DNA from: Rudaea sp. 3F27F6
GTDB taxonomy: Bacteria; Pseudomonadota; Gammaproteobacteria; Xanthomonadales; Rhodanobacteraceae
NCBI RefSeq assembly: GCF_005503555.1
Contig: NZ_SCNG01000001.1
Location: 992,001 to 1,056,000 of the forward strand
DNA length: 64,000 bases
Direction: 5' to 3'
In this document: piece by piece, positions 1 through 64,000 of the stretch
Position numbering within the stretch: the stretch's first letter is position 1
How the letters are laid out: each line of letters starts with the position of its first letter
Notes under the pieces: generated by a model
What the model was told of the DNA's origin: nothing
The model's input: only the letters and a program-made list of their open reading frames with translations
The model's database searches: none
Program-made: the position numbers and the translations under genes

Positions 1-2
1 GG

Positions 3-359
3 ATCGGGCGCGTGGCCTACACGATCGCCCTGCGCCACCTGGAAAAAAAACGCGTCGAAATCGCCGAGACGGCCGGCAATCTCGATGAAGAACCGGAGCT
101 GCTCGATCGCATCGACGACGGCTTCGACCTCGAAGCCGCGAGCGCCGACGCCGATCTCGCGCGCCATCTGCATGCGGCGATCGAGACGCTGCCGCCGCTG
201 CAGCGCACGGTGATCACCCTGTATCACCTCGACGAGCTGTCGCTGGCGGAAATCGGTGCGGTCACCGGACTTGCCATCGGCACGATTAAGAGCCATCTTT
301 TCCGCACGCGGCTGCAATTGCGCCATGTGCTCGAGTCACGCTTGGGCAGCTTCGCGTAA
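3..359 (+). CDS. ECF-family RNA polymerase sigma factor, C-terminal part (5' end lies outside the window)
   Basis: The frame is open from the first base, so the start is upstream and only about 118 residues are visible. The first residues (RVAYTIALRHLEKKR) look like the end of sigma region 2.4. An acidic linker follows, and then a region 4 helix-turn-helix: LPPLQRTVITLYHLDELS, then AEIGAVTGLAIGTIKSHLFR. That order is characteristic of extracytoplasmic-function sigma factors, which direct RNA polymerase to stress or envelope regulons. The next gene on the same strand, 152 bp downstream, encodes a small protein with a cytoplasmic N-terminus and two membrane helices, as expected for an anti-sigma partner. 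The 152-bp gap holds a perfect 8-bp stem-loop (373-392) with no T-run. The subfamily cannot be assigned from this fragment. Confidence 0.88.
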   Translation: MGRVAYTIALRHLEKKRVEIAETAGNLDEEPELLDRIDDGFDLEAASADADLARHLHAAIETLPPLQRTVITLYHLDELSLAEIGAVTGLAIGTIKSHLFRTRLQLRHVLESRLGSFA

Positions 360-511
360 GGCGCAGCCGCCCGCGGGTCGAGGACGACCCGCCAGGAATC
401 CGGCGCGAATGCGCTGGATTCGATATAGCCGGGGCCGGACTTGTTTCGGACTCGGCGCAGGCTGCCGGCCTTGGGATGAGGACGCGCGGACCTTTGTTTC
501 GGAGCTAGCGT

Positions 512-988
512 ATGAACGACCAGACAAAGCCATTCGATGATCCCGCCCGCGAAAGCGAATGGCTCGCACAGGAGCGCGCACGCCAGGCCGAGCGCTCTCG
601 CAACGCGACGCGCGAGGACGACGCCCGCGTGCGCCAGTACCGCCTGATTGCACGCGCGCTCGGCGCCGCGCCGGCCAATCCACTGCCGGCCGATTTCGCC
701 GCGTCCGTGGCGCGGCGCGCGCTCGGACAACGCCGCAGCGCGTCAGGGCTCGCCGCCGATCCGCTCGCGTCACCGTTCGAAAGGCACCTGCTGCAAATTC
801 TCGTCGCCGTGTTCGGGCTGGCGATCGGCATTGCCGCGGCATTGTTCGGCGGCGATGACGCGGTGCGCGCCGTGGGCCGCGGCGCGCTGCACATGAGCGC
901 CTACGCGAAAAATTCCTGGCTGCTCGCCCTGGCCGGCTGCCTGGCGTTCTCGGCAATCATGCAGTTCTGGCGCCCGCACCGGCACTAG
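512..988 (+). CDS. Small membrane protein, probable anti-sigma factor
   Basis: The protein has 158 residues. A charged N-terminal half (about residues 1-90, rich in Arg, Glu and Ala) has no signal peptide. Two hydrophobic segments follow at about residues 94-113 and 135-151, and the protein ends in a short basic tail. The ATG at 512 is preceded by a GGAG about 8 bp upstream. No classical zinc-binding HxxxCxxC anti-sigma motif is visible. The anti-sigma role is inferred from position directly behind an ECF sigma gene and from the soluble-then-membrane layout. It could instead be an unrelated membrane protein. Confidence 0.6.
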   Translation: MNDQTKPFDDPARESEWLAQERARQAERSRNATREDDARVRQYRLIARALGAAPANPLPADFAASVARRALGQRRSASGLAADPLASPFERHLLQILVAVFGLAIGIAAALFGGDDAVRAVGRGALHMSAYAKNSWLLALAGCLAFSAIMQFWRPHRH

Positions 989-1004
989 GCCGGGCCCAGC
1001 GGAC

Positions 1005-2765
1005 TCAGTGCAGCGTCCGCGACGATCGCTCGGACTGGATCGAGAATGGATACAGCGGCGGTACCGCAGCCGGCGCCGCGGCCTGGGTCTTCGCAGCGAA
1101 CTCGAAACCATTGCGGAACGCCGCGGCGACGCGCTCGCCGCTCGACGTACCCGCTCCGGCTGCGTAGAGGCTGCGTTCCAGATCGTTCAACGCCGCGCGC
1201 TGCGCTTCGGACGCGAGCGTCGGCGTCAGCTCGCCCAAGGTACGCGCCGCACTGCCGTCGCTGCGCGCCCAGGCGAGCAGCGCACGCGCGACCGCCGACG
1301 CATCGTCGCGCTTGCAGGCATCGAGAAACGCCTTGCGCGCGGCGGCTGTGTCGGCATTCACCGGACCCGCCGCCGCGGCGACGGCGCCACCCGCCGCGGC
1401 CCTGCGTCGCGCGAGCAGCCAACCTGCCCAGGCGAGTGCGGTCAACAACCATAGGGCCAGCGCTGCAAAGGCGATCGCGCGCCACGGCTGCGCGGTGCCG
1501 CCGTCGAGCACCAGTTCTGGCAACGGCGAAGATGCCGTCGGCGCGGCGCTCTGCGTGCTTGCGGGATTGATCGCACCTGGCGCGGCGCCTGCGGTCGCAT
1601 TGGCCGCGCCCGCGGCGACGTGGAGGCTCAGAGCGGGCAGATCGGCATTCGCGGCACGGTCGTTTGCGGTGTCCCACCAGGCCAGACTCAGCGGCGGTAT
1701 CGTCAGCTTGCCGGTGCGGTTCGGCACGATCGCGAATTTGCGCGTGCGCTCGCCGTACTGCCAGGTGCCGTCTTCGCGATTGACCGTGGTTTCTTTGTCC
1801 GGGTAGATGTCGGCGCCGTCGATCTTCGGCAGCTTGAGTTCGGGCAGTTGCTCGAACGCGAGCCCCTGCGCTTTCATGCGCAGGGTCAGGGTCAGCGGCT
1901 CGCCGACGTGCGCGGGCGTATTCGCATCGACGCCGTCGGCGCTCAGGCTTAGCGACTGCGCGGGCAGCCAGGCGTCGGTGCCCGAATTCGCCGGGCGCGG
2001 ACGCACCTCGAGCGTCTGGCCCTCGACGCGCGCGGTGACCGCGCGGCCGCGGGCGAAGAAGCTGTTCATGTCGTTGCGGTTGACCGCGTGGCCGCGGAAC
2101 ACGATCGGCGCCATCGTCGCGGTGCCGCTCTTCTCCGCGGTCAGCGCATAGTGCCGTTCGAGCACACGGTAGCGGCGGCCTTCAACGTCGGCCTGATAGC
2201 CCGCGTCCTGGCCGAGCTTGCGCGAGTTGAGACCCTCGCCGTGCGGATCTTCAAGATTGCCGTCGCTGAGGTCGAGCGCGTAGTAGAGCTTGACCGTCAC
2301 CCGCACCTGCTGCTGCACATAGGGCGATTTCGGCTCGACCGCGACATCGAGAAACAGATCGTCGCCGGCCTTGCCCGTCGCCGCGCTCGCCGGCGTCACC
2401 GTGAGAGTCAGCGCCTGCGTCTGCGCGCCGGCGACGCTGAGCGCCGGAATCGTCAACGCACCGGCATGCTTGGGTTCGAGACCGACGGCCCAGAGGAGCT
2501 TCGACGTCGCCGTGCCGTTGACGATATTCATCGAGGTCGAACTCTGCGTGCCGAGCAGATTGAAGTCCGGCTGCAGCACGCTGAAATCGGGCTGGCTTGC
2601 GCTCGTGTTGTCGCTGACCTCGACGTTCAAGGTCACCGTCTCGCCGAGCTGCATACTGCTGCGGTCAAGCCAGGCACGGACTTGAGCAGCGTGCGCATCA
2701 ACACACACGAACAGGACGGCCAGCATGGCGATAACGCGAAGCGCCGAACGCGCGCGGTCCGTCAT
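1005..2765 (-). CDS. batD: BatD family protein (aerotolerance/oxygen-tolerance locus)
   Basis: From the ATG at 2765 the product is 586 residues and begins with a clean signal peptide (MTDRARSALRVIAMLAVLF...HA/AQ). The body is a series of beta-rich domains. One hydrophobic helix (about ALALWLLTALAWAGWLLARR) and a soluble helical tail follow near the C-terminus. This is the BatD layout: a periplasmic beta protein anchored in the inner membrane. An alternative in-frame ATG at 2870 overlaps the stop of the upstream batB/C gene (ATGA) and has a good AGGAG, but it would put about 35 extra residues in front of the signal peptide. I prefer 2765, although translational coupling from 2870 is possible. 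It is the last gene of the leftward moxR-bat operon. The molecular function of Bat proteins is not well established. Confidence 0.85.
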   Translation of the reverse strand: MTDRARSALRVIAMLAVLFVCVDAHAAQVRAWLDRSSMQLGETVTLNVEVSDNTSASQPDFSVLQPDFNLLGTQSSTSMNIVNGTATSKLLWAVGLEPKHAGALTIPALSVAGAQTQALTLTVTPASAATGKAGDDLFLDVAVEPKSPYVQQQVRVTVKLYYALDLSDGNLEDPHGEGLNSRKLGQDAGYQADVEGRRYRVLERHYALTAEKSGTATMAPIVFRGHAVNRNDMNSFFARGRAVTARVEGQTLEVRPRPANSGTDAWLPAQSLSLSADGVDANTPAHVGEPLTLTLRMKAQGLAFEQLPELKLPKIDGADIYPDKETTVNREDGTWQYGERTRKFAIVPNRTGKLTIPPLSLAWWDTANDRAANADLPALSLHVAAGAANATAGAAPGAINPASTQSAAPTASSPLPELVLDGGTAQPWRAIAFAALALWLLTALAWAGWLLARRRAAAGGAVAAAAGPVNADTAAARKAFLDACKRDDASAVARALLAWARSDGSAARTLGELTPTLASEAQRAALNDLERSLYAAGAGTSSGERVAAAFRNGFEFAAKTQAAAPAAVPPLYPFSIQSERSSRTLH

Positions 2766-2866
2766 TCGTGCCAAAACGGGCCATGCAGACGGGACCTGTC
2801 CGATGTTTGATTCGGCGATGCGACGAACAGATACGCGCGAATATCGCGCGGACGACGAAAACGGCT

Positions 2867-4813
2867 TCATGGCGGGTTCTCCTGCGCCGCGCCTTGCTGG
2901 CGGCGTTGATGCTCGAGCTGGAACTTGCGGCGCAACAGGCCGCCCGGGTCGTCGGGCACGCGCTGCAGCCATTGCTCGACGGCCTGATCCTTCTCGCTGT
3001 GCTGCTCGCCTTCGCGCGCGCCAAGGCGCACGGGCTGCGGCTCCTTGCCTTCCTTGCCGTTTTTGGTCAGCGCCTGATCCATGCTTTGCTGAAATTTCTC
3101 CTGCGACTCCTTGCCCGCCTCGCTGCCCTGCTTGGGCTGCTGCGCGGCGGCGTTCTTCTCGTCGCCCGGCTTGTTCTGCCCGTCGGCGGACGAATTCTGC
3201 TGCTGCGAGTCCTGCTGCTTGCCGTCCTGCGCGCTCTGTCCTTGCTCGTTCTTGCCCTGTTCCTTCGATTCCTTCTTTTCGCTGTTGTCGTCGCCTTGCT
3301 GATCGCCCTTGCCGTCCTTCGAATCTTTCGAATCCTGCGGCTGGTCATTGCCGGGCTGCTGTTGCTTGTTGCCCTGATGATCCTGCGAATCCTTCTGCTG
3401 CTGATCCTGCTTTTGCTGCTGCTGTTTTTTGAGGAATTCTTCGACGGTTTTCTTGTTCGTCACCGCATCTTCCATGTCCGGCGCGCGCTTGAGCGCCGCA
3501 TCGTAAGCCGCGATCGCTTCCTCGAACTTGCCTTGCTTGGCAAGCGCGTTGCCGCGGTTGTACTGCGTATCGGCGGTCGCGTTCTTCGCATCGCCCGCGG
3601 CGGCGAAATCGCCCGTGGCCGCGGCATAGTCGCCGGCGCGATAGGCCGCGGTGCCGCGCAGTTCGGGATCCTTCGCCAGCGCTTGCGCTTCCTTGGGCTT
3701 GCCCGCATCGAGCTGTGCCTGTGCCTGCTGATCGGAGCGCTGCCAAAGATCCGTCCATACACTCGCTTCGGCGTGCTGTGCCGGCATGGCGAGAACCAGC
3801 GGCAGCAACATCAGCCAGCCGCGACGAAAGCCGAGTGCGACCAGCGGCAGCAAAGCGAGCAGCAGCCACGGGCCGCGGTCGAGGAAGCGTTCGCTCTGCA
3901 CCTGCGCGCCGGCCGCGTCCTTCGCCGCCTCGCCGCCCTGCCTGAGCGGGCCGAGCACCGTATCGAGATCGCCCGCGTCGCCGCGGTACTCGGCATAGCG
4001 CCCACCTCCCGCGCGCGCGAGTTCGGCCAGCGCCGCGCCGTCGAGTTTGGGCAGCACGATATTGCCACCTTTGTCCTTGAGAAAACCGCCGTCGCCGAGC
4101 GCGATCGGCGCGCCCTGCGCGCTGCCGAGGCCGAGTACCGATACGTCGACGCCCGCGCTGCGCGCGCGCCCCGCAGCAGCCGCCGCATCGGCGCTTGCGC
4201 CGTCGGCGAGCAGGACGATTTCGCCGTCGCGCAGGCCGGCCTGGCGGATCAGCTTGACGCCGAGATCGATCGCCTTGCCGGTGTCGTTGCCCGGCGCGGG
4301 CATGATCGAAGGGTCGAGCGAGTCGACGAGATTGGCGACGGTGTTCGCATCGTCGGTCAACGGCGCGACGACGAAGGCATCGCCCGCATAGGCGATCAGC
4401 GCGACTTGCGCATCGCCGGAGCGTTTGAGGATATCGGCGATCTTATAGCGCGCACGCTCGTAGCGGCTCGGCTTCACGTCCTGGGCCAGCATCGTCGCCG
4501 ACAGCTCCAGCGCGATCACGCGCGCAGCCTGGTTCTTGTAGAGCGGCTGCGGCAGGCGCTCCCACGCTGGGCCGGCCAAAGCGAGGCTGGCGAGCGTCAG
4601 CGCGGCGAGCGCGAGCCATGCGGGGCCGCGCGTGGGTTTGGCCGCTTCGTTGCGCACGATCAAATGTTCGAGCAGATGCGCGTCGACCGCCCCGCGCCAG
4701 GCCTGCGCGTCGCTGCCCGCCGACTTCAGCGCGCGCCAGGCGAACGGCAGCGCGAGCAGCAGCAACAGCCACGCGGGACGCAGGAAATGGAAATCGTGCA
4801 GCAAATCGTTCAT
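2867..4813 (-). CDS. VWA and TPR protein, BatB-BatC fusion
   Basis: The product is 648 residues. An N-terminal membrane helix is followed by a von Willebrand factor A domain (about residues 85-290) and a second helix near residue 315-345. TPR-like repeats come next (about 365-455; the clearest is NRGNALAKQGKFEEAIAAYDAAL). A 106-residue Gln/Lys/Asp/Asn/Ser-rich segment (462-567) precedes the end of the protein, where the motif VEQWLQRVPDDPGGLLRRK is typical of BatB/BatC-type proteins. The metal site (MIDAS) of this VWA domain reads E-L-S-A-T instead of D-x-S-x-S, so metal binding may be weakened, whereas the neighbouring BatA keeps the canonical motif. The start overlaps the end of batA by 4 bp. 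The predicted location is the inner membrane, with the VWA and TPR parts outside the cytoplasm. Confidence 0.9.
   Translation of the reverse strand: MNDLLHDFHFLRPAWLLLLLALPFAWRALKSAGSDAQAWRGAVDAHLLEHLIVRNEAAKPTRGPAWLALAALTLASLALAGPAWERLPQPLYKNQAARVIALELSATMLAQDVKPSRYERARYKIADILKRSGDAQVALIAYAGDAFVVAPLTDDANTVANLVDSLDPSIMPAPGNDTGKAIDLGVKLIRQAGLRDGEIVLLADGASADAAAAAGRARSAGVDVSVLGLGSAQGAPIALGDGGFLKDKGGNIVLPKLDGAALAELARAGGGRYAEYRGDAGDLDTVLGPLRQGGEAAKDAAGAQVQSERFLDRGPWLLLALLPLVALGFRRGWLMLLPLVLAMPAQHAEASVWTDLWQRSDQQAQAQLDAGKPKEAQALAKDPELRGTAAYRAGDYAAATGDFAAAGDAKNATADTQYNRGNALAKQGKFEEAIAAYDAALKRAPDMEDAVTNKKTVEEFLKKQQQQKQDQQQKDSQDHQGNKQQQPGNDQPQDSKDSKDGKGDQQGDDNSEKKESKEQGKNEQGQSAQDGKQQDSQQQNSSADGQNKPGDEKNAAAQQPKQGSEAGKESQEKFQQSMDQALTKNGKEGKEPQPVRLGAREGEQHSEKDQAVEQWLQRVPDDPGGLLRRKFQLEHQRRQQGAAQENPP
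3113..3430 (-). repeat. Low-complexity Q/K/D/N/S-rich coding segment in the batB/C fusion
   Basis: These bases encode residues 462-567 of the fusion protein, almost entirely Gln, Lys, Asp, Asn, Ser, Glu and Gly. The DNA is a run of related CTG/CTT/TTG-type triplets on the plus strand. It is probably a flexible, disordered hydrophilic linker, and similar segments occur in other Bat TPR proteins. Length variation between strains is likely. Confidence 0.75.
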
Positions 4814-5832
4814 GCCGCCGCCCTGCCCACTCGATCCGCCCGCATTGCGAACCGCCCGGCGACGAGTGGCACTATCGCACCAAACAGCGCGAGTAGCAGC
4901 GCGGCCGACAGCGGCCAGAAGAACAGCTCGTCTATCGGGCGGAACTGCTGGCCTTTGTCTGCGCTCGGTTCGAGCCGGTCGATATCCTCGTAGATCTTTG
5001 CGAGTTCGGCCGTGTCGCGCGCGCGGAAGTAGCGACCACCGGTTTTCTGCGCCATGTCGGCGAGCATCTTCTCGTCGATTTCGGCGGACGGATTGACCAC
5101 GCGGCTGCCGAAGAATCCGTCGTTGATGCGCATCGCCTCGGCACCGATGCCGATGGTATAGACCTTCACTTTTTCCGCGACGGCGAGATCGATCGCCTTG
5201 AGCGGATCGAGCTCGCCCGCATCGTTGACGCCGTCAGTGAGCAGGATCGCAACGCGCTGGTCCGCGGGCCGCTCGCGCAAGCGCTTGACCGCAAGGCCGA
5301 CCGCGTCGCCGATCGCGGTTTCGCGGCCCGGCAGGCCGACCACGGATTCGCCGAGCTGCTTGCCGACCGTGTCGCGATCGAACGTCAGCGGCGTCAGCAG
5401 ATAAGCCTGACTGCCGAACACGATCAGGCCGAGGCGGTCACCGACACGGCGGCGGACGAAATCGCCCGCGATCGCCTTGACCGCGCCGTAGCGCGTGACG
5501 TCCTGGCCGCCGATGCGCATGTCGGGTGTGTCCATACTGCCCGACGCATCGACGATCAGCATCAAATCGCGGCCGCTGCGCGCGAGATCGATCGGCTCGC
5601 CGATCCACTGCGGCCGCGCCGCAGCGGCGATGAGCAACGCCCAGGCGATGAGCGCGAGCCAGCGTTTCCAGCGCGCCACCGGATTCGCGCCGCCGGCGAG
5701 ATCGAAACCCGCGAGCACGATCGGCAGGCGCAGCGCGGCGCTCGCGTCCGTCGTCGCCGGCGCCAGCATGCGCGCAGCGAGCCACGGCAGCGGCAGGAGG
5801 ACGAACAGCCAGGGCCACGCGAACTCAAACAT
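4810..5832 (-). CDS. batA: VWA domain protein BatA
   Basis: The protein has 340 residues. A hydrophobic N-terminus (FAWPWLFVLLPLPWLAARML) and a helix at about residues 60-75 precede a VWA domain. Its intact MIDAS motif is VDASGSMDT (about residues 94-102), and a later TDGVND supplies a further metal-coordinating loop. The C-terminus has a final membrane helix (LFFWPLSAALLLALFGAIVPL). This is the standard BatA layout: inner-membrane anchored with the VWA domain in the periplasm. It overlaps the downstream batB/C gene by 4 bp. A 189-bp gap separates it from the DUF4381 gene upstream, so an internal promoter is possible there. Confidence 0.9.
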   Translation of the reverse strand: MFEFAWPWLFVLLPLPWLAARMLAPATTDASAALRLPIVLAGFDLAGGANPVARWKRWLALIAWALLIAAAARPQWIGEPIDLARSGRDLMLIVDASGSMDTPDMRIGGQDVTRYGAVKAIAGDFVRRRVGDRLGLIVFGSQAYLLTPLTFDRDTVGKQLGESVVGLPGRETAIGDAVGLAVKRLRERPADQRVAILLTDGVNDAGELDPLKAIDLAVAEKVKVYTIGIGAEAMRINDGFFGSRVVNPSAEIDEKMLADMAQKTGGRYFRARDTAELAKIYEDIDRLEPSADKGQQFRPIDELFFWPLSAALLLALFGAIVPLVAGRFAMRADRVGRAAA

Positions 5833-6021
5833 GCGCGGCCCTCTTTACGCAGAGAAGCAATTTTTGCGCAACGCATGCGGGAGAAAGTTCGTCCACGCGA
5901 GCGCGCTGTGTGTAACAGAGTACGCTCGCGGCGCGACCGATTTTTCCCGCGCGGAGACCGTCGGTGACGGCCTCGATAAATCGAGCCCTTGCAGCCGACG
6001 CGAATGCGGCATCGAAGCGAC

Positions 6022-6507
6022 TCACCGCGAGACCTCGTTAGCGGAGAATTTTTCTGCGGCACGACGCGCCAGCGCGATCAGCGCAGGCTCATCGAAGCTA
6101 GCTTGCGCGCGATACGGCGCCTCGATCAGGGCGCGGCCGACGCCATGGGAAAATTCCTCACCCGCCATTTCTGCGTCGAGATGGCCGAGCCACGCCTCAC
6201 CCTTGAGCGCCGCCGCACCGGGCGACGCGCGCATTGCCAAGCGGCGCAGAAACGCCGAAAGGCTCGCCGCAAGCGCGGGCGCATCTCCACGCGATGCCGC
6301 AACCGTGCGCTCGAACTCGGCCATCACCGCGAGTCTGCGCTGACGACGACGGTAATTTCTATATAAGTGCAGAAAGAGAAAAATGCACAGCGCGACGACG
6401 AGCACTGTGAGCAGCCACCAGCCCGGCGCGGGCGGCCACCAGGACGGCGGTGCCGGCACGTGAATGTCGCGCAGTTCGGGCCCTTGCATGGCGGTCGCCT
6501 GCAGCAT
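6022..6507 (-). CDS. DUF4381 domain protein of the moxR-bat operon
   Basis: The protein has 161 residues from the ATG at 6507, which follows the stop of the DUF58 gene by one base (TGAGATG), consistent with translational coupling. A short periplasmic N-terminus rich in Pro and Trp (LRDIHVPAPPSWWPPAPGWW) leads into one membrane helix (LLTVLVVALCIFLFLHLY). A basic segment and a cytoplasmic helical domain follow. This matches the small DUF4381 proteins found between DUF58 and BatA genes in Gammaproteobacteria. The biochemical role is unknown. Confidence 0.85.
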   Translation of the reverse strand: MLQATAMQGPELRDIHVPAPPSWWPPAPGWWLLTVLVVALCIFLFLHLYRNYRRRQRRLAVMAEFERTVAASRGDAPALAASLSAFLRRLAMRASPGAAALKGEAWLGHLDAEMAGEEFSHGVGRALIEAPYRAQASFDEPALIALARRAAEKFSANEVSR

Positions 6508-6508
6508 C

Positions 6509-7477
6509 TCAGCCCGCCTTCTTCTTGCGCGCATCGAAGCCGAGCAAGGTCCGCAATGCAGCCTCGGGTTCGGACGAGGTGTCGAGAACGATCGAATTCA
6601 GCGCGCGGCGCTTGAGCATCGCAACGAAAGCCGCGCGCTGCTCGTCGAACCAGGCCGGCCAGCGCGCACGCGTGTTCGTCGCGGCGAAATCGAGCAGAAC
6701 GGGAGCGCCCTCTTCGCCCTGCAGCGCGTAGCGCGCCGGCGGCGGAGCGTGGTGCTCGAGCGGATCGCTCAGAATCACGGCAGCGACGTCGCAATGGCCT
6801 GCGAGCAGCGACAGTGCAGGTTCGGCCGCTTCGTCGCAGTCGAATCCATCGGTCAGCAGAATCACTTGGGTGCCCGGCCGGGCAAGACGCTGCGCGCGCT
6901 GCAGTGCCTGCGACAACGGCACCGATTCCTTCGAGCCGCGCGTGATCGCATCCCATTCGACGAAGGCGCGCAGGCAGCGCAATGCGCCGCGCATACCGCC
7001 GCCGGGCTTCACTTCGGCATTGAGGCCGGGGCCGTAGCCGATCGCGCCGATGCGGTCGCCCGACAGCGCCGTGGCCCAGGCGATCAGCGCTGCCGTACGC
7101 GCGGCCTGCACCGACTTGAAGCGCACGCGCGTACCAAAGCGTAACGACGGATTGCAGCTCAGCACGACAAGCACACCGCGTTCGCGTTCTTCGGTGAACA
7201 GCTTCGTATGCGGGCGTCCGGTGCGCGCGGTGACGCGCCAGTCCATCTGGCGGATATCGTCGCCGGGCTGATACGCGCGCGACTCCGCGTAGTCGACGCC
7301 GCGTCCGCGAAAACGCGAAGCGTGCACCGACGCATGACTGCCCGCGACGCGCTGCGCAAGCTGGGCCAGGCGCGCGGCGCGCAGGCGCATCGAGAGCAAC
7401 TCGTCGAGCGTCACGGCTACGCCATTATGCGAAGCCGAAGATTGGGCGTTGGCGGCGGAAGAGTTCGAACGCAGCAT
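6509..7477 (-). CDS. DUF58 domain protein
   Basis: The protein has 322 residues. The family signature is visible at residues 55-85: a G-R-G-x-x-x-x-x-S-R-x-Y-x-x-G-D-D pattern (here GRGVDYAESRAYQPGDDIR), then MDWRVTARTGRPHTKLF. A VWA-like C-terminal half follows, with VVLSCNPSLRFG in the place of the first metal loop and LLTDGFD later. Such proteins are cytoplasmic and are almost always encoded directly after a MoxR ATPase, as here. The gap from moxR is 75 bp, and the downstream DUF4381 gene is coupled. A chaperone-like role with MoxR has been proposed for the family. Confidence 0.9.
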   Translation of the reverse strand: MLRSNSSAANAQSSASHNGVAVTLDELLSMRLRAARLAQLAQRVAGSHASVHASRFRGRGVDYAESRAYQPGDDIRQMDWRVTARTGRPHTKLFTEERERGVLVVLSCNPSLRFGTRVRFKSVQAARTAALIAWATALSGDRIGAIGYGPGLNAEVKPGGGMRGALRCLRAFVEWDAITRGSKESVPLSQALQRAQRLARPGTQVILLTDGFDCDEAAEPALSLLAGHCDVAAVILSDPLEHHAPPPARYALQGEEGAPVLLDFAATNTRARWPAWFDEQRAAFVAMLKRRALNSIVLDTSSEPEAALRTLLGFDARKKKAG

Positions 7478-7552
7478 GATGGGTTTGTGAGAACGCGGCG
7501 GATGCGGATTGATCCCCGCAGGCTGGCGGTTTTTCAGACCTCAGCTCGCTGC

Positions 7553-8566
7553 CTACGGCAGCGGAACCCGATCCAGCAACGCCGATACCACACGCTCCGG
7601 CGTCACGCCTTCGGCTTCGGCCTCGTAGCTCAGGAGCACGCGATGGCGCAGCACATCGGTCGCCACCGCATGCACGTCTTCGGGCGAGACGAAGTCACGG
7701 CCGGCGAGCCACGCATGTGCGCGGGCGCAACGATCGAGCGCGATCGTGCCGCGCGGGCTTGCGCCGTATGAGATCCAGCGCGCGAGGTCGCTACCATAGG
7801 CTTTCGGCGTACGTGTGCCGAGCACAAGCTGGACGACGTACTCCTCAAGCGCCGGCGCAAGATGCAGCGACAATACCTCCGCGCGTGCGCCGAATATTTG
7901 CTCCTGGGTCAGCAGACGCTGCGGCACCGAAGTTTTCACCAGGGTCTCGCGGGCACGATCACGCGCCAGTTTCAGGATCGCCGCTTCGGAAGCGCCGTCG
8001 GGATAGTCGATGCGCACATGCATCAGGAAGCGGTCGAGCTGCGCCTCGGGCAACGGATAAGTGCCCTCCTGCTCGATCGGATTCTGTGTCGCCATCACGA
8101 GGAACAGCGGCGGCAGCGGATAAGTCGTGCGCCCGACCGTGACCTGGCGTTCACCCATCGCTTCGAGCAGGGCCGACTGCACTTTGGCTGGCGCGCGGTT
8201 GACCTCGTCGGCGAGCAGCAGATTGTGGAAAATCGGCCCTTTCTGGAACTCGAAACTCGCCGTCTGCGGACGATAGATTTCCGTACCGGTCAGATCGGCC
8301 GGCAGCAGGTCGGGCGTGAACTGGATACGGTGGAAATCGCCTTCGATGCGCGCCGCGAGCTCCTTCACCGCGAGCGTCTTGGCCAGTCCCGGCGCGCCCT
8401 CGACAAGCAGATGCCCGTCGGCGAGCAACGCGATCAGCAGGCGATCGACGAGCGCGCTCTGGCCGATGATGCAGGCGGACAGTTCGTCGCGCAGTTTGTG
8501 AAAGGCGTCGATGACGGCCGGCGCCGAAGCCGGCGCGGACCGAAGGTCGGGATCGATCATATCCAT
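7553..8566 (-). CDS. MoxR family AAA+ ATPase
   Basis: The protein has 337 residues. Walker A is GAPGLAKT (about residues 58-65), and Walker B is LLLADEVNRAP, followed by a helix ending LLEAMGERQVT, as in MoxR proteins. Sensor 1 is MATQNPIEQEGTYPLPEAQLD, and the C-terminal lid includes SPRG. It is soluble, cytoplasmic and the first gene of the leftward operon. MoxR ATPases are thought to act as metal-cofactor or assembly chaperones together with VWA proteins, and here they would act with DUF58, BatA and the BatB/C fusion. No good Shine-Dalgarno is seen before the ATG. The 267-bp region upstream (8567-8833) must hold the operon promoter, but no convincing -35/-10 pair was picked out. Confidence 0.93.
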   Translation of the reverse strand: MDMIDPDLRSAPASAPAVIDAFHKLRDELSACIIGQSALVDRLLIALLADGHLLVEGAPGLAKTLAVKELAARIEGDFHRIQFTPDLLPADLTGTEIYRPQTASFEFQKGPIFHNLLLADEVNRAPAKVQSALLEAMGERQVTVGRTTYPLPPLFLVMATQNPIEQEGTYPLPEAQLDRFLMHVRIDYPDGASEAAILKLARDRARETLVKTSVPQRLLTQEQIFGARAEVLSLHLAPALEEYVVQLVLGTRTPKAYGSDLARWISYGASPRGTIALDRCARAHAWLAGRDFVSPEDVHAVATDVLRHRVLLSYEAEAEGVTPERVVSALLDRVPLP

Positions 8567-8782
8567 GGTTTGAGAAATTCAGAGAGTATTAGATTAACCG
8601 CATCGATGAAACCGCGCGCGAGACGAAAGTCATGCGCGCTCTGCGGTTGACCTACCACCGCAGCACGGCCGGCTGCTAGGACTGCGAACAGGGGAAAAGG
8701 TTTCCATCGTGGCTACTGTTCTCGCCCTGGCCCCTCCCGTGATTCAGCTTGAACCGGTGGCAGCAAGGCAGATGAGCATAAA

Positions 8783-8808
8783 AAAGGGCCGCATTGCTGC
8801 GGCCCTTT
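8783..8808 (-). terminator. Rho-independent terminator after the giant Ig-like gene
   Basis: A perfect 10-bp stem (AAAGGGCCGC / GCGGCCCTTT) with a 6-base loop is followed on the minus strand by TTTTTT. It lies 26 bp after the stop codon of the 8834-13081 gene and so ends the leftward pil transcript. Confidence 0.9.
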
Positions 8809-8833
8809 AGCTAACAATCTAAGCGCCTTGGAC

Positions 8834-11800
8834 TCAAGGACCGTTCACATGGAGTATGCAACTCAATGGGGAAGCGACCGTGGTCGGCACCGACAATGTG
8901 GCACTAGAGCCCGATCCTACGCAGTCGCCAGTCCAGTTCACGATCGTCCCAGAAGAGGGCAGCGCAGTCAGCGTATAAACTGAATTCGGCTGCAACAGTA
9001 CCGGGCAGGTCTGCGTTTTTGCTGCAGCCAACGAACAGGAAGCGCCGTTCGGCGAACTGTTGATCGAAACCGACGCATTGTTGCCATTGTCGGACTGAAT
9101 CGTGAAGTTCGCCGGAATCGGCGCCGGCCCGGTCACGGTCAGGGTACAAGCGAACGAAGCACGTGTCGACGACATATTAAGCGTCGCCGTCTTATTGGGA
9201 TTGCCAGGCACGGGTATGCAATCGCCACTCCAGCCAATGATTGTAGTTCCCGTACCCGCAATCGGGTTCGGCGTGAGCGTATAGGTCTGGCCGCTCTGCA
9301 ATAGCACGCTGCACGAACTTGATGTGCCGGACAGGCTGCAGTTGCCCTGGTTGATTCCCGACAAATCGCTCGTTACATAGGCGTTCGCTACAGCGTTATT
9401 GATAGATACCAGGTTGATGGTCACTGGCAGCAGACCCGGCTGCGTGCCGCTGATGATCAGCGTACAACTGAGCGACGACGCATTCGCAGGTACGGCCAAT
9501 GTCGCTGTAACCGTGGTCGGATAAACGTTGGGCGCCGGTGGCGGCGTCGTATTCTGACAGTCCCCAGACCAGCCAACGAACCTACCCGCAGTGATGACGC
9601 CGGTCAGCGTAACCGGTGAAGACGCAGGGTCGACCTGAGGTGTGCAGGACTGCGATGTGCCCGCGATATTGCAGGATACGCCGTTGGCAAAGCCAGTGAC
9701 CGAAGCAATCACGGATTGCGCGTTGTCCGACTTGATCGTCATTGCTACCGGCACGGTCGCAACCGTGCCTGGGCCGTTGACGACGAGCGTACAACTCACC
9801 TGCGTCACCCCGGTCGCGGGCACAGCGAGGTTCGCCGTGTTCCCAGTGCCCGAACAATCACCGGCCCAGCCAACCACCGTCGTGCCGCTGGATACCGATG
9901 CCGTCAGTCCATAGCTCGTGCCGGCCGCCAACTGACTGGTGCAGTTCTGGGTCAGGCCCGTCAAACTGCAAGCTACCCCGCCGGGCGCACTGCTGATACT
10001 TGCCGTCGCGGTCTTGCCGTTATTCGACTGGATCGTGATGTTGCCCTTGACCGGTGAAGTCAGCGCTCCACCGCTTACCTGCAGATTGCAAGTCAGAGTC
10101 TGCGCCGTAGCAGTGGCGGCAGGCACGGAAAGTGTTGCCGTATTGCCTCCGCTCGACTGACAGTCGCCAGTGAAACCAACGATCACTGACGGACTCACTG
10201 GGGTCGCAGTCAGCGTGTAATTGCCCGCTGCAGGTGTCGCACTGCAGGATTGCGTCGTCCCGTTGGACAGATTGCACGACAGCCCGCCAGGCTGGCTCGA
10301 CAGCGAAGCAGTCGCACTGGATCCGTTGACCGAACTAATTGTCATGTTGACCGTGACCGGTTTCGGCGCAACGTAGCCGGGGCAGCGCGGATCAGTGGTA
10401 ACGCCAGCGCATAGATCAGTCCCTTTGAGATTGACCGTTACCGTCGGCGAACCCGAAGGCGTTGTAAAGGTGCAACTGCCCGATTTGGGACTGCCGTAAC
10501 CGTCGAGATTAGCGATGATAGCCGCACTCGTCACGCCACTCACATTCGTCACTCCAGGCGGCGACGACAAGCCAATCGTATCGCCAGTACAACTGCCGCT
10601 AAGCTGAGTATTCGCCACCGGCACGCCATTTGCGGAGAGCAAAGTCAGCGTGACGCTGCCTCCTGAGCCGCCAAGGACCGACGGGGTAGCGAGCAGAATG
10701 AGATTACCGCCGGCAGTGATCGGCACAGCAACAGCTGCGCTCGGCGCGGTGCTAAAGGGGACGTTGAAGGTCAGTGTTGGTGCTGCAGTAGAACCACCAG
10801 TCGTGGCACTGGCGATGCCTGCCGTTTTGACCTGAACGACTAGACAACCGGAGGCATCGGTCAAGTCATCCGTCCATCCGGAATTGGTATGCCCATCGAC
10901 CGAACCGGAACCTGCGCCGAGATTACTGAAATTGAAATTAAAGCGGACTCCAGGGATCGGAATGCGCAGAGCATCAACAACGCATACCGTCATCGGAATG
11001 GGCAGATTACCGGGAACCGGGTTCGGGCTGGCTGTAATGCTCGGTTCGGCTAGCGAAGGGTAAACCGTCACCATCGCGTCGGTTACGATACGCGTGCCCC
11101 CGATCGGCAACGGATTCGTGGAAAGACCCTGCGCCCATATCACCACGCCACGATTGAGCTGAGATACCGGGTAGTTCAGCGTCGTCGAGGCGGTACCGGT
11201 AACTGTCGCGCGACCCAAGCTGTCAGTCATCGCCGGCGAATTGATATTACCGATCGTTGCACGGCCGACTACGTAGGGCAGCGGATCCGTCAGTGTTGAA
11301 GAGCTAGTGGTCGCGCTGAGGTTAAACGGAAAACCGGTTATCAATTGAGTTTCGCTTTGCACTCCGATGATGCCGACTGCGCTCTCGAAATCATCGTTGC
11401 CCGCCGGTGCGCCATGCTTTTGCTTGCCGAGCACAATGAGCTTGTCGCCCGGACTGGTACCGCCGCCCGCGGTACGGAAGCCACCTTCGGGCGCGCTGAA
11501 ATAGACCGATCCGGGCTGTAACGTGCCGTCCCAGCCGCAAATCTGGAACGCGCCAAAGCCGTTGCAGGACGAAAGGAAATTAGGGTCCTGCGGGGTATCT
11601 ATCACGCCGAAGAGGATCGGCGTGCCCGCAGGCACCGGATTGCCCTGACGATCTGTCGCAATTGCACTGACGGTGAGGCTGTATGTCGCATCAGGCTGTG
11701 TCGGAACCGTGCCACCTGGTGGAGACGACGCTGTGACGCCGTTAACCGCGACTGCATTGACCTTCGGCGATGTGATGGTGAGGCTATAGAGCTGGCCATC

Positions 11801-13081
11801 CGAGACGATTACCGTCGTCGTTGCCGAGATCGGTGCGGTAATTCCGTTGTCTATGTTGCCGTCGAAACCATCAACCGTTGCCTTGATTTGCACGGGGCCT
11901 TGCACCGATCCGGCTAGCAGACTGATGTACGCTGCTCCACCTCTCGTCGCCGTCTTGACCGAACTCCCACTTTGGATGGTGCCGCTCGCATCCATGGAGT
12001 ACAGAGTAGCGTCGGTGCCCATCGGACCGATGATCTGAAACTGCACGTTGTTCGTGCCGAAATCCGGATCGTCGACTGCCGAACCACCGCCGTCTACCAC
12101 CGTGGCCTTTATCGTCTTGCTCTGCGGGCCGTTGCCACCGTTGATGTAAACGCCACCGGTACTTTGCGACAGAGTCACCGCACCCGGCATTCCACCGCGC
12201 ACTCGGTTGACGGTGATGGTCACCGGCTGCGCACTCAAAGTGCGATTAGTTTCCGGATCAAGCGCGCTGACCGTCAATGTGGCAGTGCCTGGTACGTCGC
12301 CCGCGCTGACAAAAATCGTGCCGACTCCCGCGACAACATTAACCGTACCGCTGCCGAGCAACGTAAGAAACTCGTTGCCTTCCGCCGTTGGCGGATTTTT
12401 CGTTTGCCCCACCCAAGGCGTGCTCGGATCATCCAACGTGGAGAATGCGGCCACTCCCACCGGTGATATGGCAACATTGACCTTACCGTTGAGCGGCTGC
12501 CCCGAGATCAATCCGGTCCACTGCACTTTCAGCTCGGCCATATAGGGTGAACCCAAATACGGGCCTATGTTGTCTCTGTTCTGCGGCAGTGTTGCTGTGT
12601 TCGGGGTGACCTGCAGACTTGAGTTGCTGCTACCTCCGGAAGTTACTTTGATCGTCGTACGATTGACGACCGTGTTCGGATACCCATTGGATGGCGGCAG
12701 AGAAACCGTGATCGTCGCCGTCGCAGGGTCGACGCCCTTGTAATTGCCGGCGATGAAGACAAAAGAAGCTACGCCGCCAATCAAGGAGCTAGTGCTGCCG
12801 CTCGCAGCGCCGCCTGAACCCACCCCCGCGATCGTACCAAGTGACGAAGGCGACACCGTCGCACTGATGACCGTTCCGTCGGCTTCGGGAGTGCCGTTGC
12901 GCCGAGTAACGGTCACCGTCACAGTCGCCGTCGAGTTGGAGCTAACTGATGGTGAAGACAAGTCGACCCTCACAGTGTCGGCCGGCGGGGGGCCGAATCC
13001 AGACGCGTACGCCTGCCCGTCGCCTACGACGAGAAGCAATGGGCCGAACAACATCGCGAGGAAACGAATCGGCGTTTTCAT
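8834..13081 (-). CDS. Giant secreted Ig-like protein with five Cys-containing C-terminal repeats
   Basis: The protein has 1415 residues, starting with a signal peptide (MKTPIRFLAMLFGPLLLVVGDGQAYAS). Residues 30-900 are Thr/Ser/Gly/Val-rich beta sequence resembling bacterial Ig-like (Big_1, invasin/intimin type) domains, for example the stretch around VDLSSPSVSSNSTATVTVTV. Residues 906-1415 are five repeats of about 92-110 residues. Each carries C-x-L...C...YTLT...GW-x-GDC...A-x-L-x-VP...C-x-L, which resembles divergent InlB-B-type repeats. There is no autotransporter barrel, sortase motif or membrane anchor at the C-terminus. A GGAG precedes the ATG, and pilQ ends 77 bp upstream on the same strand with no obvious terminator between them. 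A surface or adhesin role, possibly linked to the pilus, is inference. Base composition looks less GC-rich than the neighbouring genes. Confidence 0.85.
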   Translation of the reverse strand: MKTPIRFLAMLFGPLLLVVGDGQAYASGFGPPPADTVRVDLSSPSVSSNSTATVTVTVTRRNGTPEADGTVISATVSPSSLGTIAGVGSGGAASGSTSSLIGGVASFVFIAGNYKGVDPATATITVSLPPSNGYPNTVVNRTTIKVTSGGSSNSSLQVTPNTATLPQNRDNIGPYLGSPYMAELKVQWTGLISGQPLNGKVNVAISPVGVAAFSTLDDPSTPWVGQTKNPPTAEGNEFLTLLGSGTVNVVAGVGTIFVSAGDVPGTATLTVSALDPETNRTLSAQPVTITVNRVRGGMPGAVTLSQSTGGVYINGGNGPQSKTIKATVVDGGGSAVDDPDFGTNNVQFQIIGPMGTDATLYSMDASGTIQSGSSVKTATRGGAAYISLLAGSVQGPVQIKATVDGFDGNIDNGITAPISATTTVIVSDGQLYSLTITSPKVNAVAVNGVTASSPPGGTVPTQPDATYSLTVSAIATDRQGNPVPAGTPILFGVIDTPQDPNFLSSCNGFGAFQICGWDGTLQPGSVYFSAPEGGFRTAGGGTSPGDKLIVLGKQKHGAPAGNDDFESAVGIIGVQSETQLITGFPFNLSATTSSSTLTDPLPYVVGRATIGNINSPAMTDSLGRATVTGTASTTLNYPVSQLNRGVVIWAQGLSTNPLPIGGTRIVTDAMVTVYPSLAEPSITASPNPVPGNLPIPMTVCVVDALRIPIPGVRFNFNFSNLGAGSGSVDGHTNSGWTDDLTDASGCLVVQVKTAGIASATTGGSTAAPTLTFNVPFSTAPSAAVAVPITAGGNLILLATPSVLGGSGGSVTLTLLSANGVPVANTQLSGSCTGDTIGLSSPPGVTNVSGVTSAAIIANLDGYGSPKSGSCTFTTPSGSPTVTVNLKGTDLCAGVTTDPRCPGYVAPKPVTVNMTISSVNGSSATASLSSQPGGLSCNLSNGTTQSCSATPAAGNYTLTATPVSPSVIVGFTGDCQSSGGNTATLSVPAATATAQTLTCNLQVSGGALTSPVKGNITIQSNNGKTATASISSAPGGVACSLTGLTQNCTSQLAAGTSYGLTASVSSGTTVVGWAGDCSGTGNTANLAVPATGVTQVSCTLVVNGPGTVATVPVAMTIKSDNAQSVIASVTGFANGVSCNIAGTSQSCTPQVDPASSPVTLTGVITAGRFVGWSGDCQNTTPPPAPNVYPTTVTATLAVPANASSLSCTLIISGTQPGLLPVTINLVSINNAVANAYVTSDLSGINQGNCSLSGTSSSCSVLLQSGQTYTLTPNPIAGTGTTIIGWSGDCIPVPGNPNKTATLNMSSTRASFACTLTVTGPAPIPANFTIQSDNGNNASVSINSSPNGASCSLAAAKTQTCPVLLQPNSVYTLTALPSSGTIVNWTGDCVGSGSSATLSVPTTVASPLSCILHVNGP
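8837..10366 (-). repeat. Five tandem repeats of about 100 codons in the Ig-like protein
   Basis: The repeat units are residues 906-1009, 1010-1108, 1109-1218, 1219-1323 and 1324-1415. Conserved positions include an N-terminal ITIQS-NG type strand, a Cys-x-Leu, a second Cys about ten residues on, YTLTA, GW(S/A/T)GDC, ATL-x-VP and a final C-T-L-x-V-x-GP. The repeats are divergent at DNA level, so this looks like an old duplication rather than a recent slippage array. Confidence 0.8.
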
Positions 13082-13158
13082 AGTTGACTCCGGTATTGCT
13101 ACGGCTGTTCTTGCGAGTGGGAAAAATGAGTTTGTGGAACAGTTGGAACCCGACGTGA

Positions 13159-15411
13159 CTATTTCAGGTTCTCGTCGAGAATCTTGGGAGTGACGAAAAT
13201 CAACAATTCCGCCTTATTGTTCGACTTCTGGACATTACGGAAAAACGCCCCAAGCCCTGGCAAATCGCCGAAGAAAGGTACCTTGGTAACGGCGTTCTGC
13301 TTATCGAATTCATAGACGCCACCGAGGACGACGGTCTGGCCGTTATCGACCAGTACCGCTGTGCTCATCTCGCGCTTGTCGATGATCGGATAGGAGCCCG
13401 ACTGGTTCGTGTAATAGCCGGCGAGCGCGTCTTTCTTCACTTCGAGATTGAGGAAAACTCGGCCGTCTGCGGTGATAGTCGGTGTCACCTTTAGACCGAG
13501 CACCGCATCCTTGAAAGACACGGTCGGCAGCGCGGCACCGCCGCCGGTCGAGGTAATGGTCGAATACGGAATTTCCTGCCCCTGGGTAATGTTAGCTTCC
13601 TGCTGATTCGCGGTGACGACACGCGGACTGGAAATCAACTCACTGCGGCCTTCGGTTTGGCCTGCCGAAATTTCAAGATCGAGCAGATAGTTGGCGCCAA
13701 GCACCGACAGGCCGATGCTGCCTGCCTGTGTGGTAGTTGTCGGCAGATTAACGTTGAGACGGTCGCCGAGACTGGTCGCCCCGGTCGTAGTGGACGTGCG
13801 CCCTCCGGCCACTCCTGGCGGGTTCACAGGGAGCGCATCGCCGAGAGTTTGGCGATTGGCGAACGCTTGATTGATCATGTACTGAGAGCCGTTCAAATTG
13901 CCGCTTGTCGTTACAACCTGGCTACCTACCTTGCCCGCACCCGTGATGCCGAACTTGGCCCCAAGCTCACGCGCAAAATTGTCGGTCGCAACAACAATAC
14001 GTGCTTCAATCAGCACCTGCTGCACGGGCTTGTCGAGTTTGGCAACGAGTTCGCGGATCGAACGCACCTTTTCGGGCGTGTCTATCACAAGCAAGGTATT
14101 GGTACGGTCATCGGCAGATACGCGCCCGCGGTCGGAAAGGAACCCACTGCCAGCCGCCGGCGCTGCACCTCCACTTCCACCACCCGCGCTGCCTCCCTGG
14201 TTGCTCTGCTTGGATTTTTGTGTCAGCAAGTCGGCGATATCTTTGGCCTTGCCATAGCTGATCGGAATGTACTCGGTCACCGTTTCGCTGACCTGCTGAA
14301 GCTTGAGCTTGGCATCGGCGATCGCCTGCTCGCGGTCCGCAATTTCTTTCTGCGGCGCCACCCAGATCACATTGCCGTTCTGACGTTTGTCGAGGCCTTT
14401 GGCCTGCAGCACGATGTCGAGCGCTTGATCCCAGGGCACGTTGTTCAAGCGCAGCGTGACATTACCGGTAACGCTGTCCGCGACGACGATATTGAGTTCC
14501 GACATCTGTGCAATCAACTGGAGAACCGCGCGCGCCGGAATGTCCTGGAAATCGAACGTGACGCGGCTGCCCGAATAGACCGGCGGCGCATTCGGATCTT
14601 TTTTCTCTTTTTCCTTCGCCTGAGATATCTCGACGATGTATTGATTGCCGGTCTGATAAGCGAGCTGCTCGAACGGCGCCTTGGCGGTGATTTCCATATG
14701 CGCGCCGCCGGCTTTGCTGCGCGTCTCTACGAACTGCACCGGCGTGGCGAAATCGAGCACATCGAGGCGTTGCGCGAGCTGGGTCGGCAGACGTGCGTTG
14801 TAGATCTCAAGCAGAATCTTGTCGCCTTGGCGCTTCAGATCGGCGCTCGAACCTTCACCCGAGAAGGTGATGATGATGCGGCCTTCGCCATTCTTGCCGC
14901 GGCGAAAGTCGATGTTCGAGACTTCCTGGGCCACCGCACCGACGCTCTTGGTCTGATCACCGGCAGCGATTGCCGCCGTGACGTTGGCCGCGTTGCCGTT
15001 GTTGACGACAAGGACGAAGTTGTTGCCGTCGGCGCGCGTTTCGTAGCTCGATGCGCGATACAGGTCGACGACGGCGCGCGTGCGGCCAGCGGCCTCAGCG
15101 ATGTTGATCGCGCTCGTCGCGCCGCTGCCGACTTCGATATGGCGCTGGCTCACAGCAGAACGTGTGCCTGGGATATCCAGCGCGATGCGCGGCGGGTTTT
15201 CCGTCGTGAATACACGCGTGCCTTCTGCGGGCCCGCTGAGTTTGAACGTGATCTGCACACGGCCGCCGGAAAGCGGCGCGAAGCCGACGTCCTGCAGCAC
15301 GTTTTCCGCGCGCGCAGGCGGCGCCGCGAGTACGGCCAGGAGAAGTCCGAGCATCGCGCCGAATCGCTGTGCGCCGGGCCGTCCAATCAAGCCCGCGTTG
15401 GTCCACTTCAT
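13159..15411 (-). CDS. pilQ: Type IV pilus secretin PilQ
   Basis: From the ATG at 15411 (GGGGA 8 bp upstream) the protein has 750 residues and a signal peptide ending PPARA/EN. An alternative ATG at 15435 adds 8 residues. In order there are two AMIN domains (about residues 40-135 and 165-270), a secretin/TonB short N-terminal domain (VTFDFQDIPARAVLQLIAQM) and an N1 domain (VTEYIPISYGKAKDIADLL). A Gly/Ser/Ala-rich linker comes next, and then the secretin barrel with EIPYSTI and the final FRN...KAELLIFVTPKIL. PilQ forms the outer-membrane pore through which the pilus passes. It is the last of the five canonical pil genes here and is followed 77 bp later by the Ig-like gene. Confidence 0.97.
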   Translation of the reverse strand: MKWTNAGLIGRPGAQRFGAMLGLLLAVLAAPPARAENVLQDVGFAPLSGGRVQITFKLSGPAEGTRVFTTENPPRIALDIPGTRSAVSQRHIEVGSGATSAINIAEAAGRTRAVVDLYRASSYETRADGNNFVLVVNNGNAANVTAAIAAGDQTKSVGAVAQEVSNIDFRRGKNGEGRIIITFSGEGSSADLKRQGDKILLEIYNARLPTQLAQRLDVLDFATPVQFVETRSKAGGAHMEITAKAPFEQLAYQTGNQYIVEISQAKEKEKKDPNAPPVYSGSRVTFDFQDIPARAVLQLIAQMSELNIVVADSVTGNVTLRLNNVPWDQALDIVLQAKGLDKRQNGNVIWVAPQKEIADREQAIADAKLKLQQVSETVTEYIPISYGKAKDIADLLTQKSKQSNQGGSAGGGSGGAAPAAGSGFLSDRGRVSADDRTNTLLVIDTPEKVRSIRELVAKLDKPVQQVLIEARIVVATDNFARELGAKFGITGAGKVGSQVVTTSGNLNGSQYMINQAFANRQTLGDALPVNPPGVAGGRTSTTTGATSLGDRLNVNLPTTTTQAGSIGLSVLGANYLLDLEISAGQTEGRSELISSPRVVTANQQEANITQGQEIPYSTITSTGGGAALPTVSFKDAVLGLKVTPTITADGRVFLNLEVKKDALAGYYTNQSGSYPIIDKREMSTAVLVDNGQTVVLGGVYEFDKQNAVTKVPFFGDLPGLGAFFRNVQKSNNKAELLIFVTPKILDENLK

Positions 15412-15469
15412 GGTATTCCCCAATTCAATGTTCATTGCGCAGGTTCAACCCGCCGATTCCAATTCGCCG

Positions 15470-16012
15470 CTATTTCGCATTCGCACCGATTTCGATCGCC
15501 GCCGGCCGTTCCATCCAGCCACCGTTGCCGTTGCTGATCAGCTCGACCAGATCGATGCTGTTCGCGCTGACCGCCTTGATCTTGCCGTTGTTCTGGCCGA
15601 CGTAATTGCCCGGCCGCACCGTCGATACCGTCCCCTCCGGATCGCGGATCAATCCGAGCATGCTCGCTCCGGCACCGATCGTGCCGACCATCTTCAAGCT
15701 GTCGAGCGCAAAGTCTTCGAGTTTTTCCTTCGGATGCGGATCGGGCATGGCGACCTTTTCCGCTTCTTCGGCCTTCTGCTCGGCGAGGCTCGGTGCAAAC
15801 GGGTCACGCTGGGCCTGCGCCTTGTACTCGAAGGTTTCGAAGGTTTTGAGCACGGGCAGCGGCGGCAGAGGTCCGCCGGGCAAATTCTTTTCGTCGGCAA
15901 CCCACTTGCGCAGATCGGCGTCGCCTTTCATGCAGCCGGCGAGCGCCAACAGCAACGGCACGATCAGGCCCCAACGCGCGGACTTGGCGCGGCGCATCGA
16001 TAATCCGCTCAT
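15470..16012 (-). CDS. pilP: Type IV pilus lipoprotein PilP
   Basis: The protein has 180 residues. A lipoprotein signal ends in the lipobox LALAGC (Cys about residue 27). A proline-rich linker (PGGPLPPLP) and an RDPFAPS motif precede a small C-terminal beta domain (LDSLKMVGTIG...VRPGNYVGQNNGKI). This is the usual PilP arrangement: membrane anchor, flexible linker and homology region that contacts PilQ. The start overlaps pilO by 4 bp. Confidence 0.96.
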   Translation of the reverse strand: MSGLSMRRAKSARWGLIVPLLLALAGCMKGDADLRKWVADEKNLPGGPLPPLPVLKTFETFEYKAQAQRDPFAPSLAEQKAEEAEKVAMPDPHPKEKLEDFALDSLKMVGTIGAGASMLGLIRDPEGTVSTVRPGNYVGQNNGKIKAVSANSIDLVELISNGNGGWMERPAAIEIGANAK

Positions 16013-16677
16013 TGGGCCGCCTTCGCCGGCGCACCCGGCTTCTTCGGCGCGGCCGCCTCGGCTTCGTCTTCGTCGACATAGCGATAAGTCTTCACGATGC
16101 CTTCGAGCGTCAACATGCCCGGAGCGGGACTGCCCTTACCGCCGGCCGCTTGAGTCGGCTTCAAGGCCACATCGTGCATGGTCAGGATCACGACGCGCGG
16201 CAGGCGCGCGACTTCGCTGATGAAAGTCCCGAACTGATGATAAGTGCCGAGCATGCGTAAGGTGATCGGCTTTTCCGCGTAGAACCCTTCTTGGATCGTT
16301 TCCGCGCCGGGCTCGAACAACTGCGTTTCCAGACCCGCGGACAGCGCCGCGCGCGACACATCGTCGAGCAGCTCGGGCATCTCCGTCTTGCCGGGCAGCT
16401 GGCGCAACAACTGGCGCAGGATTTCTCGCATGTCGTCGAGCTGCGTCTTCAACTTTTCCAGATTGACGACCTTGAGCTGTTTGTCGTGGAAATCCTTCTT
16501 GAGATCGATTTCCTGCTTCTGTTTTTGCGCGAGCGTGTCGGACTGACCACTGATCGACCACCACCAACCGAGAAACAGCAGCAGAACGAAGAGCAAGCCG
16601 CACGCGGCATACTTGACGCTGTCCGGCCAGCTACCAATGTTATTGCGATCGAGATTGCGCAGGTCGGAGAGCTTCAC
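16009..16677 (-). CDS. pilO: Type IV pilus inner-membrane protein PilO
   Basis: Using the GTG at 16677, the protein has 222 residues. This GTG overlaps the stop of pilN (GTGA) and has GGGGAG 7 bp upstream. A cytoplasmic N-terminus (VKLSDLRNLDRNNIGSWP) is followed by one membrane helix (AACGLLFVLLLFLGWWWSI). A coiled coil (about residues 50-100) and a ferredoxin-like periplasmic domain come next. PilO pairs with PilN to form the periplasmic part of the alignment complex. It lies within a tightly overlapping operon. Confidence 0.95.
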   Translation of the reverse strand: MKLSDLRNLDRNNIGSWPDSVKYAACGLLFVLLLFLGWWWSISGQSDTLAQKQKQEIDLKKDFHDKQLKVVNLEKLKTQLDDMREILRQLLRQLPGKTEMPELLDDVSRAALSAGLETQLFEPGAETIQEGFYAEKPITLRMLGTYHQFGTFISEVARLPRVVILTMHDVALKPTQAAGGKGSPAPGMLTLEGIVKTYRYVDEDEAEAAAPKKPGAPAKAAQ

Positions 16678-17317
16678 GATGCACTCCCCGCCGACGAGAT
16701 GGCAGCCTGCGCGGTCGGCTTGCCCGCAGGCGCCGCGGGTTTTGCAGGCGTACCGGGCGCTGCGACATCGGGTTGCTCGGGTGAACGCAACTTGACCGTT
16801 AGGCCGAATTCGTAACGATTGCGCTTGTCGTCGCCTTTGATCTCGGTCTTCTGCAGATCCGAGCCTTGCATCCACTGCGACGAATTCAGATTCCGCATAT
16901 AACTTGACACGTCACCATTGGCCTGCGCCACGCCTTGCACTGCAAGTGCGTTGCCGCTCTGCTTGATCGAGGTCAGACGCACGCCTTCGGGGATAGTCCT
17001 GACCAACTCGTCGAACAGATGCACCATCTGCGAACGGCTGGCCTGCAGTTGTTCGATGATCTGTTTGCGCGCGAGCAGCTTGGCCTTGGTCGTCTCGAGA
17101 TCCTTGATCTCGGTGAGCTTGCCTTCGAGCTGTTTGATTTCCCCACTCAAATAAGCATTGCGCGCGCCCTGATCTTCGATGCGCATATCCATCCAATAGC
17201 CCCACGCGAACCAGGCGAGAACGGCCGCCGCGGCCGCCGCGCCGAGCATCGTGTAGAAGTCGCGTTCGCGCTGGCGGCGCCGCTCTGCGCGCCAGGGTAG
17301 TAGGTTGATTGTGGCCA

Positions 17318-17318
<1 letters not shown>
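16674..17318 (-). CDS. pilN: Type IV pilus inner-membrane protein PilN
   Basis: From the ATG at 17318, which shares one base with the pilM stop, the protein has 214 residues. The conserved N-terminal INLLPWR motif, the part of PilN that docks into PilM, is at residues 4-10. A membrane helix (about 24-43), a coiled coil and a C-terminal alpha/beta domain follow. The last 35 or so residues form an Ala/Pro-rich tail. It works with PilM, PilO and PilP to link the cytoplasmic motor to the secretin. Confidence 0.95.
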
Positions 17319-18397
<1,079 letters not shown>

Positions 18398-18435
18398 TCA
18401 CTAAAGCGTTTGTAAACAAAGAGAACGCGTCGCCC

Positions 18436-18464
18436 ATTAAACCGGATTGTTAAATTTTTGGCAA
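18436..18464 (-). promoter_or_regulatory. Probable sigma-70 promoter of the pilMNOPQ operon
   Basis: Read on the minus strand, a TTGCCA (-35, 18459-18464) and a TTTAAT (-10, 18436-18441) are separated by exactly 17 bp, about 50 bp upstream of pilM. The surrounding sequence is unusually AT-rich for this genome. Confidence 0.5.
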
Positions 18465-18610
18465 TGGGGAAAACTGCTGGACGAACAAACACTTCCCGAA
18501 AATATTTAGAGAACTGCATCGCGTTTTACCCGAAATGAATGACAGATGATCGCTTGCGCACCGCCCGCGTTTCGCCAGAATCCTCCCTACCGACCCCACC
18601 GGTACCCGCA

Positions 18611-18616
18611 TATAAT
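18611..18616 (+). promoter_or_regulatory. Probable -10 element of the mrcA promoter
   Basis: A perfect TATAAT lies 41 bp before the mrcA ATG. The -35 position at 17-bp spacing (TACCGA) matches poorly, so activity may depend on an activator or be modest. Confidence 0.45.
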
Positions 18617-18656
18617 TCCATGATCTCGCCCGTCTCGGGCCCGCCGACACTACTGC

Positions 18657-21194
18657 ATGCGTTTTTTCCGTCGTTTGCTTCGCTACGCCTTGATTTTCGG
18701 GCTGGTTTGCATCGTGCTTGGCGCGGTCGGGATCGGTGTCGTCTACTGGTTGATCGTGCCGCGTCTGCCGTCGGTCGACTCGCTACGCGACGTCACTCTG
18801 CAGGTGCCTCTGCGCATCTACAGTTCCGACAACAAGCTCATCGCGACCTACGGCGAGACGCGCCGCATCCCGGTCAGGATCGACGAAGTGCCGGCGCAGG
18901 TGAAGAACGCCTTCCTCGCCGCTGAAGACGCCAATTTCTATGCCCACCCCGGCGTCGACTACCAGGGCATCCTGCGCGCCTTCGGACTGATGATTTCCAA
19001 GCGCACTCTGCACGTGCCAGGCGGCAGCACGATTACTCAGCAGGTCGCGCGCGACTTCTTCTTGAGTTCCGAGGTCAGTCTGTCGCGCAAGGCGACCGAA
19101 ATCCTGCTTTCGTTCAAGATCGAGAACACGCTGAGCAAGGATCAGATTCTTGAGCTTTACTTGAACAAGATCTTCCTCGGCAACCGTGCCTACGGTGTCG
19201 CTGCTGCGGCAGAGTTCTACTATGGCAAGACGCTTGATCAACTCGATCTCGCCGAATCCGCAATGCTCGCCTCGCTGCCGAAGTTTCCCTCGACCGGCAA
19301 TCCGCTCAACAACCGTACGCGTGCGCTCGAACGCCGCCGCTACGTGCTCCAACGCATGGTCGAGAACGGCTATATCGACGAAGCCCAGTTCAAGTTGGCC
19401 GACGCTGAGCCGGAGCGCGCCTTCGCGCATGAGCCGCCGATCGAAGTCGAAGCGCCCTACATCGCCGAACTCGTGCGCCAGGAAGCCATCCAGCGCCTCG
19501 GCAACAACGCACTCACCGACGCCTACACGATCCGCACCACGATCGACTCGCGCAGCCAGACCGCGGCGAACGAAGCGGTGCGCAACGGCCTGATGTCCTA
19601 CGATCGGCGCCACGGCTGGCGCGGCCCCGAAGCGCACGTCGATCTCCCTTCCGACGCCTCGCCCGCCGATCTCGACAAGAAACTCGACGCGTTCCGCACC
19701 ACGTTCGGCCTCGTGCCCGGCATCGTCACGCAAACCGCGGAAAAGGAAGCTCACGTTCACCTCAACGACGGCCAGACCGTCGTGCTGAGCCTCGACGATA
19801 TCGCCTGGGCGCGCCGCTATCAGGACGAAACCAGCCGCGGTCCGGCACCGAAGCGCGTCGACGCTGCACTCAAGGTCGGCGATATCGTGCGCGTCGCACG
19901 CAGCACCGACCCGAAGAAGGACGGCCGCTGGCAGCTCGCGCAGATTCCCGCCGTGCAGGGCGCGCTCGTCGCGCTCGATCCCGAGGACGGTGCGGTGCGC
20001 GCCGAAGTCGGCGGCTTTTCGTTCGCGCGCAGCAAGTTCAACCGCGCCGTGCAGTCGTCGCGCAATCCGGGTTCCAGCTTCAAGCCGTTCTTTTACGCCG
20101 CCGCGTTCGAGCACGGTTTCACTCCCGCTTCGATCGTCAACGATGCGCCGGTGGTCTTTCCCGACCCGTCCAAACCGAGCGGACAATGGACGCCGAAGAA
20201 CGACGACGATTCATTTGCCGGCCCAATGCGCCTGCGCGAGGCGATGGTGCAGTCGAAGAACCTCGTGTCGGTCCGCCTGCTCGACGCGATCGGTATCCGC
20301 TACGCGCGCGAATTCGCCACACGCTTCGGCCTGACTCTCGAACAAGTGCCGCCGAATCTGTCGATGGCGCTCGGTACCGCGTCGGTGTCGCCAATGAACA
20401 TGGCACGCGCGTTCGCCGTCATCGCCAATGGCGGCTATCTTGTCGATCCGTATTTCGTCGACGCGATCTATGACCGCGACGGCAAGGAAGTCTACAAAGC
20501 GCAGCCTGCCCAGGCCTGCGCTCAATGCCCGGAGCGCGCCAACGATGACGGTCGCGTCGCCGCCACACCCGGCGCGCCCGCCACGCGAACGACGGTGGAC
20601 AACAACGGCGTGACCACCACTCAGAGCGGTATCTCGCCGATCGGCAGCGCGCAGGCCACGACCACCGCGCCGACGACGCCCGCGTCCGCGGTCAAACTCG
20701 CGCCGCGCACTCTCGACGCGCGCACTGCCTACCTGATCGGCTCGCTCCTGCGCGACGTGGTACGCCGCGGTACGGGCAGTGGTGCGATGGTGCTCAAGCG
20801 CAACGATCTGTTCGGCAAGACCGGTTCGACCAACGATCATCGCGACGGCTGGTTCGTCGGCTACAACCTGGATCTCGTCACCGCGGCCTGGATGGGCTTC
20901 GACGATTTCAGTTCGATGGGGCGTATCGAATTCGGCGCGCAGACCGCACTGCCGATCTGGATCGATTTCATGCGCGCCGCGCTCGAAGGCGTGCCCGAAA
21001 AACCGTTCGACATGCCGCCCGGCATCAGTACCGCACAGATCGACGCCGAAACCGGCCTGCTCGCTTCGCCGGGCGCCGAGCGCACGATTTCCGAAGTGTT
21101 CCGCACCGAAGATCTGACCCGCATCGCGAACAGCCCGAACCAGCCGACCGAGGCCGAGAAGAAGGTGCAGCAGGAAGCCTACGGAATTTTCTGA
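18657..21194 (+). CDS. mrcA: Penicillin-binding protein 1A (bifunctional transglycosylase/transpeptidase)
   Basis: The protein has 845 residues. An N-terminal membrane helix (YALIFGLVCIVLGAVGIGVV) is followed by a GT51 transglycosylase domain carrying the catalytic Glu in EDANFYAHPGVDYQG and the motif GGSTITQQVARDFF. An OB-like insertion typical of PBP1A covers about residues 310-430. The transpeptidase domain has the catalytic Ser in NPGSSFKP, the SKN triad and KTGS. A Thr/Ala-rich insert separates the SxN and KTG boxes. It polymerises and cross-links peptidoglycan at the outer face of the inner membrane. The stop codon overlaps the start of the next gene. Confidence 0.97.
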   Translation: MRFFRRLLRYALIFGLVCIVLGAVGIGVVYWLIVPRLPSVDSLRDVTLQVPLRIYSSDNKLIATYGETRRIPVRIDEVPAQVKNAFLAAEDANFYAHPGVDYQGILRAFGLMISKRTLHVPGGSTITQQVARDFFLSSEVSLSRKATEILLSFKIENTLSKDQILELYLNKIFLGNRAYGVAAAAEFYYGKTLDQLDLAESAMLASLPKFPSTGNPLNNRTRALERRRYVLQRMVENGYIDEAQFKLADAEPERAFAHEPPIEVEAPYIAELVRQEAIQRLGNNALTDAYTIRTTIDSRSQTAANEAVRNGLMSYDRRHGWRGPEAHVDLPSDASPADLDKKLDAFRTTFGLVPGIVTQTAEKEAHVHLNDGQTVVLSLDDIAWARRYQDETSRGPAPKRVDAALKVGDIVRVARSTDPKKDGRWQLAQIPAVQGALVALDPEDGAVRAEVGGFSFARSKFNRAVQSSRNPGSSFKPFFYAAAFEHGFTPASIVNDAPVVFPDPSKPSGQWTPKNDDDSFAGPMRLREAMVQSKNLVSVRLLDAIGIRYAREFATRFGLTLEQVPPNLSMALGTASVSPMNMARAFAVIANGGYLVDPYFVDAIYDRDGKEVYKAQPAQACAQCPERANDDGRVAATPGAPATRTTVDNNGVTTTQSGISPIGSAQATTTAPTTPASAVKLAPRTLDARTAYLIGSLLRDVVRRGTGSGAMVLKRNDLFGKTGSTNDHRDGWFVGYNLDLVTAAWMGFDDFSSMGRIEFGAQTALPIWIDFMRAALEGVPEKPFDMPPGISTAQIDAETGLLASPGAERTISEVFRTEDLTRIANSPNQPTEAEKKVQQEAYGIF

Positions 21195-21850
21195 TGCGCC
21201 AGCGCCGTGCCGATACCGGCGCGCGCCGCGGGCACGACCTCGGCGCGCTGCATCACGACCCGATCCGCGCGCGCATCGCCGCAGAAGCCGCGCGCCTGAT
21301 CAGCGAAACCGGTCTGCGCGACTATGCGCTGGCCAAACGCAAAGCCGCCGCACGCCTCGGTGTCAACGACGAATCCGCGCTGCCGAAGAATGTCGAGATC
21401 GATGCCGCGCTGCGCGAATATCAGCGCCTGTTTCACGCCGACGATCAACCGCAACGGTTGCGCATGTTGCGCGAAACTGCGATCGAAGCGATGCGATTTT
21501 TCTCGGCGTTCGAGCCGCGCCTCGTCGGCGCCGTCCTCGACGGGACAGCCGATGAGCATTCCGCCGTGTGTCTGCATCTCTTCAGCGACGATCCGGACGC
21601 GCCGGCGCGTCATCTCGACGAGCACGGTATCGACTATGAGACCGAGACGCGCCGCCTGCGTTTCGACAGAGAAGACGAAACGGATTTCCCCGTGCTGCAG
21701 TTCGTCGCCGACGATGCGGCCATCGACGTGACGATCTTCGCCTACGACGGCCTGCGCCAAGCGCCGCTCGACCGCATCGACGGCAGGCCAATGCAACGAG
21801 CGGCAGCAGCGTCGGTGCAAAGACTTCTGAACGAAGAAACCGCCCGCTAG
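21194..21850 (+). CDS. Conserved-looking protein of unknown function coupled to mrcA
   Basis: The protein has 218 residues, soluble, with no signal peptide or membrane helix. Its ATG shares one base with the mrcA stop (TGATG), so translation is probably coupled. The N-terminal third is helical and basic (IRARIAAEAARLISETGLRD, then YALAKRKAAARLGV). The C-terminal two thirds alternate strands and helices and contain several acidic runs (FSDDPDAP, REDETDFPVLQFVADD). I do not recognise a catalytic motif. Position behind mrcA hints at a cell-wall or division role, but that is only context. Confidence 0.8.
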   Translation: MRQRRADTGARRGHDLGALHHDPIRARIAAEAARLISETGLRDYALAKRKAAARLGVNDESALPKNVEIDAALREYQRLFHADDQPQRLRMLRETAIEAMRFFSAFEPRLVGAVLDGTADEHSAVCLHLFSDDPDAPARHLDEHGIDYETETRRLRFDREDETDFPVLQFVADDAAIDVTIFAYDGLRQAPLDRIDGRPMQRAAAASVQRLLNEETAR

Positions 21851-21909
21851 GGCGCCGTTGATTCCAGCCGCTCTTGCGGCTGCATCAGGCGAGAACTTGC
21901 TGGCGAAGC

Positions 21910-21932
21910 GGGGCGCGATGCATTCGCGCCCC
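21910..21932. other. Stem-loop between convergent genes
   Basis: GGGGCGCGA and TCGCGCCCC form a perfect 9-bp stem with a 5-base loop. The stem is extended by AAG/CTT after a one-base bulge. It lies between the ends of the rightward mrcA-linked gene and leftward gltA. There is no T-run on either strand, so termination is plausible but unproven. Confidence 0.4.
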
Positions 21933-21938
21933 TTCGAC

Positions 21939-23231
21939 TCAACGCTTGTCGAGCGGCACGTAGTCGCGATTCGTTGCGCCAGTGTAGATCTGGCGCGGAC
22001 GGCCGATCTTGGTGTCCTTGTCGTTGTGCTGCTCGAGCCAATGCGCGACCCAGCCCGCGGTGCGCGCGATCGCGAACATCACGGTGAACATTTCGGTCGG
22101 AATCTTCAACGCCTTGTAGATGATGCCCGAGTAGAAATCGACGTTCGGATAGAGCTTGCGCTCGACGAAATACGGATCCTTGAGCGCGACCTCTTCGAGT
22201 TTCATCGCCACGTCGAGCAGCGGATCGTTGACGCCGAGGTCGGCGAGCACCTTGTGGCACATCTCGCGAATGATCGTCGCGCGCGGATCGAAATTCTTGT
22301 AGACGCGATGGCCGAAGCCCATCAGGCGGAAGCCGGAGTTCTTGTCTTTCGCCTTCTCGACTGCCTTCGACACGTTGTCCGCCGTGCCAATCTCGCCGAG
22401 CATCTTGAGCACCGCTTCGTTCGCCCCGCCGTGCGCCGGGCCCCACAGTGCGGCGATGCCGGCAGCGACGCAGGCGTAGGGATTCGCGCCGGTCGAACCG
22501 ACCAGGCGCACGGTCGACGTCGAGGCATTCTGCTCGTGGTCGGCGTGCAGGATGAACAGCAGGTCGAGCGCCTTCGCCGCGACCGGCGAGAGCTGCAGCG
22601 GCTCGCTCGGCACCTCGAACATCATGTGCAGGAAACGAGTGACGTATTCCAGGTTATTGCGCGGGTAGCGCACCGGCCAGTCGATCGAGAAACGGTAGGC
22701 CGCGGCGGCCAGCGTCGGCATCTTCGCGATCAGGCGGAGCGCGGCAAGGCGGCGCTGCTCGGGATCGGCGATGTCGAGCGTATCGTGATAGAACGCCGAC
22801 AGTGTCGCGACCGAACCGCACAGCATCGCCATCGGATGCGCGTCGTAGCGGAAGCCGTTCAAGAAATGGCGCAGCGACTCATGCATCATCGTGTGATGCG
22901 TCACCTCGTCGTCGAACGCGCCGAACTGCGCTGCGGTCGGCAACTCGCCGTTGATCAGCAGGTAGGCGACCTCGAGAAAGCTCGACTGCTTGGCGAGCTG
23001 TTCGATCGGATAGCCGCGATAGAGCAGCACGCCCTTGTCGCCGTCGATGAAGGTGATCGCGCTGCGCGTGGACGCGGTTGAAACGAAGCCCGGATCGAAG
23101 GTGAAGTAGCCCGTTTCTTTGTTGAGTTTGGCGATATCGAGCGCCGGATCGCCGAGGCTGCCGGTGACGACCGGCAAAGCCGTGGATTTGTTCGCTGCGG
23201 AATCGGTCAACTGCACAGTCTGATCGGCCAC
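21939..23231 (-). CDS. gltA: Citrate synthase
   Basis: From a GTG at 23231 (AAGGAG 8 bp upstream) the product is 430 residues, the normal length of type II citrate synthases. An upstream in-frame ATG would add 35 residues of unrelated sequence. Active-site regions are present: [17 protein letters not shown] with the first catalytic His, [15 protein letters not shown] with the second, [15 protein letters not shown], and the Asp-containing segment near the C-terminus. It catalyses oxaloacetate plus acetyl-CoA to citrate at the entry of the TCA cycle in the cytoplasm. A gltA-rpmE2 neighbourhood is familiar from Lysobacterales genomes. Confidence 0.97.
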
Positions 23232-23436
23232 GTTAGGCTCCTTCTCTTCAGAAATAAGAAGCAGTGCGCGGGGTTGCCGAGGGGGCGCATCGTTCGATGG
23301 CGAGCTCGTTTGGGCTCGCGACGCTGCACTGCACAACCCACGCAGAATATCACACGGATGTTTGATTCCGCGTTACGAAATCATCATACGCAGGCGGGTT
23401 GAAAGGCACGGGATCGATGCAAGATGCAAACGACGA

Positions 23437-23457
23437 AAGCCGGCACTGGGCCGGCTT
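23437..23457 (-). terminator. Terminator hairpin downstream of rpmE2
   Basis: An 8-bp stem AAGCCGGC / GCCGGCTT with a 5-base loop lies 70 bp after the rpmE2 stop. It is followed on the minus strand by the T-rich TTCGTCGTTT. The rest of the 23232-23526 gap contains the gltA leader and nothing else recognised. Confidence 0.65.
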
Positions 23458-23526
23458 CGATATCGATCAAAAACACTGTCCGCGCCGGCGCAGGTTGCGC
23501 ACGACACGGAACAAGGCTTTCCGGGC

Positions 23527-23781
23527 TTACTTGCCCGCGGTGGCGCCGTAGCGCTTGCGGAACTTGTCGACGCGACCGCCGGAATCGACGATCTTGTGCT
23601 TGCCGGTGTAGAACGGGTGCGAGGCGCTGGAAATTTCGATCTTGATGACCGGATATTCCTGGCCGTCTTCCCACTTGATCGTTTCCTTGCTCGTCATCGT
23701 CGAACGCGTGAGGATCGCGAAGTTGGACGAGACATCCTGGAAGACCACAGGCTTGTATACGGGATGGATGTCGGCTTTCAT
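23527..23781 (-). CDS. rpmE2: 50S ribosomal protein L31 type B
   Basis: The protein has 84 residues. It starts [16 protein letters not shown] and contains the L31 signature [22 protein letters not shown]. There are no cysteines, so this is the zinc-independent type B paralogue. Type B L31 is often induced under zinc limitation through Zur. No Zur box was identified here, and no C+ type L31 is in the window, so it may be the only L31. Confidence 0.96.
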
Positions 23782-23822
23782 GGTTTAAGGCTCCGCGAAG
23801 CGGTGTTGCGCTGAGAAAAGAG

Positions 23823-23846
23823 GGCGATTTTAGCCCGAAAATCGCC
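23823..23846 (-). other. Perfect hairpin with T-rich flank just upstream of rpmE2
   Basis: GGCGATTTT and AAAATCGCC form a 9-bp perfect stem around AGCCCG. On the minus strand it is followed by CCTCTTTTCTC. It lies between tRNA-Met and rpmE2, both read leftward. It could terminate the tRNA transcript or be a leader hairpin of rpmE2. Confidence 0.45.
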
Positions 23847-23979
23847 AACAGCGCAAGATTCCGGCATCTCGACCGGATTCTGCCCTGTGCGGGCCGATTC
23901 TTAGGCGGTATTGCGACCGTACCGAAGTTCGAAGGGCTCGCGCCAAGCGCGAGTTCGTTCTTCTACGGTCCGATTCGAG

Positions 23980-24056
23980 TGGTGGCGATGGGTGGGCTCG
24001 AACCACCGACCCCAGCATTATGAGTGCTGTGCTCTAACCAGCTGAGCTACATCGCC
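23980..24056 (-). tRNA. tRNA-Met (anticodon CAT), elongator type, with encoded CCA
   Basis: The 77-nt gene folds into a full cloverleaf. The acceptor stem is GGCGATG/CATCGCC, the D-arm is GCTCAGCTGGTTAGAGC, the anticodon loop is CTCATAA, and the T-arm contains GGTTCGAGCC. A 3' ACCA is encoded. The first base of the acceptor pairs (G-C), unlike initiator tRNA-fMet, and the sequence resembles elongator tRNA-Met. A tRNA-Ile2 with a lysidine-modified CAT anticodon is less likely but cannot be formally excluded by eye. Confidence 0.95.
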
Positions 24057-24070
24057 AACGTTGCCGAATT

Positions 24071-24127
24071 GTACTGCATGACTGGGTATTACGAGTGCCG
24101 CGCTCCAACCGTCTGAGCTGTCCAGCC
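24071..24127 (-). pseudogene. Half-tRNA remnant (tRNA-Thr-like, anticodon loop CTCGTAA)
   Basis: Just upstream of tRNA-Met on the same strand is a sequence with an acceptor-like GGCTGGA, a complete D-arm (GCTCAGACGGTTGGAGC) and an anticodon arm whose loop is CTCGTAA, which would read as CGT (Thr). The anticodon stem has a mismatch, and no T-arm or 3' acceptor strand follows. The D-arm and anticodon arm fit too well for chance, so it is probably a degenerate tRNA. The rest of the 23782-24316 interval holds only tRNA-Met, the hairpin near 23835 and a CTCGCGC/GCGCGAG stem at 23937-23953. Confidence 0.6.
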
Positions 24128-24316
24128 GGAGTTTCGTGCTTTCGCGCGCCCGGGCTTTTGTGACGCCGGCCATCGGAAAGCCACGGAAATCCGCCCCGGC
24201 TTGCGCCGAAGGGGGCGTGATTGTTCGGATTCGCGCCGCGCATGTCAAGTAAATCCTCGCGGGTGCGGCGTTTTCCGCCGATTGCATTGCTCGCGCGGGC
24301 CGTCGAAAATGACTGC

Positions 24317-24961
24317 ATGCTTTCCCGTGCACTCTCCCTCCCCGACCGCATCCTGATCGAAGCCGAGCGCGCCCTCGGCACTGTTTTCGGCGCAGTTCCC
24401 GAAGCTTCGCGCCCGTCGCCGGCCATCGGTATGGCCGAGGCCGAACTGAACGAAGACGAGCGCCGTCACGCCGCCGGCCTGATGCGCGTGAACCACACCG
24501 GCGAAGTGTGCGCACAGGCGCTCTACTCCGGCCAGGCAGCGGTCGCACGCAATGCGGATACGCGCACGCAACTGCTCGAAGCCGCCGCCGAAGAAACCGA
24601 CCACCTTGCCTGGTGCGCGGATCGTCTCGATGCCTTGCACGATCGCCCGAGCCTACTCAATCCGCTTTGGTACGTGGGAAGTTTCGCGCTTGGCGCGATC
24701 GCCGCGCTGGTCAGCGACAAAGTGAGCCTCGGCTTCGTCGTCGAGACCGAGCGTCAGGTCGAAGCGCATCTCGGCGAGCACTTGGAAACACTGCCTGCCG
24801 CCGATACCGCGAGCCGCGCGGTCGTCGTTCAAATGAAGGAAGACGAGGCGCGGCACGGCCGCCATGCCCGCGAAGCCGGCGGCGTCGATCTGCCGCCGCC
24901 GATTCCCGCCCTGATGCGCCTCGCCAGCAACGCAATGAAGGCGGTGGCGTATCGCTTCTGA
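24317..24961 (+). CDS. coq7: 2-polyprenyl-3-methyl-6-methoxy-1,4-benzoquinone monooxygenase (Coq7)
   Basis: From the ATG at 24317 the protein has 214 residues, the usual bacterial Coq7 length. The ferritin-like di-iron ligands are visible: [17 protein letters not shown] (first Glu), [11 protein letters not shown] (ExxH) and [11 protein letters not shown] (second ExxH). It hydroxylates a late ubiquinone precursor at the membrane surface in aerobic ubiquinone biosynthesis. It stands alone rightward, with the tRNA genes leftward upstream. No strong Shine-Dalgarno was seen. Confidence 0.95.
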
Positions 24962-25031
24962 GTCCGATCCGGGACCGCTTCCGACGCCGTCCCGGCCTGC
25001 GCATTGGGCCGAGCCGCTGCCCGGATTCGGC

Positions 25032-25487
25032 GTGGAAAATCTGCATCGTTTGAGTGACACGCTATATCGCAGTGCGCAGCCGCGCAGCCGCAACGTGCAG
25101 GCATTGGCCGAACTCGGCATTCGCACCGTCGTTTCGTTGCGCGCGTTCAACGGCGACGAACGCCGCTTCGCCGACAGCGGCATTGCGCTTGTGCGTTTCC
25201 GCATCAACACCTGGAACATCGACGACGCCGAGGTCGCACGCGCGCTCGCGACGATCGAGAAATCACAGAAACACGGACCAGTCCTGATCCATTGCTGGCA
25301 TGGCGCCGACCGCACCGGCGTCGTCTGCGCCGCCTACCGCATGGTCGTGCAGGACTGGAACAAGGACCAAGCGCGCGCCGAGATGTTCGACGGCGGCTTC
25401 GGCTACCACGCTGTGTGGCGCAATATTCCCACCTACATCGACCGCTTCGACATCGGGGCGATGCGGCAGCGACTGAAAGAGCGCTGA
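25032..25487 (+). CDS. Protein tyrosine/dual-specificity phosphatase family protein
   Basis: The protein has 151 residues from the GTG at 25032. The phosphatase P-loop HCWHGADRTG (C-x5-R) is at about residues 87-96, with an upstream Asp-containing loop (NTWNIDD) as a candidate general acid. The N-terminal ENLHRLSDTLYRSAQP is typical of small bacterial family members. In the same frame, codons from 24963 continue the family-like N-terminus (RPAHWAEPLPGFGVENLHR) with no ATG, GTG or TTG, so the true start may be non-canonical (CTG at 25017) or lost. It abuts the stop of puuD on the opposite strand. The substrate is unknown. Confidence 0.85.
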   Translation: MENLHRLSDTLYRSAQPRSRNVQALAELGIRTVVSLRAFNGDERRFADSGIALVRFRINTWNIDDAEVARALATIEKSQKHGPVLIHCWHGADRTGVVCAAYRMVVQDWNKDQARAEMFDGGFGYHAVWRNIPTYIDRFDIGAMRQRLKER

Positions 25488-26711
25488 TTACTTCGGCGCG
25501 CCGTCGCGCAACCAGGCGAGTACCGCTTCGCGTTCCGCATCGGTCATCTGGGTGATGTTGCCGACCGGCATCGTGCGCGTCGCAAGCTGGGTCTGCATGG
25601 CGACGGTGTGGGCAAAGATATGCTCGGGCGTGTCGAGTAGCACGCCTTTGGGTGCGGCAGGGAATCCGGCGAAGCTCGGTTTCGCCGCATGACAAGGCAC
25701 GCAGCGCTGATTGACGATGGATTGCACGTCGGCGAAACGCTGCGCGGCCGCGGCCGGATCGGCGACGACGCCTTGCGTATGCGCCACCGTACGCGGCGCA
25801 AGCGCGGCGATGGTGGCCACCAGCACAACCAGGCCGATAACGAGCGGCCATGGCGAGGTCTTGCCGCCGCGCTCGTGCGCTTTGTGGCGCATCACGAACC
25901 AGGTGCGGATCGCCGCGCCGGCCACGCTCATCGCGATCAGCACGAGCCAGTTCCACTTCGCCCCGTAAGTCAGCGCATAGTGATTGCTGATCATCACAAA
26001 CAGCACGGGCAGGGTGAAATAGGTGTTGTGCACCGAACGCTGCTTGCCGCGCAGGCCATAGACTGCATCGAGCGCCCGCCCCTCGGCCTTGGCGCGCACC
26101 ATCTCACGCTGGCCCGGAATAATGACGAAGAACACGTTCGCGACCATGATCGTGCCGATCATCGCGCCGTACAAAATGTAGGCGCCGCGGCCGCTGTAGA
26201 GCTGGCACAACGCCCAGGCCGCGATGCCGAGCATCAGCGCGACGAGCAGGCCGAGGGCACGTTCGTTGCGCTGGAAGAAGAATCGGCACAGCACGTCGTA
26301 GATCAGCCAGCCGGCGACGAGAAACGCCAGTGCGATGCCGATCGCGATGGGCTTGGACAAGGCCATCACCGACGAATCGATCAGATAAATCTCGGCCTGG
26401 CCGAAGTAGAGAAGGCAGAGCAGGAAGAAACCCGACAGCCAGGTCGTATACGCTTCCCAGTAGAACCAATGCAGCGGCTCGGGCAACTCCGCAGGCGCGG
26501 TTTTATACTTTTGTGCATTGTAGAAACCGCCGCCGTGTACAGCCCAGACTTCACCACCGACACCAGCGTCGATCAGTTCCTTGCGCTTCGGCGGCAACAG
26601 GGAATTGTCGAGCCAGACGAAATAGAACGAGGCGCCGATCCAGGCGATGCCGGTGATCAAATGAAGCCAGCGGCCCAGCAGATTGGCCCAATCGTAGAGG
26701 TAATCGATCAT
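25488..26711 (-). CDS. puuD: Urate hydroxylase PuuD (membrane protein with C-terminal cytochrome c domain)
   Basis: The protein has 407 residues. The N-terminal two thirds have about eight membrane helices with conserved His-containing segments (WLHLITGIAWIGASFYFVWLD, QRSVHNTYFTLP). The C-terminal domain (about residues 310-407) is a c-type cytochrome with the haem motif CVPCH and the later methionine segment TRTMPVGNITQMT. PuuD oxidises urate to 5-hydroxyisourate at the membrane and replaces soluble uricase. It is the last gene of the uraH-xdhA-xdhB-puuD series, which gives strong functional support. AAGG lies upstream of the ATG. Confidence 0.94.
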   Translation of the reverse strand: MIDYLYDWANLLGRWLHLITGIAWIGASFYFVWLDNSLLPPKRKELIDAGVGGEVWAVHGGGFYNAQKYKTAPAELPEPLHWFYWEAYTTWLSGFFLLCLLYFGQAEIYLIDSSVMALSKPIAIGIALAFLVAGWLIYDVLCRFFFQRNERALGLLVALMLGIAAWALCQLYSGRGAYILYGAMIGTIMVANVFFVIIPGQREMVRAKAEGRALDAVYGLRGKQRSVHNTYFTLPVLFVMISNHYALTYGAKWNWLVLIAMSVAGAAIRTWFVMRHKAHERGGKTSPWPLVIGLVVLVATIAALAPRTVAHTQGVVADPAAAAQRFADVQSIVNQRCVPCHAAKPSFAGFPAAPKGVLLDTPEHIFAHTVAMQTQLATRTMPVGNITQMTDAEREAVLAWLRDGAPK

Positions 26712-26742
26712 TGCCTTGGCTAATCGGAGAAGTAATTTTCAG

Positions 26743-26830
26743 CCACGGATTGACATGGACATGTACGGACAAAAGCTGCGGGCATGGCGCATCCACGCTT
26801 ATCTGTGTTCATCCGCGTTTATCCGTGTCC
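26743..26830. repeat. REP/MITE-like imperfect inverted repeat between puuD and xdhB
   Basis: The left arm (from CCACGGATTGACATGGAC at 26743) and the reverse complement of the right arm (GGACACGGATAAACGCGGATG, ending at 26830) match imperfectly. They share the periodic units CACGGAT, GGAT and ACAC, as in dispersed 'GGATAAACACGGAT' repeats seen in many environmental bacterial genomes. It overlaps the 3' end of xdhB: the right arm encodes the last residues LDTDKRG and the stop. No second copy occurs in this window. Confidence 0.6.
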
Positions 26831-29151
26831 AATACATTAATCTTATCGATCGCGCGCAATACCGACTCCGGCGTAGCCGGCGCAGCGAGATCGGGCAACG
26901 CATCGCCATCCCCACAGGCCGCCACGGCATCGCGAATCGCATGCAAGGTCGAGATCGCGAGCATCAATGGAGGCTCGCCGACGGCCTTGGAGCGGTGGAT
27001 CGTGTCCTCGGGATTCGGCGCGTGTTCGAGGATGCGCACGTCGGCATGCAGCGGCCAGTCGCGCACCGAAGGAATCTTATAGGTCGACGGCGCATGCGTT
27101 TTCAGCTCGCCCTTCGCGTTCCACCAAAGCTCTTCGCTCGTCAGCCAACCAACACCCTGCAGAAAACCGCCTTCGATCTGGCCGCGATCGATCGCCGGAT
27201 TCAGCGAAGTGCCGACATCGTGCAGGATATCGACGCGGGTCAACTGCGTTTCGCCGGTCAACGTATCCACCGCGACTTCGGAGACCGCGGCACCGTAGGC
27301 GAAGTAGAAGAACGGCCGGCCGTTGAGGCGGCTGCGATCCCAATGAATCTTCGGCGTCGCATAAAAGCCTGTGGCCGACAGCGAAATCCGCGCCTGATAC
27401 GCCGACTGGACGAGCTGCGCGAACGTTTTCCGCTCGTTGCCGATATGCACAAAGCCGCCGGCGAAACGCACCTCGTCCGCCTCGACACCGTGCGTCGCGC
27501 AGGCATGCTCGACCAGCCGCGCGCGCAGGGTTTGGCACGCCGCCTGCGCGGCCTTGCCATTGAGATCGGCGCCGCTCGACGCGGCCGTCGCCGAAGTATT
27601 CGGCACCTTGCTCGTATCGGTCGCCGAGCTGCGCACGGCCGACAGCGGCAGGCCGAACTCGTGTGCGACGACCTGCGCGACCTTGGTATATAGCCCCTGC
27701 CCCATCTCGGTACCGCCGTGATTGAGCAACACGCTGCCGTCGGTATAAATGTGCACCAGCGCACCGCCCTGATTGAACACGGTCGCGTTGAACGAAATAC
27801 CGAACTTGACCGGCGTGATCGCAATGCCGCGCTTGATCGTGCCGTTGACCGCGTTCCACTGCGCAATCTCGGCGCGGCGCGCGCGATAGCGGCTTGTCGC
27901 TTCGATCTCGTCGGTCAGACGGTCGAGGATATTGTCTTCGACGTACTGTCCGTACGGCGTCACGTCGCGCGGTGCGGCGCCGTAATAATTGCGCCGACGC
28001 ACGTCGAGCGGATCGAGTTTCAAGCTGCGCGCAATGTCGTCGATCGCCTGCTCGATCGCGAGCATGCCTTGCGGGCCACCGAAGCCACGGAACGCGGTAT
28101 TCGACACCGTGTGCGTCTTGCAGCGATGCGAAAGGATCTCGATGTTCTCGATGTAGTAGGCATTGTCGACGTGACAGATCGCGCGATCGTTGACCGGCCC
28201 GGACAGATCGGCCGAATAGCCGCAGTTCGAGGCGAGCATGACCGCGAGCGCGGTGATGCATCCGTCGTCGTCGAAGCCGATGTCGTAATCGGCGATGAAT
28301 CCGTGGCGCTTACCGGTGATCAGCATGTCGGCATCGCGCTCGAGACGCAGCTTGACCGGACGCTGCGTCTTGCGCGCGAGCACGCAAGCCGCGGCGGCGA
28401 TCAGCGCGGGCTGCGATTCCTTTCCGCCGAAGCCGCCACCCATGCGCCGGCATTGCACGACGACTTTGTGCGCGGGTAGCGCCAACGCATGCGCGACCAC
28501 GTTCTGCACCTCAGTCGGATGCTGGGTCGAAGAGTGCACGTGCAGCGTGCCGTCTTCGCCTGGCAGGGCAATCGCGATCTGGCCTTCGAGGTAGAAATGA
28601 TCCTGGCCGCCGACGGTCATCGTTCCCTGCAGCCGATGCTGCGCGGCTGCAAGTTCCTCGCGTGCGCGACCGCGCGCAAGCACCTGGCTCGGGATCACAT
28701 AGCTGTGCGCGGCGAGCGCGCTGCGAATATCGAGTATCGCCGGCAGTTCTTCGTATTCGACCTTGGCCTTGAGCGCGGCCTTGCGCGCCAGCGTCATCGA
28801 CGATGCAGCGACGGCGAACAGCGGCTGGCCGGCGTACTGCACGAGATCGTCGGCGAAAATCGGATCGTCGTGGACGATGCCGCCGTAATTGTTTTCGCCT
28901 GGCACATCCTGCGCCGTCGCTACGGCGATCACACCGGGCGCCGCCAGCACTGCCGACAGATCGATCGACTTGATCCGCCCATGTGCAATGGCGCTGATGC
29001 CGAATACCGCATGCAGCGTCGACGCGGGCAATTCGAGATCATCGGCATAGACCGCGCGGCCCGACACATGCAGGTGTGCGCTTTCATGGCGCACGGATTC
29101 ACCGATCAGTACACCGGGCATTTCCTGCTTGGCCGAGGAAAGGTCATTCAT
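26809..29151 (-). CDS. xdhB: Xanthine dehydrogenase, molybdopterin-binding subunit
   Basis: The protein has 780 residues. Molybdenum hydroxylase features include an N-terminal small domain (residues about 15-120), GGGFGGKESQ (molybdopterin loop), AFRGFGGPQGM, and MGQGLYTKVAQV. The active-site Glu lies in VGEPPLMLAIST near the C-terminus. It oxidises hypoxanthine to xanthine and urate together with XdhA. The last seven or so residues are encoded by a REP-like repeat, so the natural C-terminus may have been rewritten. It lies 85 bp downstream of xdhA on the same strand. No xdhC maturation gene is in the window. Confidence 0.96.
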   Translation of the reverse strand: MNDLSSAKQEMPGVLIGESVRHESAHLHVSGRAVYADDLELPASTLHAVFGISAIAHGRIKSIDLSAVLAAPGVIAVATAQDVPGENNYGGIVHDDPIFADDLVQYAGQPLFAVAASSMTLARKAALKAKVEYEELPAILDIRSALAAHSYVIPSQVLARGRAREELAAAQHRLQGTMTVGGQDHFYLEGQIAIALPGEDGTLHVHSSTQHPTEVQNVVAHALALPAHKVVVQCRRMGGGFGGKESQPALIAAAACVLARKTQRPVKLRLERDADMLITGKRHGFIADYDIGFDDDGCITALAVMLASNCGYSADLSGPVNDRAICHVDNAYYIENIEILSHRCKTHTVSNTAFRGFGGPQGMLAIEQAIDDIARSLKLDPLDVRRRNYYGAAPRDVTPYGQYVEDNILDRLTDEIEATSRYRARRAEIAQWNAVNGTIKRGIAITPVKFGISFNATVFNQGGALVHIYTDGSVLLNHGGTEMGQGLYTKVAQVVAHEFGLPLSAVRSSATDTSKVPNTSATAASSGADLNGKAAQAACQTLRARLVEHACATHGVEADEVRFAGGFVHIGNERKTFAQLVQSAYQARISLSATGFYATPKIHWDRSRLNGRPFFYFAYGAAVSEVAVDTLTGETQLTRVDILHDVGTSLNPAIDRGQIEGGFLQGVGWLTSEELWWNAKGELKTHAPSTYKIPSVRDWPLHADVRILEHAPNPEDTIHRSKAVGEPPLMLAISTLHAIRDAVAACGDGDALPDLAAPATPESVLRAIDKINVLDTDKRG

Positions 29152-29236
29152 ACCTTTCCCCTCTCAATAATGGCCGGCATTCCCGCATCCGCGCGCGGGC
29201 AAACGTGCGACCGAGAAAACGGCGCGCAACGAACGC

Positions 29237-32203
<2,967 letters not shown>

Positions 32204-32211
32204 CCCATTGG

Positions 32212-32240
32212 ATGCGGTCGCGCCAGTTGCGCGACCACAT
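32212..32240. other. Stem-loop between convergent genes
   Basis: ATGcGGTCGCGC and GCGCGACCaCAT form a 12-position stem with a single mismatch and a 5-base loop. It lies between the ends of the adenine deaminase gene and the leftward secreted-protein gene. It is a candidate bidirectional terminator without a T-run. Confidence 0.4.
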
Positions 32241-32257
32241 CGAAGTGACAGGGAAGC

Positions 32258-33520
32258 TTACTGGCAGGCGAGGCTGTTGATGCTGCCGAGGCGCTTCCAG
32301 ATCTTGCCGGTGCCGGTGCCGCCCGGACCGCCGGTCACGGTCGGGGTCGCACCGCTATAGTCGAACTTGATCGTATTGCAGTCGGTGAACTGCACGTTCA
32401 TCGTGCCCCAGTTGTTGCGCGTGGTTTTGGTGAAGTTGCCCGCGAACCCGCCGCCGGTCGCGTAATAAACCGGAACGTTCAGCAACTGCGTGGTGCCGAT
32501 CGGGAAATCGGTCTGTATAGCGAGCCAGAACGGAATGCCATTCTGGTCGTACGTGTACCACGAGGCAAAGAAGGTGCGCGTCGTTGCGGTACTATCGAAC
32601 ACTTGAGTCAACAGGCCCTCGCCACCGTGCGTCGGGTCGTACCATGAACCGGTCAGATAGCCGTTGATCGGCATCGGCAGGAACGCAGCCGGATAGGTCT
32701 GCTGATTCGGCGCGTAGGCACCGATGTTGAAGATCTTGCGGCCGTTCTGATAGCCGTTGTCGAAGCGGATCTGGAAGCTCTGATTGAAATCGAAGAAACC
32801 GAAACTCGGATTCGCATAGTTCTCGAGCACATAGGTGGTGCTGTTGATGATCGGCGCACCGACCAGCATGTCGGACAGCACCGTATTCGGCTCGACCGCC
32901 GTACGCACGAAATCGGTTAGGTTCTTGTTGTCGAACTGAATGCCGTTCTGCGAGATGCGAATGTCTGGATACTGCGGGTAGAGCTGGTTGTCGCCTTCAT
33001 ACGCAGCCTGGCGCTGGATGCGCACCAGCGTGGCGCTGGCCGGGAATCCGTCCGTGTTGTAAGGCAGCTTGTCGCCGCTGCTGCTGCAAGCGACGCGGAA
33101 GACCGTGATCGTCACGTCTTCGGCACTGTCCGTGTTGTTCGGACCGCGCTCATACAGCGTCACCGTGCCGCTATAGAGCACGCCGCTCGGCGAAACCGGC
33201 AGCGGCTGGATCGCGTTCGACGGATTCGGCAGGAAGTCGGAGAAGCAGCTCGCCGGATAAGCGCGATAGCTGTTCGCCACGAGTTCATTCGGACTCACGG
33301 TGGCGGCCGCGGAAGCGGCAGACGCAGCAGAACTGTTGCTCGTGGCCACCGGCGCCTTGCGCGATCCCGCAAGCAGCGCGGCGCGCTGGGCCTGCACGGC
33401 GCCAGTATCGCTGCGTCCGCCCGCTGGAACCGCTCCACGATCTGCGGCGAAAGCCTGTGAGGTGAGTGCACACGCGAGTATCGCGGCGCCGGCAAAGACG
33501 CGGTTCGATAAAGAAGACAT
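32258..33520 (-). CDS. Secreted protein of unknown function with one C-terminal GSWY-type domain
   Basis: The protein has 420 residues with a signal peptide (ending SQAFA/AD), an Ala/Ser-rich linker (about residues 26-75) and a beta-rich middle region with NGYQNGRKIFNIGAY. A C-terminal domain at 286-420 starts NGYLTGSWYDPTHGGEG. It continues with FFASWYTYDQNG, a Gly-rich GGGFAGNF, then TMNVQFTDCNTIKFDY, and ends with a Cys. That domain is the most divergent of five related copies in this window. The protein is probably exported, with no anchor seen. The gene stands alone, leftward, divergent from tatD. Function unknown. Confidence 0.85.
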   Translation of the reverse strand: MSSLSNRVFAGAAILACALTSQAFAADRGAVPAGGRSDTGAVQAQRAALLAGSRKAPVATSNSSAASAASAAATVSPNELVANSYRAYPASCFSDFLPNPSNAIQPLPVSPSGVLYSGTVTLYERGPNNTDSAEDVTITVFRVACSSSGDKLPYNTDGFPASATLVRIQRQAAYEGDNQLYPQYPDIRISQNGIQFDNKNLTDFVRTAVEPNTVLSDMLVGAPIINSTTYVLENYANPSFGFFDFNQSFQIRFDNGYQNGRKIFNIGAYAPNQQTYPAAFLPMPINGYLTGSWYDPTHGGEGLLTQVFDSTATTRTFFASWYTYDQNGIPFWLAIQTDFPIGTTQLLNVPVYYATGGGFAGNFTKTTRNNWGTMNVQFTDCNTIKFDYSGATPTVTGGPGGTGTGKIWKRLGSINSLACQ

Positions 33521-33659
33521 GATTGGAACTCCTGCGGGGAACGGGTGGTCCGGATTGTAGGCACAACCTTGACGCGTCGCGGTTAACGCGCGGTGAATGT
33601 CATGCCGCTCTGCGATAATGTCGACGAACTCACTGATTACGAAGTCTTAACGCATCCGC

Positions 33660-34448
33660 ATGCAATTGGTCGACATCGGCGCAAACCTTACCCACGAATC
33701 CTTCCGCCATGATTTCGATGCCGTGCTCGCGCGCGCACAGGCGCACGGCGTCGCCCAGTTCGTCGTCACCGGCGCAAGTGCGCAGGGCACGCGCGACGCG
33801 TATGCGCTCGCGCTGACGCGTCCCGGCGCGCTCTACGCGACCGCCGGCGTGCATCCGCACCATGCCAGCGATTTCGACGCGGAGACGGAAGACCTCCTGC
33901 GCGAGTACCACGCCAAACCCGAAGTCGTCGCCGTCGGCGAAACCGGACTCGACTATCACCGCAACTTCTCGCCGCGCGATGCGCAACTGTTCGCCTTCGA
34001 GAAGCAGCTCGAACTCGCGGCGGCCTGCGGCAAGCCGCTGTTCCTGCATCAGCGCGATGCGCATGCGGACTTCCTCGCCTGCATGGACAACGTGCGCGGC
34101 CGCATCGGCGCCGCCGTCGTGCACTGCTTCACCGGCGAAAAAAACGAACTGTTCGATTATCTCGACCGCGATTTCCATATCGGCATCACCGGCTGGATCT
34201 GCGACGAGCGCCGCGGCGCGCATCTGCGCGAATTCGTCAAGGACATACCTGCCGATCGCCTTATGCTCGAAACCGACGCGCCGTATCTGTTGCCGCGCAC
34301 GGTGCGGCCGATGCCTTCGCACCGGCGCAACGAGCCGATGTATCTCGCGCACATTTGCGAGGAAGTCGCGCGCGACCGCAGCGAGGACGTGGCCGTTACT
34401 GCCGCCAACGCGACGGCGACCGCGCGGCAGTTCTTCGGTTTGGATTGA
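33660..34448 (+). CDS. tatD: TatD family metal-dependent hydrolase
   Basis: The protein has 262 residues. The N-terminus MQLVDIGANLTHESF is of the TatD-proper type, which lacks the usual HxH. Then come GVHPHHAS, VGETGLDYHRN (conserved Glu), LFLHQRDAH, VVHCFTGE and ETDAPYLLPR (catalytic Asp). It is a cytoplasmic TIM-barrel enzyme. Family members act as 3'-5' DNA/RNA exonucleases in oxidative damage repair. It is monocistronic, with mprF 131 bp downstream on the same strand. Confidence 0.95.
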   Translation: MQLVDIGANLTHESFRHDFDAVLARAQAHGVAQFVVTGASAQGTRDAYALALTRPGALYATAGVHPHHASDFDAETEDLLREYHAKPEVVAVGETGLDYHRNFSPRDAQLFAFEKQLELAAACGKPLFLHQRDAHADFLACMDNVRGRIGAAVVHCFTGEKNELFDYLDRDFHIGITGWICDERRGAHLREFVKDIPADRLMLETDAPYLLPRTVRPMPSHRRNEPMYLAHICEEVARDRSEDVAVTAANATATARQFFGLD

Positions 34449-34579
34449 ATGCCCGGATCGGGCGGCCCGCCGCTCGTGCTGTACCGCAAGAAACGCCCGC
34501 CGGACCTGTTCATCGGCGTCATTTCCTTATCCCGACGGCGAGCCTGCGATAATGCGCGCCGCGCCCGCACATTTCGACC

Positions 34580-37207
34580 ATGACCGAAACCGCCGACACC
34601 CCGCACCACACCCAGCCGCCGAGCCTCGTCGCACGCCTGCGCTGGCTCGTGCCCGTGGTGTTTCTCGCGGTGACCGGCTGGCTGCTCTGGCGCGAACTCG
34701 GCCATCAGTTCGACCTGCCCGAAATCCAGCGCACCCTGCTCGACGTGCCGACCGTGCCCGCACTCGGCATGGCCCTGCTCGCCCTGTTTGCCGTCGCTTT
34801 CACCGGACTCGTCGACAGCCTGATCGGACATTGGCTCGGGCTCGGCCTGCATTGGCGCGACTATCTGCGCCTGTCCTTCGTCGCCAATGCGTTGGCCAAT
34901 ACCTTGAACCTGTCCGGCGCGATGGGCGCAGGCATCCGCCTGATGGGGCTGACTTCGCATAAGGTCCATCTGCCGCGCGCGGCCGCGCTGATCGGCATGC
35001 AGGCGCTGTCGTTGCCGCTCGGCCTGTCCCTGCTCGTTGTGCTGACCCTGGCGACGCGTTCGCTGCCGCTGACCGAGGGCACGACCGAGCGCACGATCGC
35101 CTACCTCGTGCTCGCTGCGGCCGCGCTGTATCTGCCGTTGTATTTTTTCCTGACCACAAAGCGGCGCCTGATGCGCTGGCTGCCGCACGATCTCGGCCTG
35201 CCGCCGCTGCGCCTGAAAATCGAACTTACCGTCGTCTCGCTGATCGACTGGGTGCTCGCCGCCGCGGTCCTCTGGGCCTGCCTGTACATCTCGGGCGCAC
35301 ACGTGAAGCCCGGCCTGCTGCTCGGCGCGTTCGCCGGAGCTTCGGTGCTCGGCCTCGCGAGCCAGGTGCCCGGCGGCATCGGCGTATTCGACGGCCTGAT
35401 CCTGATCGCGCTCAAGGAGGCCGGCTACGACCCGCCGGTGATCGTCTCGGGCCTGCTTCTGTTCCGTATCGCGTACTACTTGCTGCCCTTGCTCGCCGGG
35501 CTCTACGTCGGCTCGGAGATGTTCACCCAGAATTCGCAGTTGATCGCGCGCCTGCGCACTCGGCTCGGCAGCCATCCGCTGTTCGGCCTGCTCGGCCTGC
35601 CGGCCGTGCTGCTCGCCGATCTCGGTACGCGCCTCGTCGCCGTGCTGACCTTCCTCGCCGGTGCCCTGCTGCTCGCCTCGGCGGCGATGCCGTCGGTGAT
35701 CGAGCATATCAACGATGTGCGCGCGCATCTGCCGATCCTGTTCGTCGAAACATCGAGCTGGTTTTCGGTATTGACCGGCGTGCTGCTGCTCGGCCTCGCG
35801 CGCGGAATCGACGGGCGCCTGCGCGTCGCCTACCGCGTGACGATGTGGCTGCTCCTGATCAGCGCGGGCCTTGCGGTGGCGAAGGGCCTGCATTTCGGCG
35901 AAGCCCTGTTTCTGCTTGCGGTCGCTTTATTGCTGCGCGTGCGCAAGCGCGCTTTCACCCGGCGCGCGATGACCTTGAGCGCGATGACGTCGGCGGGCTG
36001 GTACGCCGGACTTGCGGTCTGCGTCCTCGTCTTCTTCGCGATCGGCGCGGCGCAGGTGCTCGGCGACGATTCGTTCGACTTGTTCTACTTCGGCTTCGGC
36101 GAACACACCTCACGCATCGGTCGCGGCCTCGCCGCGGCCGCGCTCGGTCTCGTCGTTTACCTGATCTGGCAGTTTTTCGCCGTGCGCCGGCCGGAACTGT
36201 CGCTGCCGAACCGCGGTGATCTCGAACACGCGCGCACGATCTACAACGAACACGGCGGCGGCGAGTTCGCCCACCTGACCTTCATGCGCGACAAGCACCT
36301 GTTCTGGGCCGCCGACCGCCATGCCGTGGTCGCCTACGGCAGCGTGCGCAACCGTCTCGTCGCGCTGGGTTCGCCGTGCGGGCCGGAAGCGGTGATCGAC
36401 CAGGCCATCCTCGAATTCCGCCGCCATGCCGACGCGCAGGATCGCGTACCAATCTTCTACGAAGTGCTCGAACCCGATCTCTCGCATTACCACGACGCCG
36501 GCTTCGATCTGTTCAAGCTCGGCGAACTGGCGATCGTGAAGCTCGACGAATTCTCGCTCGCCGGCAAACGCTGGGAAGACCTGCGCCAGGCGGTCAACCG
36601 TTCGACCAAGGAGCAGCTCACGTTCGAGATCGTCGATGCACCGCACGACTCGGCTCTGATCGCCGAAGTGCGCGAAGTCTCGGACATCTGGCTCGCCGAC
36701 AAGGGCTCGGTCGAAAAAGGTTATTCGCTCGGCCGCTTCGACGGCGATTATCTCGACTGGAGCCCGCTCGCCCTCGTGCGCCGCTCTGGCAAACTGATCG
36801 CATTCGCCAACATCCTGCCGCCGTACGGCCCGAACGGCACCGCGAGCGTCGATCTGATGCGCCACGTCAGCGATGCTCCGCGCAGCACGATGGATTTCCT
36901 CTTCGCCAAAGTCATGCTCTGGGCGCAGGCGCAGGGGCACAAGCAGTTCAGTCTCGGCATGGCGCCGCTCTCGCGCGTCGGCGACAACCCGTATGCGCGC
37001 ATCAACGAACGCCTCGCTTCGCTTGCCTTCCGCTACGGCAACAACCTATACAACTACCAGGGCGTGCGCCGTTACAAGGACAAGTTCAAGCCGGAATGGA
37101 CCGGCTCGTATCTCGCCTATCCGCGCGGCATCTGGGTTCCGGGCTTGCTGATCGACATCGCCGCGCTCGTCGCCGGCGGCTACGGCCGCTTCCTGCTCGG
37201 CCGTTAG
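34580..37207 (+). CDS. mprF: Bifunctional lysylphosphatidylglycerol flippase/synthetase MprF
   Basis: The protein has 875 residues. The N-terminal 520 or so residues contain about 13-14 membrane helices with the flippase core (LSFVANALANTLNLSGAMGAGIRL, GLASQVPGGIGVFDGLIL). The cytoplasmic C-terminal domain (about 540-860) is the aminoacyl-phosphatidylglycerol synthase (DUF2156) with FLFAKVMLWAQAQGHKQFSLG and the terminal GVRRYKDKFKPEW. MprF transfers lysine (or alanine) from tRNA to phosphatidylglycerol and flips it outward, lowering surface charge and sensitivity to cationic peptides. Which amino acid is used cannot be read from the sequence. Confidence 0.95.
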   Translation: MTETADTPHHTQPPSLVARLRWLVPVVFLAVTGWLLWRELGHQFDLPEIQRTLLDVPTVPALGMALLALFAVAFTGLVDSLIGHWLGLGLHWRDYLRLSFVANALANTLNLSGAMGAGIRLMGLTSHKVHLPRAAALIGMQALSLPLGLSLLVVLTLATRSLPLTEGTTERTIAYLVLAAAALYLPLYFFLTTKRRLMRWLPHDLGLPPLRLKIELTVVSLIDWVLAAAVLWACLYISGAHVKPGLLLGAFAGASVLGLASQVPGGIGVFDGLILIALKEAGYDPPVIVSGLLLFRIAYYLLPLLAGLYVGSEMFTQNSQLIARLRTRLGSHPLFGLLGLPAVLLADLGTRLVAVLTFLAGALLLASAAMPSVIEHINDVRAHLPILFVETSSWFSVLTGVLLLGLARGIDGRLRVAYRVTMWLLLISAGLAVAKGLHFGEALFLLAVALLLRVRKRAFTRRAMTLSAMTSAGWYAGLAVCVLVFFAIGAAQVLGDDSFDLFYFGFGEHTSRIGRGLAAAALGLVVYLIWQFFAVRRPELSLPNRGDLEHARTIYNEHGGGEFAHLTFMRDKHLFWAADRHAVVAYGSVRNRLVALGSPCGPEAVIDQAILEFRRHADAQDRVPIFYEVLEPDLSHYHDAGFDLFKLGELAIVKLDEFSLAGKRWEDLRQAVNRSTKEQLTFEIVDAPHDSALIAEVREVSDIWLADKGSVEKGYSLGRFDGDYLDWSPLALVRRSGKLIAFANILPPYGPNGTASVDLMRHVSDAPRSTMDFLFAKVMLWAQAQGHKQFSLGMAPLSRVGDNPYARINERLASLAFRYGNNLYNYQGVRRYKDKFKPEWTGSYLAYPRGIWVPGLLIDIAALVAGGYGRFLLGR

Positions 37208-37223
37208 CCGGCGACCACCCAGG

Positions 37224-39365
37224 TTAGTGCCAGGCGTTGACCAAGTTGGCGACGTTGACCGTGCCGATGCCCGTGGCGAAGTCCCAGCCGGTCTGCGCCT
37301 TGAACGCGGGCGAGTTGGTCACACTCGATGTCGACAGTACGCCGTAGTAGAAGCTCGACGTCGTGCCAGTGTAGCCGTAGCAGTCGAAGCCGAAGCAATT
37401 GACCGTGATGTCGCCCTGGGTCACGTCGTAGAAGATGCAGCCGCTGCCGACCGTATTGCCGTTGCTCGAATTGCAACTCGCGCTGCCACCGCTGCCGTAT
37501 TCGCTCGCGGCAAGTCGGTAATAGGTGTAGTTCGGATTGCCCTGCGCCGTGCCGGTCTTCTGATTGATCAGCGCCTGCACGCCGGCGAGGATCGGCGCGG
37601 AAATCGACGTGCCACCGAGCAGCGTCCAGTTGTCGGGCGTGCCGGTGCACGGATTGCCGCCGTTGGCGACGTCGCTGTAGCACTCGACATAGGCGTGGCC
37701 CCAGAACCCATTCGAGGCGAACATCGATACGTCGGGAAGGTCGCGCACGCCGTCGCTCGGCAGGCCGAACACACCGGCCTGCCAAGCCGGTTTCGCCACG
37801 CCCTGGCAGCTTCCGAGCCCTGAGATCAGGCCGTTGCTGCCAGTGGTCGGAGCGCCCGACGCGCAGTTGCTCGGGCCGCCGCTGCCGGCGCCTGTCGTGT
37901 TCATCGCGTACTGCAAGGCAAGGATGGTGCTGCAGAAGCCGGTCGAACCGTAGGCGATGCTCTCGCTCAGAAAGCCCAGGATCATCGAGCCCGCACAGGA
38001 ATCGTTCCACGGAATTTCCGGGATGTAGGAAAGCGCCGCGCCGTTGCTGCCCCAATACGTCGACGTGGTCTTCGCGTACTCATCGGAGAAATCCGTGCCG
38101 CCGACCGCGACGTTGTACGCCGTCGAGGCGAAGCCGTTGACGGCGATGCCGTTGTAGGCGCCGTTCTGGCCGCCGTCGCAACTCGCCGCGCCGTCGTCGC
38201 CCGATGACACGAACACGGACACGCCTTCGGCCACGGCTTGCTGATACGCCGCCGCATACGCCGCATTGCCGGCCGTGCCGAGCGCGGCCTCGCACTCGCC
38301 GTAGCTCATGCTGATGATCGGCGGCGGTACGCTCGCCTCGATCAGGTTCTGCACGGCGATAAGGCCGCCGAACAGGGTGCTCGTGTCGGCGCACGCAGCG
38401 ACCACGATCTTCGCGCCCGGCGCGGCGGCGCTGGCCCATTCCGCATCGACTTCGGCTTCGATCGCGGTGCCGCTGATGCCGGGATCGGCACAGTTGTTCG
38501 CCCCGTTTTTCGGCGCCGGGTGGACTTGCACGAGGCTCGCCGTGGTGTAGCCGGCAAGACCGAGCTTGCTGCGGAACGTAGTCCAGTCCTGCGCGCTGTA
38601 GACGTCGGTGTCCTCGACCACAACGATCGTCTGACCCTGCCCGGTATTGCCCGCGGCGAAGACCGGATTGAAGTTGTAGATCGTCGCCAGGTCAGCCGGC
38701 GCGAGATTGGTGCCGCCGCCGGACGCAGCGTCCTGCGGCAGGAACTTCGCCTTCTGCGCACGCTTCGCCATTGCATGCGGGCGGAAATCGTTGAGCGACA
38801 CAACGCCTTTGACCACGGACGCGAGCGCGGCCGGAATCTGCGGATCGCTCATGTTGGCGAAATGCCGCGCGCCCTTGACCGCGAGCCGGTGGATCTCGGT
38901 GCGGAACGCGTCGTGCACCGCGCCGGCGCTGCCGGAGAAGTCGATCGTCAGCGCATTGGCGTAGACGCGATTGACCGTGAAGCCGTGCGCGGTCAGCCAG
39001 CCGGTGACCGCCGCGACGTCGGCCTGGGCGACGCCGTACTGTGCACCGAACTGTTCCGCGCTGAGCCAATGATGGAACGTCGGCGACGCCGGATCGTGCA
39101 GCGCGTCGATCGCGCTCGCGAGCGCGCGCTCCTGTTCGGGCGAGCGGCGCAGCAGCAGCTGCATGTGATCGAGCGGCATCGTATCGGCGACGGCGCCGAG
39201 ATCGTTCGCCGCCGTGGCCTCGGGCCGTACGTTGCCGGCCAGAGTCACGCGCGCGGCGTCGTCGACTTTCGCGGCGACGCGCGCGACCGGCTGGACCGCT
39301 GCGGCCTGCGCCGCGCAGGCGAATCCGAGCAGGCCCAGCATCGTCCATCCGGTTCGCTTGATCAT
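37224..39365 (-). CDS. S53 family serine-carboxyl peptidase (sedolisin/pseudomonalisin type)
   Basis: From the ATG at 39365 the protein has 713 residues with a signal peptide (MIKRTGWTMLGLLGFACAAQA). A pro-kumamolisin-type activation domain (about 25-205) precedes the catalytic domain. Catalytic residues are present: Glu303 and Asp307 (EAEVD), Asp390 (SSGDDGA) and Ser587 (GGTSISAP). The calcium-binding end GWDFATGIGTVNVANL is also present. It would act as a secreted acid protease. An alternative ATG at 39428 overlaps the stop of the LRR gene (ATGA), so the two secreted-protein genes may be translationally coupled. It ends 16 bp from mprF, tail to tail. Confidence 0.93.
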   Translation of the reverse strand: MIKRTGWTMLGLLGFACAAQAAAVQPVARVAAKVDDAARVTLAGNVRPEATAANDLGAVADTMPLDHMQLLLRRSPEQERALASAIDALHDPASPTFHHWLSAEQFGAQYGVAQADVAAVTGWLTAHGFTVNRVYANALTIDFSGSAGAVHDAFRTEIHRLAVKGARHFANMSDPQIPAALASVVKGVVSLNDFRPHAMAKRAQKAKFLPQDAASGGGTNLAPADLATIYNFNPVFAAGNTGQGQTIVVVEDTDVYSAQDWTTFRSKLGLAGYTTASLVQVHPAPKNGANNCADPGISGTAIEAEVDAEWASAAAPGAKIVVAACADTSTLFGGLIAVQNLIEASVPPPIISMSYGECEAALGTAGNAAYAAAYQQAVAEGVSVFVSSGDDGAASCDGGQNGAYNGIAVNGFASTAYNVAVGGTDFSDEYAKTTSTYWGSNGAALSYIPEIPWNDSCAGSMILGFLSESIAYGSTGFCSTILALQYAMNTTGAGSGGPSNCASGAPTTGSNGLISGLGSCQGVAKPAWQAGVFGLPSDGVRDLPDVSMFASNGFWGHAYVECYSDVANGGNPCTGTPDNWTLLGGTSISAPILAGVQALINQKTGTAQGNPNYTYYRLAASEYGSGGSASCNSSNGNTVGSGCIFYDVTQGDITVNCFGFDCYGYTGTTSSFYYGVLSTSSVTNSPAFKAQTGWDFATGIGTVNVANLVNAWH

Positions 39366-39424
39366 GGTCTGCGCCTTGCGATGAGAGTCTGCGCACCGAT
39401 GCGATGCGGCGAGGAATAGGGTTT

Positions 39425-41353
39425 TCATAGAGTGCACCCCGCCGGTTGCGGGCCGAGCCGGACGAGCTGGATCGTGCCGCTGGCCGACTGCGAATTGAGC
39501 GAGTTCGGCGAGATCGTGTAAGTCAACGTGGCCGCGATGCAGCTTTGGAAGGTGAGACTGACCGACCCGACCGTTGCCCGGTTTACACCGCCGCCGACGG
39601 CGAAGCTGCCGCCATTGGCCTGGAGCAGCGGCATATTGCTCATCGAGGTCGCATTCGGCGCGAAGCTGTTGCTCTGGAACGAGAACCACTGCTGCCGCGG
39701 CGACGGCGCGGAATAGCCCGTGGGGAAGAACGTGTACCAAGCGCCAAAGAGGGTCGTGATGCCGGGGCTGACGTCGAAGTAGAAACCCTGCCCGCTCTGG
39801 TTCTGGTCGTACCAGGCCCCGGAAAGAAGATAGTTCGCCGGCGCGTTACCGTTGTCGCCGCTGGCGCCGCAGGTCGTGTTTGCAGTCAGACGCGTCAGCG
39901 GGATCGAACCGGCGCGGCCGTCGTTGAATGCGTAGACCAGGGTGGCGGTCGAGCAGTCGCTGAAGCTCAGCGTCGCCGTGCCCACCTGGCTGCGATTCGG
40001 GCTCGGGCCGGCCTGCAGATTGCCATCCGTCGCCGTGAAAATACCGAGCGAGGCCGACGAACTGTTGCTGTAGACGTCGCCTTGCAGCGCATACCAGCGC
40101 TGTGCGCCGCTGCCGGCGGAGTCGAACGTGTACCAGCCCGCAGCGAGCGTGCCGTGTCCGGCGCCAACGTTGTCGGCGTAGAGATTGATCAGGAAACCCT
40201 GACCGCTCATTTGCGAATTCCACCAGGTGCCGCTCAGGCCATGCTGGTCGAGATTGATCGTGGTTGCGCTGAGGCCGCAGGCGCTGTACCACGGAGTGAC
40301 GCCGGTCGCCGCGTCCCAGTTGGCGTCGGGCGTTGCGCTGAATGCGTTGCCGCAGAGCACCGACGCACCGGCCTGTAGATTGTTCGGGTTCGGCACCACC
40401 GCCACATTGCCGCTCAGTTGATTGCCGCCGACGTCGATGCCGGTCAGCGCGGCGAGGCCGTTCAACGACGGCATCGTGCCGTTGATCTGGTTCGCATGCA
40501 CGTTGAACGTGGCGAGATTGGCTAGCCCAGTCAGTGCGGGAATCGAGCCGCTCAGCCGGTTGTTGCTCGCATTGAAGAATTGCAGAGCGCTGAGACCGCC
40601 CAGGGAGGGAATCGCGCCGCTGAGCTGGTTGGAGAACACATAGAACGCCTGTAGGCTGCTCAAACCGGTCAAGGCCGGGATCGAACCGCTCAGCGCGTTG
40701 TTGTCGACGTCGAAAACGACCAGATTGGTCAATCCGCTCAGCGACGGCAAGTTGCCCGAGAGGCCGTTCTTTGCCGCGTTGAAACTCTGCAGGCTGATCA
40801 GGCCGGCGAGGCTCGGTATCGAACCGGACAGCCGGTTGCCGCCGACGTCGAAGCCCTGCAGTTGATTCAGGCCGCTCAGCGAGGGAATCGCACCGGTGAA
40901 CTGATCGCCTTCGATGCTGAAACCGCGCAAGGCCGCGAGGCCGCCCAGCGGTGGGATCGCGCCACCGAGACCGCAGTTGGTGTCGCTGCTGCTCGAACAA
41001 TAGTTGTTGTCGGAGACGATGAAGGTCTGCAGATACGTCAGCGCGGACAGATCCGGCAGAGTGCCGATGAGGCCGTTCTGCGCCAAATTGATGCTGACGA
41101 CGTGATTGCCGCCGGCGTCGCAGTCCACGCCGAACCATGCCGGCGTGGTGCTGCTGCCGCACTCGCTGCCGGCCGCGCCGTTGCCGCCGTTGCCGTTGCT
41201 CCAGCCGCCATTGTGGACCCAGCCCGAGCCGCCGGTGCTGGTGTAGAAATTCAGCAGCGCCTGGCGCTCGGACGCCGGAATCGCCGCCTGCGCGGAAGCG
41301 ATCCACAACGCCGCGCACGGTAGCGCGCAAAGCCATTTCGAGTGGAGCCTCAT
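39425..41353 (-). CDS. Secreted plant-type leucine-rich repeat protein with two GSWY-type domains
   Basis: From the ATG at 41353 (GAGGAAA upstream) the protein has 642 residues. A signal peptide ends ASAQA/AI. An LRR N-cap-like region follows (SERQALLNFYTSTGGSGW then WFGVDCD), as in plant LRR proteins. About nine LRRs of mostly 23 residues (95-323, consensus LSGxIPxLxGLxxLxxFxxxxNx) come next. Two copies of the GSWY-type domain (367-506 and 507-642) end the protein, each with conserved Trp/Tyr and Cys. There is no membrane anchor. It is probably exported and binds a ligand through the LRR face. The operon continues into an S53 protease. Function unknown. Confidence 0.88.
   Translation of the reverse strand: MRLHSKWLCALPCAALWIASAQAAIPASERQALLNFYTSTGGSGWVHNGGWSNGNGGNGAAGSECGSSTTPAWFGVDCDAGGNHVVSINLAQNGLIGTLPDLSALTYLQTFIVSDNNYCSSSSDTNCGLGGAIPPLGGLAALRGFSIEGDQFTGAIPSLSGLNQLQGFDVGGNRLSGSIPSLAGLISLQSFNAAKNGLSGNLPSLSGLTNLVVFDVDNNALSGSIPALTGLSSLQAFYVFSNQLSGAIPSLGGLSALQFFNASNNRLSGSIPALTGLANLATFNVHANQINGTMPSLNGLAALTGIDVGGNQLSGNVAVVPNPNNLQAGASVLCGNAFSATPDANWDAATGVTPWYSACGLSATTINLDQHGLSGTWWNSQMSGQGFLINLYADNVGAGHGTLAAGWYTFDSAGSGAQRWYALQGDVYSNSSSASLGIFTATDGNLQAGPSPNRSQVGTATLSFSDCSTATLVYAFNDGRAGSIPLTRLTANTTCGASGDNGNAPANYLLSGAWYDQNQSGQGFYFDVSPGITTLFGAWYTFFPTGYSAPSPRQQWFSFQSNSFAPNATSMSNMPLLQANGGSFAVGGGVNRATVGSVSLTFQSCIAATLTYTISPNSLNSQSASGTIQLVRLGPQPAGCTL
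39428..40255 (-). repeat. Two copies of the GSWY-type domain in the LRR protein
   Basis: Copy 1 (residues 367-506) begins NLDQHGLSGTWWNSQMSGQG. Copy 2 (507-642) begins NYLLSGAWYDQNQSGQGF. Both go on with AGWYTF or GAWYTF, a QRWYALQG or QQWFSFQS strand, a TLSFSDC or SLTFQSC strand and a final Arg-Leu-Cys segment. They are homologous to the domains at 59247-60065 and, more distantly, to the end of the 32258-33520 protein. Confidence 0.8.
40385..41071 (-). repeat. Leucine-rich repeat coding array
   Basis: It encodes residues 95-323 with LRR units such as LSGSIPSLAGLISLQSF, LSGNLPSLSGLTNLVVF and LSGAIPSLGGLSALQFF, most spaced exactly 23 residues (69 bp). One early unit carries an insertion with two Cys (YCSSSSDTNCG). 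The (L/I)xGxIP motif is the plant-type LRR class. Confidence 0.88.
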
Positions 41354-41605
41354 CAGATTTCCTCGGCGCGGCGGATATACGCGCAAAGGTATCCTTCGGC
41401 GGTTAAGGCGATCCAAATTCCGCGCGCAAAAAGCATGGAGACGCCGGCACCAGGCGTCGAACATGAACCGAAACGCTACTGCCGGCCGCAGAAGACCGCC
41501 CGCGGATGCGGCAGTGCATCATTTCGCGTATGCTGCGCTCCCTTTTTTCGGCGGCACGGGCCGCCCCCGCGCGCCGCGGGCAGCTACACGCACAGGAGCA
41601 AATTC

Positions 41606-42154
41606 ATGGGCCTCGACCTCGTATCCAGCGGCAACGACGTGCCGAACGAAATCAATGTCGTCATCGAGATTCCGAAAGACGCGGAACCGGTGAAGTACGA
41701 AGTGGACAAGGCCTCGGGCGCGATCTTCGTCGATCGCGTGCTGTCCACACCGATGCGCTATCCGTGCAACTACGGCTACGTGCCGCGCACGCTCGGCGGC
41801 GACGGCGATCCGCTCGACGCACTCGTGATCCTGCCGCTGCCGCTGGTGCCGGGTTCGGTGATCCGCTGCCGTCCGGTCGGCATGCTCAAGATGACCGACG
41901 AAGCCGGTGCCGACGAGAAGCTCGTCGTCGTGCCGGTCGCCAAAGTCTTCGCCGGCTACGGCCATATCGAGGACATCGGCCAGGTTTCCGGCCACTGGCT
42001 CGAGCGCATCGGCCACTTCTTCGAGCACTACAAGGATCTCGAGAAGGGCAAGTGGGTCAAGATCGACGGCTGGCAGGGCGCCGATGCGGCGAAGAAAGAA
42101 ATCGTCGACGGCGCGAAGCGTTACGAGTCGTCGCCCGAGAAGCCGAAATTCTGA
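41606..42154 (+). CDS. ppa: Inorganic pyrophosphatase (class I)
   Basis: From the ATG at 41606 (CAGGAGC upstream) the protein has 182 residues, close to the 175-180 typical of bacterial family I enzymes. The signature DGDPLD is present, with the surrounding YEVDKASGAIFVDR and MRYPCNYGYVPRTLGG. It hydrolyses cytoplasmic pyrophosphate to drive biosynthetic reactions. The 252-bp region upstream separates it from the divergent LRR gene and holds both promoters. A TATGCT near 41529 is a possible -10. Confidence 0.97.
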   Translation: MGLDLVSSGNDVPNEINVVIEIPKDAEPVKYEVDKASGAIFVDRVLSTPMRYPCNYGYVPRTLGGDGDPLDALVILPLPLVPGSVIRCRPVGMLKMTDEAGADEKLVVVPVAKVFAGYGHIEDIGQVSGHWLERIGHFFEHYKDLEKGKWVKIDGWQGADAAKKEIVDGAKRYESSPEKPKF

Positions 42155-42160
42155 TTGTCC

Positions 42161-42187
42161 GCGGGGCGGCCTGACCGGCTGCCCCGC
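42161..42187 (+). terminator. Probable terminator hairpin of ppa
   Basis: GCGGGGCGGCC and GGCTGCCCCGC pair over 11 positions (one G-U) around a 5-base loop, and GACGTTTCTTCC follows. It lies 6 bp after the ppa stop and before the convergent glycosyltransferase gene. Confidence 0.6.
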
Positions 42188-42215
42188 GACGTTTCTTCCG
42201 GTCGGCTGCCGAACG

Positions 42216-43868
42216 TCAATCGTCCGGCGTATCGTCGGTGTCGGGCTTGCCCTGCTGCTCGATGTGCGGACCGTTGCATAAATCGGCTGCGCGCCAGATC
42301 AGAATCCGGCCGAGCCGGTACGGCACCTCCGCCTCGGGCTTCACCGGCACGCCGTACTTGCTGTAGATCGTGATCACCTCGCCGTCCGGATGCGCGGTGC
42401 ACCAGGTGTACAGGTTGCCCAATTCCACTCTCTCGAACGGCTGGGTCAGACGACCGGGGAAGCCGAACAGGCCGTGGTGATTGCCGATATGCGCGATCGG
42501 CTTGCCGGCCTCCTGGGCCGCACGGACACGCAGGGCGACTTCGGTCACATCGACAGTCGGCCCGACCGCCTGGGCGATCGTCAGCATGCCGATCGATGCG
42601 GCGCCCGCACTCGCGAGCGCCAGCACAGGCAGGCGCGTATGCGCGCGCGGATGCGCGAGCAGGAATACGCCGATCAGGGCGATAAGCCCGCCCCATAGCG
42701 GCCAGATGCCGCCGATCACACGCTGCTCGGTCGGCGAGAAACTGCCGCTGTGCACGAGTCCCGAGAAGTAAGGCAACTGTGCGGAATGCCCGACCAGCCA
42801 CGGCGCCGCCGCGAGCGCGATGCCGATCACGAGCAGAAGCAGGCCGAACAGGCGGCCACGCACGCGCGCGTTGCCGTCGCCGAGTACGCGCGCGGCGTAG
42901 ATCGCCAGTCCCGGCAGCAGCGGCAGCAGGTAATGCGGCTGCTTCCCGCTGATCAAGAAACAGAAAATCAGAAACGCCGGCACGAACCAAACGAGGCCGA
43001 AACGCGCGGCCTTGTCGGCCGTGACGCTTTCGCGCCACGCGCGCCACGGTGCGCGCAGACTCACGATCCACGGCAAGATCATCACCGGCAGCACCATGAA
43101 GTACCACCAGAACGGTCGCGCGTGCGCGAACGAATTGGCGATGCGGCCGGCGGTCTGCTTGAGCACGATCGCTTTCCAGAAGCCGACAGGACCGAACGAA
43201 GCGATCGCCCAGACCAGGGCGACGAGCACGCCGCCGAGGATGCCGGCCAGCAGCGCACCGTACCAGCGTCCCGCCTGCGCGCGCGCGGTGTCGCTCCACC
43301 ACGGCGCGAGCACGGCGACGAAGACGACGTCGAGCAGCACGACCGGACCTTTCGTCAGCAGGCCGAGGCCGAGGCCGAGCGAGAGCACGCCGATACCACG
43401 GCCCCAGCGCCGTTCGTCGAAATCGACGAGACCGTGCAGCGCGACCAGTACGAACAGCGCCAGCACGACATCGAACATGATTGCGCTGGCGAACACGGCG
43501 AAGAACAGCACGCCGGAAAAAATCACTGCCGCGCGCCGCGCCAGCGCCGCGTCCGCGCTGAGGCGCAGCACGAGGCGCTCGAACACGAGCAGCGAGACGA
43601 GCGAAGCGACGAGCACGCCGAGGCGCACGATCCAGACGTGCATACCGCCGACGAGCCAGGACAGGTTGATCAGCCAGAACAGCAGCGGCCCCTTGTCCGC
43701 GTAAGGACCGCCGTTCAGATGCAATTGCAGCCAGTCGCCGGACGAGCGCATCTCCCACGCGACGGTGAGATAGCGCGTCTCGTCGATCGGCATCGCCGGC
43801 AGAAACAGCGCGACCGGCAGCAGAATCAGAAACCAGTAGAAGCGCCAGTCGGAAAGAATGGATTTCAT
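42216..43868 (-). CDS. ArnT-like (GT83/PMT family) membrane glycosyltransferase
   Basis: The protein has 550 residues with about 11-12 membrane helices. The first periplasmic loop carries the acidic catalytic-type motif MPIDETRYLTVAWEMRSSGDW followed by LNGGPYADKGPLLFWL, which is the lipid-A aminoarabinose transferase family pattern. The C-terminal 150 residues are periplasmic. It transfers a sugar from a polyprenyl-phosphate donor to an envelope acceptor. Lipid A modification is possible, but no arnBCAD genes are nearby, so donor and acceptor are unknown. It lies downstream of the DUF2333 gene on the same strand with a 79-bp gap. Confidence 0.88.
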   Translation of the reverse strand: MKSILSDWRFYWFLILLPVALFLPAMPIDETRYLTVAWEMRSSGDWLQLHLNGGPYADKGPLLFWLINLSWLVGGMHVWIVRLGVLVASLVSLLVFERLVLRLSADAALARRAAVIFSGVLFFAVFASAIMFDVVLALFVLVALHGLVDFDERRWGRGIGVLSLGLGLGLLTKGPVVLLDVVFVAVLAPWWSDTARAQAGRWYGALLAGILGGVLVALVWAIASFGPVGFWKAIVLKQTAGRIANSFAHARPFWWYFMVLPVMILPWIVSLRAPWRAWRESVTADKAARFGLVWFVPAFLIFCFLISGKQPHYLLPLLPGLAIYAARVLGDGNARVRGRLFGLLLLVIGIALAAAPWLVGHSAQLPYFSGLVHSGSFSPTEQRVIGGIWPLWGGLIALIGVFLLAHPRAHTRLPVLALASAGAASIGMLTIAQAVGPTVDVTEVALRVRAAQEAGKPIAHIGNHHGLFGFPGRLTQPFERVELGNLYTWCTAHPDGEVITIYSKYGVPVKPEAEVPYRLGRILIWRAADLCNGPHIEQQGKPDTDDTPDD

Positions 43869-43947
43869 GTTGCCCCAGGTACCAACGAATATTCGTGCGC
43901 CGCCCCACCCGATCGCGGGGACAGCGTAGTGCTTCTGCGCGAAACTT

Positions 43948-44961
43948 CTAGCCGCGGTTGAGCAGATTTTTCAGATCGATGATCGCCGCGTTCGCGCGCG
44001 ATACGTAGTTCGCCATCACGAGCGAATGGTTCGCGAAGAAGCCGAACGGGCTGCCGTTGAGGATCACCGGACTCCATACCGGCTTCTGCGATTCTTCCAG
44101 CTCGCGGATCACCTGCTTCAGGCTGACCATCGCGCCCTTGCGCTCCAGCACCGGGCCGAAATCGACCTCGATCGCCTTCAACTGTTCGAGCAGCGCCCAA
44201 CTGTAGCCGCGCGACTCGTAGAAGATATCGTCGATCTTCGTCCACGGCGTGCGCACGATCTGCTGGCCTTGCGCATTCTGTGTCGTAGCGCCGCCGGTCG
44301 GCGCATCGCCTTGCAGCTGCAATTGCCCGACGCTCGCCGACAGCCGCTGCGAAAGCGAACCGAGGCGCGTGGAGACGATATCGAGATAATCGGCGAGGCT
44401 GTCCGCGCGCGCGTAGAACTGCGCGCCGTTCGGATCGTTCTTGCCGAGGCGGGCGAAGTAGCCTTCGACGCGGCTGATCGCCTTGCGGTACTGGCCTTCC
44501 GAGCTTGGCAGCAGCCAGCGGTCGTTCGGAGAAGAGAACAGCGGATCCGCCTCTTTCAATTCGGCGTCTTCTTCCGACTGCGACTGCGAGCGCGAAAATT
44601 TGTTGCGCATTTCACGCGCCAGGTCGCGCGTCGCGGTGAGCACGCCGAATTCCCAATTCGGCACGTTGTCCATCAGCACGCCGGGCGGAAATTTGTCGTT
44701 GGAAATGTAGCCGCCGCGCTTGTCGAGCAGAGTCTCCGCGCTGCCGATCAGGGCTGCGGTGACGACGCTACCGGTGACGACCGGCTGGTTGTGCTGGGCC
44801 GAGCGCTCCTGGGCGAATTTGACCACGTCGAACTGCGCCGGCTCGTAACTCCACCACCACATCAGCGCGAGCACAACGACAACGTACAGCGCGAAAACGA
44901 TCGCGATGCCGCGCAGCCAGGGGCGGCGGTTCGCCGTGCGCGATTTCGGAATGGCGTTCAT
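43948..44961 (-). CDS. DUF2333 family inner-membrane protein
   Basis: From the ATG at 44961 (AGGAGA upstream) the protein has 337 residues. A basic cytoplasmic N-terminus and one membrane helix (GIAIVFALYVVVVLALMWWW) are followed by a periplasmic helical domain with EPAQFDV, RGGYISNDKFPPGVLMDN, PNWEFGVL and PLFSSPNDRWLLPSSEGQY. These segments match the DUF2333 family, which is widespread in Gammaproteobacteria and has no established function. No partner is obvious in the neighbourhood. Confidence 0.85.
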   Translation of the reverse strand: MNAIPKSRTANRRPWLRGIAIVFALYVVVVLALMWWWSYEPAQFDVVKFAQERSAQHNQPVVTGSVVTAALIGSAETLLDKRGGYISNDKFPPGVLMDNVPNWEFGVLTATRDLAREMRNKFSRSQSQSEEDAELKEADPLFSSPNDRWLLPSSEGQYRKAISRVEGYFARLGKNDPNGAQFYARADSLADYLDIVSTRLGSLSQRLSASVGQLQLQGDAPTGGATTQNAQGQQIVRTPWTKIDDIFYESRGYSWALLEQLKAIEVDFGPVLERKGAMVSLKQVIRELEESQKPVWSPVILNGSPFGFFANHSLVMANYVSRANAAIIDLKNLLNRG

Positions 44962-45045
44962 CGGAATCTCCTGCCGGCGCCCGGCGCCGATATGGCCGCC
45001 ATTGTGCCGCATGCGGACGGCACTTACACGCGCGCGCCGCGGACT

Positions 45046-46872
45046 TCAGCGTGCGGCGAACGCGTCGGCGCGTGTGCGCGTCTCGCGCAGCTCCGCCAGC
45101 ACGGTTTCGATCTCGGGCTCGAAATGGCGCCATTTTTCCGCATCGGGCGCGGATACCGTGTAGCGCGCAAGCGGCAGCGCGGATTCGAGCGGACGATCCC
45201 AGGCAAAGTCGACCGCAGTACACAGGCGCGCGATTTCCGCGGCCGGATCGGCGGTCAGCGCGTCGTATCGCGCGACGTGCACGCGCTCGCGCGGCAGCGC
45301 CGCAAGATCGTCGAGCAGGATTTGCGTCACCGCACGCCATTGCGCGGCGACGATCTCGTGCAGCGGTTTGCCGTCGAGTTCGCGCCAGCCCGGCGTCAGC
45401 AGGAGAGACCAAGGCGGCCCGCTCCATTCCGGCAGTTGCGGATACGTGCGGAAGCCGCCCGAGTTCCACGCTTCGATCATGCTCGCAAGAACCTGGCGCA
45501 CGTCGCGATGCAGATAGATGAACTGCGCCTCGGGGAATGCTTTCGCCAGGAACGGAATGCGCAGCGAATTCTTCGGCGTCTTTTCCAGCAGACGCAGCGG
45601 CCATGCAGTCGGCGGCAGGTCGTCGCGGTCGCGCAGCGCGTCGCGAAAACGCGCACGCAGTTCCTTGACCACGTCGCTGCCCGCCGCCGCCGCGTCGAGG
45701 CGATTCGACGCGAAACCACGCGCCGAAGGATGCAAAACACCGATGCCTTCGATCAGGCCGTGGCTTTCGTCGCCGATCGTGTAGACGCCGGCTGCCTGAG
45801 AAAGCGTCTCGAACAACAGCGTCGAGCCCGAACGCGGCGGCGACACGATGAAAACGGGGCGATCGAATTCCGCATCGCGTCCGCTGCGAACTCTGGTCGG
45901 CGCGTCGCGCGGCTCGCCGGTCACCACCGGCGTGGCCTCGTCAATCAGCATCGAGCCGAGCAGCATCACGCTCAACACCCTGTGAAAATCGAGATCGTTG
46001 CGCAGTGTGAGCCTGCCGCGGAAGCGCTGCATCTCGGCCGCATAGCCGTCCAGCAGCCTGCGGAACGCTGCGCGACCGTCCGCCGCTTCGCCGTAGCGCG
46101 ACCACAGCGCCTGCCAGCGCCGCATGAAGCGCATCGAGAACTGCTGCGCCTCGGCAGCCGCCGCCTGCTGCGGAGTCAGTTCGCCGAACAGGAAGGTCAG
46201 ATGCGAATGCAGTTCCCACGGCGACATCACCGCCGGCGAGTTGACCGACTCGAACTGCAGTTCGCGCGATGCCTCGGCCAACGGCGCAACGAGTCCGGCG
46301 TTCCATCCGGGCATGTTCATGCGATACGGCCGCGAGCGCGTCATGTGCTCCCAGAAGCCTTCGCCGCCGACCGTATCGGCGACGAGATGAATGCGCACTT
46401 CATCGCCCTGGTTGAGCACCCGATGCAGGCGCCAAGTGTCGAAGATCCAGCACTCGCCCGCGGCCATGTTGATTTCGTCGTCGCCGCAATGGAAACGCAC
46501 GCCGGGCTGCGTCACGATCGGCACATGCACGCGCATACGCTCGGCCCAGTAGTAGGCCTGATCGATATGCGGCGTGACTTCGGCATGGCCGGACAGGCGC
46601 ATCAGGCGCGTGCGTCCGAGCACGGCGCCGAGCGTGGAAAGCACCTGGCGCAGATAACTGAAACGTTCGAGCAGCGGCGTCGGCCGCATCGGCCCGATCA
46701 GGCCGTCGTTGTCGGGATCGCCATCGACCGCAACGAGCGGCAGCGCCGAGTTGCCCGGGAAACCCTGCGGATGCGGGCGCCATTCGGATTCGTCGATCGC
46801 GGCCACTTCTGCAGCCAGCGCCGCCGCGTCGAAACGCAGCGGCAGTTGGATAAACGGAAATTGCAGTCTCAT
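45046..46872 (-). CDS. Aspartyl/asparaginyl beta-hydroxylase-like domain fused to a sulfotransferase
   Basis: The protein has 608 residues, soluble, with no signal peptide. Residues about 5-185 resemble the Asp/Asn hydroxylase fold. The iron ligands HxD (His102, Asp104) and His150 and a 2-oxoglutarate-binding Arg160 appear in GHAEVTPHIDQAYYW, GECWIFDTWRLHRVLNQ and VRIHLVAD. Residues 335-600 are a sulfotransferase with the PAPS 5'-phosphosulfate loop SPPRSGSTLL (about 344-353) and the 3'-phosphate-type segment FIYLHRDVRQVLASM. The middle (190-330) is helical. It would hydroxylate and sulfonate a substrate, perhaps the same one, but neither is known. The gene stands alone, leftward. Confidence 0.85.
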   Translation of the reverse strand: MRLQFPFIQLPLRFDAAALAAEVAAIDESEWRPHPQGFPGNSALPLVAVDGDPDNDGLIGPMRPTPLLERFSYLRQVLSTLGAVLGRTRLMRLSGHAEVTPHIDQAYYWAERMRVHVPIVTQPGVRFHCGDDEINMAAGECWIFDTWRLHRVLNQGDEVRIHLVADTVGGEGFWEHMTRSRPYRMNMPGWNAGLVAPLAEASRELQFESVNSPAVMSPWELHSHLTFLFGELTPQQAAAAEAQQFSMRFMRRWQALWSRYGEAADGRAAFRRLLDGYAAEMQRFRGRLTLRNDLDFHRVLSVMLLGSMLIDEATPVVTGEPRDAPTRVRSGRDAEFDRPVFIVSPPRSGSTLLFETLSQAAGVYTIGDESHGLIEGIGVLHPSARGFASNRLDAAAAGSDVVKELRARFRDALRDRDDLPPTAWPLRLLEKTPKNSLRIPFLAKAFPEAQFIYLHRDVRQVLASMIEAWNSGGFRTYPQLPEWSGPPWSLLLTPGWRELDGKPLHEIVAAQWRAVTQILLDDLAALPRERVHVARYDALTADPAAEIARLCTAVDFAWDRPLESALPLARYTVSAPDAEKWRHFEPEIETVLAELRETRTRADAFAAR

Positions 46873-46931
46873 GCGACCGGCGTCGAAAAGCGGCGCTCTA
46901 GTCTACTTGAGCACGGGGGACTTACGAATGC

Positions 46932-47630
46932 TCAGGGCACCGGGCGCCGACGCAGCTCTTCGAGTATCGCTTCGAGCGTCGCGGTATTGCGTCGCGCAAG
47001 TTCCAGCGATTCCTGCATCCTCGCCTGCTGCGCTTCCTGCAGTGCGGCGGCACGTTCGAGGTTCTCGCGGCTGCGCCGCGTGATGTCGTCGGACGCGCTC
47101 AATTGCCGGTTCGCGCGCCGCTGCACGCGTGCTACGGTCCACAACACGGCGGCGAGGAGGGCCACGAGCCCGATCGGCAGGGCATAGTCGAGCAGCCACC
47201 AACCGAGGCCCGCTCTTCGCCCGCTGCGATAGTAGGATTTCGCCCAGTCAGCCATCGGCAACCACGTCTGCTTCGCATCGTCGTACACGAAGTTTTGCCG
47301 TTCCGCCTTCCAGCTCAGCAGGCCCACCGACCCAGGCAATTGAGTCGATGCAGGCAGGTCGGAAAGATCGAAATCTACGCTGCCGCGAGCTCCCATACCT
47401 TCGGCCAGACTAGCCCCGGCGCCGTCCTTGTTGACGATCGCGGTGAGCAATTTCACGCCACCGTCGTAGCCGATCGCTTCGTTGCGATAGTGGTAGCTGC
47501 CGTCGGCTTGCAAGTCGAGCGCGCCGTCGCTGCGCAGCGACGCCTCCCAAGCATGGATCAATCCGGCGCGGTCGGGCGCAGCACCGGCGAGTGCGGGCCA
47601 CAGCAGAAGCCAAAAAATACAGCTACGCAT
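46932..47630 (-). CDS. Exported membrane-anchored protein of unknown function
   Basis: The protein has 232 residues. A signal peptide (MRSCIFWLLLWPALAGA/AP) and a periplasmic domain of about 125 residues (LQADGSYHYRNEAIGYDGGVKLLTAIV, VGLLSWKAERQNFVYDD) precede a membrane helix (LDYALPIGLVALLAAVLWTVA). A basic cytoplasmic coiled coil rich in Glu, Arg and Ala ends the protein. GGAG precedes the ATG. It lies 18 bp downstream of nothing transcribed in the same direction except thiC, whose start is far upstream and whose stop is at 47649, so cotranscription with thiC is possible. I do not recognise the family. Confidence 0.75.
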   Translation of the reverse strand: MRSCIFWLLLWPALAGAAPDRAGLIHAWEASLRSDGALDLQADGSYHYRNEAIGYDGGVKLLTAIVNKDGAGASLAEGMGARGSVDFDLSDLPASTQLPGSVGLLSWKAERQNFVYDDAKQTWLPMADWAKSYYRSGRRAGLGWWLLDYALPIGLVALLAAVLWTVARVQRRANRQLSASDDITRRSRENLERAAALQEAQQARMQESLELARRNTATLEAILEELRRRPVP

Positions 47631-47648
47631 GCCAGCTCCCTTTGCGTT

Positions 47649-49541
<1,893 letters not shown>

Positions 49542-49649
49542 TCAGGCTTGCGGCGAGGCCATGACGGTGGAAGCTGTTGTTGAAAGTCCGCACCGAGCAT
49601 GCGGTGCTTTTTCTTTCGCACGCCAGCAGACGTGCAGGAACAGACCAAC

Positions 49650-49738
49650 TCCAAGCTCCCTACGCCGGCACGACCCGGATCAGGTACGAAGGGTGTTTCT
49701 CAGCCCGCCGGAACGACGAGCACCCCCGCTTCTCTAGC
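49650..49738 (-). promoter_or_regulatory. TPP riboswitch (THI element) in the thiC leader
   Basis: Read on the minus strand, the conserved core is present in order: GGGGTGCTCG, GGCTGAGAAACACCC (the pyrimidine-sensing J-region with CTGAGA), TACCTGATCCGGGTCGTGCC (the pyrophosphate-binding arm), and GGCGTAGGGAGC. It ends about 120 bp before the thiC ATG, leaving room for an expression platform. Confidence 0.95.
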
Positions 49739-49942
49739 CGTATTGAAGCACGAAGATCGAGGGATGGCGAGCCGTGCGCCCGATCCAGCCGCAGCGAGCC
49801 TCAGGCCGGGCGGCCGCCGGATGAACGTCGGACAAACCGCGACGCGGTCAGCATTGCAACGAAAACGCCGTTTCGCCCGTCTTGTATGGCGACCCGGCCG
49901 CCCTTACCGTAGTTGGACGGGTTCCATTTGATGAGGCTCGCC
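49739..49942. other. Gap between thiC leader and DUF3016 gene; nothing firm seen
   Basis: This stretch, together with 49530-49649, makes up the rest of the 413-bp gap between two divergent genes. It must contain the thiC promoter (leftward) and the promoter of the lipoprotein gene (rightward). No convincing -35/-10 pair, repeat or small gene was identified. Confidence 0.4.
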
Positions 49943-50488
49943 ATGAAAACACCACTTCAATCCTTGTTCCGCCCCTTCGTCGTCGCGGTCGTCGCCTGCC
50001 TGGCACTCGCCGCCTGCGCCGCTCCCGGACCGAAGCAGCCGCTGCCCGAACGCGTCCAGGTCACCTGGGCACCCGACGACCAGCTCAGCGAAGTCAGGGA
50101 CAACCAGATCCAGCGCGGCTGGCTGCGCACGGAAGACTGGAAGAAATCGCTGAGCGAATACCTGCGCCAGCGCGCGAACCTGGTGCTGCCGAACGGTCAG
50201 AGGCTCGACGTGAAGTTCGACGACATCAAGCTCGCCGGCAGCTTCGAGCCGTGGCGCGGGCCGAATGCCCAGGACATCCGCTTCATGACCGATCTGTATC
50301 CGCCGCGCGCAACCCTGCAGTACAAGCTGATCGGCGCGAACGGCCAGACCATCCGCGAAGGCCAGAGCAAGCTGATCGATATGAGCTATCTGCAGCGCAC
50401 GGTGACCACGTCGACCGATCCGCTGCGCTACGACAAGCGCATGCTCGACGACTGGATCAACAAGGAATTCGTGCGCAAGGACGTTTGA
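49943..50488 (+). CDS. DUF3016 family lipoprotein
   Basis: From the ATG at 49943 (GAGG upstream) the protein has 181 residues. A lipoprotein signal ends in LALAAC (Cys about residue 25). The mature part begins VQVTWAPDDQLSEVRDN and contains a conserved Trp-rich helix (QRGWLRTEDWKKSLSEYL), then LDVKFDDIKLAGSFEPW, and ends DPLRYDKRMLDDWINKEF. That arrangement matches the DUF3016 family, which is of unknown function. An upstream ATG at 49931 is an alternative start. It is probably anchored to the periplasmic face of a membrane. Confidence 0.87.
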   Translation: MKTPLQSLFRPFVVAVVACLALAACAAPGPKQPLPERVQVTWAPDDQLSEVRDNQIQRGWLRTEDWKKSLSEYLRQRANLVLPNGQRLDVKFDDIKLAGSFEPWRGPNAQDIRFMTDLYPPRATLQYKLIGANGQTIREGQSKLIDMSYLQRTVTTSTDPLRYDKRMLDDWINKEFVRKDV

Positions 50489-50558
50489 CGCACTCCGCCG
50501 CCCCGGAGATTCCGCAACGGGATTTCCGGATCGGTTGCAGCAGTTAGTGATTCACCCC

Positions 50559-50581
50559 GGGCGCGCCAATGCGGCGCGCCC
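50559..50581. terminator. Hairpin between convergent DUF3016 and TetR genes
   Basis: GGGCGCGCC and GGCGCGCCC form a perfect 9-bp stem around AATGC, and GTTTCGTC follows on the plus strand. The position between two gene ends supports a bidirectional terminator, although the T-tract is weak. Confidence 0.55.
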
Positions 50582-50587
50582 GTTTCG

Positions 50588-51229
50588 TCAGCGCGTCGCG
50601 TAGGCGCGCAGGAAGAAATCGACCGTCGCGTCGAGATGCTCGTCGATCTCACGGGCAGTCGGCGGATCGCCGCAGCCGAACTCGAGCCGCGCGTGGCATT
50701 CGCCCTTGAGCAGGCAGAAGAACTGCGAAGCGGCGCGGTGCAGATCGGCGATATCGAGTTTGCCGACTTCGACTTCGGCGCGCAGGAACGATTCCAGACC
50801 TTCCTGCACCTTCAGTGGTCCGGCTTCCCAGAACAGCGTCGCCAGCTTCGGCGAACTCGCCGCATTGGCGACGATCGTGCGATGGATCGCGATAGCGTCC
50901 TCGCTCGTGATCAGATTGAAGAAAGCCCGCGCGATCGCGAGCAGTTGTTTGCGCAGCGGGCCTTTGAGGTCGGCATGGAACAGCTCCTCCGGCATCAGCG
51001 TTTCGCATTTGCTGCTTACCGCTTCGGCGAACAGCGTCTCTTTGTCGCGATAGTGACTGTAGACGGTGAGCTTGGACACGCCGGCCTTGTTGGCGATGGC
51101 GTCCATGCTGGTGCCTTCGAAACCTTGTTTGACGAAAAGCGCCTTGGCCGCTTCGAGAATCGCGGCGCGCTTTTCCATGTCCTTGGGACGGCCGGGGCCG
51201 ACGGATTTGGTGACGGCTAACAGAGACAT
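50588..51229 (-). CDS. TetR/AcrR family transcriptional regulator
   Basis: The protein has 213 residues. The N-terminal helix-turn-helix lies in ILEAAKALFVKQGFEGTS, MDAIANKAGVSKLTVYSHY and RDKETLFAEAV (residues about 24-75). The ligand-binding part is all helical with an AefR-like C-terminal domain (LARAFFNLITSEDAIAIHR-type segments). It is divergent from an RND efflux operon. A 26-bp dyad between the two genes overlaps the efflux promoter, so it most likely represses the operon and itself until an inducer binds. Confidence 0.95.
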   Translation of the reverse strand: MSLLAVTKSVGPGRPKDMEKRAAILEAAKALFVKQGFEGTSMDAIANKAGVSKLTVYSHYRDKETLFAEAVSSKCETLMPEELFHADLKGPLRKQLLAIARAFFNLITSEDAIAIHRTIVANAASSPKLATLFWEAGPLKVQEGLESFLRAEVEVGKLDIADLHRAASQFFCLLKGECHARLEFGCGDPPTAREIDEHLDATVDFFLRAYATR

Positions 51230-51266
51230 GACATCAACATCGCTAGGTACTCACTGAAGAATGTTT

Positions 51267-51329
51267 TGGATATTAGGGACGTAATTGGCATTCAAAATAC
51301 TAGACAGTTCAGTTTAGTATTTGTACGAT
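51267..51329. promoter_or_regulatory. Divergent promoters with a TetR-type operator between tetR and the efflux operon
   Basis: A 26-bp dyad at 51296-51321 (AATACTAGACAG-TT-CAGTTTAGTATT, 10 of 12 positions symmetric) is the likely operator. On the plus strand a TAGACA (-35, 51301-51306) and a TACGAT (-10, 51324-51329) with 17-bp spacing are covered by the dyad. On the minus strand a TTGAAT (51290-51295) and a TATCCA (51267-51272), also 17 bp apart, start at its edge. Binding would therefore block both directions. Confidence 0.7.
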
Positions 51330-51454
51330 ACCACGAAACGCAGCTCTAGGGCGAAAAAGTTCTCTCATTTCTGCCCCTACTTTTGCGCGATTCGCCAGCG
51401 TACGCAATCTGCCCCGCAGCAACGCCACCGTTCGACCTTTAGGGATTCGAGGCC

Positions 51455-52588
51455 ATGTCCGACGTTCTCCTGTTTCGTGCATCCACCCGCGCGGCGACCC
51501 GCTGCGCCGCGACGGCGCTCGCCGCGATCGGCGCGCTCGCGCTCGCCGGCTGCGGCAGCCACGCCGCTGCGCCGGCGCCGCCGCGTAGCGCGATCGTCGC
51601 CCACCCGCAGACCGCCGATGCGATCAACGCTGAGGTCTATTCTGGCGACGTGCGCGCGCGCTTCGAGAGCCAGCTCGGCTTCCGCGTCAACGGCAAGATC
51701 AAGACGCGCAAGCTCGACGTCGGCAATCACGTCGACGCGGGACAGGTGATCGCCGAACTCGACCCGATCGACCTGCAATTGCAGGTCGGCAGCGCGGGCG
51801 CGAACCTCGCCGCGGCCAAGGCCGCGCGCGATCTGGCCCAGGCCGATTACAACCGCTATCAGAGTCTGCTCGCCAAACATTACGTCAGCCAGACTCAGGT
51901 CGACGCGCAAGCGAACACGCTCAAGGCCGCGCAGGCCCAGGTACAGCAGGCGCAAGCCGCGCTCGCGGTCGCGCAGAACCAGGCCGAATACACCAGCCTG
52001 CGCGCCGACCACGCCGGCGTGATCACCGCCCTCAACGCCGAAGCCGGTCAAGTCGTGACTGCCGGCCAGACCGTCGCCACGCTCGCCTGGGACGGTGCCG
52101 TCGAGGTCGAGATCGCCGTGCCCGAAAACCGCATCTCGGCCTACAAGGTCGACACGCCGTTCGCAATCGAATCATGGGCCGATGCAGGCAAGCAGCTCGG
52201 CGGCCATCTGCGCGAAATCTCACCCGAAGCCGATCGCGTCACACGCACCTACCGCGTGCGCATCCGCTTCGACGACGTCGCCCATGCTCCGCGCCTCGGC
52301 CAGACTGCGCGCGTCTATTTCGCCGACGGCGCAAGCGCCGGACAGACTCTGATTCCACTCTCGGCGCTGCACGAACTCGGCGGCAAGCCTGCCGTGTGGC
52401 TGGTCGATGCGAAGTCCCGCCAGGTGAACCTCGCGCCGGTCACCGTCGCCACTTATCGCGAACAGGGCGTGACTCTGACCGGCGGCGTCGGCGTGCAGGA
52501 CTGGATCGTCACGGCCGGCGTGCACAAGCTGCGCGAAGGCGAAACGATCGCCCCGGTCGACGCGCTCAACCGCCCGCTTTCGCTTTGA
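51455..52588 (+). CDS. RND efflux periplasmic adaptor (membrane fusion protein)
   Basis: The protein has 377 residues. A lipoprotein signal ends in LALAGC (Cys about residue 33). A barrel-sandwich (lipoyl-like) segment (GFRVNGKIKTRKLDVGNHVDAGQ) and a helical hairpin (about 110-175) follow. The second lipoyl half (DHAGVITALNAEAGQVV), a beta-barrel domain and a membrane-proximal domain complete the chain. It links the inner-membrane pump encoded three genes downstream to an outer-membrane channel. No channel gene is in the operon. The tolC gene 5 kb further on is a candidate partner. GAGG precedes the ATG. Confidence 0.95.
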   Translation: MSDVLLFRASTRAATRCAATALAAIGALALAGCGSHAAAPAPPRSAIVAHPQTADAINAEVYSGDVRARFESQLGFRVNGKIKTRKLDVGNHVDAGQVIAELDPIDLQLQVGSAGANLAAAKAARDLAQADYNRYQSLLAKHYVSQTQVDAQANTLKAAQAQVQQAQAALAVAQNQAEYTSLRADHAGVITALNAEAGQVVTAGQTVATLAWDGAVEVEIAVPENRISAYKVDTPFAIESWADAGKQLGGHLREISPEADRVTRTYRVRIRFDDVAHAPRLGQTARVYFADGASAGQTLIPLSALHELGGKPAVWLVDAKSRQVNLAPVTVATYREQGVTLTGGVGVQDWIVTAGVHKLREGETIAPVDALNRPLSL

Positions 52589-52601
52589 AGGAGCGCGCGC
52601 C

Positions 52602-53063
52602 ATGCTTGCTTCGGCCCTCGCCGCCTTCGCCCACCATCTGGCCGCGTTCGCAATCGCCGCGGCGCTCGTCGTCGAACTCGTCAGCCTACGTGGCGAGCTG
52701 ACCGTCGCGAGTGCGCGGCGGTTGCTCAACGCGGACCGCATCTACGGCATCGCTGCCGTCGCGATCATCCTGATCGGTGTTGCACGCGTGGTCTGGTTCG
52801 AGAAAAGCCCCGGCTACTATCTGCACAGCGTGCCGTTCATCGCCAAGATGGTGCTTTTCGCCGCGATCGGCCTGCTCTCGATCCGGCCGACGCTGACTTT
52901 CCTGTCCTGGCGCAGCGCGCTCGCCGACAACCGCATACCGACGTTCGACACAGCCGCCCAGAACAAGCTGCGTTCGATCGTGCATCTCGAACTCGCCCTG
53001 CTCGCCGTCCTGATTCTCTGCGCGGCCTTGATGGCCAAGGGCGTCGGCTTCCTCGGAGCATAA
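52602..53063 (+). CDS. DUF2214 family membrane protein
   Basis: The protein has 153 residues with four predicted membrane helices (AAFAHHLAAFAIAAALVVEL, GIAAVAIILIGVARVVWF, VPFIAKMVLFAAIGLLSI, LELALLAVLILCAALMA). The segments LLNADRIYGIAA and FEKSPGYYLHSVPFIAKM are typical of DUF2214. It starts 13 bp after the adaptor gene and is therefore part of the efflux operon. Function unknown. Placement between adaptor and permease genes is unusual. Confidence 0.88.
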   Translation: MLASALAAFAHHLAAFAIAAALVVELVSLRGELTVASARRLLNADRIYGIAAVAIILIGVARVVWFEKSPGYYLHSVPFIAKMVLFAAIGLLSIRPTLTFLSWRSALADNRIPTFDTAAQNKLRSIVHLELALLAVLILCAALMAKGVGFLGA

Positions 53064-53064
53064 A

Positions 53065-53523
53065 ATGATTCCGCATCGGACTTCTTCCTCTTCCGCCGAT
53101 CCCGGCGTTGCCGGCGGCGTACGCCTCGTACTGCGGCTGGAAGGCCTCGCCGCGTTCTTCGTCGCCACAGCGCTGTACTGGCAGACCGGCTATGGCTGGG
53201 GCGTGTTCGCGCTCGGCTTCTTCGTTCCCGATCTCGCCATCGCCGCCTATCTGGCCGGTAGTCGCGTCGGCGCGATTGCCTACAACTGCACCCACTCCTT
53301 CCTCGGCGCCGTCCTTGCCCTGCTCGCGAGCGTCTACTTCACCTCGCCCGAGCTGTTCGCCGCCGGCCTGATCTGGTGTGCGCACATCGGCTTCGACCGC
53401 ACGCTCGGCTACGGACTCAAGTACACCACCGGTTTCGCCCACACCCATCTCGGCGGAATCGGACGCAGCGACGACAGCGCTCCGGCCACCGCTTCCACGC
53501 GCCCCACGGACCTGCACGCATGA
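53065..53523 (+). CDS. DUF4260 family membrane protein
   Basis: The protein has 152 residues with three to four membrane helices. Family-typical residues are in YGWGVFALGFFVPDLAIAAYL, AYNCTHSFLGAVLAL, and the C-terminal HIGFDRTLGYGLKY followed by FAHTHLG. It starts one base after the DUF2214 stop and overlaps the RND permease start by 4 bp (ATGA), so the four genes form one tightly coupled operon. Function unknown. Confidence 0.88.
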   Translation: MIPHRTSSSSADPGVAGGVRLVLRLEGLAAFFVATALYWQTGYGWGVFALGFFVPDLAIAAYLAGSRVGAIAYNCTHSFLGAVLALLASVYFTSPELFAAGLIWCAHIGFDRTLGYGLKYTTGFAHTHLGGIGRSDDSAPATASTRPTDLHA

Positions 53524-56500
53524 CCGGCTTCAATCTTTCCGAATGGTCGCTGCGCAACCAGCCGCTGCTGCGCTACTTCATCGTCTTGTTCGCCGCGCTC
53601 GGCGTCTGGTCGTACATGGGCCTCGGCCAGTCCGAGGATCCGCCGTTCACCTTCAAGGTCATGGTCGTGCAGACGCAGTGGCCCGGTGCGACCGCGGCTG
53701 AAGTCACCGAGCAGGTGACCGAGAAGATCGAGAAGAAGCTGCAGGAACTGCCGCAGGTCGACTATCTGCGCAGTTATTCGCGGCCCGGCGAATCGATGGT
53801 CTTCGTCGTCATCAAGGATTCGCTGCCGGCCGGCGACGTGCCCGACTTTTTCTATCAGGTGCGCAAGAAGATCGGCGACATCCGCTACACCTTGCCGCAA
53901 GGCATTCTCGGCCCGTTCTACAACGACGAATTCGGCGACACCTTCGGCAACATCTATGCATTGACCGGCGAAGGCTATTCCGACGCGCAACTGCGCGACT
54001 ACGCCGAACGCCTCAAGCTCGAACTGCTGCGCGTACCCGACGTGGCCAAGGTGCAGTTCCTCGGCCTGCAGGACGAGAAGGTCACGATCGAATTGTCGAA
54101 CGCCAAGCTCGCCACGCTCGGCGTCAGCTTCAATCAGCTGCAGCAGACGCTCGCCGCGCAGAACGCGATCACACCGGCCGGCAGCTTCGAAACCGGCGCC
54201 GACCGCATCTACCTGCGTCCGACCGGCGCGTTCGATTCGGTCGAGGCGATCCGCAACATTTCGATCCGCGCCAACGGCAACCTGTTCCGCCTCGGCGACA
54301 TCGCCAATGTCACGCGCGGCTATGCCGATCCGCCGAATCCGCGCATGCGCTTCATGGGCAAAAACTCGCTCGGCATTGCCGTGTCGATGCGCGCGGGCGG
54401 CGACATCATCCATCTCGGCAAGAACCTCGACGAAACAACCGCACGCCTGCAGCAGAATCTGCCGGTCGGTCTCGAACTCGAACGCGTCACTGACCAGCCG
54501 CGGGCGGTCGCGCGCTCGGTCGACGAATTCGTGCACACGCTGGCCGAAGCGGTGATCATCGTCCTGCTCGTCAGCTTCTTCTCCCTCGGCCTGCGCACCG
54601 GCCTCGTCGTCGCGCTGTCGATTCCGCTTGTGCTCGCGATGACTTTCGCGGCGATGAAGTATTTCGGCATCGACCTGCACAAGATTTCGCTCGGCGCACT
54701 CGTACTCGCGCTCGGCCTGCTCGTCGACGACGCGATCATCGCGGTCGAGATGATGGCGATCAAGATCGAACAAGGCTACGACCGTATTCGCGCGGCCGCG
54801 TTTGCCTACACCTCGACCGCGTTCCCGATGCTCAGCGGCACCCTGGTCACGGCCGCCGGCTTCCTGCCGATCGCGACGGCGAAGTCGGGCACCGGCGAAT
54901 ACACCCGCTCGATCTTCGAAGTGGTCACAATCGCGTTGCTGATCTCCTGGGTCGCCGCGGTGATGCTGATCCCGTATCTCGGCTACAAGCTGCTGCCCGA
55001 ACGCGATCAGGCGCCGCCGCCGGCCGGTTCATGGCTGATGCGCCTGCCGCCGCGCCTGCGCCGCATCGTCACCGGCGAACATGCGCCGCACGCCGACCAC
55101 GATCCGTATGCGACGCCGTTCTATAAAACGTTTCGCAGCCTGGTCGATTGGTGCGTCGGCCATCGCTGGCTCGTGATCGGAGCGACCGTCGGCGCGTTCG
55201 TGCTCTCGATCGCCGGTTTCGGCCTCGTCCAGCAGCAGTTCTTCCCCGACTCCACGCGGCCCGAGCTGATCGTCGATCTCAAGTTGACCGAGGGCGCGTC
55301 GCTCAACGCGACCGAAGCTCAGGTGAAGAAGCTCGAAGCCTGGCTCGCCAAGCGCCCGGAGCTGGAAAATTACGTGAGCTTTGTCGGCAGCGGTGCGCCG
55401 CGCTTCTACCTGCCGCTCGATCAGCAATTGCCGCAGGCCAGCTTCGCCGAATTCGTACTGTTGACGCGTTCGCTCGCCGACCGCGAGAAACTCCGCGCCG
55501 ATCTGATCGAACTGTTCGACAAAGATTTCTCCGAACTGCGCGCGCGCGTCGTGCGCCTCGAAAACGGGCCACCGGTCGGCTATCCGGTGCAGTTCCGCAT
55601 TTCCGGCGCGGACGTGGCAACGGTGCGTGAGCTGTCGCGCAAGGTCGCCGGCGTAATGCGCAAGAATCCGATCCTGCGCAACGTGAATCTCGACTGGGAA
55701 GAACCGTCCAAGGTGGTCAAACTCGACATCGACCAGGAGCGCGCGCGCGTGCTCGGCGTGTCCTCGCAGGATCTCGCCAACTTCCTGCAAAGCTCGCTGT
55801 CCGGCGTGCCGATCACTTATTACCGCGAACGCGACCAACTCATCGAAGTCGACTTGCGCGGACCGGGCGACGAGCGCGCGCGCCTGTCCCTGCTCGAAAG
55901 CCTCGCCGTGCCGACGCCGTCGGGCAAGGCCGTGCCGCTCAAGCAGATCGCCAACGTGTCCTACGGCTTCGAGGAAGGCATCATCTGGCGGCGCAACCGC
56001 CTGCCGACGGTGACCGTCCGCGGCGACATCTACGGCACGACGACGGCACCAACCGTAACCGCGCAGGTGCTGCCACAGCTCGACGAGATCAAAGCCTCGA
56101 TGCCGCAGGGCTACCTGCTCCAGGTCGGCGGCGCGGTCGAGGAGTCGGCCAAGGGCCAGACCTCGGTCAACGCCGGCATGCCGCTGTTCCTGATCGTCGT
56201 CCTCACCGTGCTGATGATCCAGTTGCGCAGCTTCAGCCGCGTGCTGCTCGTGTTCCTGACCGCCCCGCTCGGCCTGATCGGCGTAACCTTGTTCCTGCTC
56301 GTGTTCCACGTGCCGTTCGGTTTCGTCGCGATGCTCGGCACGATCGCGCTGATGGGCATGATCATGCGCAACTCGGTCATCCTCGTCGACCAGATCGAGC
56401 AGGACATCGCCGCCGGCCACGAGCGCTGGACCGCAGTCGTCGACGCGACCGTGCGCCGCTTCCGTCCGATCGTGCTGACCGCGCTCGCCGCGATCCTGGC

Positions 56501-56705
56501 GATGATCCCGCTGTCGCGCAGTGCGTTCTACGGGCCGATGGCCGTCGCGATCATGGGCGGCCTGCTCGTCGCGACCGCGCTGACCCTGCTTTTCCTGCCC
56601 GCGCTGTACGCCGCGTGGTTCCGCGTGCAACGCGACGAGCCCGAGACGCATCGTAGTACCGAGGCGGATGTGCCGGGAACGGCCGCCGTCGCCGGCAGTC
56701 ATTGA
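53520..56705 (+). CDS. RND family efflux permease (AcrB-like)
   Basis: The protein has 1061 residues from the ATG that overlaps the DUF4260 stop. It has twelve membrane helices in two halves with large periplasmic loops after TM1 and TM7. The proton-relay Asp pair appears in LGLLVDDAIIAVEM in TM4, where LxDDAI is the family hallmark. The N-terminal WSLRNQPLLRYFIVLFAALGVWSY and the porter segment WPGATAAEVTEQVTEKIEKKL are conserved. A His/Asp-rich loop lies near residue 520. It is a proton-driven exporter of drugs or other hydrophobic compounds. The substrate is not predictable. Confidence 0.96.
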   Translation: MTGFNLSEWSLRNQPLLRYFIVLFAALGVWSYMGLGQSEDPPFTFKVMVVQTQWPGATAAEVTEQVTEKIEKKLQELPQVDYLRSYSRPGESMVFVVIKDSLPAGDVPDFFYQVRKKIGDIRYTLPQGILGPFYNDEFGDTFGNIYALTGEGYSDAQLRDYAERLKLELLRVPDVAKVQFLGLQDEKVTIELSNAKLATLGVSFNQLQQTLAAQNAITPAGSFETGADRIYLRPTGAFDSVEAIRNISIRANGNLFRLGDIANVTRGYADPPNPRMRFMGKNSLGIAVSMRAGGDIIHLGKNLDETTARLQQNLPVGLELERVTDQPRAVARSVDEFVHTLAEAVIIVLLVSFFSLGLRTGLVVALSIPLVLAMTFAAMKYFGIDLHKISLGALVLALGLLVDDAIIAVEMMAIKIEQGYDRIRAAAFAYTSTAFPMLSGTLVTAAGFLPIATAKSGTGEYTRSIFEVVTIALLISWVAAVMLIPYLGYKLLPERDQAPPPAGSWLMRLPPRLRRIVTGEHAPHADHDPYATPFYKTFRSLVDWCVGHRWLVIGATVGAFVLSIAGFGLVQQQFFPDSTRPELIVDLKLTEGASLNATEAQVKKLEAWLAKRPELENYVSFVGSGAPRFYLPLDQQLPQASFAEFVLLTRSLADREKLRADLIELFDKDFSELRARVVRLENGPPVGYPVQFRISGADVATVRELSRKVAGVMRKNPILRNVNLDWEEPSKVVKLDIDQERARVLGVSSQDLANFLQSSLSGVPITYYRERDQLIEVDLRGPGDERARLSLLESLAVPTPSGKAVPLKQIANVSYGFEEGIIWRRNRLPTVTVRGDIYGTTTAPTVTAQVLPQLDEIKASMPQGYLLQVGGAVEESAKGQTSVNAGMPLFLIVVLTVLMIQLRSFSRVLLVFLTAPLGLIGVTLFLLVFHVPFGFVAMLGTIALMGMIMRNSVILVDQIEQDIAAGHERWTAVVDATVRRFRPIVLTALAAILAMIPLSRSAFYGPMAVAIMGGLLVATALTLLFLPALYAAWFRVQRDEPETHRSTEADVPGTAAVAGSH

Positions 56706-56730
56706 ATTCCGGTCGTCGCGCCCAACCGTA

Positions 56731-56782
56731 TTGACGCGGCCGTTACCGATCAGTAACATCTCGCCCGTTACTGATCGGTAAC
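56731..56782 (+). promoter_or_regulatory. Promoter-like site overlapped by a pair of mirror-image 16-bp operators
   Basis: GTTACCGATCAGTAAC (56742-56757) and GTTACTGATCGGTAAC (56767-56782) are exact reverse complements, each itself a near-palindrome, separated by 9 bp. A TTGACG (-35, 56731-56736) and a TAACAT (-10, 56754-56759) with 17-bp spacing overlap the first copy. This looks like two half-overlapping TetR-type operators on a promoter that would drive pcm-tolC. The pair can also fold as a 16-bp RNA hairpin. Confidence 0.5.
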
Positions 56783-56802
56783 ATCGCAACGGGTGGGCGG
56801 CG

Positions 56803-56889
56803 TCAACTCGACGTCAGCGGCGATGCGCGATGATCCAGGAAGGTTTGAATGACTTCCGGCACTTCGGCCGCCGGAGGACGATACGGCAT
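56803..56889 (-). other. Short minus-strand frame with protein-like sequence (possible gene remnant)
   Basis: A 28-codon frame from the ATG at 56889 reads MPYRPPAAEVPEVIQTFLDH and eight more residues to a stop. The PPAAEVPEVI stretch faintly recalls the linker segment that precedes the core of Fic-family proteins (a 'PPP-x-x-VP-x-LM' pattern). No ribosome binding site is seen. It is either a degraded gene end or coincidence. Confidence 0.2.
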
Positions 56890-56896
56890 CGTACGA

Positions 56897-56925
56897 TTGC
56901 CGGCGTAAACCCCACACTTTATGCT
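56897..56925 (+). promoter_or_regulatory. Possible pcm promoter
   Basis: A TTGCCG and a TATGCT separated by 17 bp lie 33 bp upstream of the pcm ATG, a normal leader length. It is an alternative to the operator-covered promoter at 56731. Confidence 0.4.
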
Positions 56926-56957
56926 TTGATTCTTTTCAAGAAAGCCGGAAACCAGCC

Positions 56958-57608
56958 ATGTCGCTCAACGTCGAACTCGCCCGCAACAACATGATCGAAC
57001 AACAAGTGCGTCCGTGGGACGTGCTCGATGAGCGCGTGCTCGAGGCGCTCAGCGCGATCCCGCGCGAGGATTTCGTGCCCGAAGCGACGAAAAATCTGGC
57101 TTTCGCCGATCTCGAGCTGCCGCTTGGCCACGGCGAAATCATGCTCAAACCCGTCGTCGAGGGCCGGCTGCTGCAAACCGCGCTGCCCTTGAAAAGCGAG
57201 AGCGTGCTCGAAATCGGCACCGGATCGGGCTTTCTCACCGCCTGCCTTGCGCGCCTCAGCGCCGAGGTCGTCAGCATCGAGCAGCACGCCGATTTCGTCG
57301 AAGCGGCGCGCAGCCGCCTCGCCGCTGCCGGCGTGCGCAACGCCAAGATCGAATGCGCCGAGGCGGTCAACCAATACCAGCCCGGACGCCAGTTCGACGT
57401 GATGATTGTCACTGGCGCGGTCGCCGTCCTTCCGCCACGCTGGCGCGAATGGGTCAAGCCGGGTGGGCGTCTGCTCGTTATCGTCGGCGAATCGCCGGTG
57501 CAGCGCGCGACGCTGTACGCGGGCGGCAGCGGCGAAGGCACACCTTTGTTCGAAACCGATCTGCCCTATCTCGCCCACGCGGCGCCGGCCGCACGCTTCG
57601 CGCTCTGA
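56958..57608 (+). CDS. Protein-L-isoaspartate O-methyltransferase family protein
   Basis: The protein has 216 residues, soluble. The SAM-binding motif I is VLEIGTGSGFLTACLA (about residues 84-99), followed by VVSIEQHADFVEAA. The N-terminal ARNNMIEQQVRPWDVLD is typical of the subgroup found upstream of tolC. It may repair isoaspartyl residues or methylate another substrate. The canonical substrate-recognition residues of Pcm could not be checked by eye. It lies 45 bp before tolC on the same strand. Confidence 0.9.
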   Translation: MSLNVELARNNMIEQQVRPWDVLDERVLEALSAIPREDFVPEATKNLAFADLELPLGHGEIMLKPVVEGRLLQTALPLKSESVLEIGTGSGFLTACLARLSAEVVSIEQHADFVEAARSRLAAAGVRNAKIECAEAVNQYQPGRQFDVMIVTGAVAVLPPRWREWVKPGGRLLVIVGESPVQRATLYAGGSGEGTPLFETDLPYLAHAAPAARFAL

Positions 57609-57653
57609 GCGCGGACGGCGGCCCACAACGAAAAATTCCCAAGGAAATGCACA

Positions 57654-59066
57654 ATGCGCAAAAGTAAAGAAGTCAAAAATGCCGCATCCGGCCGGATCAA
57701 GCTCGGTGCGCTTACCGCCGCCGTCGCGATCGCCACGCTGACCTCGCCGCTGCGCGCGGAAGACCTGAGCCAGATATACATGGACGCGCGCCAAGCCGAT
57801 CCGACGCTCGCCGGCGCCGATGCGAACCGCCTCGCGACCAAGGAAGGCTCGCCGATCGCGCGTGCGCCGTTGCTGCCGCAGATCAACGGCAGCTACGGCT
57901 ACAACCGCAACAACAGCAACGTCAGCCCGATCACCGACAACAACGGACAGACGACGCCCGGTGAGCAGATCACCCGCGCTCGCTCGCGTCCCGCGTCGGT
58001 GACCCTGACCCAGTCGATCTTCAACTGGGGCAACATCGAGCGCTTCCGCAGTGCGAACGCCCTGTCCGAAGGCGCGGATTTCACTTACGATGCCGCTTCG
58101 CAGGACCTGCTCGTACGTACAGCGACCGCCTACTTCGCCGTGCTCACCGCCGAAGATCAGCTCACCTTCTCGCAGCTCAACGAAAAGTCGCTGCAGAAAC
58201 AGCTCGACCAGGCCGACGAACGCTTCAAGGTCGGTTTGTCCGCGATCACCGACGTGCACGTGGCGCGCGCGCAGCATGACGCCGCCGTAGCCCAGGTGAT
58301 CACCGCGCAGAACTCGGTCGAGACCGCACGCGAAGGCGTCGTGCAGATCATCGGTAAGAATTTCGGCGAGCTGAAGAAGCTGCGCGACCCGATTCCGCTC
58401 GAGAAGCCGGCGCCTTCCGACATGCAGGCCTGGGTCGACCTGGCCGGCAAGCAGAACCCGACCCTCGCCTCGGCGCAGAAAACGGTCGACTCCTCGGAGC
58501 ACCTCATTTCGGCGAACCGCGCGGGCCACTATCCGACGCTCGGTGCGACGGTGACGCGCTCCGACACGCCTTCGTGGGGTAGCCAGGGCTATGACATTCC
58601 GGGCCAGCCCGGCAGCTCGCTTCGCAGCAACGGACTGACCGGCAACACGACGATCGGCGTCACGCTGAACATTCCGATCTTCAGCGGCGGCCTCGTCACC
58701 TCGCAAACGCGCCAGGCCATCTATCAGCGCGACGCGGCGCAGGATCAGCTCGAACTGACCCGGCGCACGGTCAACGCCAACACACGCAATGCCTACCGTG
58801 CCGTTATCGCGGGCATCAGCGAAGTCGAAGCGGCCAAGGCTGCGGTCGTCTCGGCGCAGAGCGCGGTCGATGCGACCCAGGCCGGTTTCGAAGTCGGCAC
58901 CAAGACCATCCTCGACGTGCTGACTAGCCAGAGCACCCTGCTGCAGGCACAAAGCTCGTACTCGCAAGCGCGCCACCAGTTCGTGCTCAGTGGTCTGCAG
59001 CTCAAGCAAGCCGCCGGCGTGATGGCGTCCAAGGATCTCGACTCGGTCAACGCGCTGTTGCAATAA
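57654..59066 (+). CDS. tolC: TolC family outer-membrane channel
   Basis: The protein has 470 residues with a signal peptide ending PLRA/ED. Two homologous halves each start with a beta-strand/helix pattern: LSQIYMDARQADPTLAGADA in the first, and the repeat around MQAWVDLAGKQNPTLASAQK. Long coiled-coil helices (DQLTFSQLNEKSLQKQLDQADERFKVGLS) and FEVGTKTILDVLTSQSTLLQAQ at the end are TolC hallmarks. It forms a trimeric exit duct for efflux pumps and type I secretion, and is a plausible partner for the RND pump upstream. AAGGAA precedes the ATG, and a strong terminator follows. Confidence 0.96.
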   Translation: MRKSKEVKNAASGRIKLGALTAAVAIATLTSPLRAEDLSQIYMDARQADPTLAGADANRLATKEGSPIARAPLLPQINGSYGYNRNNSNVSPITDNNGQTTPGEQITRARSRPASVTLTQSIFNWGNIERFRSANALSEGADFTYDAASQDLLVRTATAYFAVLTAEDQLTFSQLNEKSLQKQLDQADERFKVGLSAITDVHVARAQHDAAVAQVITAQNSVETAREGVVQIIGKNFGELKKLRDPIPLEKPAPSDMQAWVDLAGKQNPTLASAQKTVDSSEHLISANRAGHYPTLGATVTRSDTPSWGSQGYDIPGQPGSSLRSNGLTGNTTIGVTLNIPIFSGGLVTSQTRQAIYQRDAAQDQLELTRRTVNANTRNAYRAVIAGISEVEAAKAAVVSAQSAVDATQAGFEVGTKTILDVLTSQSTLLQAQSSYSQARHQFVLSGLQLKQAAGVMASKDLDSVNALLQ

Positions 59067-59114
59067 GAAGGCTGTGGGCACGATTTAGTGCGCCAATCTT
59101 TCGCTATTTGAATG

Positions 59115-59150
59115 TAGGGGCGCGAGAAATCGCGCCCCTATTTCGTTTTT
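59115..59150 (+). terminator. Rho-independent terminator of tolC
   Basis: An 11-bp perfect stem TAGGGGCGCGA / TCGCGCCCCTA with a GAAA tetraloop is followed by TTTCGTTTTT. It lies 48 bp after the tolC stop. Confidence 0.93.
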
Positions 59151-59243
59151 AGCTCGACATAACGCTCGTCGCACGCCTTCTTTTTAGCTCCGAAAGGAAC
59201 GGCCGCGCGGCCACAAGATGCCGCTGCAATATCAGCACGGCCG

Positions 59244-62200
59244 CTACTGCAGACTGCAACTTGCCGCGACGGGGCCGGTCGGCTGCAGCGTCATGCTTCC
59301 GCGCCGGCCATCGTCGAATGCGTAATTTATCGTCATCAAAAAGCAGTTCTGGAATGTGACCTGAGCCGTACCGAGCACCTGAGACGCTACCGGGTGCGCC
59401 ATGTTGAATGCACCGCCCGTCGCCGTGAGAATTTGCACCGTAGCCGTCTTCTGCCCCGGCGTAAGCGGTCCCTGCAAACTGTACCAGCGCTGGCCGCCCG
59501 TGCCGTCGGCAGCATACGTATACCAGCCCGCGAAAAACTGCTGATTGATCGGATTGACGTCGACCATCAGACCTTGTCCGCTCGTCTCGCGGTTGTACCA
59601 AAATCCGGAAAGCAGATTGTTCGATGCCGCGGAGCCGTCATCACCGACTGCAGCGCAGGTCACGTTCGCTGTCAGCCGCGTCAATGGCACTGTGCCGATA
59701 CGACCGTCGTCCAAGGCATAGCTCAATACACCGTGTTCGCAATCGCGTAGCGCAAGCGTGCCGTGGCCGACTTGCACTGCGGGCACCTTGGGCGGGGAAT
59801 CAAAGCGACCACCCGTGCCGGCATAGATTTTCACATCGGCGGAGGGGCTGACCGGATCGACTTCGCCGTCGAGGTAGTACCAGCGCTGCCCGCTCGCATC
59901 GCCCACCGTATTGCCGGATGTATCGGCCGGCGCAAACGTATACCAAGAGCCGGCAAGCAGGCCGTTGCCGGCGCTATTCATATCCGGATAAACCTGGAAA
60001 GAGAAGCCCTGTCCGCTGGTTTGCGGGTTGTACCAGGTGCCGGTGATGCCGCGCTGATCGAGATTCACCGGCGTATACCCGTTGTTGAGGTAGGCGTAAC
60101 CCAGATTGTCTCCGGCGGATTGTCCGGTGTAGCCCTGGCTCTGCATATCCGCGAGCAGCGAGTCGGGGAAAATCGCATAGTCGCCGCGCGTCGCGTTGTA
60201 TCTGCGCAGCAGCTTAACCGTACCCACGGGCTGCACATCGGCCGCAGAGTACAGATAGCCCTCAATACCATCGAGCAGATAACCCGCTGCAATCAAAGCC
60301 TGCATGCTCTGCACGTCGGTCGCATAAGCCACGTCCATGTGCTGAGGGGTGCTTTTGCAAACGTCCGGCATCGGCGACGCCGATTGCCCGCAGCGCCAGG
60401 ACAAGCGATACAGCGGCACCAACGGATCGGCAGGGTTCTTCGGATTGTCCGGTGTGGTGAACACCCACACCTGCGCGGCGGGTTGCGCGCCGGCGACGCC
60501 GGGTATTGCGTAGTCGTCCGGAAGGCCTGTCCCGACCGGGACGTACTTGATGCTGTCATAGCTGCTTACGTTGTCTTCGCACGCGCTTACCTCGCTCTGG
60601 ATGTCCGCACCAGGCGGTGGATTGCACGCGTTGTTGGGCTGCAGGGTCCCCCTGAGCGCAGCCCCGCCCATCTGCGGCACGATCGTATAGAAATGATCGA
60701 GACGCCCGTTGCTGTAGTACGAATAAAGTGGGGTCAAGCGATGGCCGGCTATCTTCATGATTGCCCCTGCGGCACGCGCCGCGTCCACCAAGCCACAACC
60801 TACCTCATCAGTGCAATTCGGAAAGTTACTACCGCTGGCGCGGATCACATCGCGCACCTTCGCTTCGGCGTAGGTGGGATGAATCGAACGCAGAATGCCG
60901 CCCAAGGCGGCGATAAACGGTGTGGACATCGAGGTTCCGGTGCAACTGGCATAGCCGTCGCCGGGCACGCCCGATTCGTCGCCGAGATAGGTTATGCCGT
61001 CCAAGCCCACGGTCGGCCCCGAGTCCGTGCAACTGCCTACGGCTCCCGGCGTGGCCGGGGGCGAGTAATAATTCACACCCGGCGGAAATGTGGACACGAT
61101 GTGCTGCGCGGGCGCCATGACGCCGTTAACCCCAGGATGGTTGGTTCCGGGCTGATACAGATTCACGAGGTGCTGGTCCCACGGCTGCCAGCCCGCCGCT
61201 GGATCGTCTGCTTGCCGTATCTGCGCCCCACCTACGGCAAGCACCCGCGTGTCGGCGGCCGGGTATTCGGCTGCGGGTTTCATGTAGTTGCCGGCGGCGG
61301 CAACCAGGAGCACGCCTCGAGCGTTGGCCATGGCAACAGCATCAGCCATGCTTGAATATTGGGCCGGGTCATCAAAAGCAGTGCCGAAACTCATGCTCAC
61401 GACCTGTACGCCTCGATTCACGAGACCTCGGAGCGCTGCGGCGAAATAACTATCCGAATTGCCCGCCTGGATCATGGCAAGACCGCAATTCGGGCATGCT
61501 CCGGCCACGCCGATCCGGTTGTTCACCGTCGCAGCGATGATGCCCGCCGTGTGCGTGTCATGCGCTTGGATCACCGAAGGACGACAACCGGATAAGCAAC
61601 GCGAGAACTGTTTGCGATAGTTCGCCGCCAAGTCGGCAGGCGGCGCGGGCGTAGTCAGAACCACGGGATTCCCCGAATCATCGACATCGCTGTAGTCCAC
61701 CGACCACGACACCGATCCGACAATGCCGACGTAGGCCGAACCGGGATAGATGCCCCAAGCAGCAGGAAAATTCATCGCCTGCAGCCCCCATTGGTAAGTG
61801 GCCTCTTTGCCAGGCTGATAATGGGGATTGGCGGCGATGTTGTTCGCAAAGTATTCGTCGTTCGGAGTCGAGGAAAATTTCAGCACGTGATTCATGCTGA
61901 CCGCGTCTCTGCCCAAGATCACCTGCAACTGTTGTTGCGCAGCCCGCGCGTGGGCGATATCCGGATATTGCAGCACGACGCGACGCAACAGGCGCTCTTC
62001 GGGATCGTCTTTGCGCAGGCGCGCGCGCGAATGGTGATCCAAACGCTCGCTACCGATCAGGTAGCGTGCGCTGTCGGGAAACGAAAAACGGCTGAGCGCA
62101 TAGGCATCGCGTGCTCCAATCGCGTCTACGATCGCGTCTTCTCCACGCACAGCGGCAGAGAGGGCGCTGGCATTTCCTTTCGGCAGCAACGTGCGCAACG

Positions 62201-62489
62201 CCTCGCTTTCACCGTCCACTAATACGATCAATTCGTTGCTGTCGCCCGCAGCATCAGAAAGAAAGCCCAACTCCTCGGGAACACGCAGTGGAGGATGCCA
62301 GGCGGATCGCAGCGAATCTGCGCGCTGGACTGAAGATGCACCGACCGACGACGGCGCGTACGTGAACCCCATTGTTGCGATTACCGTGACGCCGACCCAG
62401 AACAAATGTCGGATCCATGTTGCCGGCCCAACCGGAGCTGCGGAGGAAACGTGCTTTGCGACTAGCGCAGGAAGAATCCGTGACGTCAT
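59244..62489 (-). CDS. Secreted S8 (subtilisin-like) peptidase with altered triad and two GSWY-type domains
   Basis: From the ATG at 62489 (GGGGGAAAG upstream) the protein has 1081 residues. The N-terminal export signal is unusually long (hydrophobic WIRHLFWVGVTVIATMGFTY at about 25-44), and a propeptide-like region runs to about 225. The S8 domain (about 235-620) keeps His310 (QAHDTHTAG), the oxyanion Asn401 (AAGN) and Ser520 (GTSMSTP). The place of the catalytic Asp reads GIVGSVSWS (Gly258). Residues about 640-805 resemble DUF5648-type repeats (LDHFYT, VPLYRLSW, DGIEGYLY). Two GSWY-type domains follow (809-957 and 958-1081). It is probably extracellular, and its activity is uncertain. It separates tolC from waaA. 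Confidence 0.87.
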   Translation of the reverse strand: MTSRILPALVAKHVSSAAPVGPATWIRHLFWVGVTVIATMGFTYAPSSVGASSVQRADSLRSAWHPPLRVPEELGFLSDAAGDSNELIVLVDGESEALRTLLPKGNASALSAAVRGEDAIVDAIGARDAYALSRFSFPDSARYLIGSERLDHHSRARLRKDDPEERLLRRVVLQYPDIAHARAAQQQLQVILGRDAVSMNHVLKFSSTPNDEYFANNIAANPHYQPGKEATYQWGLQAMNFPAAWGIYPGSAYVGIVGSVSWSVDYSDVDDSGNPVVLTTPAPPADLAANYRKQFSRCLSGCRPSVIQAHDTHTAGIIAATVNNRIGVAGACPNCGLAMIQAGNSDSYFAAALRGLVNRGVQVVSMSFGTAFDDPAQYSSMADAVAMANARGVLLVAAAGNYMKPAAEYPAADTRVLAVGGAQIRQADDPAAGWQPWDQHLVNLYQPGTNHPGVNGVMAPAQHIVSTFPPGVNYYSPPATPGAVGSCTDSGPTVGLDGITYLGDESGVPGDGYASCTGTSMSTPFIAALGGILRSIHPTYAEAKVRDVIRASGSNFPNCTDEVGCGLVDAARAAGAIMKIAGHRLTPLYSYYSNGRLDHFYTIVPQMGGAALRGTLQPNNACNPPPGADIQSEVSACEDNVSSYDSIKYVPVGTGLPDDYAIPGVAGAQPAAQVWVFTTPDNPKNPADPLVPLYRLSWRCGQSASPMPDVCKSTPQHMDVAYATDVQSMQALIAAGYLLDGIEGYLYSAADVQPVGTVKLLRRYNATRGDYAIFPDSLLADMQSQGYTGQSAGDNLGYAYLNNGYTPVNLDQRGITGTWYNPQTSGQGFSFQVYPDMNSAGNGLLAGSWYTFAPADTSGNTVGDASGQRWYYLDGEVDPVSPSADVKIYAGTGGRFDSPPKVPAVQVGHGTLALRDCEHGVLSYALDDGRIGTVPLTRLTANVTCAAVGDDGSAASNNLLSGFWYNRETSGQGLMVDVNPINQQFFAGWYTYAADGTGGQRWYSLQGPLTPGQKTATVQILTATGGAFNMAHPVASQVLGTAQVTFQNCFLMTINYAFDDGRRGSMTLQPTGPVAASCSLQ
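59247..60065 (-). repeat. Two copies of the GSWY-type domain in the S8 protease
   Basis: Copy 1 (residues 809-957) starts NLDQRGITGTWYNPQTSGQG. Copy 2 (958-1081) starts NLLSGFWYNRETSGQG. Shared positions include AGSWYTF or AGWYTY, GQRWYYLDG or GQRWYSLQG, a TLALRDC or QVTFQNC strand, and (A/F)DDGR-x-G. Copy 1 even shares the lead-in NLDQ-x-G and the tail IPLTRLTAN/VPLTRLTAN with copy 1 of the LRR protein. Confidence 0.85.
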
Positions 62490-62624
62490 TTGCTTTCCCC
62501 CTCTCGGTCCAATGGACGATCGCGACGGACGATAGCAACGGCAACGCATCCCGCGCCAGACCTCCCAACTCACTTCGTTCCATTGCACCCGATGTGGTCT
62601 ACGCGAGCGCCGGCGCGCGAACCC

Positions 62625-63896
62625 TTAGCGATTGATTGCTTTCTCCACGATTGCCAGCGTGCGCAGCACGCTGCCCTGCTCGCGCTCGAAGGCCTGTTGC
62701 GCGGCGGCGCCGACGCGGCGGCGCAGGTCGGTGCCGGAGAACAAGCGCGTGATCGCGGCGCCGAGTTCGTCGCCGTCGAGCACCTGCAGTGCGGCGCCAG
62801 CCTCGGTCAGGCTCGCGTTGATCTCGGCGAAGTTGAACATGTACGGCCCGACCACGACCGGCACGCCGAGCGCGGCCGGTTCGAGCACGTTGTGTCCGCC
62901 GATCGGCACGAGGCTGCCGCCGACGAAGGCGACGTCGGCCGCGGCGTAGAAATTGAGCAGCTCGCCAAGCGTGTCGACGACGAAACACTGCGTGTCCGCG
63001 GCGGCCATGCCGTCCTCGCTGCGCGTGCGCGTGACGAAGCCGAAGCTGCGGCAGGCGAGCGCGACCGGCTTGAAGCGCTCGGGATGGCGCGGCACGAGCA
63101 GCATCAGCGCGTCGGGGAAGCGGCGCAGCACTTCGGCGTGAGCCTTGAGCACGGGCAGTTCCTCGCCGTCGTGCGTCGACGCAGCGATCCAGACCGGTCG
63201 GCGCGCGCCCCAGGCGTCGCGCATTGCCGCGGCTTCTTCGAGCAGGTGTTTCGGCACGGTCATGTCGTACTTGAGATTGCCGATGACACCAAGCCGCTCG
63301 CCCGGCGCGCCGAGTTCGGCGAAGCGCGCCGCATCGGTCGCCGACTGGGCGGCGATGTAGCTCACGCCGTCGAGCGCACGCTGCACGAGCGGGCGGATCG
63401 GCGAGTAACCACGCAGGCTTTTTTCCGACAGGCGCGCATTGGCGATGATCAGCGGAATGCCGCGCTCCTCGCATTCGAAGAACAGGTTCGGCCAGATCTC
63501 CGTCTCCATGATCAGCGCCACGCGCGGCCGCACGCGATCGAGAAAGCGCGAAGTCGCGGTCGGCAGATCGTAGGGCAGATACAGGTTGATCACGCGGTCG
63601 CCATAGACGCGGCGCACGCGCTCCGAGCCGGTCGGCGTAACCGTGGTGATGACGAACGGCGTGTCGGCATAGCGCCCCATCAGGGCGTCGATCAGCGGCA
63701 ATGCGGCGTTGACTTCGCCCATCGACACGGCGTGGATCCAGATGCTTTCCTTGAGCTGGACCGTGGAGTAGCCGAAGCGCTCACGCCAGCGGTCGAAGTA
63801 TTCACGGTAGCGCAGACCGCGTACGGCAAGCCGGTAGAGGATCGCCGGCGTCAGCAGGTACATGGTCAGGGTGTAGAGAAGGCGGCGTAGCGGCAC
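62625..63896 (-). CDS. waaA: 3-deoxy-D-manno-octulosonic acid transferase (Kdo transferase)
   Basis: From a GTG at 63896 the protein has 423 residues, the usual length. The N-terminal anchor (RRLLYTLTMYLLTPAILYRL) is followed by RGLRYREYFDRWRERFG, IWIHAVSMGEVNAALPLI (acceptor-domain Glu), TTVTPTGSERV, ETEIWPNLFFECEERGIPLI, NLKYDM, and FVGGSLVPIGGHNVLEPAALG in the donor domain. It adds Kdo to lipid IVA at the cytoplasmic face of the inner membrane. No Shine-Dalgarno is clear for this GTG. A GTG at 63971 in the same frame is an alternative start with AGAGG about 15 bp upstream. The last 104 bases of the window hold only this leader. Confidence 0.93.
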   Translation of the reverse strand: MPLRRLLYTLTMYLLTPAILYRLAVRGLRYREYFDRWRERFGYSTVQLKESIWIHAVSMGEVNAALPLIDALMGRYADTPFVITTVTPTGSERVRRVYGDRVINLYLPYDLPTATSRFLDRVRPRVALIMETEIWPNLFFECEERGIPLIIANARLSEKSLRGYSPIRPLVQRALDGVSYIAAQSATDAARFAELGAPGERLGVIGNLKYDMTVPKHLLEEAAAMRDAWGARRPVWIAASTHDGEELPVLKAHAEVLRRFPDALMLLVPRHPERFKPVALACRSFGFVTRTRSEDGMAAADTQCFVVDTLGELLNFYAAADVAFVGGSLVPIGGHNVLEPAALGVPVVVGPYMFNFAEINASLTEAGAALQVLDGDELGAAITRLFSGTDLRRRVGAAAQQAFEREQGSVLRTLAIVEKAINR

Positions 63897-64000
63897 GTGC
63901 GGGAGCGCGAAGAAGGATGACGAAGTATAAGGGCTGAGGGCCGGCTCCCGAGGGCACTCGACCGGGAACACGCCGGCTTTCGACCTCTCGGCCGATCGGC

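Follow-up and report, generated by a model that had tools for sequence, protein, structure and literature searches.

A predicted calycin-like module on unrelated, apparently exported proteins of Rudaea sp. 3F27F6 and its relatives

Related domains and modules

PPC, the T9SS tail and MYXO-CTERM are C-terminal modules of secreted bacterial proteins. For type II secretion, no common signal is known to us. According to passages of the DUF2006 paper (PMC2954199), the mark of the calycins is a barrel capped by a short helix, with a first-strand Trp and a Lys or Arg in the last strand. Bacterial avidin domains occur fused to aspartic proteases, for example in Oleiagrimonas soli, according to excerpts of PMC8033661. 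The sea urchin fibropellin carries a C-terminal avidin-like domain for which a role in extracellular assembly has been proposed, in the sections of PMC10336842 that deal with it.

The module described here spans about 105-135 residues and is predicted to fold as a calycin-like barrel. As with PPC, the T9SS tail and MYXO-CTERM, it is carried by many unrelated, apparently exported proteins, one of which also has a PPC domain, whereas the copies scanned give no Pfam match to families of that kind and the module can stand at the N-terminus, with no membrane tail. With lipocalins and other calycins it shares a short helix before strand 1, in the predicted model, and, at the sequence level, the strand-1 Trp and the Arg or Lys of the last strand; unlike them, it has a probable disulfide to its tail and matches no lipocalin Pfam model in 26 copies. 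The fibropellin domain, as the same sections of PMC10336842 describe it, is of the calycin type, as the module is predicted to be, and closes an extracellular multidomain protein at its C-terminus, but it belongs to one protein family of sea urchins, whereas the module is spread over many unrelated bacterial hosts and also forms tandem pairs.

Five related units in three proteins

The window, the whole 64,000-nucleotide stretch of DNA that was analysed, contains five mutually similar units in three proteins, all on the minus strand and where a first-pass annotation had placed them. Each of the ten pairs outscores every one of 500 shuffles in Smith-Waterman alignment (Z 9.0 to 55.8), and HMMs built on four units recover the fifth with E-values, scaled to 5000 sequences, from 2.3e-13 for the unit of the 32258 protein, which is the weakest and still clear, to 5.3e-31. 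Fourteen columns are invariant in the alignment of the five units. The similarity that the annotation had noticed is thus real, and the family turned out to be bigger than it said.

The 32258 protein (32258..33520, minus strand) counts 420 aa, is apparently exported, as judged by eye from a signal-peptide-like N-terminus, and has no assigned function, since Pfam returned noise only (E 0.34) and NCBIfam nothing. Its single C-terminal module occupies aa 289-420 (32261..32656, minus strand), with an E-value of 2.3e-42 against the own-genome profile, whose alignment includes it. Elsewhere, two adjacent open frames of locus L101 have ends like that of the 32258 protein.

The other two proteins end with a tandem pair, and both are apparently exported, with a signal-peptide-like start recognized by eye. 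In the LRR protein (39425..41464, minus strand; LRR_4 E 2.7e-15), copy 1 (39869..40258, minus strand; profile E 1.0e-50), of which an AlphaFold2 model was made, has an NLDQ-x-G lead-in and a tail Cys, and copy 2 (39428..39826, minus strand; E 5.6e-45) runs to the C-terminus. In the S8 protease (59244..62588, minus strand; Peptidase_S8 E 2.8e-27), copy 1 (59655..60068, minus strand; E 2.4e-49), also with lead-in and tail Cys, is joined by a short linker (59613..59654, minus strand) to copy 2 (59247..59612, minus strand), which runs to the C-terminus and is the best match of the genome (E 1.1e-51). The window also encodes an S53 protease of the kumamolisin type (37224..39740, minus strand; Pro-kuma_activ E 1.3e-27) that is a module-less sibling of the S53-like proteases, named by eye, that do carry the module in L046, L049, L051 and L061.

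The DGR motif, which the annotation listed as part of the unit, is not a feature of the family, as R stands in 22 of 60 lettered rows. The steadier motifs are G-x-W-Y, G-x-G, W-[YF]-T, W, G-x-F, G, C, Y, L-x-R-L and the tail Cys. The usual opening is W-x-[N/D] with a Ser four residues on, N being found in 31 and D in 19 of 64 rows.

Searches in libraries and literature

When the whole window proteins were compared with Pfam and NCBIfam, no model covered any of the five units. The statement that no known name fits was borne out in three libraries, against which 26 of the 31 copies of the genome were scanned, leaving aside five divergent copies, those of L031, L040 and L042. The best hits were at E 0.04 in Pfam (1 member), with no carbohydrate-binding or other family rising above noise, at E 0.0042 in PHROG (phrog_8848, 2 members, no function given) and at E 0.00077 in NCBIfam (NF050805, 1 member). 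A search of the open-access literature, by words and not by meaning, returned no description of the module. A MORN repeat, suggested by a radial spoke head 1 match at E 0.045, was rejected because this match is limited to profile positions 3-37 (35 positions) and the Pfam scan of the 26 copies contains no MORN.

Family size and distribution

In the own genome (5.70 Mb, 16 contigs), the five-unit profile gave 29 matches, and iteration over the open frames led to 31 domains in 19 proteins, i.e., 26 copies in addition to those of the window. Twelve of these proteins have two copies, seven have one and none has more. Among 60 relatives, the own genome included, 39 are positive with 3 to 66 matches each, among them all 16 genomes of the genus. 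The family represents, in this sample of 39 positive genomes, a domain found 3 to 66 times per genome and having no model in three libraries, while the remainder of the module proteins resembles proteases, propellers or nothing known.

Whole-genome sampling was extended up to the phylum level. At the order level, where scoring was limited to 15 candidates per genome, 117 of 298 genomes and 45 of 89 genera are positive, and 181 genomes are without a match. The class sample yielded two positives among 276 genomes, namely the own genome plus another that does not belong to the order, and the phylum sample two among 299, both within the order. A scan of genome contigs with pair-type patterns retrieved 20 loci, all in Pseudomonadota records, one of them labelled Betaproteobacteria. 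The module is largely confined to one bacterial order, and its distribution inside the family is patchy. As for mobile elements, neither the 32258 protein nor the single-copy module of L037 was found in plasmids, the latter being present in one phage record only, and a viral-contig scan with the L037 module returned no relative.

Host proteins, position and export

Three sets of hosts were compared, namely the 31 domains in 19 proteins of the own genome, 36 domains in 20 proteins from the 20 pattern-scan loci (L045-L064) and 54 domains in 38 proteins from 20 regions of 17 relatives, these regions having been picked around known matches. Counting as C-terminal a module lying at most 30 residues from the protein end, 68 of the 77 hosts (at least one of them entered twice, L103 and L054 being a single gene) are C-terminal, 7 are N-terminal and 2 are neither, one being internal and the other, L045, cut by masked sequence. 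The annotation had all copies at C-termini. This holds in the window, but genome-wide 2 of 19 proteins have the module near the N-terminus, behind a signal-peptide-like start, the other 17 being C-terminal, and in the relatives 5 of 38 proteins are N-terminal and 1 of 38 is internal. A strictly C-terminal position, as expected of a C-terminal sorting tag, is not what the 77 hosts as a whole display.

The other part of the claim, that the hosts are exported and lack anchors, fared better. In the window, the three hosts were assessed by eye, and in 16 of 16 non-window hosts the start codon is followed by a hydrophobic stretch, according to a crude score run with no control. Beyond this start region, no 19-residue stretch of the 19 hosts exceeds a Kyte-Doolittle mean of 1.59, so later membrane segments are not apparent.

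The host parts named by Pfam, in a scan that took in 20 of the 38 proteins of the relatives, are S8, trypsin-like and M28 peptidases, an amidohydrolase, esterases, NHL, SGL and YncE propellers, LRR, Ig-like and PKD domains, cupredoxin, sorbosone dehydrogenase and PPC. Among L045-L064, S53, LRR and reprolysin-like hosts were named by eye, as were cyclophilins and a multihaem protein, and a cytochrome match in L095 stayed under its cut-off. In several hosts, the part other than the module matches nothing in Pfam. The results support one mobile domain common to unrelated, apparently exported proteins.

Predicted fold and relation to avidins

An AlphaFold2 model was obtained from 38 sequences (the 5 window units and 33 of the 36 L045-L064 domains), with LRR copy 1 as the first sequence. 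It predicts a three-residue helix (model residues 6-8) followed by eight strands, with a pLDDT of 87.2 and a pTM of 0.82. In the model of the S8 protease pair, this helix and eight strands are predicted twice (pLDDT 79.5, pTM 0.79), one set in each half. A Foldseek search against the PDB returned 547 matches with E<=10, none of which reaches E<=0.001. Among the 50 of these 547 matches that were listed, 35 are barrels, of which 8 are designed, 20 belong to the avidin family and 7 are lipocalins, and the query-normalised TM-scores of the 50 range from 0.19 to 0.52. The best match, 6czg, has an E-value of 0.011 and TM-scores of 0.51/0.58. RBP, japanin and CirpA3 are counted among the 7 lipocalins. 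Against viral models no match was found at E 0.001. For the two-barrel arrangement no convincing match emerged, as BFA1, which came first, has an E-value of 0.0021 but a TM-score of 0.22, and those rows whose probability approaches 1 correspond to single barrels. The prediction for the module is best read as an eight-stranded, calycin-like barrel.

Signature residues were counted in 118 of the 121 domains, short or masked ones being dropped. Of the 118, 113 have W at the strand-1 position and the other 5 have Y, while 103 of 112 lettered rows have R or K in the last strand. The two Cys residues occur together in 111 of 118, the second one having been sought across about 22 terminal residues; of the seven domains devoid of the first Cys, five are also devoid of the second, and a contig end truncates one of the five. 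Such co-conservation argues for a disulfide, which would probably link the Cys after strand 6 to the tail Cys.

Homology to avidins was suspected before modelling because of the opening GTWYN, which we take to resemble that of streptavidin. As in the avidin family (PF01382), eight strands are predicted, and the W-x-N motif with a Ser four residues on is invariant in 9 aligned avidins. Avidin domains also end proteases, as the module does; in L074, for instance, such a domain closes a larger protein, probably a protease. Unlike in avidins, the N of the module is often replaced by D, and profile similarity is lacking: with 10 avidin sequences gathered from other genomes, the hhalign score of the module against the avidin profile is 12.7, inside the range of 60 shuffles (maximum 18.5). 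PF01382 has no match in the own genome, nor among the 26 copies (of 31) that were compared with Pfam. The class sample yielded no avidin at all, and a single avidin hit from plasmids was left aside. Membership in the avidin family was dropped since profile similarity does not rise above that of shuffled columns, and the calycin-type likeness was kept.

A proposed common extracellular address

The hosts seem to share export and no substrate, and the module can sit at either end, so that a common extracellular partner is the simplest reading. The newly described module may thus be a portable, calycin-like device for extracellular retention or adhesion, to which we give a probability of roughly 0.45. 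The host would be exported via Sec and, after export, the module would fold into a small eight-stranded barrel, entered by a short helix (NLDQ-x-G in pairs) and locked by the putative disulfide. Deployed singly or as a tandem pair of fixed order, it would bind a single shared partner, located on the cell surface or in the matrix around the cell, and unrelated exported enzymes and binding proteins would thereby be kept at the same address. The 31 copies in the own genome and the up to 66 matches in one relative support retention, and the role proposed for the fibropellin domain is a precedent. Against it stand the absence of any ligand, partner or receptor gene among the findings of this analysis, the Foldseek matches, all short of E 0.001, the S53 protease of the window, which manages with no module, and the order genomes in which no match was found. 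If the module does give an address, it would mark a whole set of exported proteins from sequence alone, their placement would become testable with one tag, and the small, probably disulfide-locked barrel could be used for display work.

In a stronger and rather doubtful form of the address idea, the module would be a folded label recognised by a single receptor or by the type II machinery, by which dozens of unrelated proteins per genome would be sent to, or held at, a single extracellular site. A portable folded tag would, if true, be a new kind of answer to the question of the type II signal.

A glycan- or polymer-binding module, holding secreted enzymes on insoluble substrates in the manner of CBMs, would fit the conserved aromatics at model positions W12, Y13, W42, Y43, W55 and Y56 as well as the many hydrolases among the hosts. 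Such a role is unlikely, because cupredoxins, propellers and, by eye, cyclophilins are also hosts, with no obvious common insoluble substrate, and the Pfam scan of the 26 copies, carbohydrate-binding families included, remained at noise level. The predicted calycin-like fold itself neither proves nor excludes glycan binding. A common address explains the diversity of hosts better than a common substrate.

Distinctly unlikely is a folded export signal that the type II secretion system would read in the periplasm and through which the host would be brought across the outer membrane. In its favour, the module is probably disulfide-bonded and folded and stands at either end of apparently exported proteins, and GspD is above the cut-off in 286 of 298 order genomes. 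However, GspD is nearly universal whether or not a genome carries the module, so its co-occurrence with the module cannot discriminate. Moreover, four module-bearing genomes have weak GspD matches only, at E 1.1e-36 in G426 (99% complete, 6% contaminated) and at 3.7e-52 to 2.7e-58 in G393, G416 and G408 (90-94% complete), and the window's S53 protease, which has no module, is presumably an exported protein as well.

Tandem pairs and movement between hosts

When the 64 domains of a tree are labelled as copy 1, copy 2 or single, 6 label changes suffice, whereas shuffled labels require 27.4 on average, and this clustering makes the pair an old, ordered two-domain unit; the tree is a quick one that excludes masked rows and those under 95 residues, leaves 36 of its 61 inner branches unresolved and contains some very long rows. 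The fixed order of the pair is consistent with oligomerisation, in which barrels of separate molecules would pair and cross-link the hosts into a matrix, the tandem being a built-in dimer. The predicted calycin-type fold and the precedent of the avidin-like domain of fibropellin, as the same sections of PMC10336842 and a title among its references present it, point the same way, but single-copy proteins are common (7 of 19 in the own genome) and sequence homology to avidins is lacking, which leaves oligomerisation highly unlikely. A passive end-cap against proteolysis or unfolding, with no specific partner, would suit the probable disulfide and the terminal position (C-terminal in 68 and N-terminal in 7 of 77 hosts, of which at least one was entered twice) but is very improbable, as loop and aromatic residues conserved over unrelated hosts, together with the fixed two-domain order, suggest more than bulk stability.

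The pairs of the LRR protein of L056 and of the reprolysin-like protease of L059, both from isolate LIN-97, are sisters on the tree, and the LRR pair of the window adjoins them. Sister pairs on different hosts show that the unit moves between hosts. The first-pass annotation had suggested domain shuffling inside one genome from the lead-in and tail common to LRR copy 1 and protease copy 1. The sharing and the movement are real, but a recent exchange between the two genes was discarded, an old unit being preferred, as the LRR and S8 protease pairs have 57% DNA identity. The same lead-in and tail are found in other proteins as well, and the gap between the HMM matches of a pair is most often 19-21 or 30 residues (44 pairs).

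Module-bearing genera and secretion genes

In family f1, the module, an unnamed domain of about 105-135 residues with a predicted calycin-like barrel, is present in genera g5, g14, g16 and g255, which have a better-scoring GspD, a type II secretion protein searched across 298 Xanthomonadales genomes. This coincidence may reflect ancestry alone. GspD E-values range from about 1e-164 to 1e-177 in these genera and are about 1e-140 in most of the family. The window's own genus does not carry the better-scoring type, and genomes G466, G476, G513 and G554 carry it, yet display no module match among the matches listed.

Host proteins and gene clusters

The S8 protease of the window (59244-62588, minus strand) includes a sub-threshold DUF5648 match at residues 748-802 (22.8 bits vs a cut-off of 25), which precedes its tandem pair of modules. 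The S53 protease (37224-39740, minus strand) is devoid of the module, and proteases resembling it by eye end with one at four other loci (L046, L049, L051 and L061). In the L092 and L096 proteins, the module is N-terminal and followed by long tails rich in Asp, Gly and Asn. At L102 (G529:C3:193000-212000), five adjoining open frames of 1089-1202 residues each end with a tandem pair. At L101, probably from Rudaea cellulosilytica, the ends of two adjoining open frames resemble that of the window's 32258 protein, perhaps through local duplication of a 32258-type gene.

A larger protein of genome G026 (L074) carries a C-terminal avidin domain (PF01382, E 3.0e-16) and is perhaps of the published aspartic protease-avidin fusion type.

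Module genes in a phage-named record

Two adjoining genes with an N-terminal module (locus positions 4874-5848 and 5911-6804; E 7.6e-10 and 3.1e-17, respectively) were found in PP438435.1 (119464-131826), a record named Dolichospermum phage Dfl-JY45. They are either phage cargo or bacterial DNA inside a phage-named record. Both have signal-peptide-like starts, and an integrase-like gene lies close to the pair.
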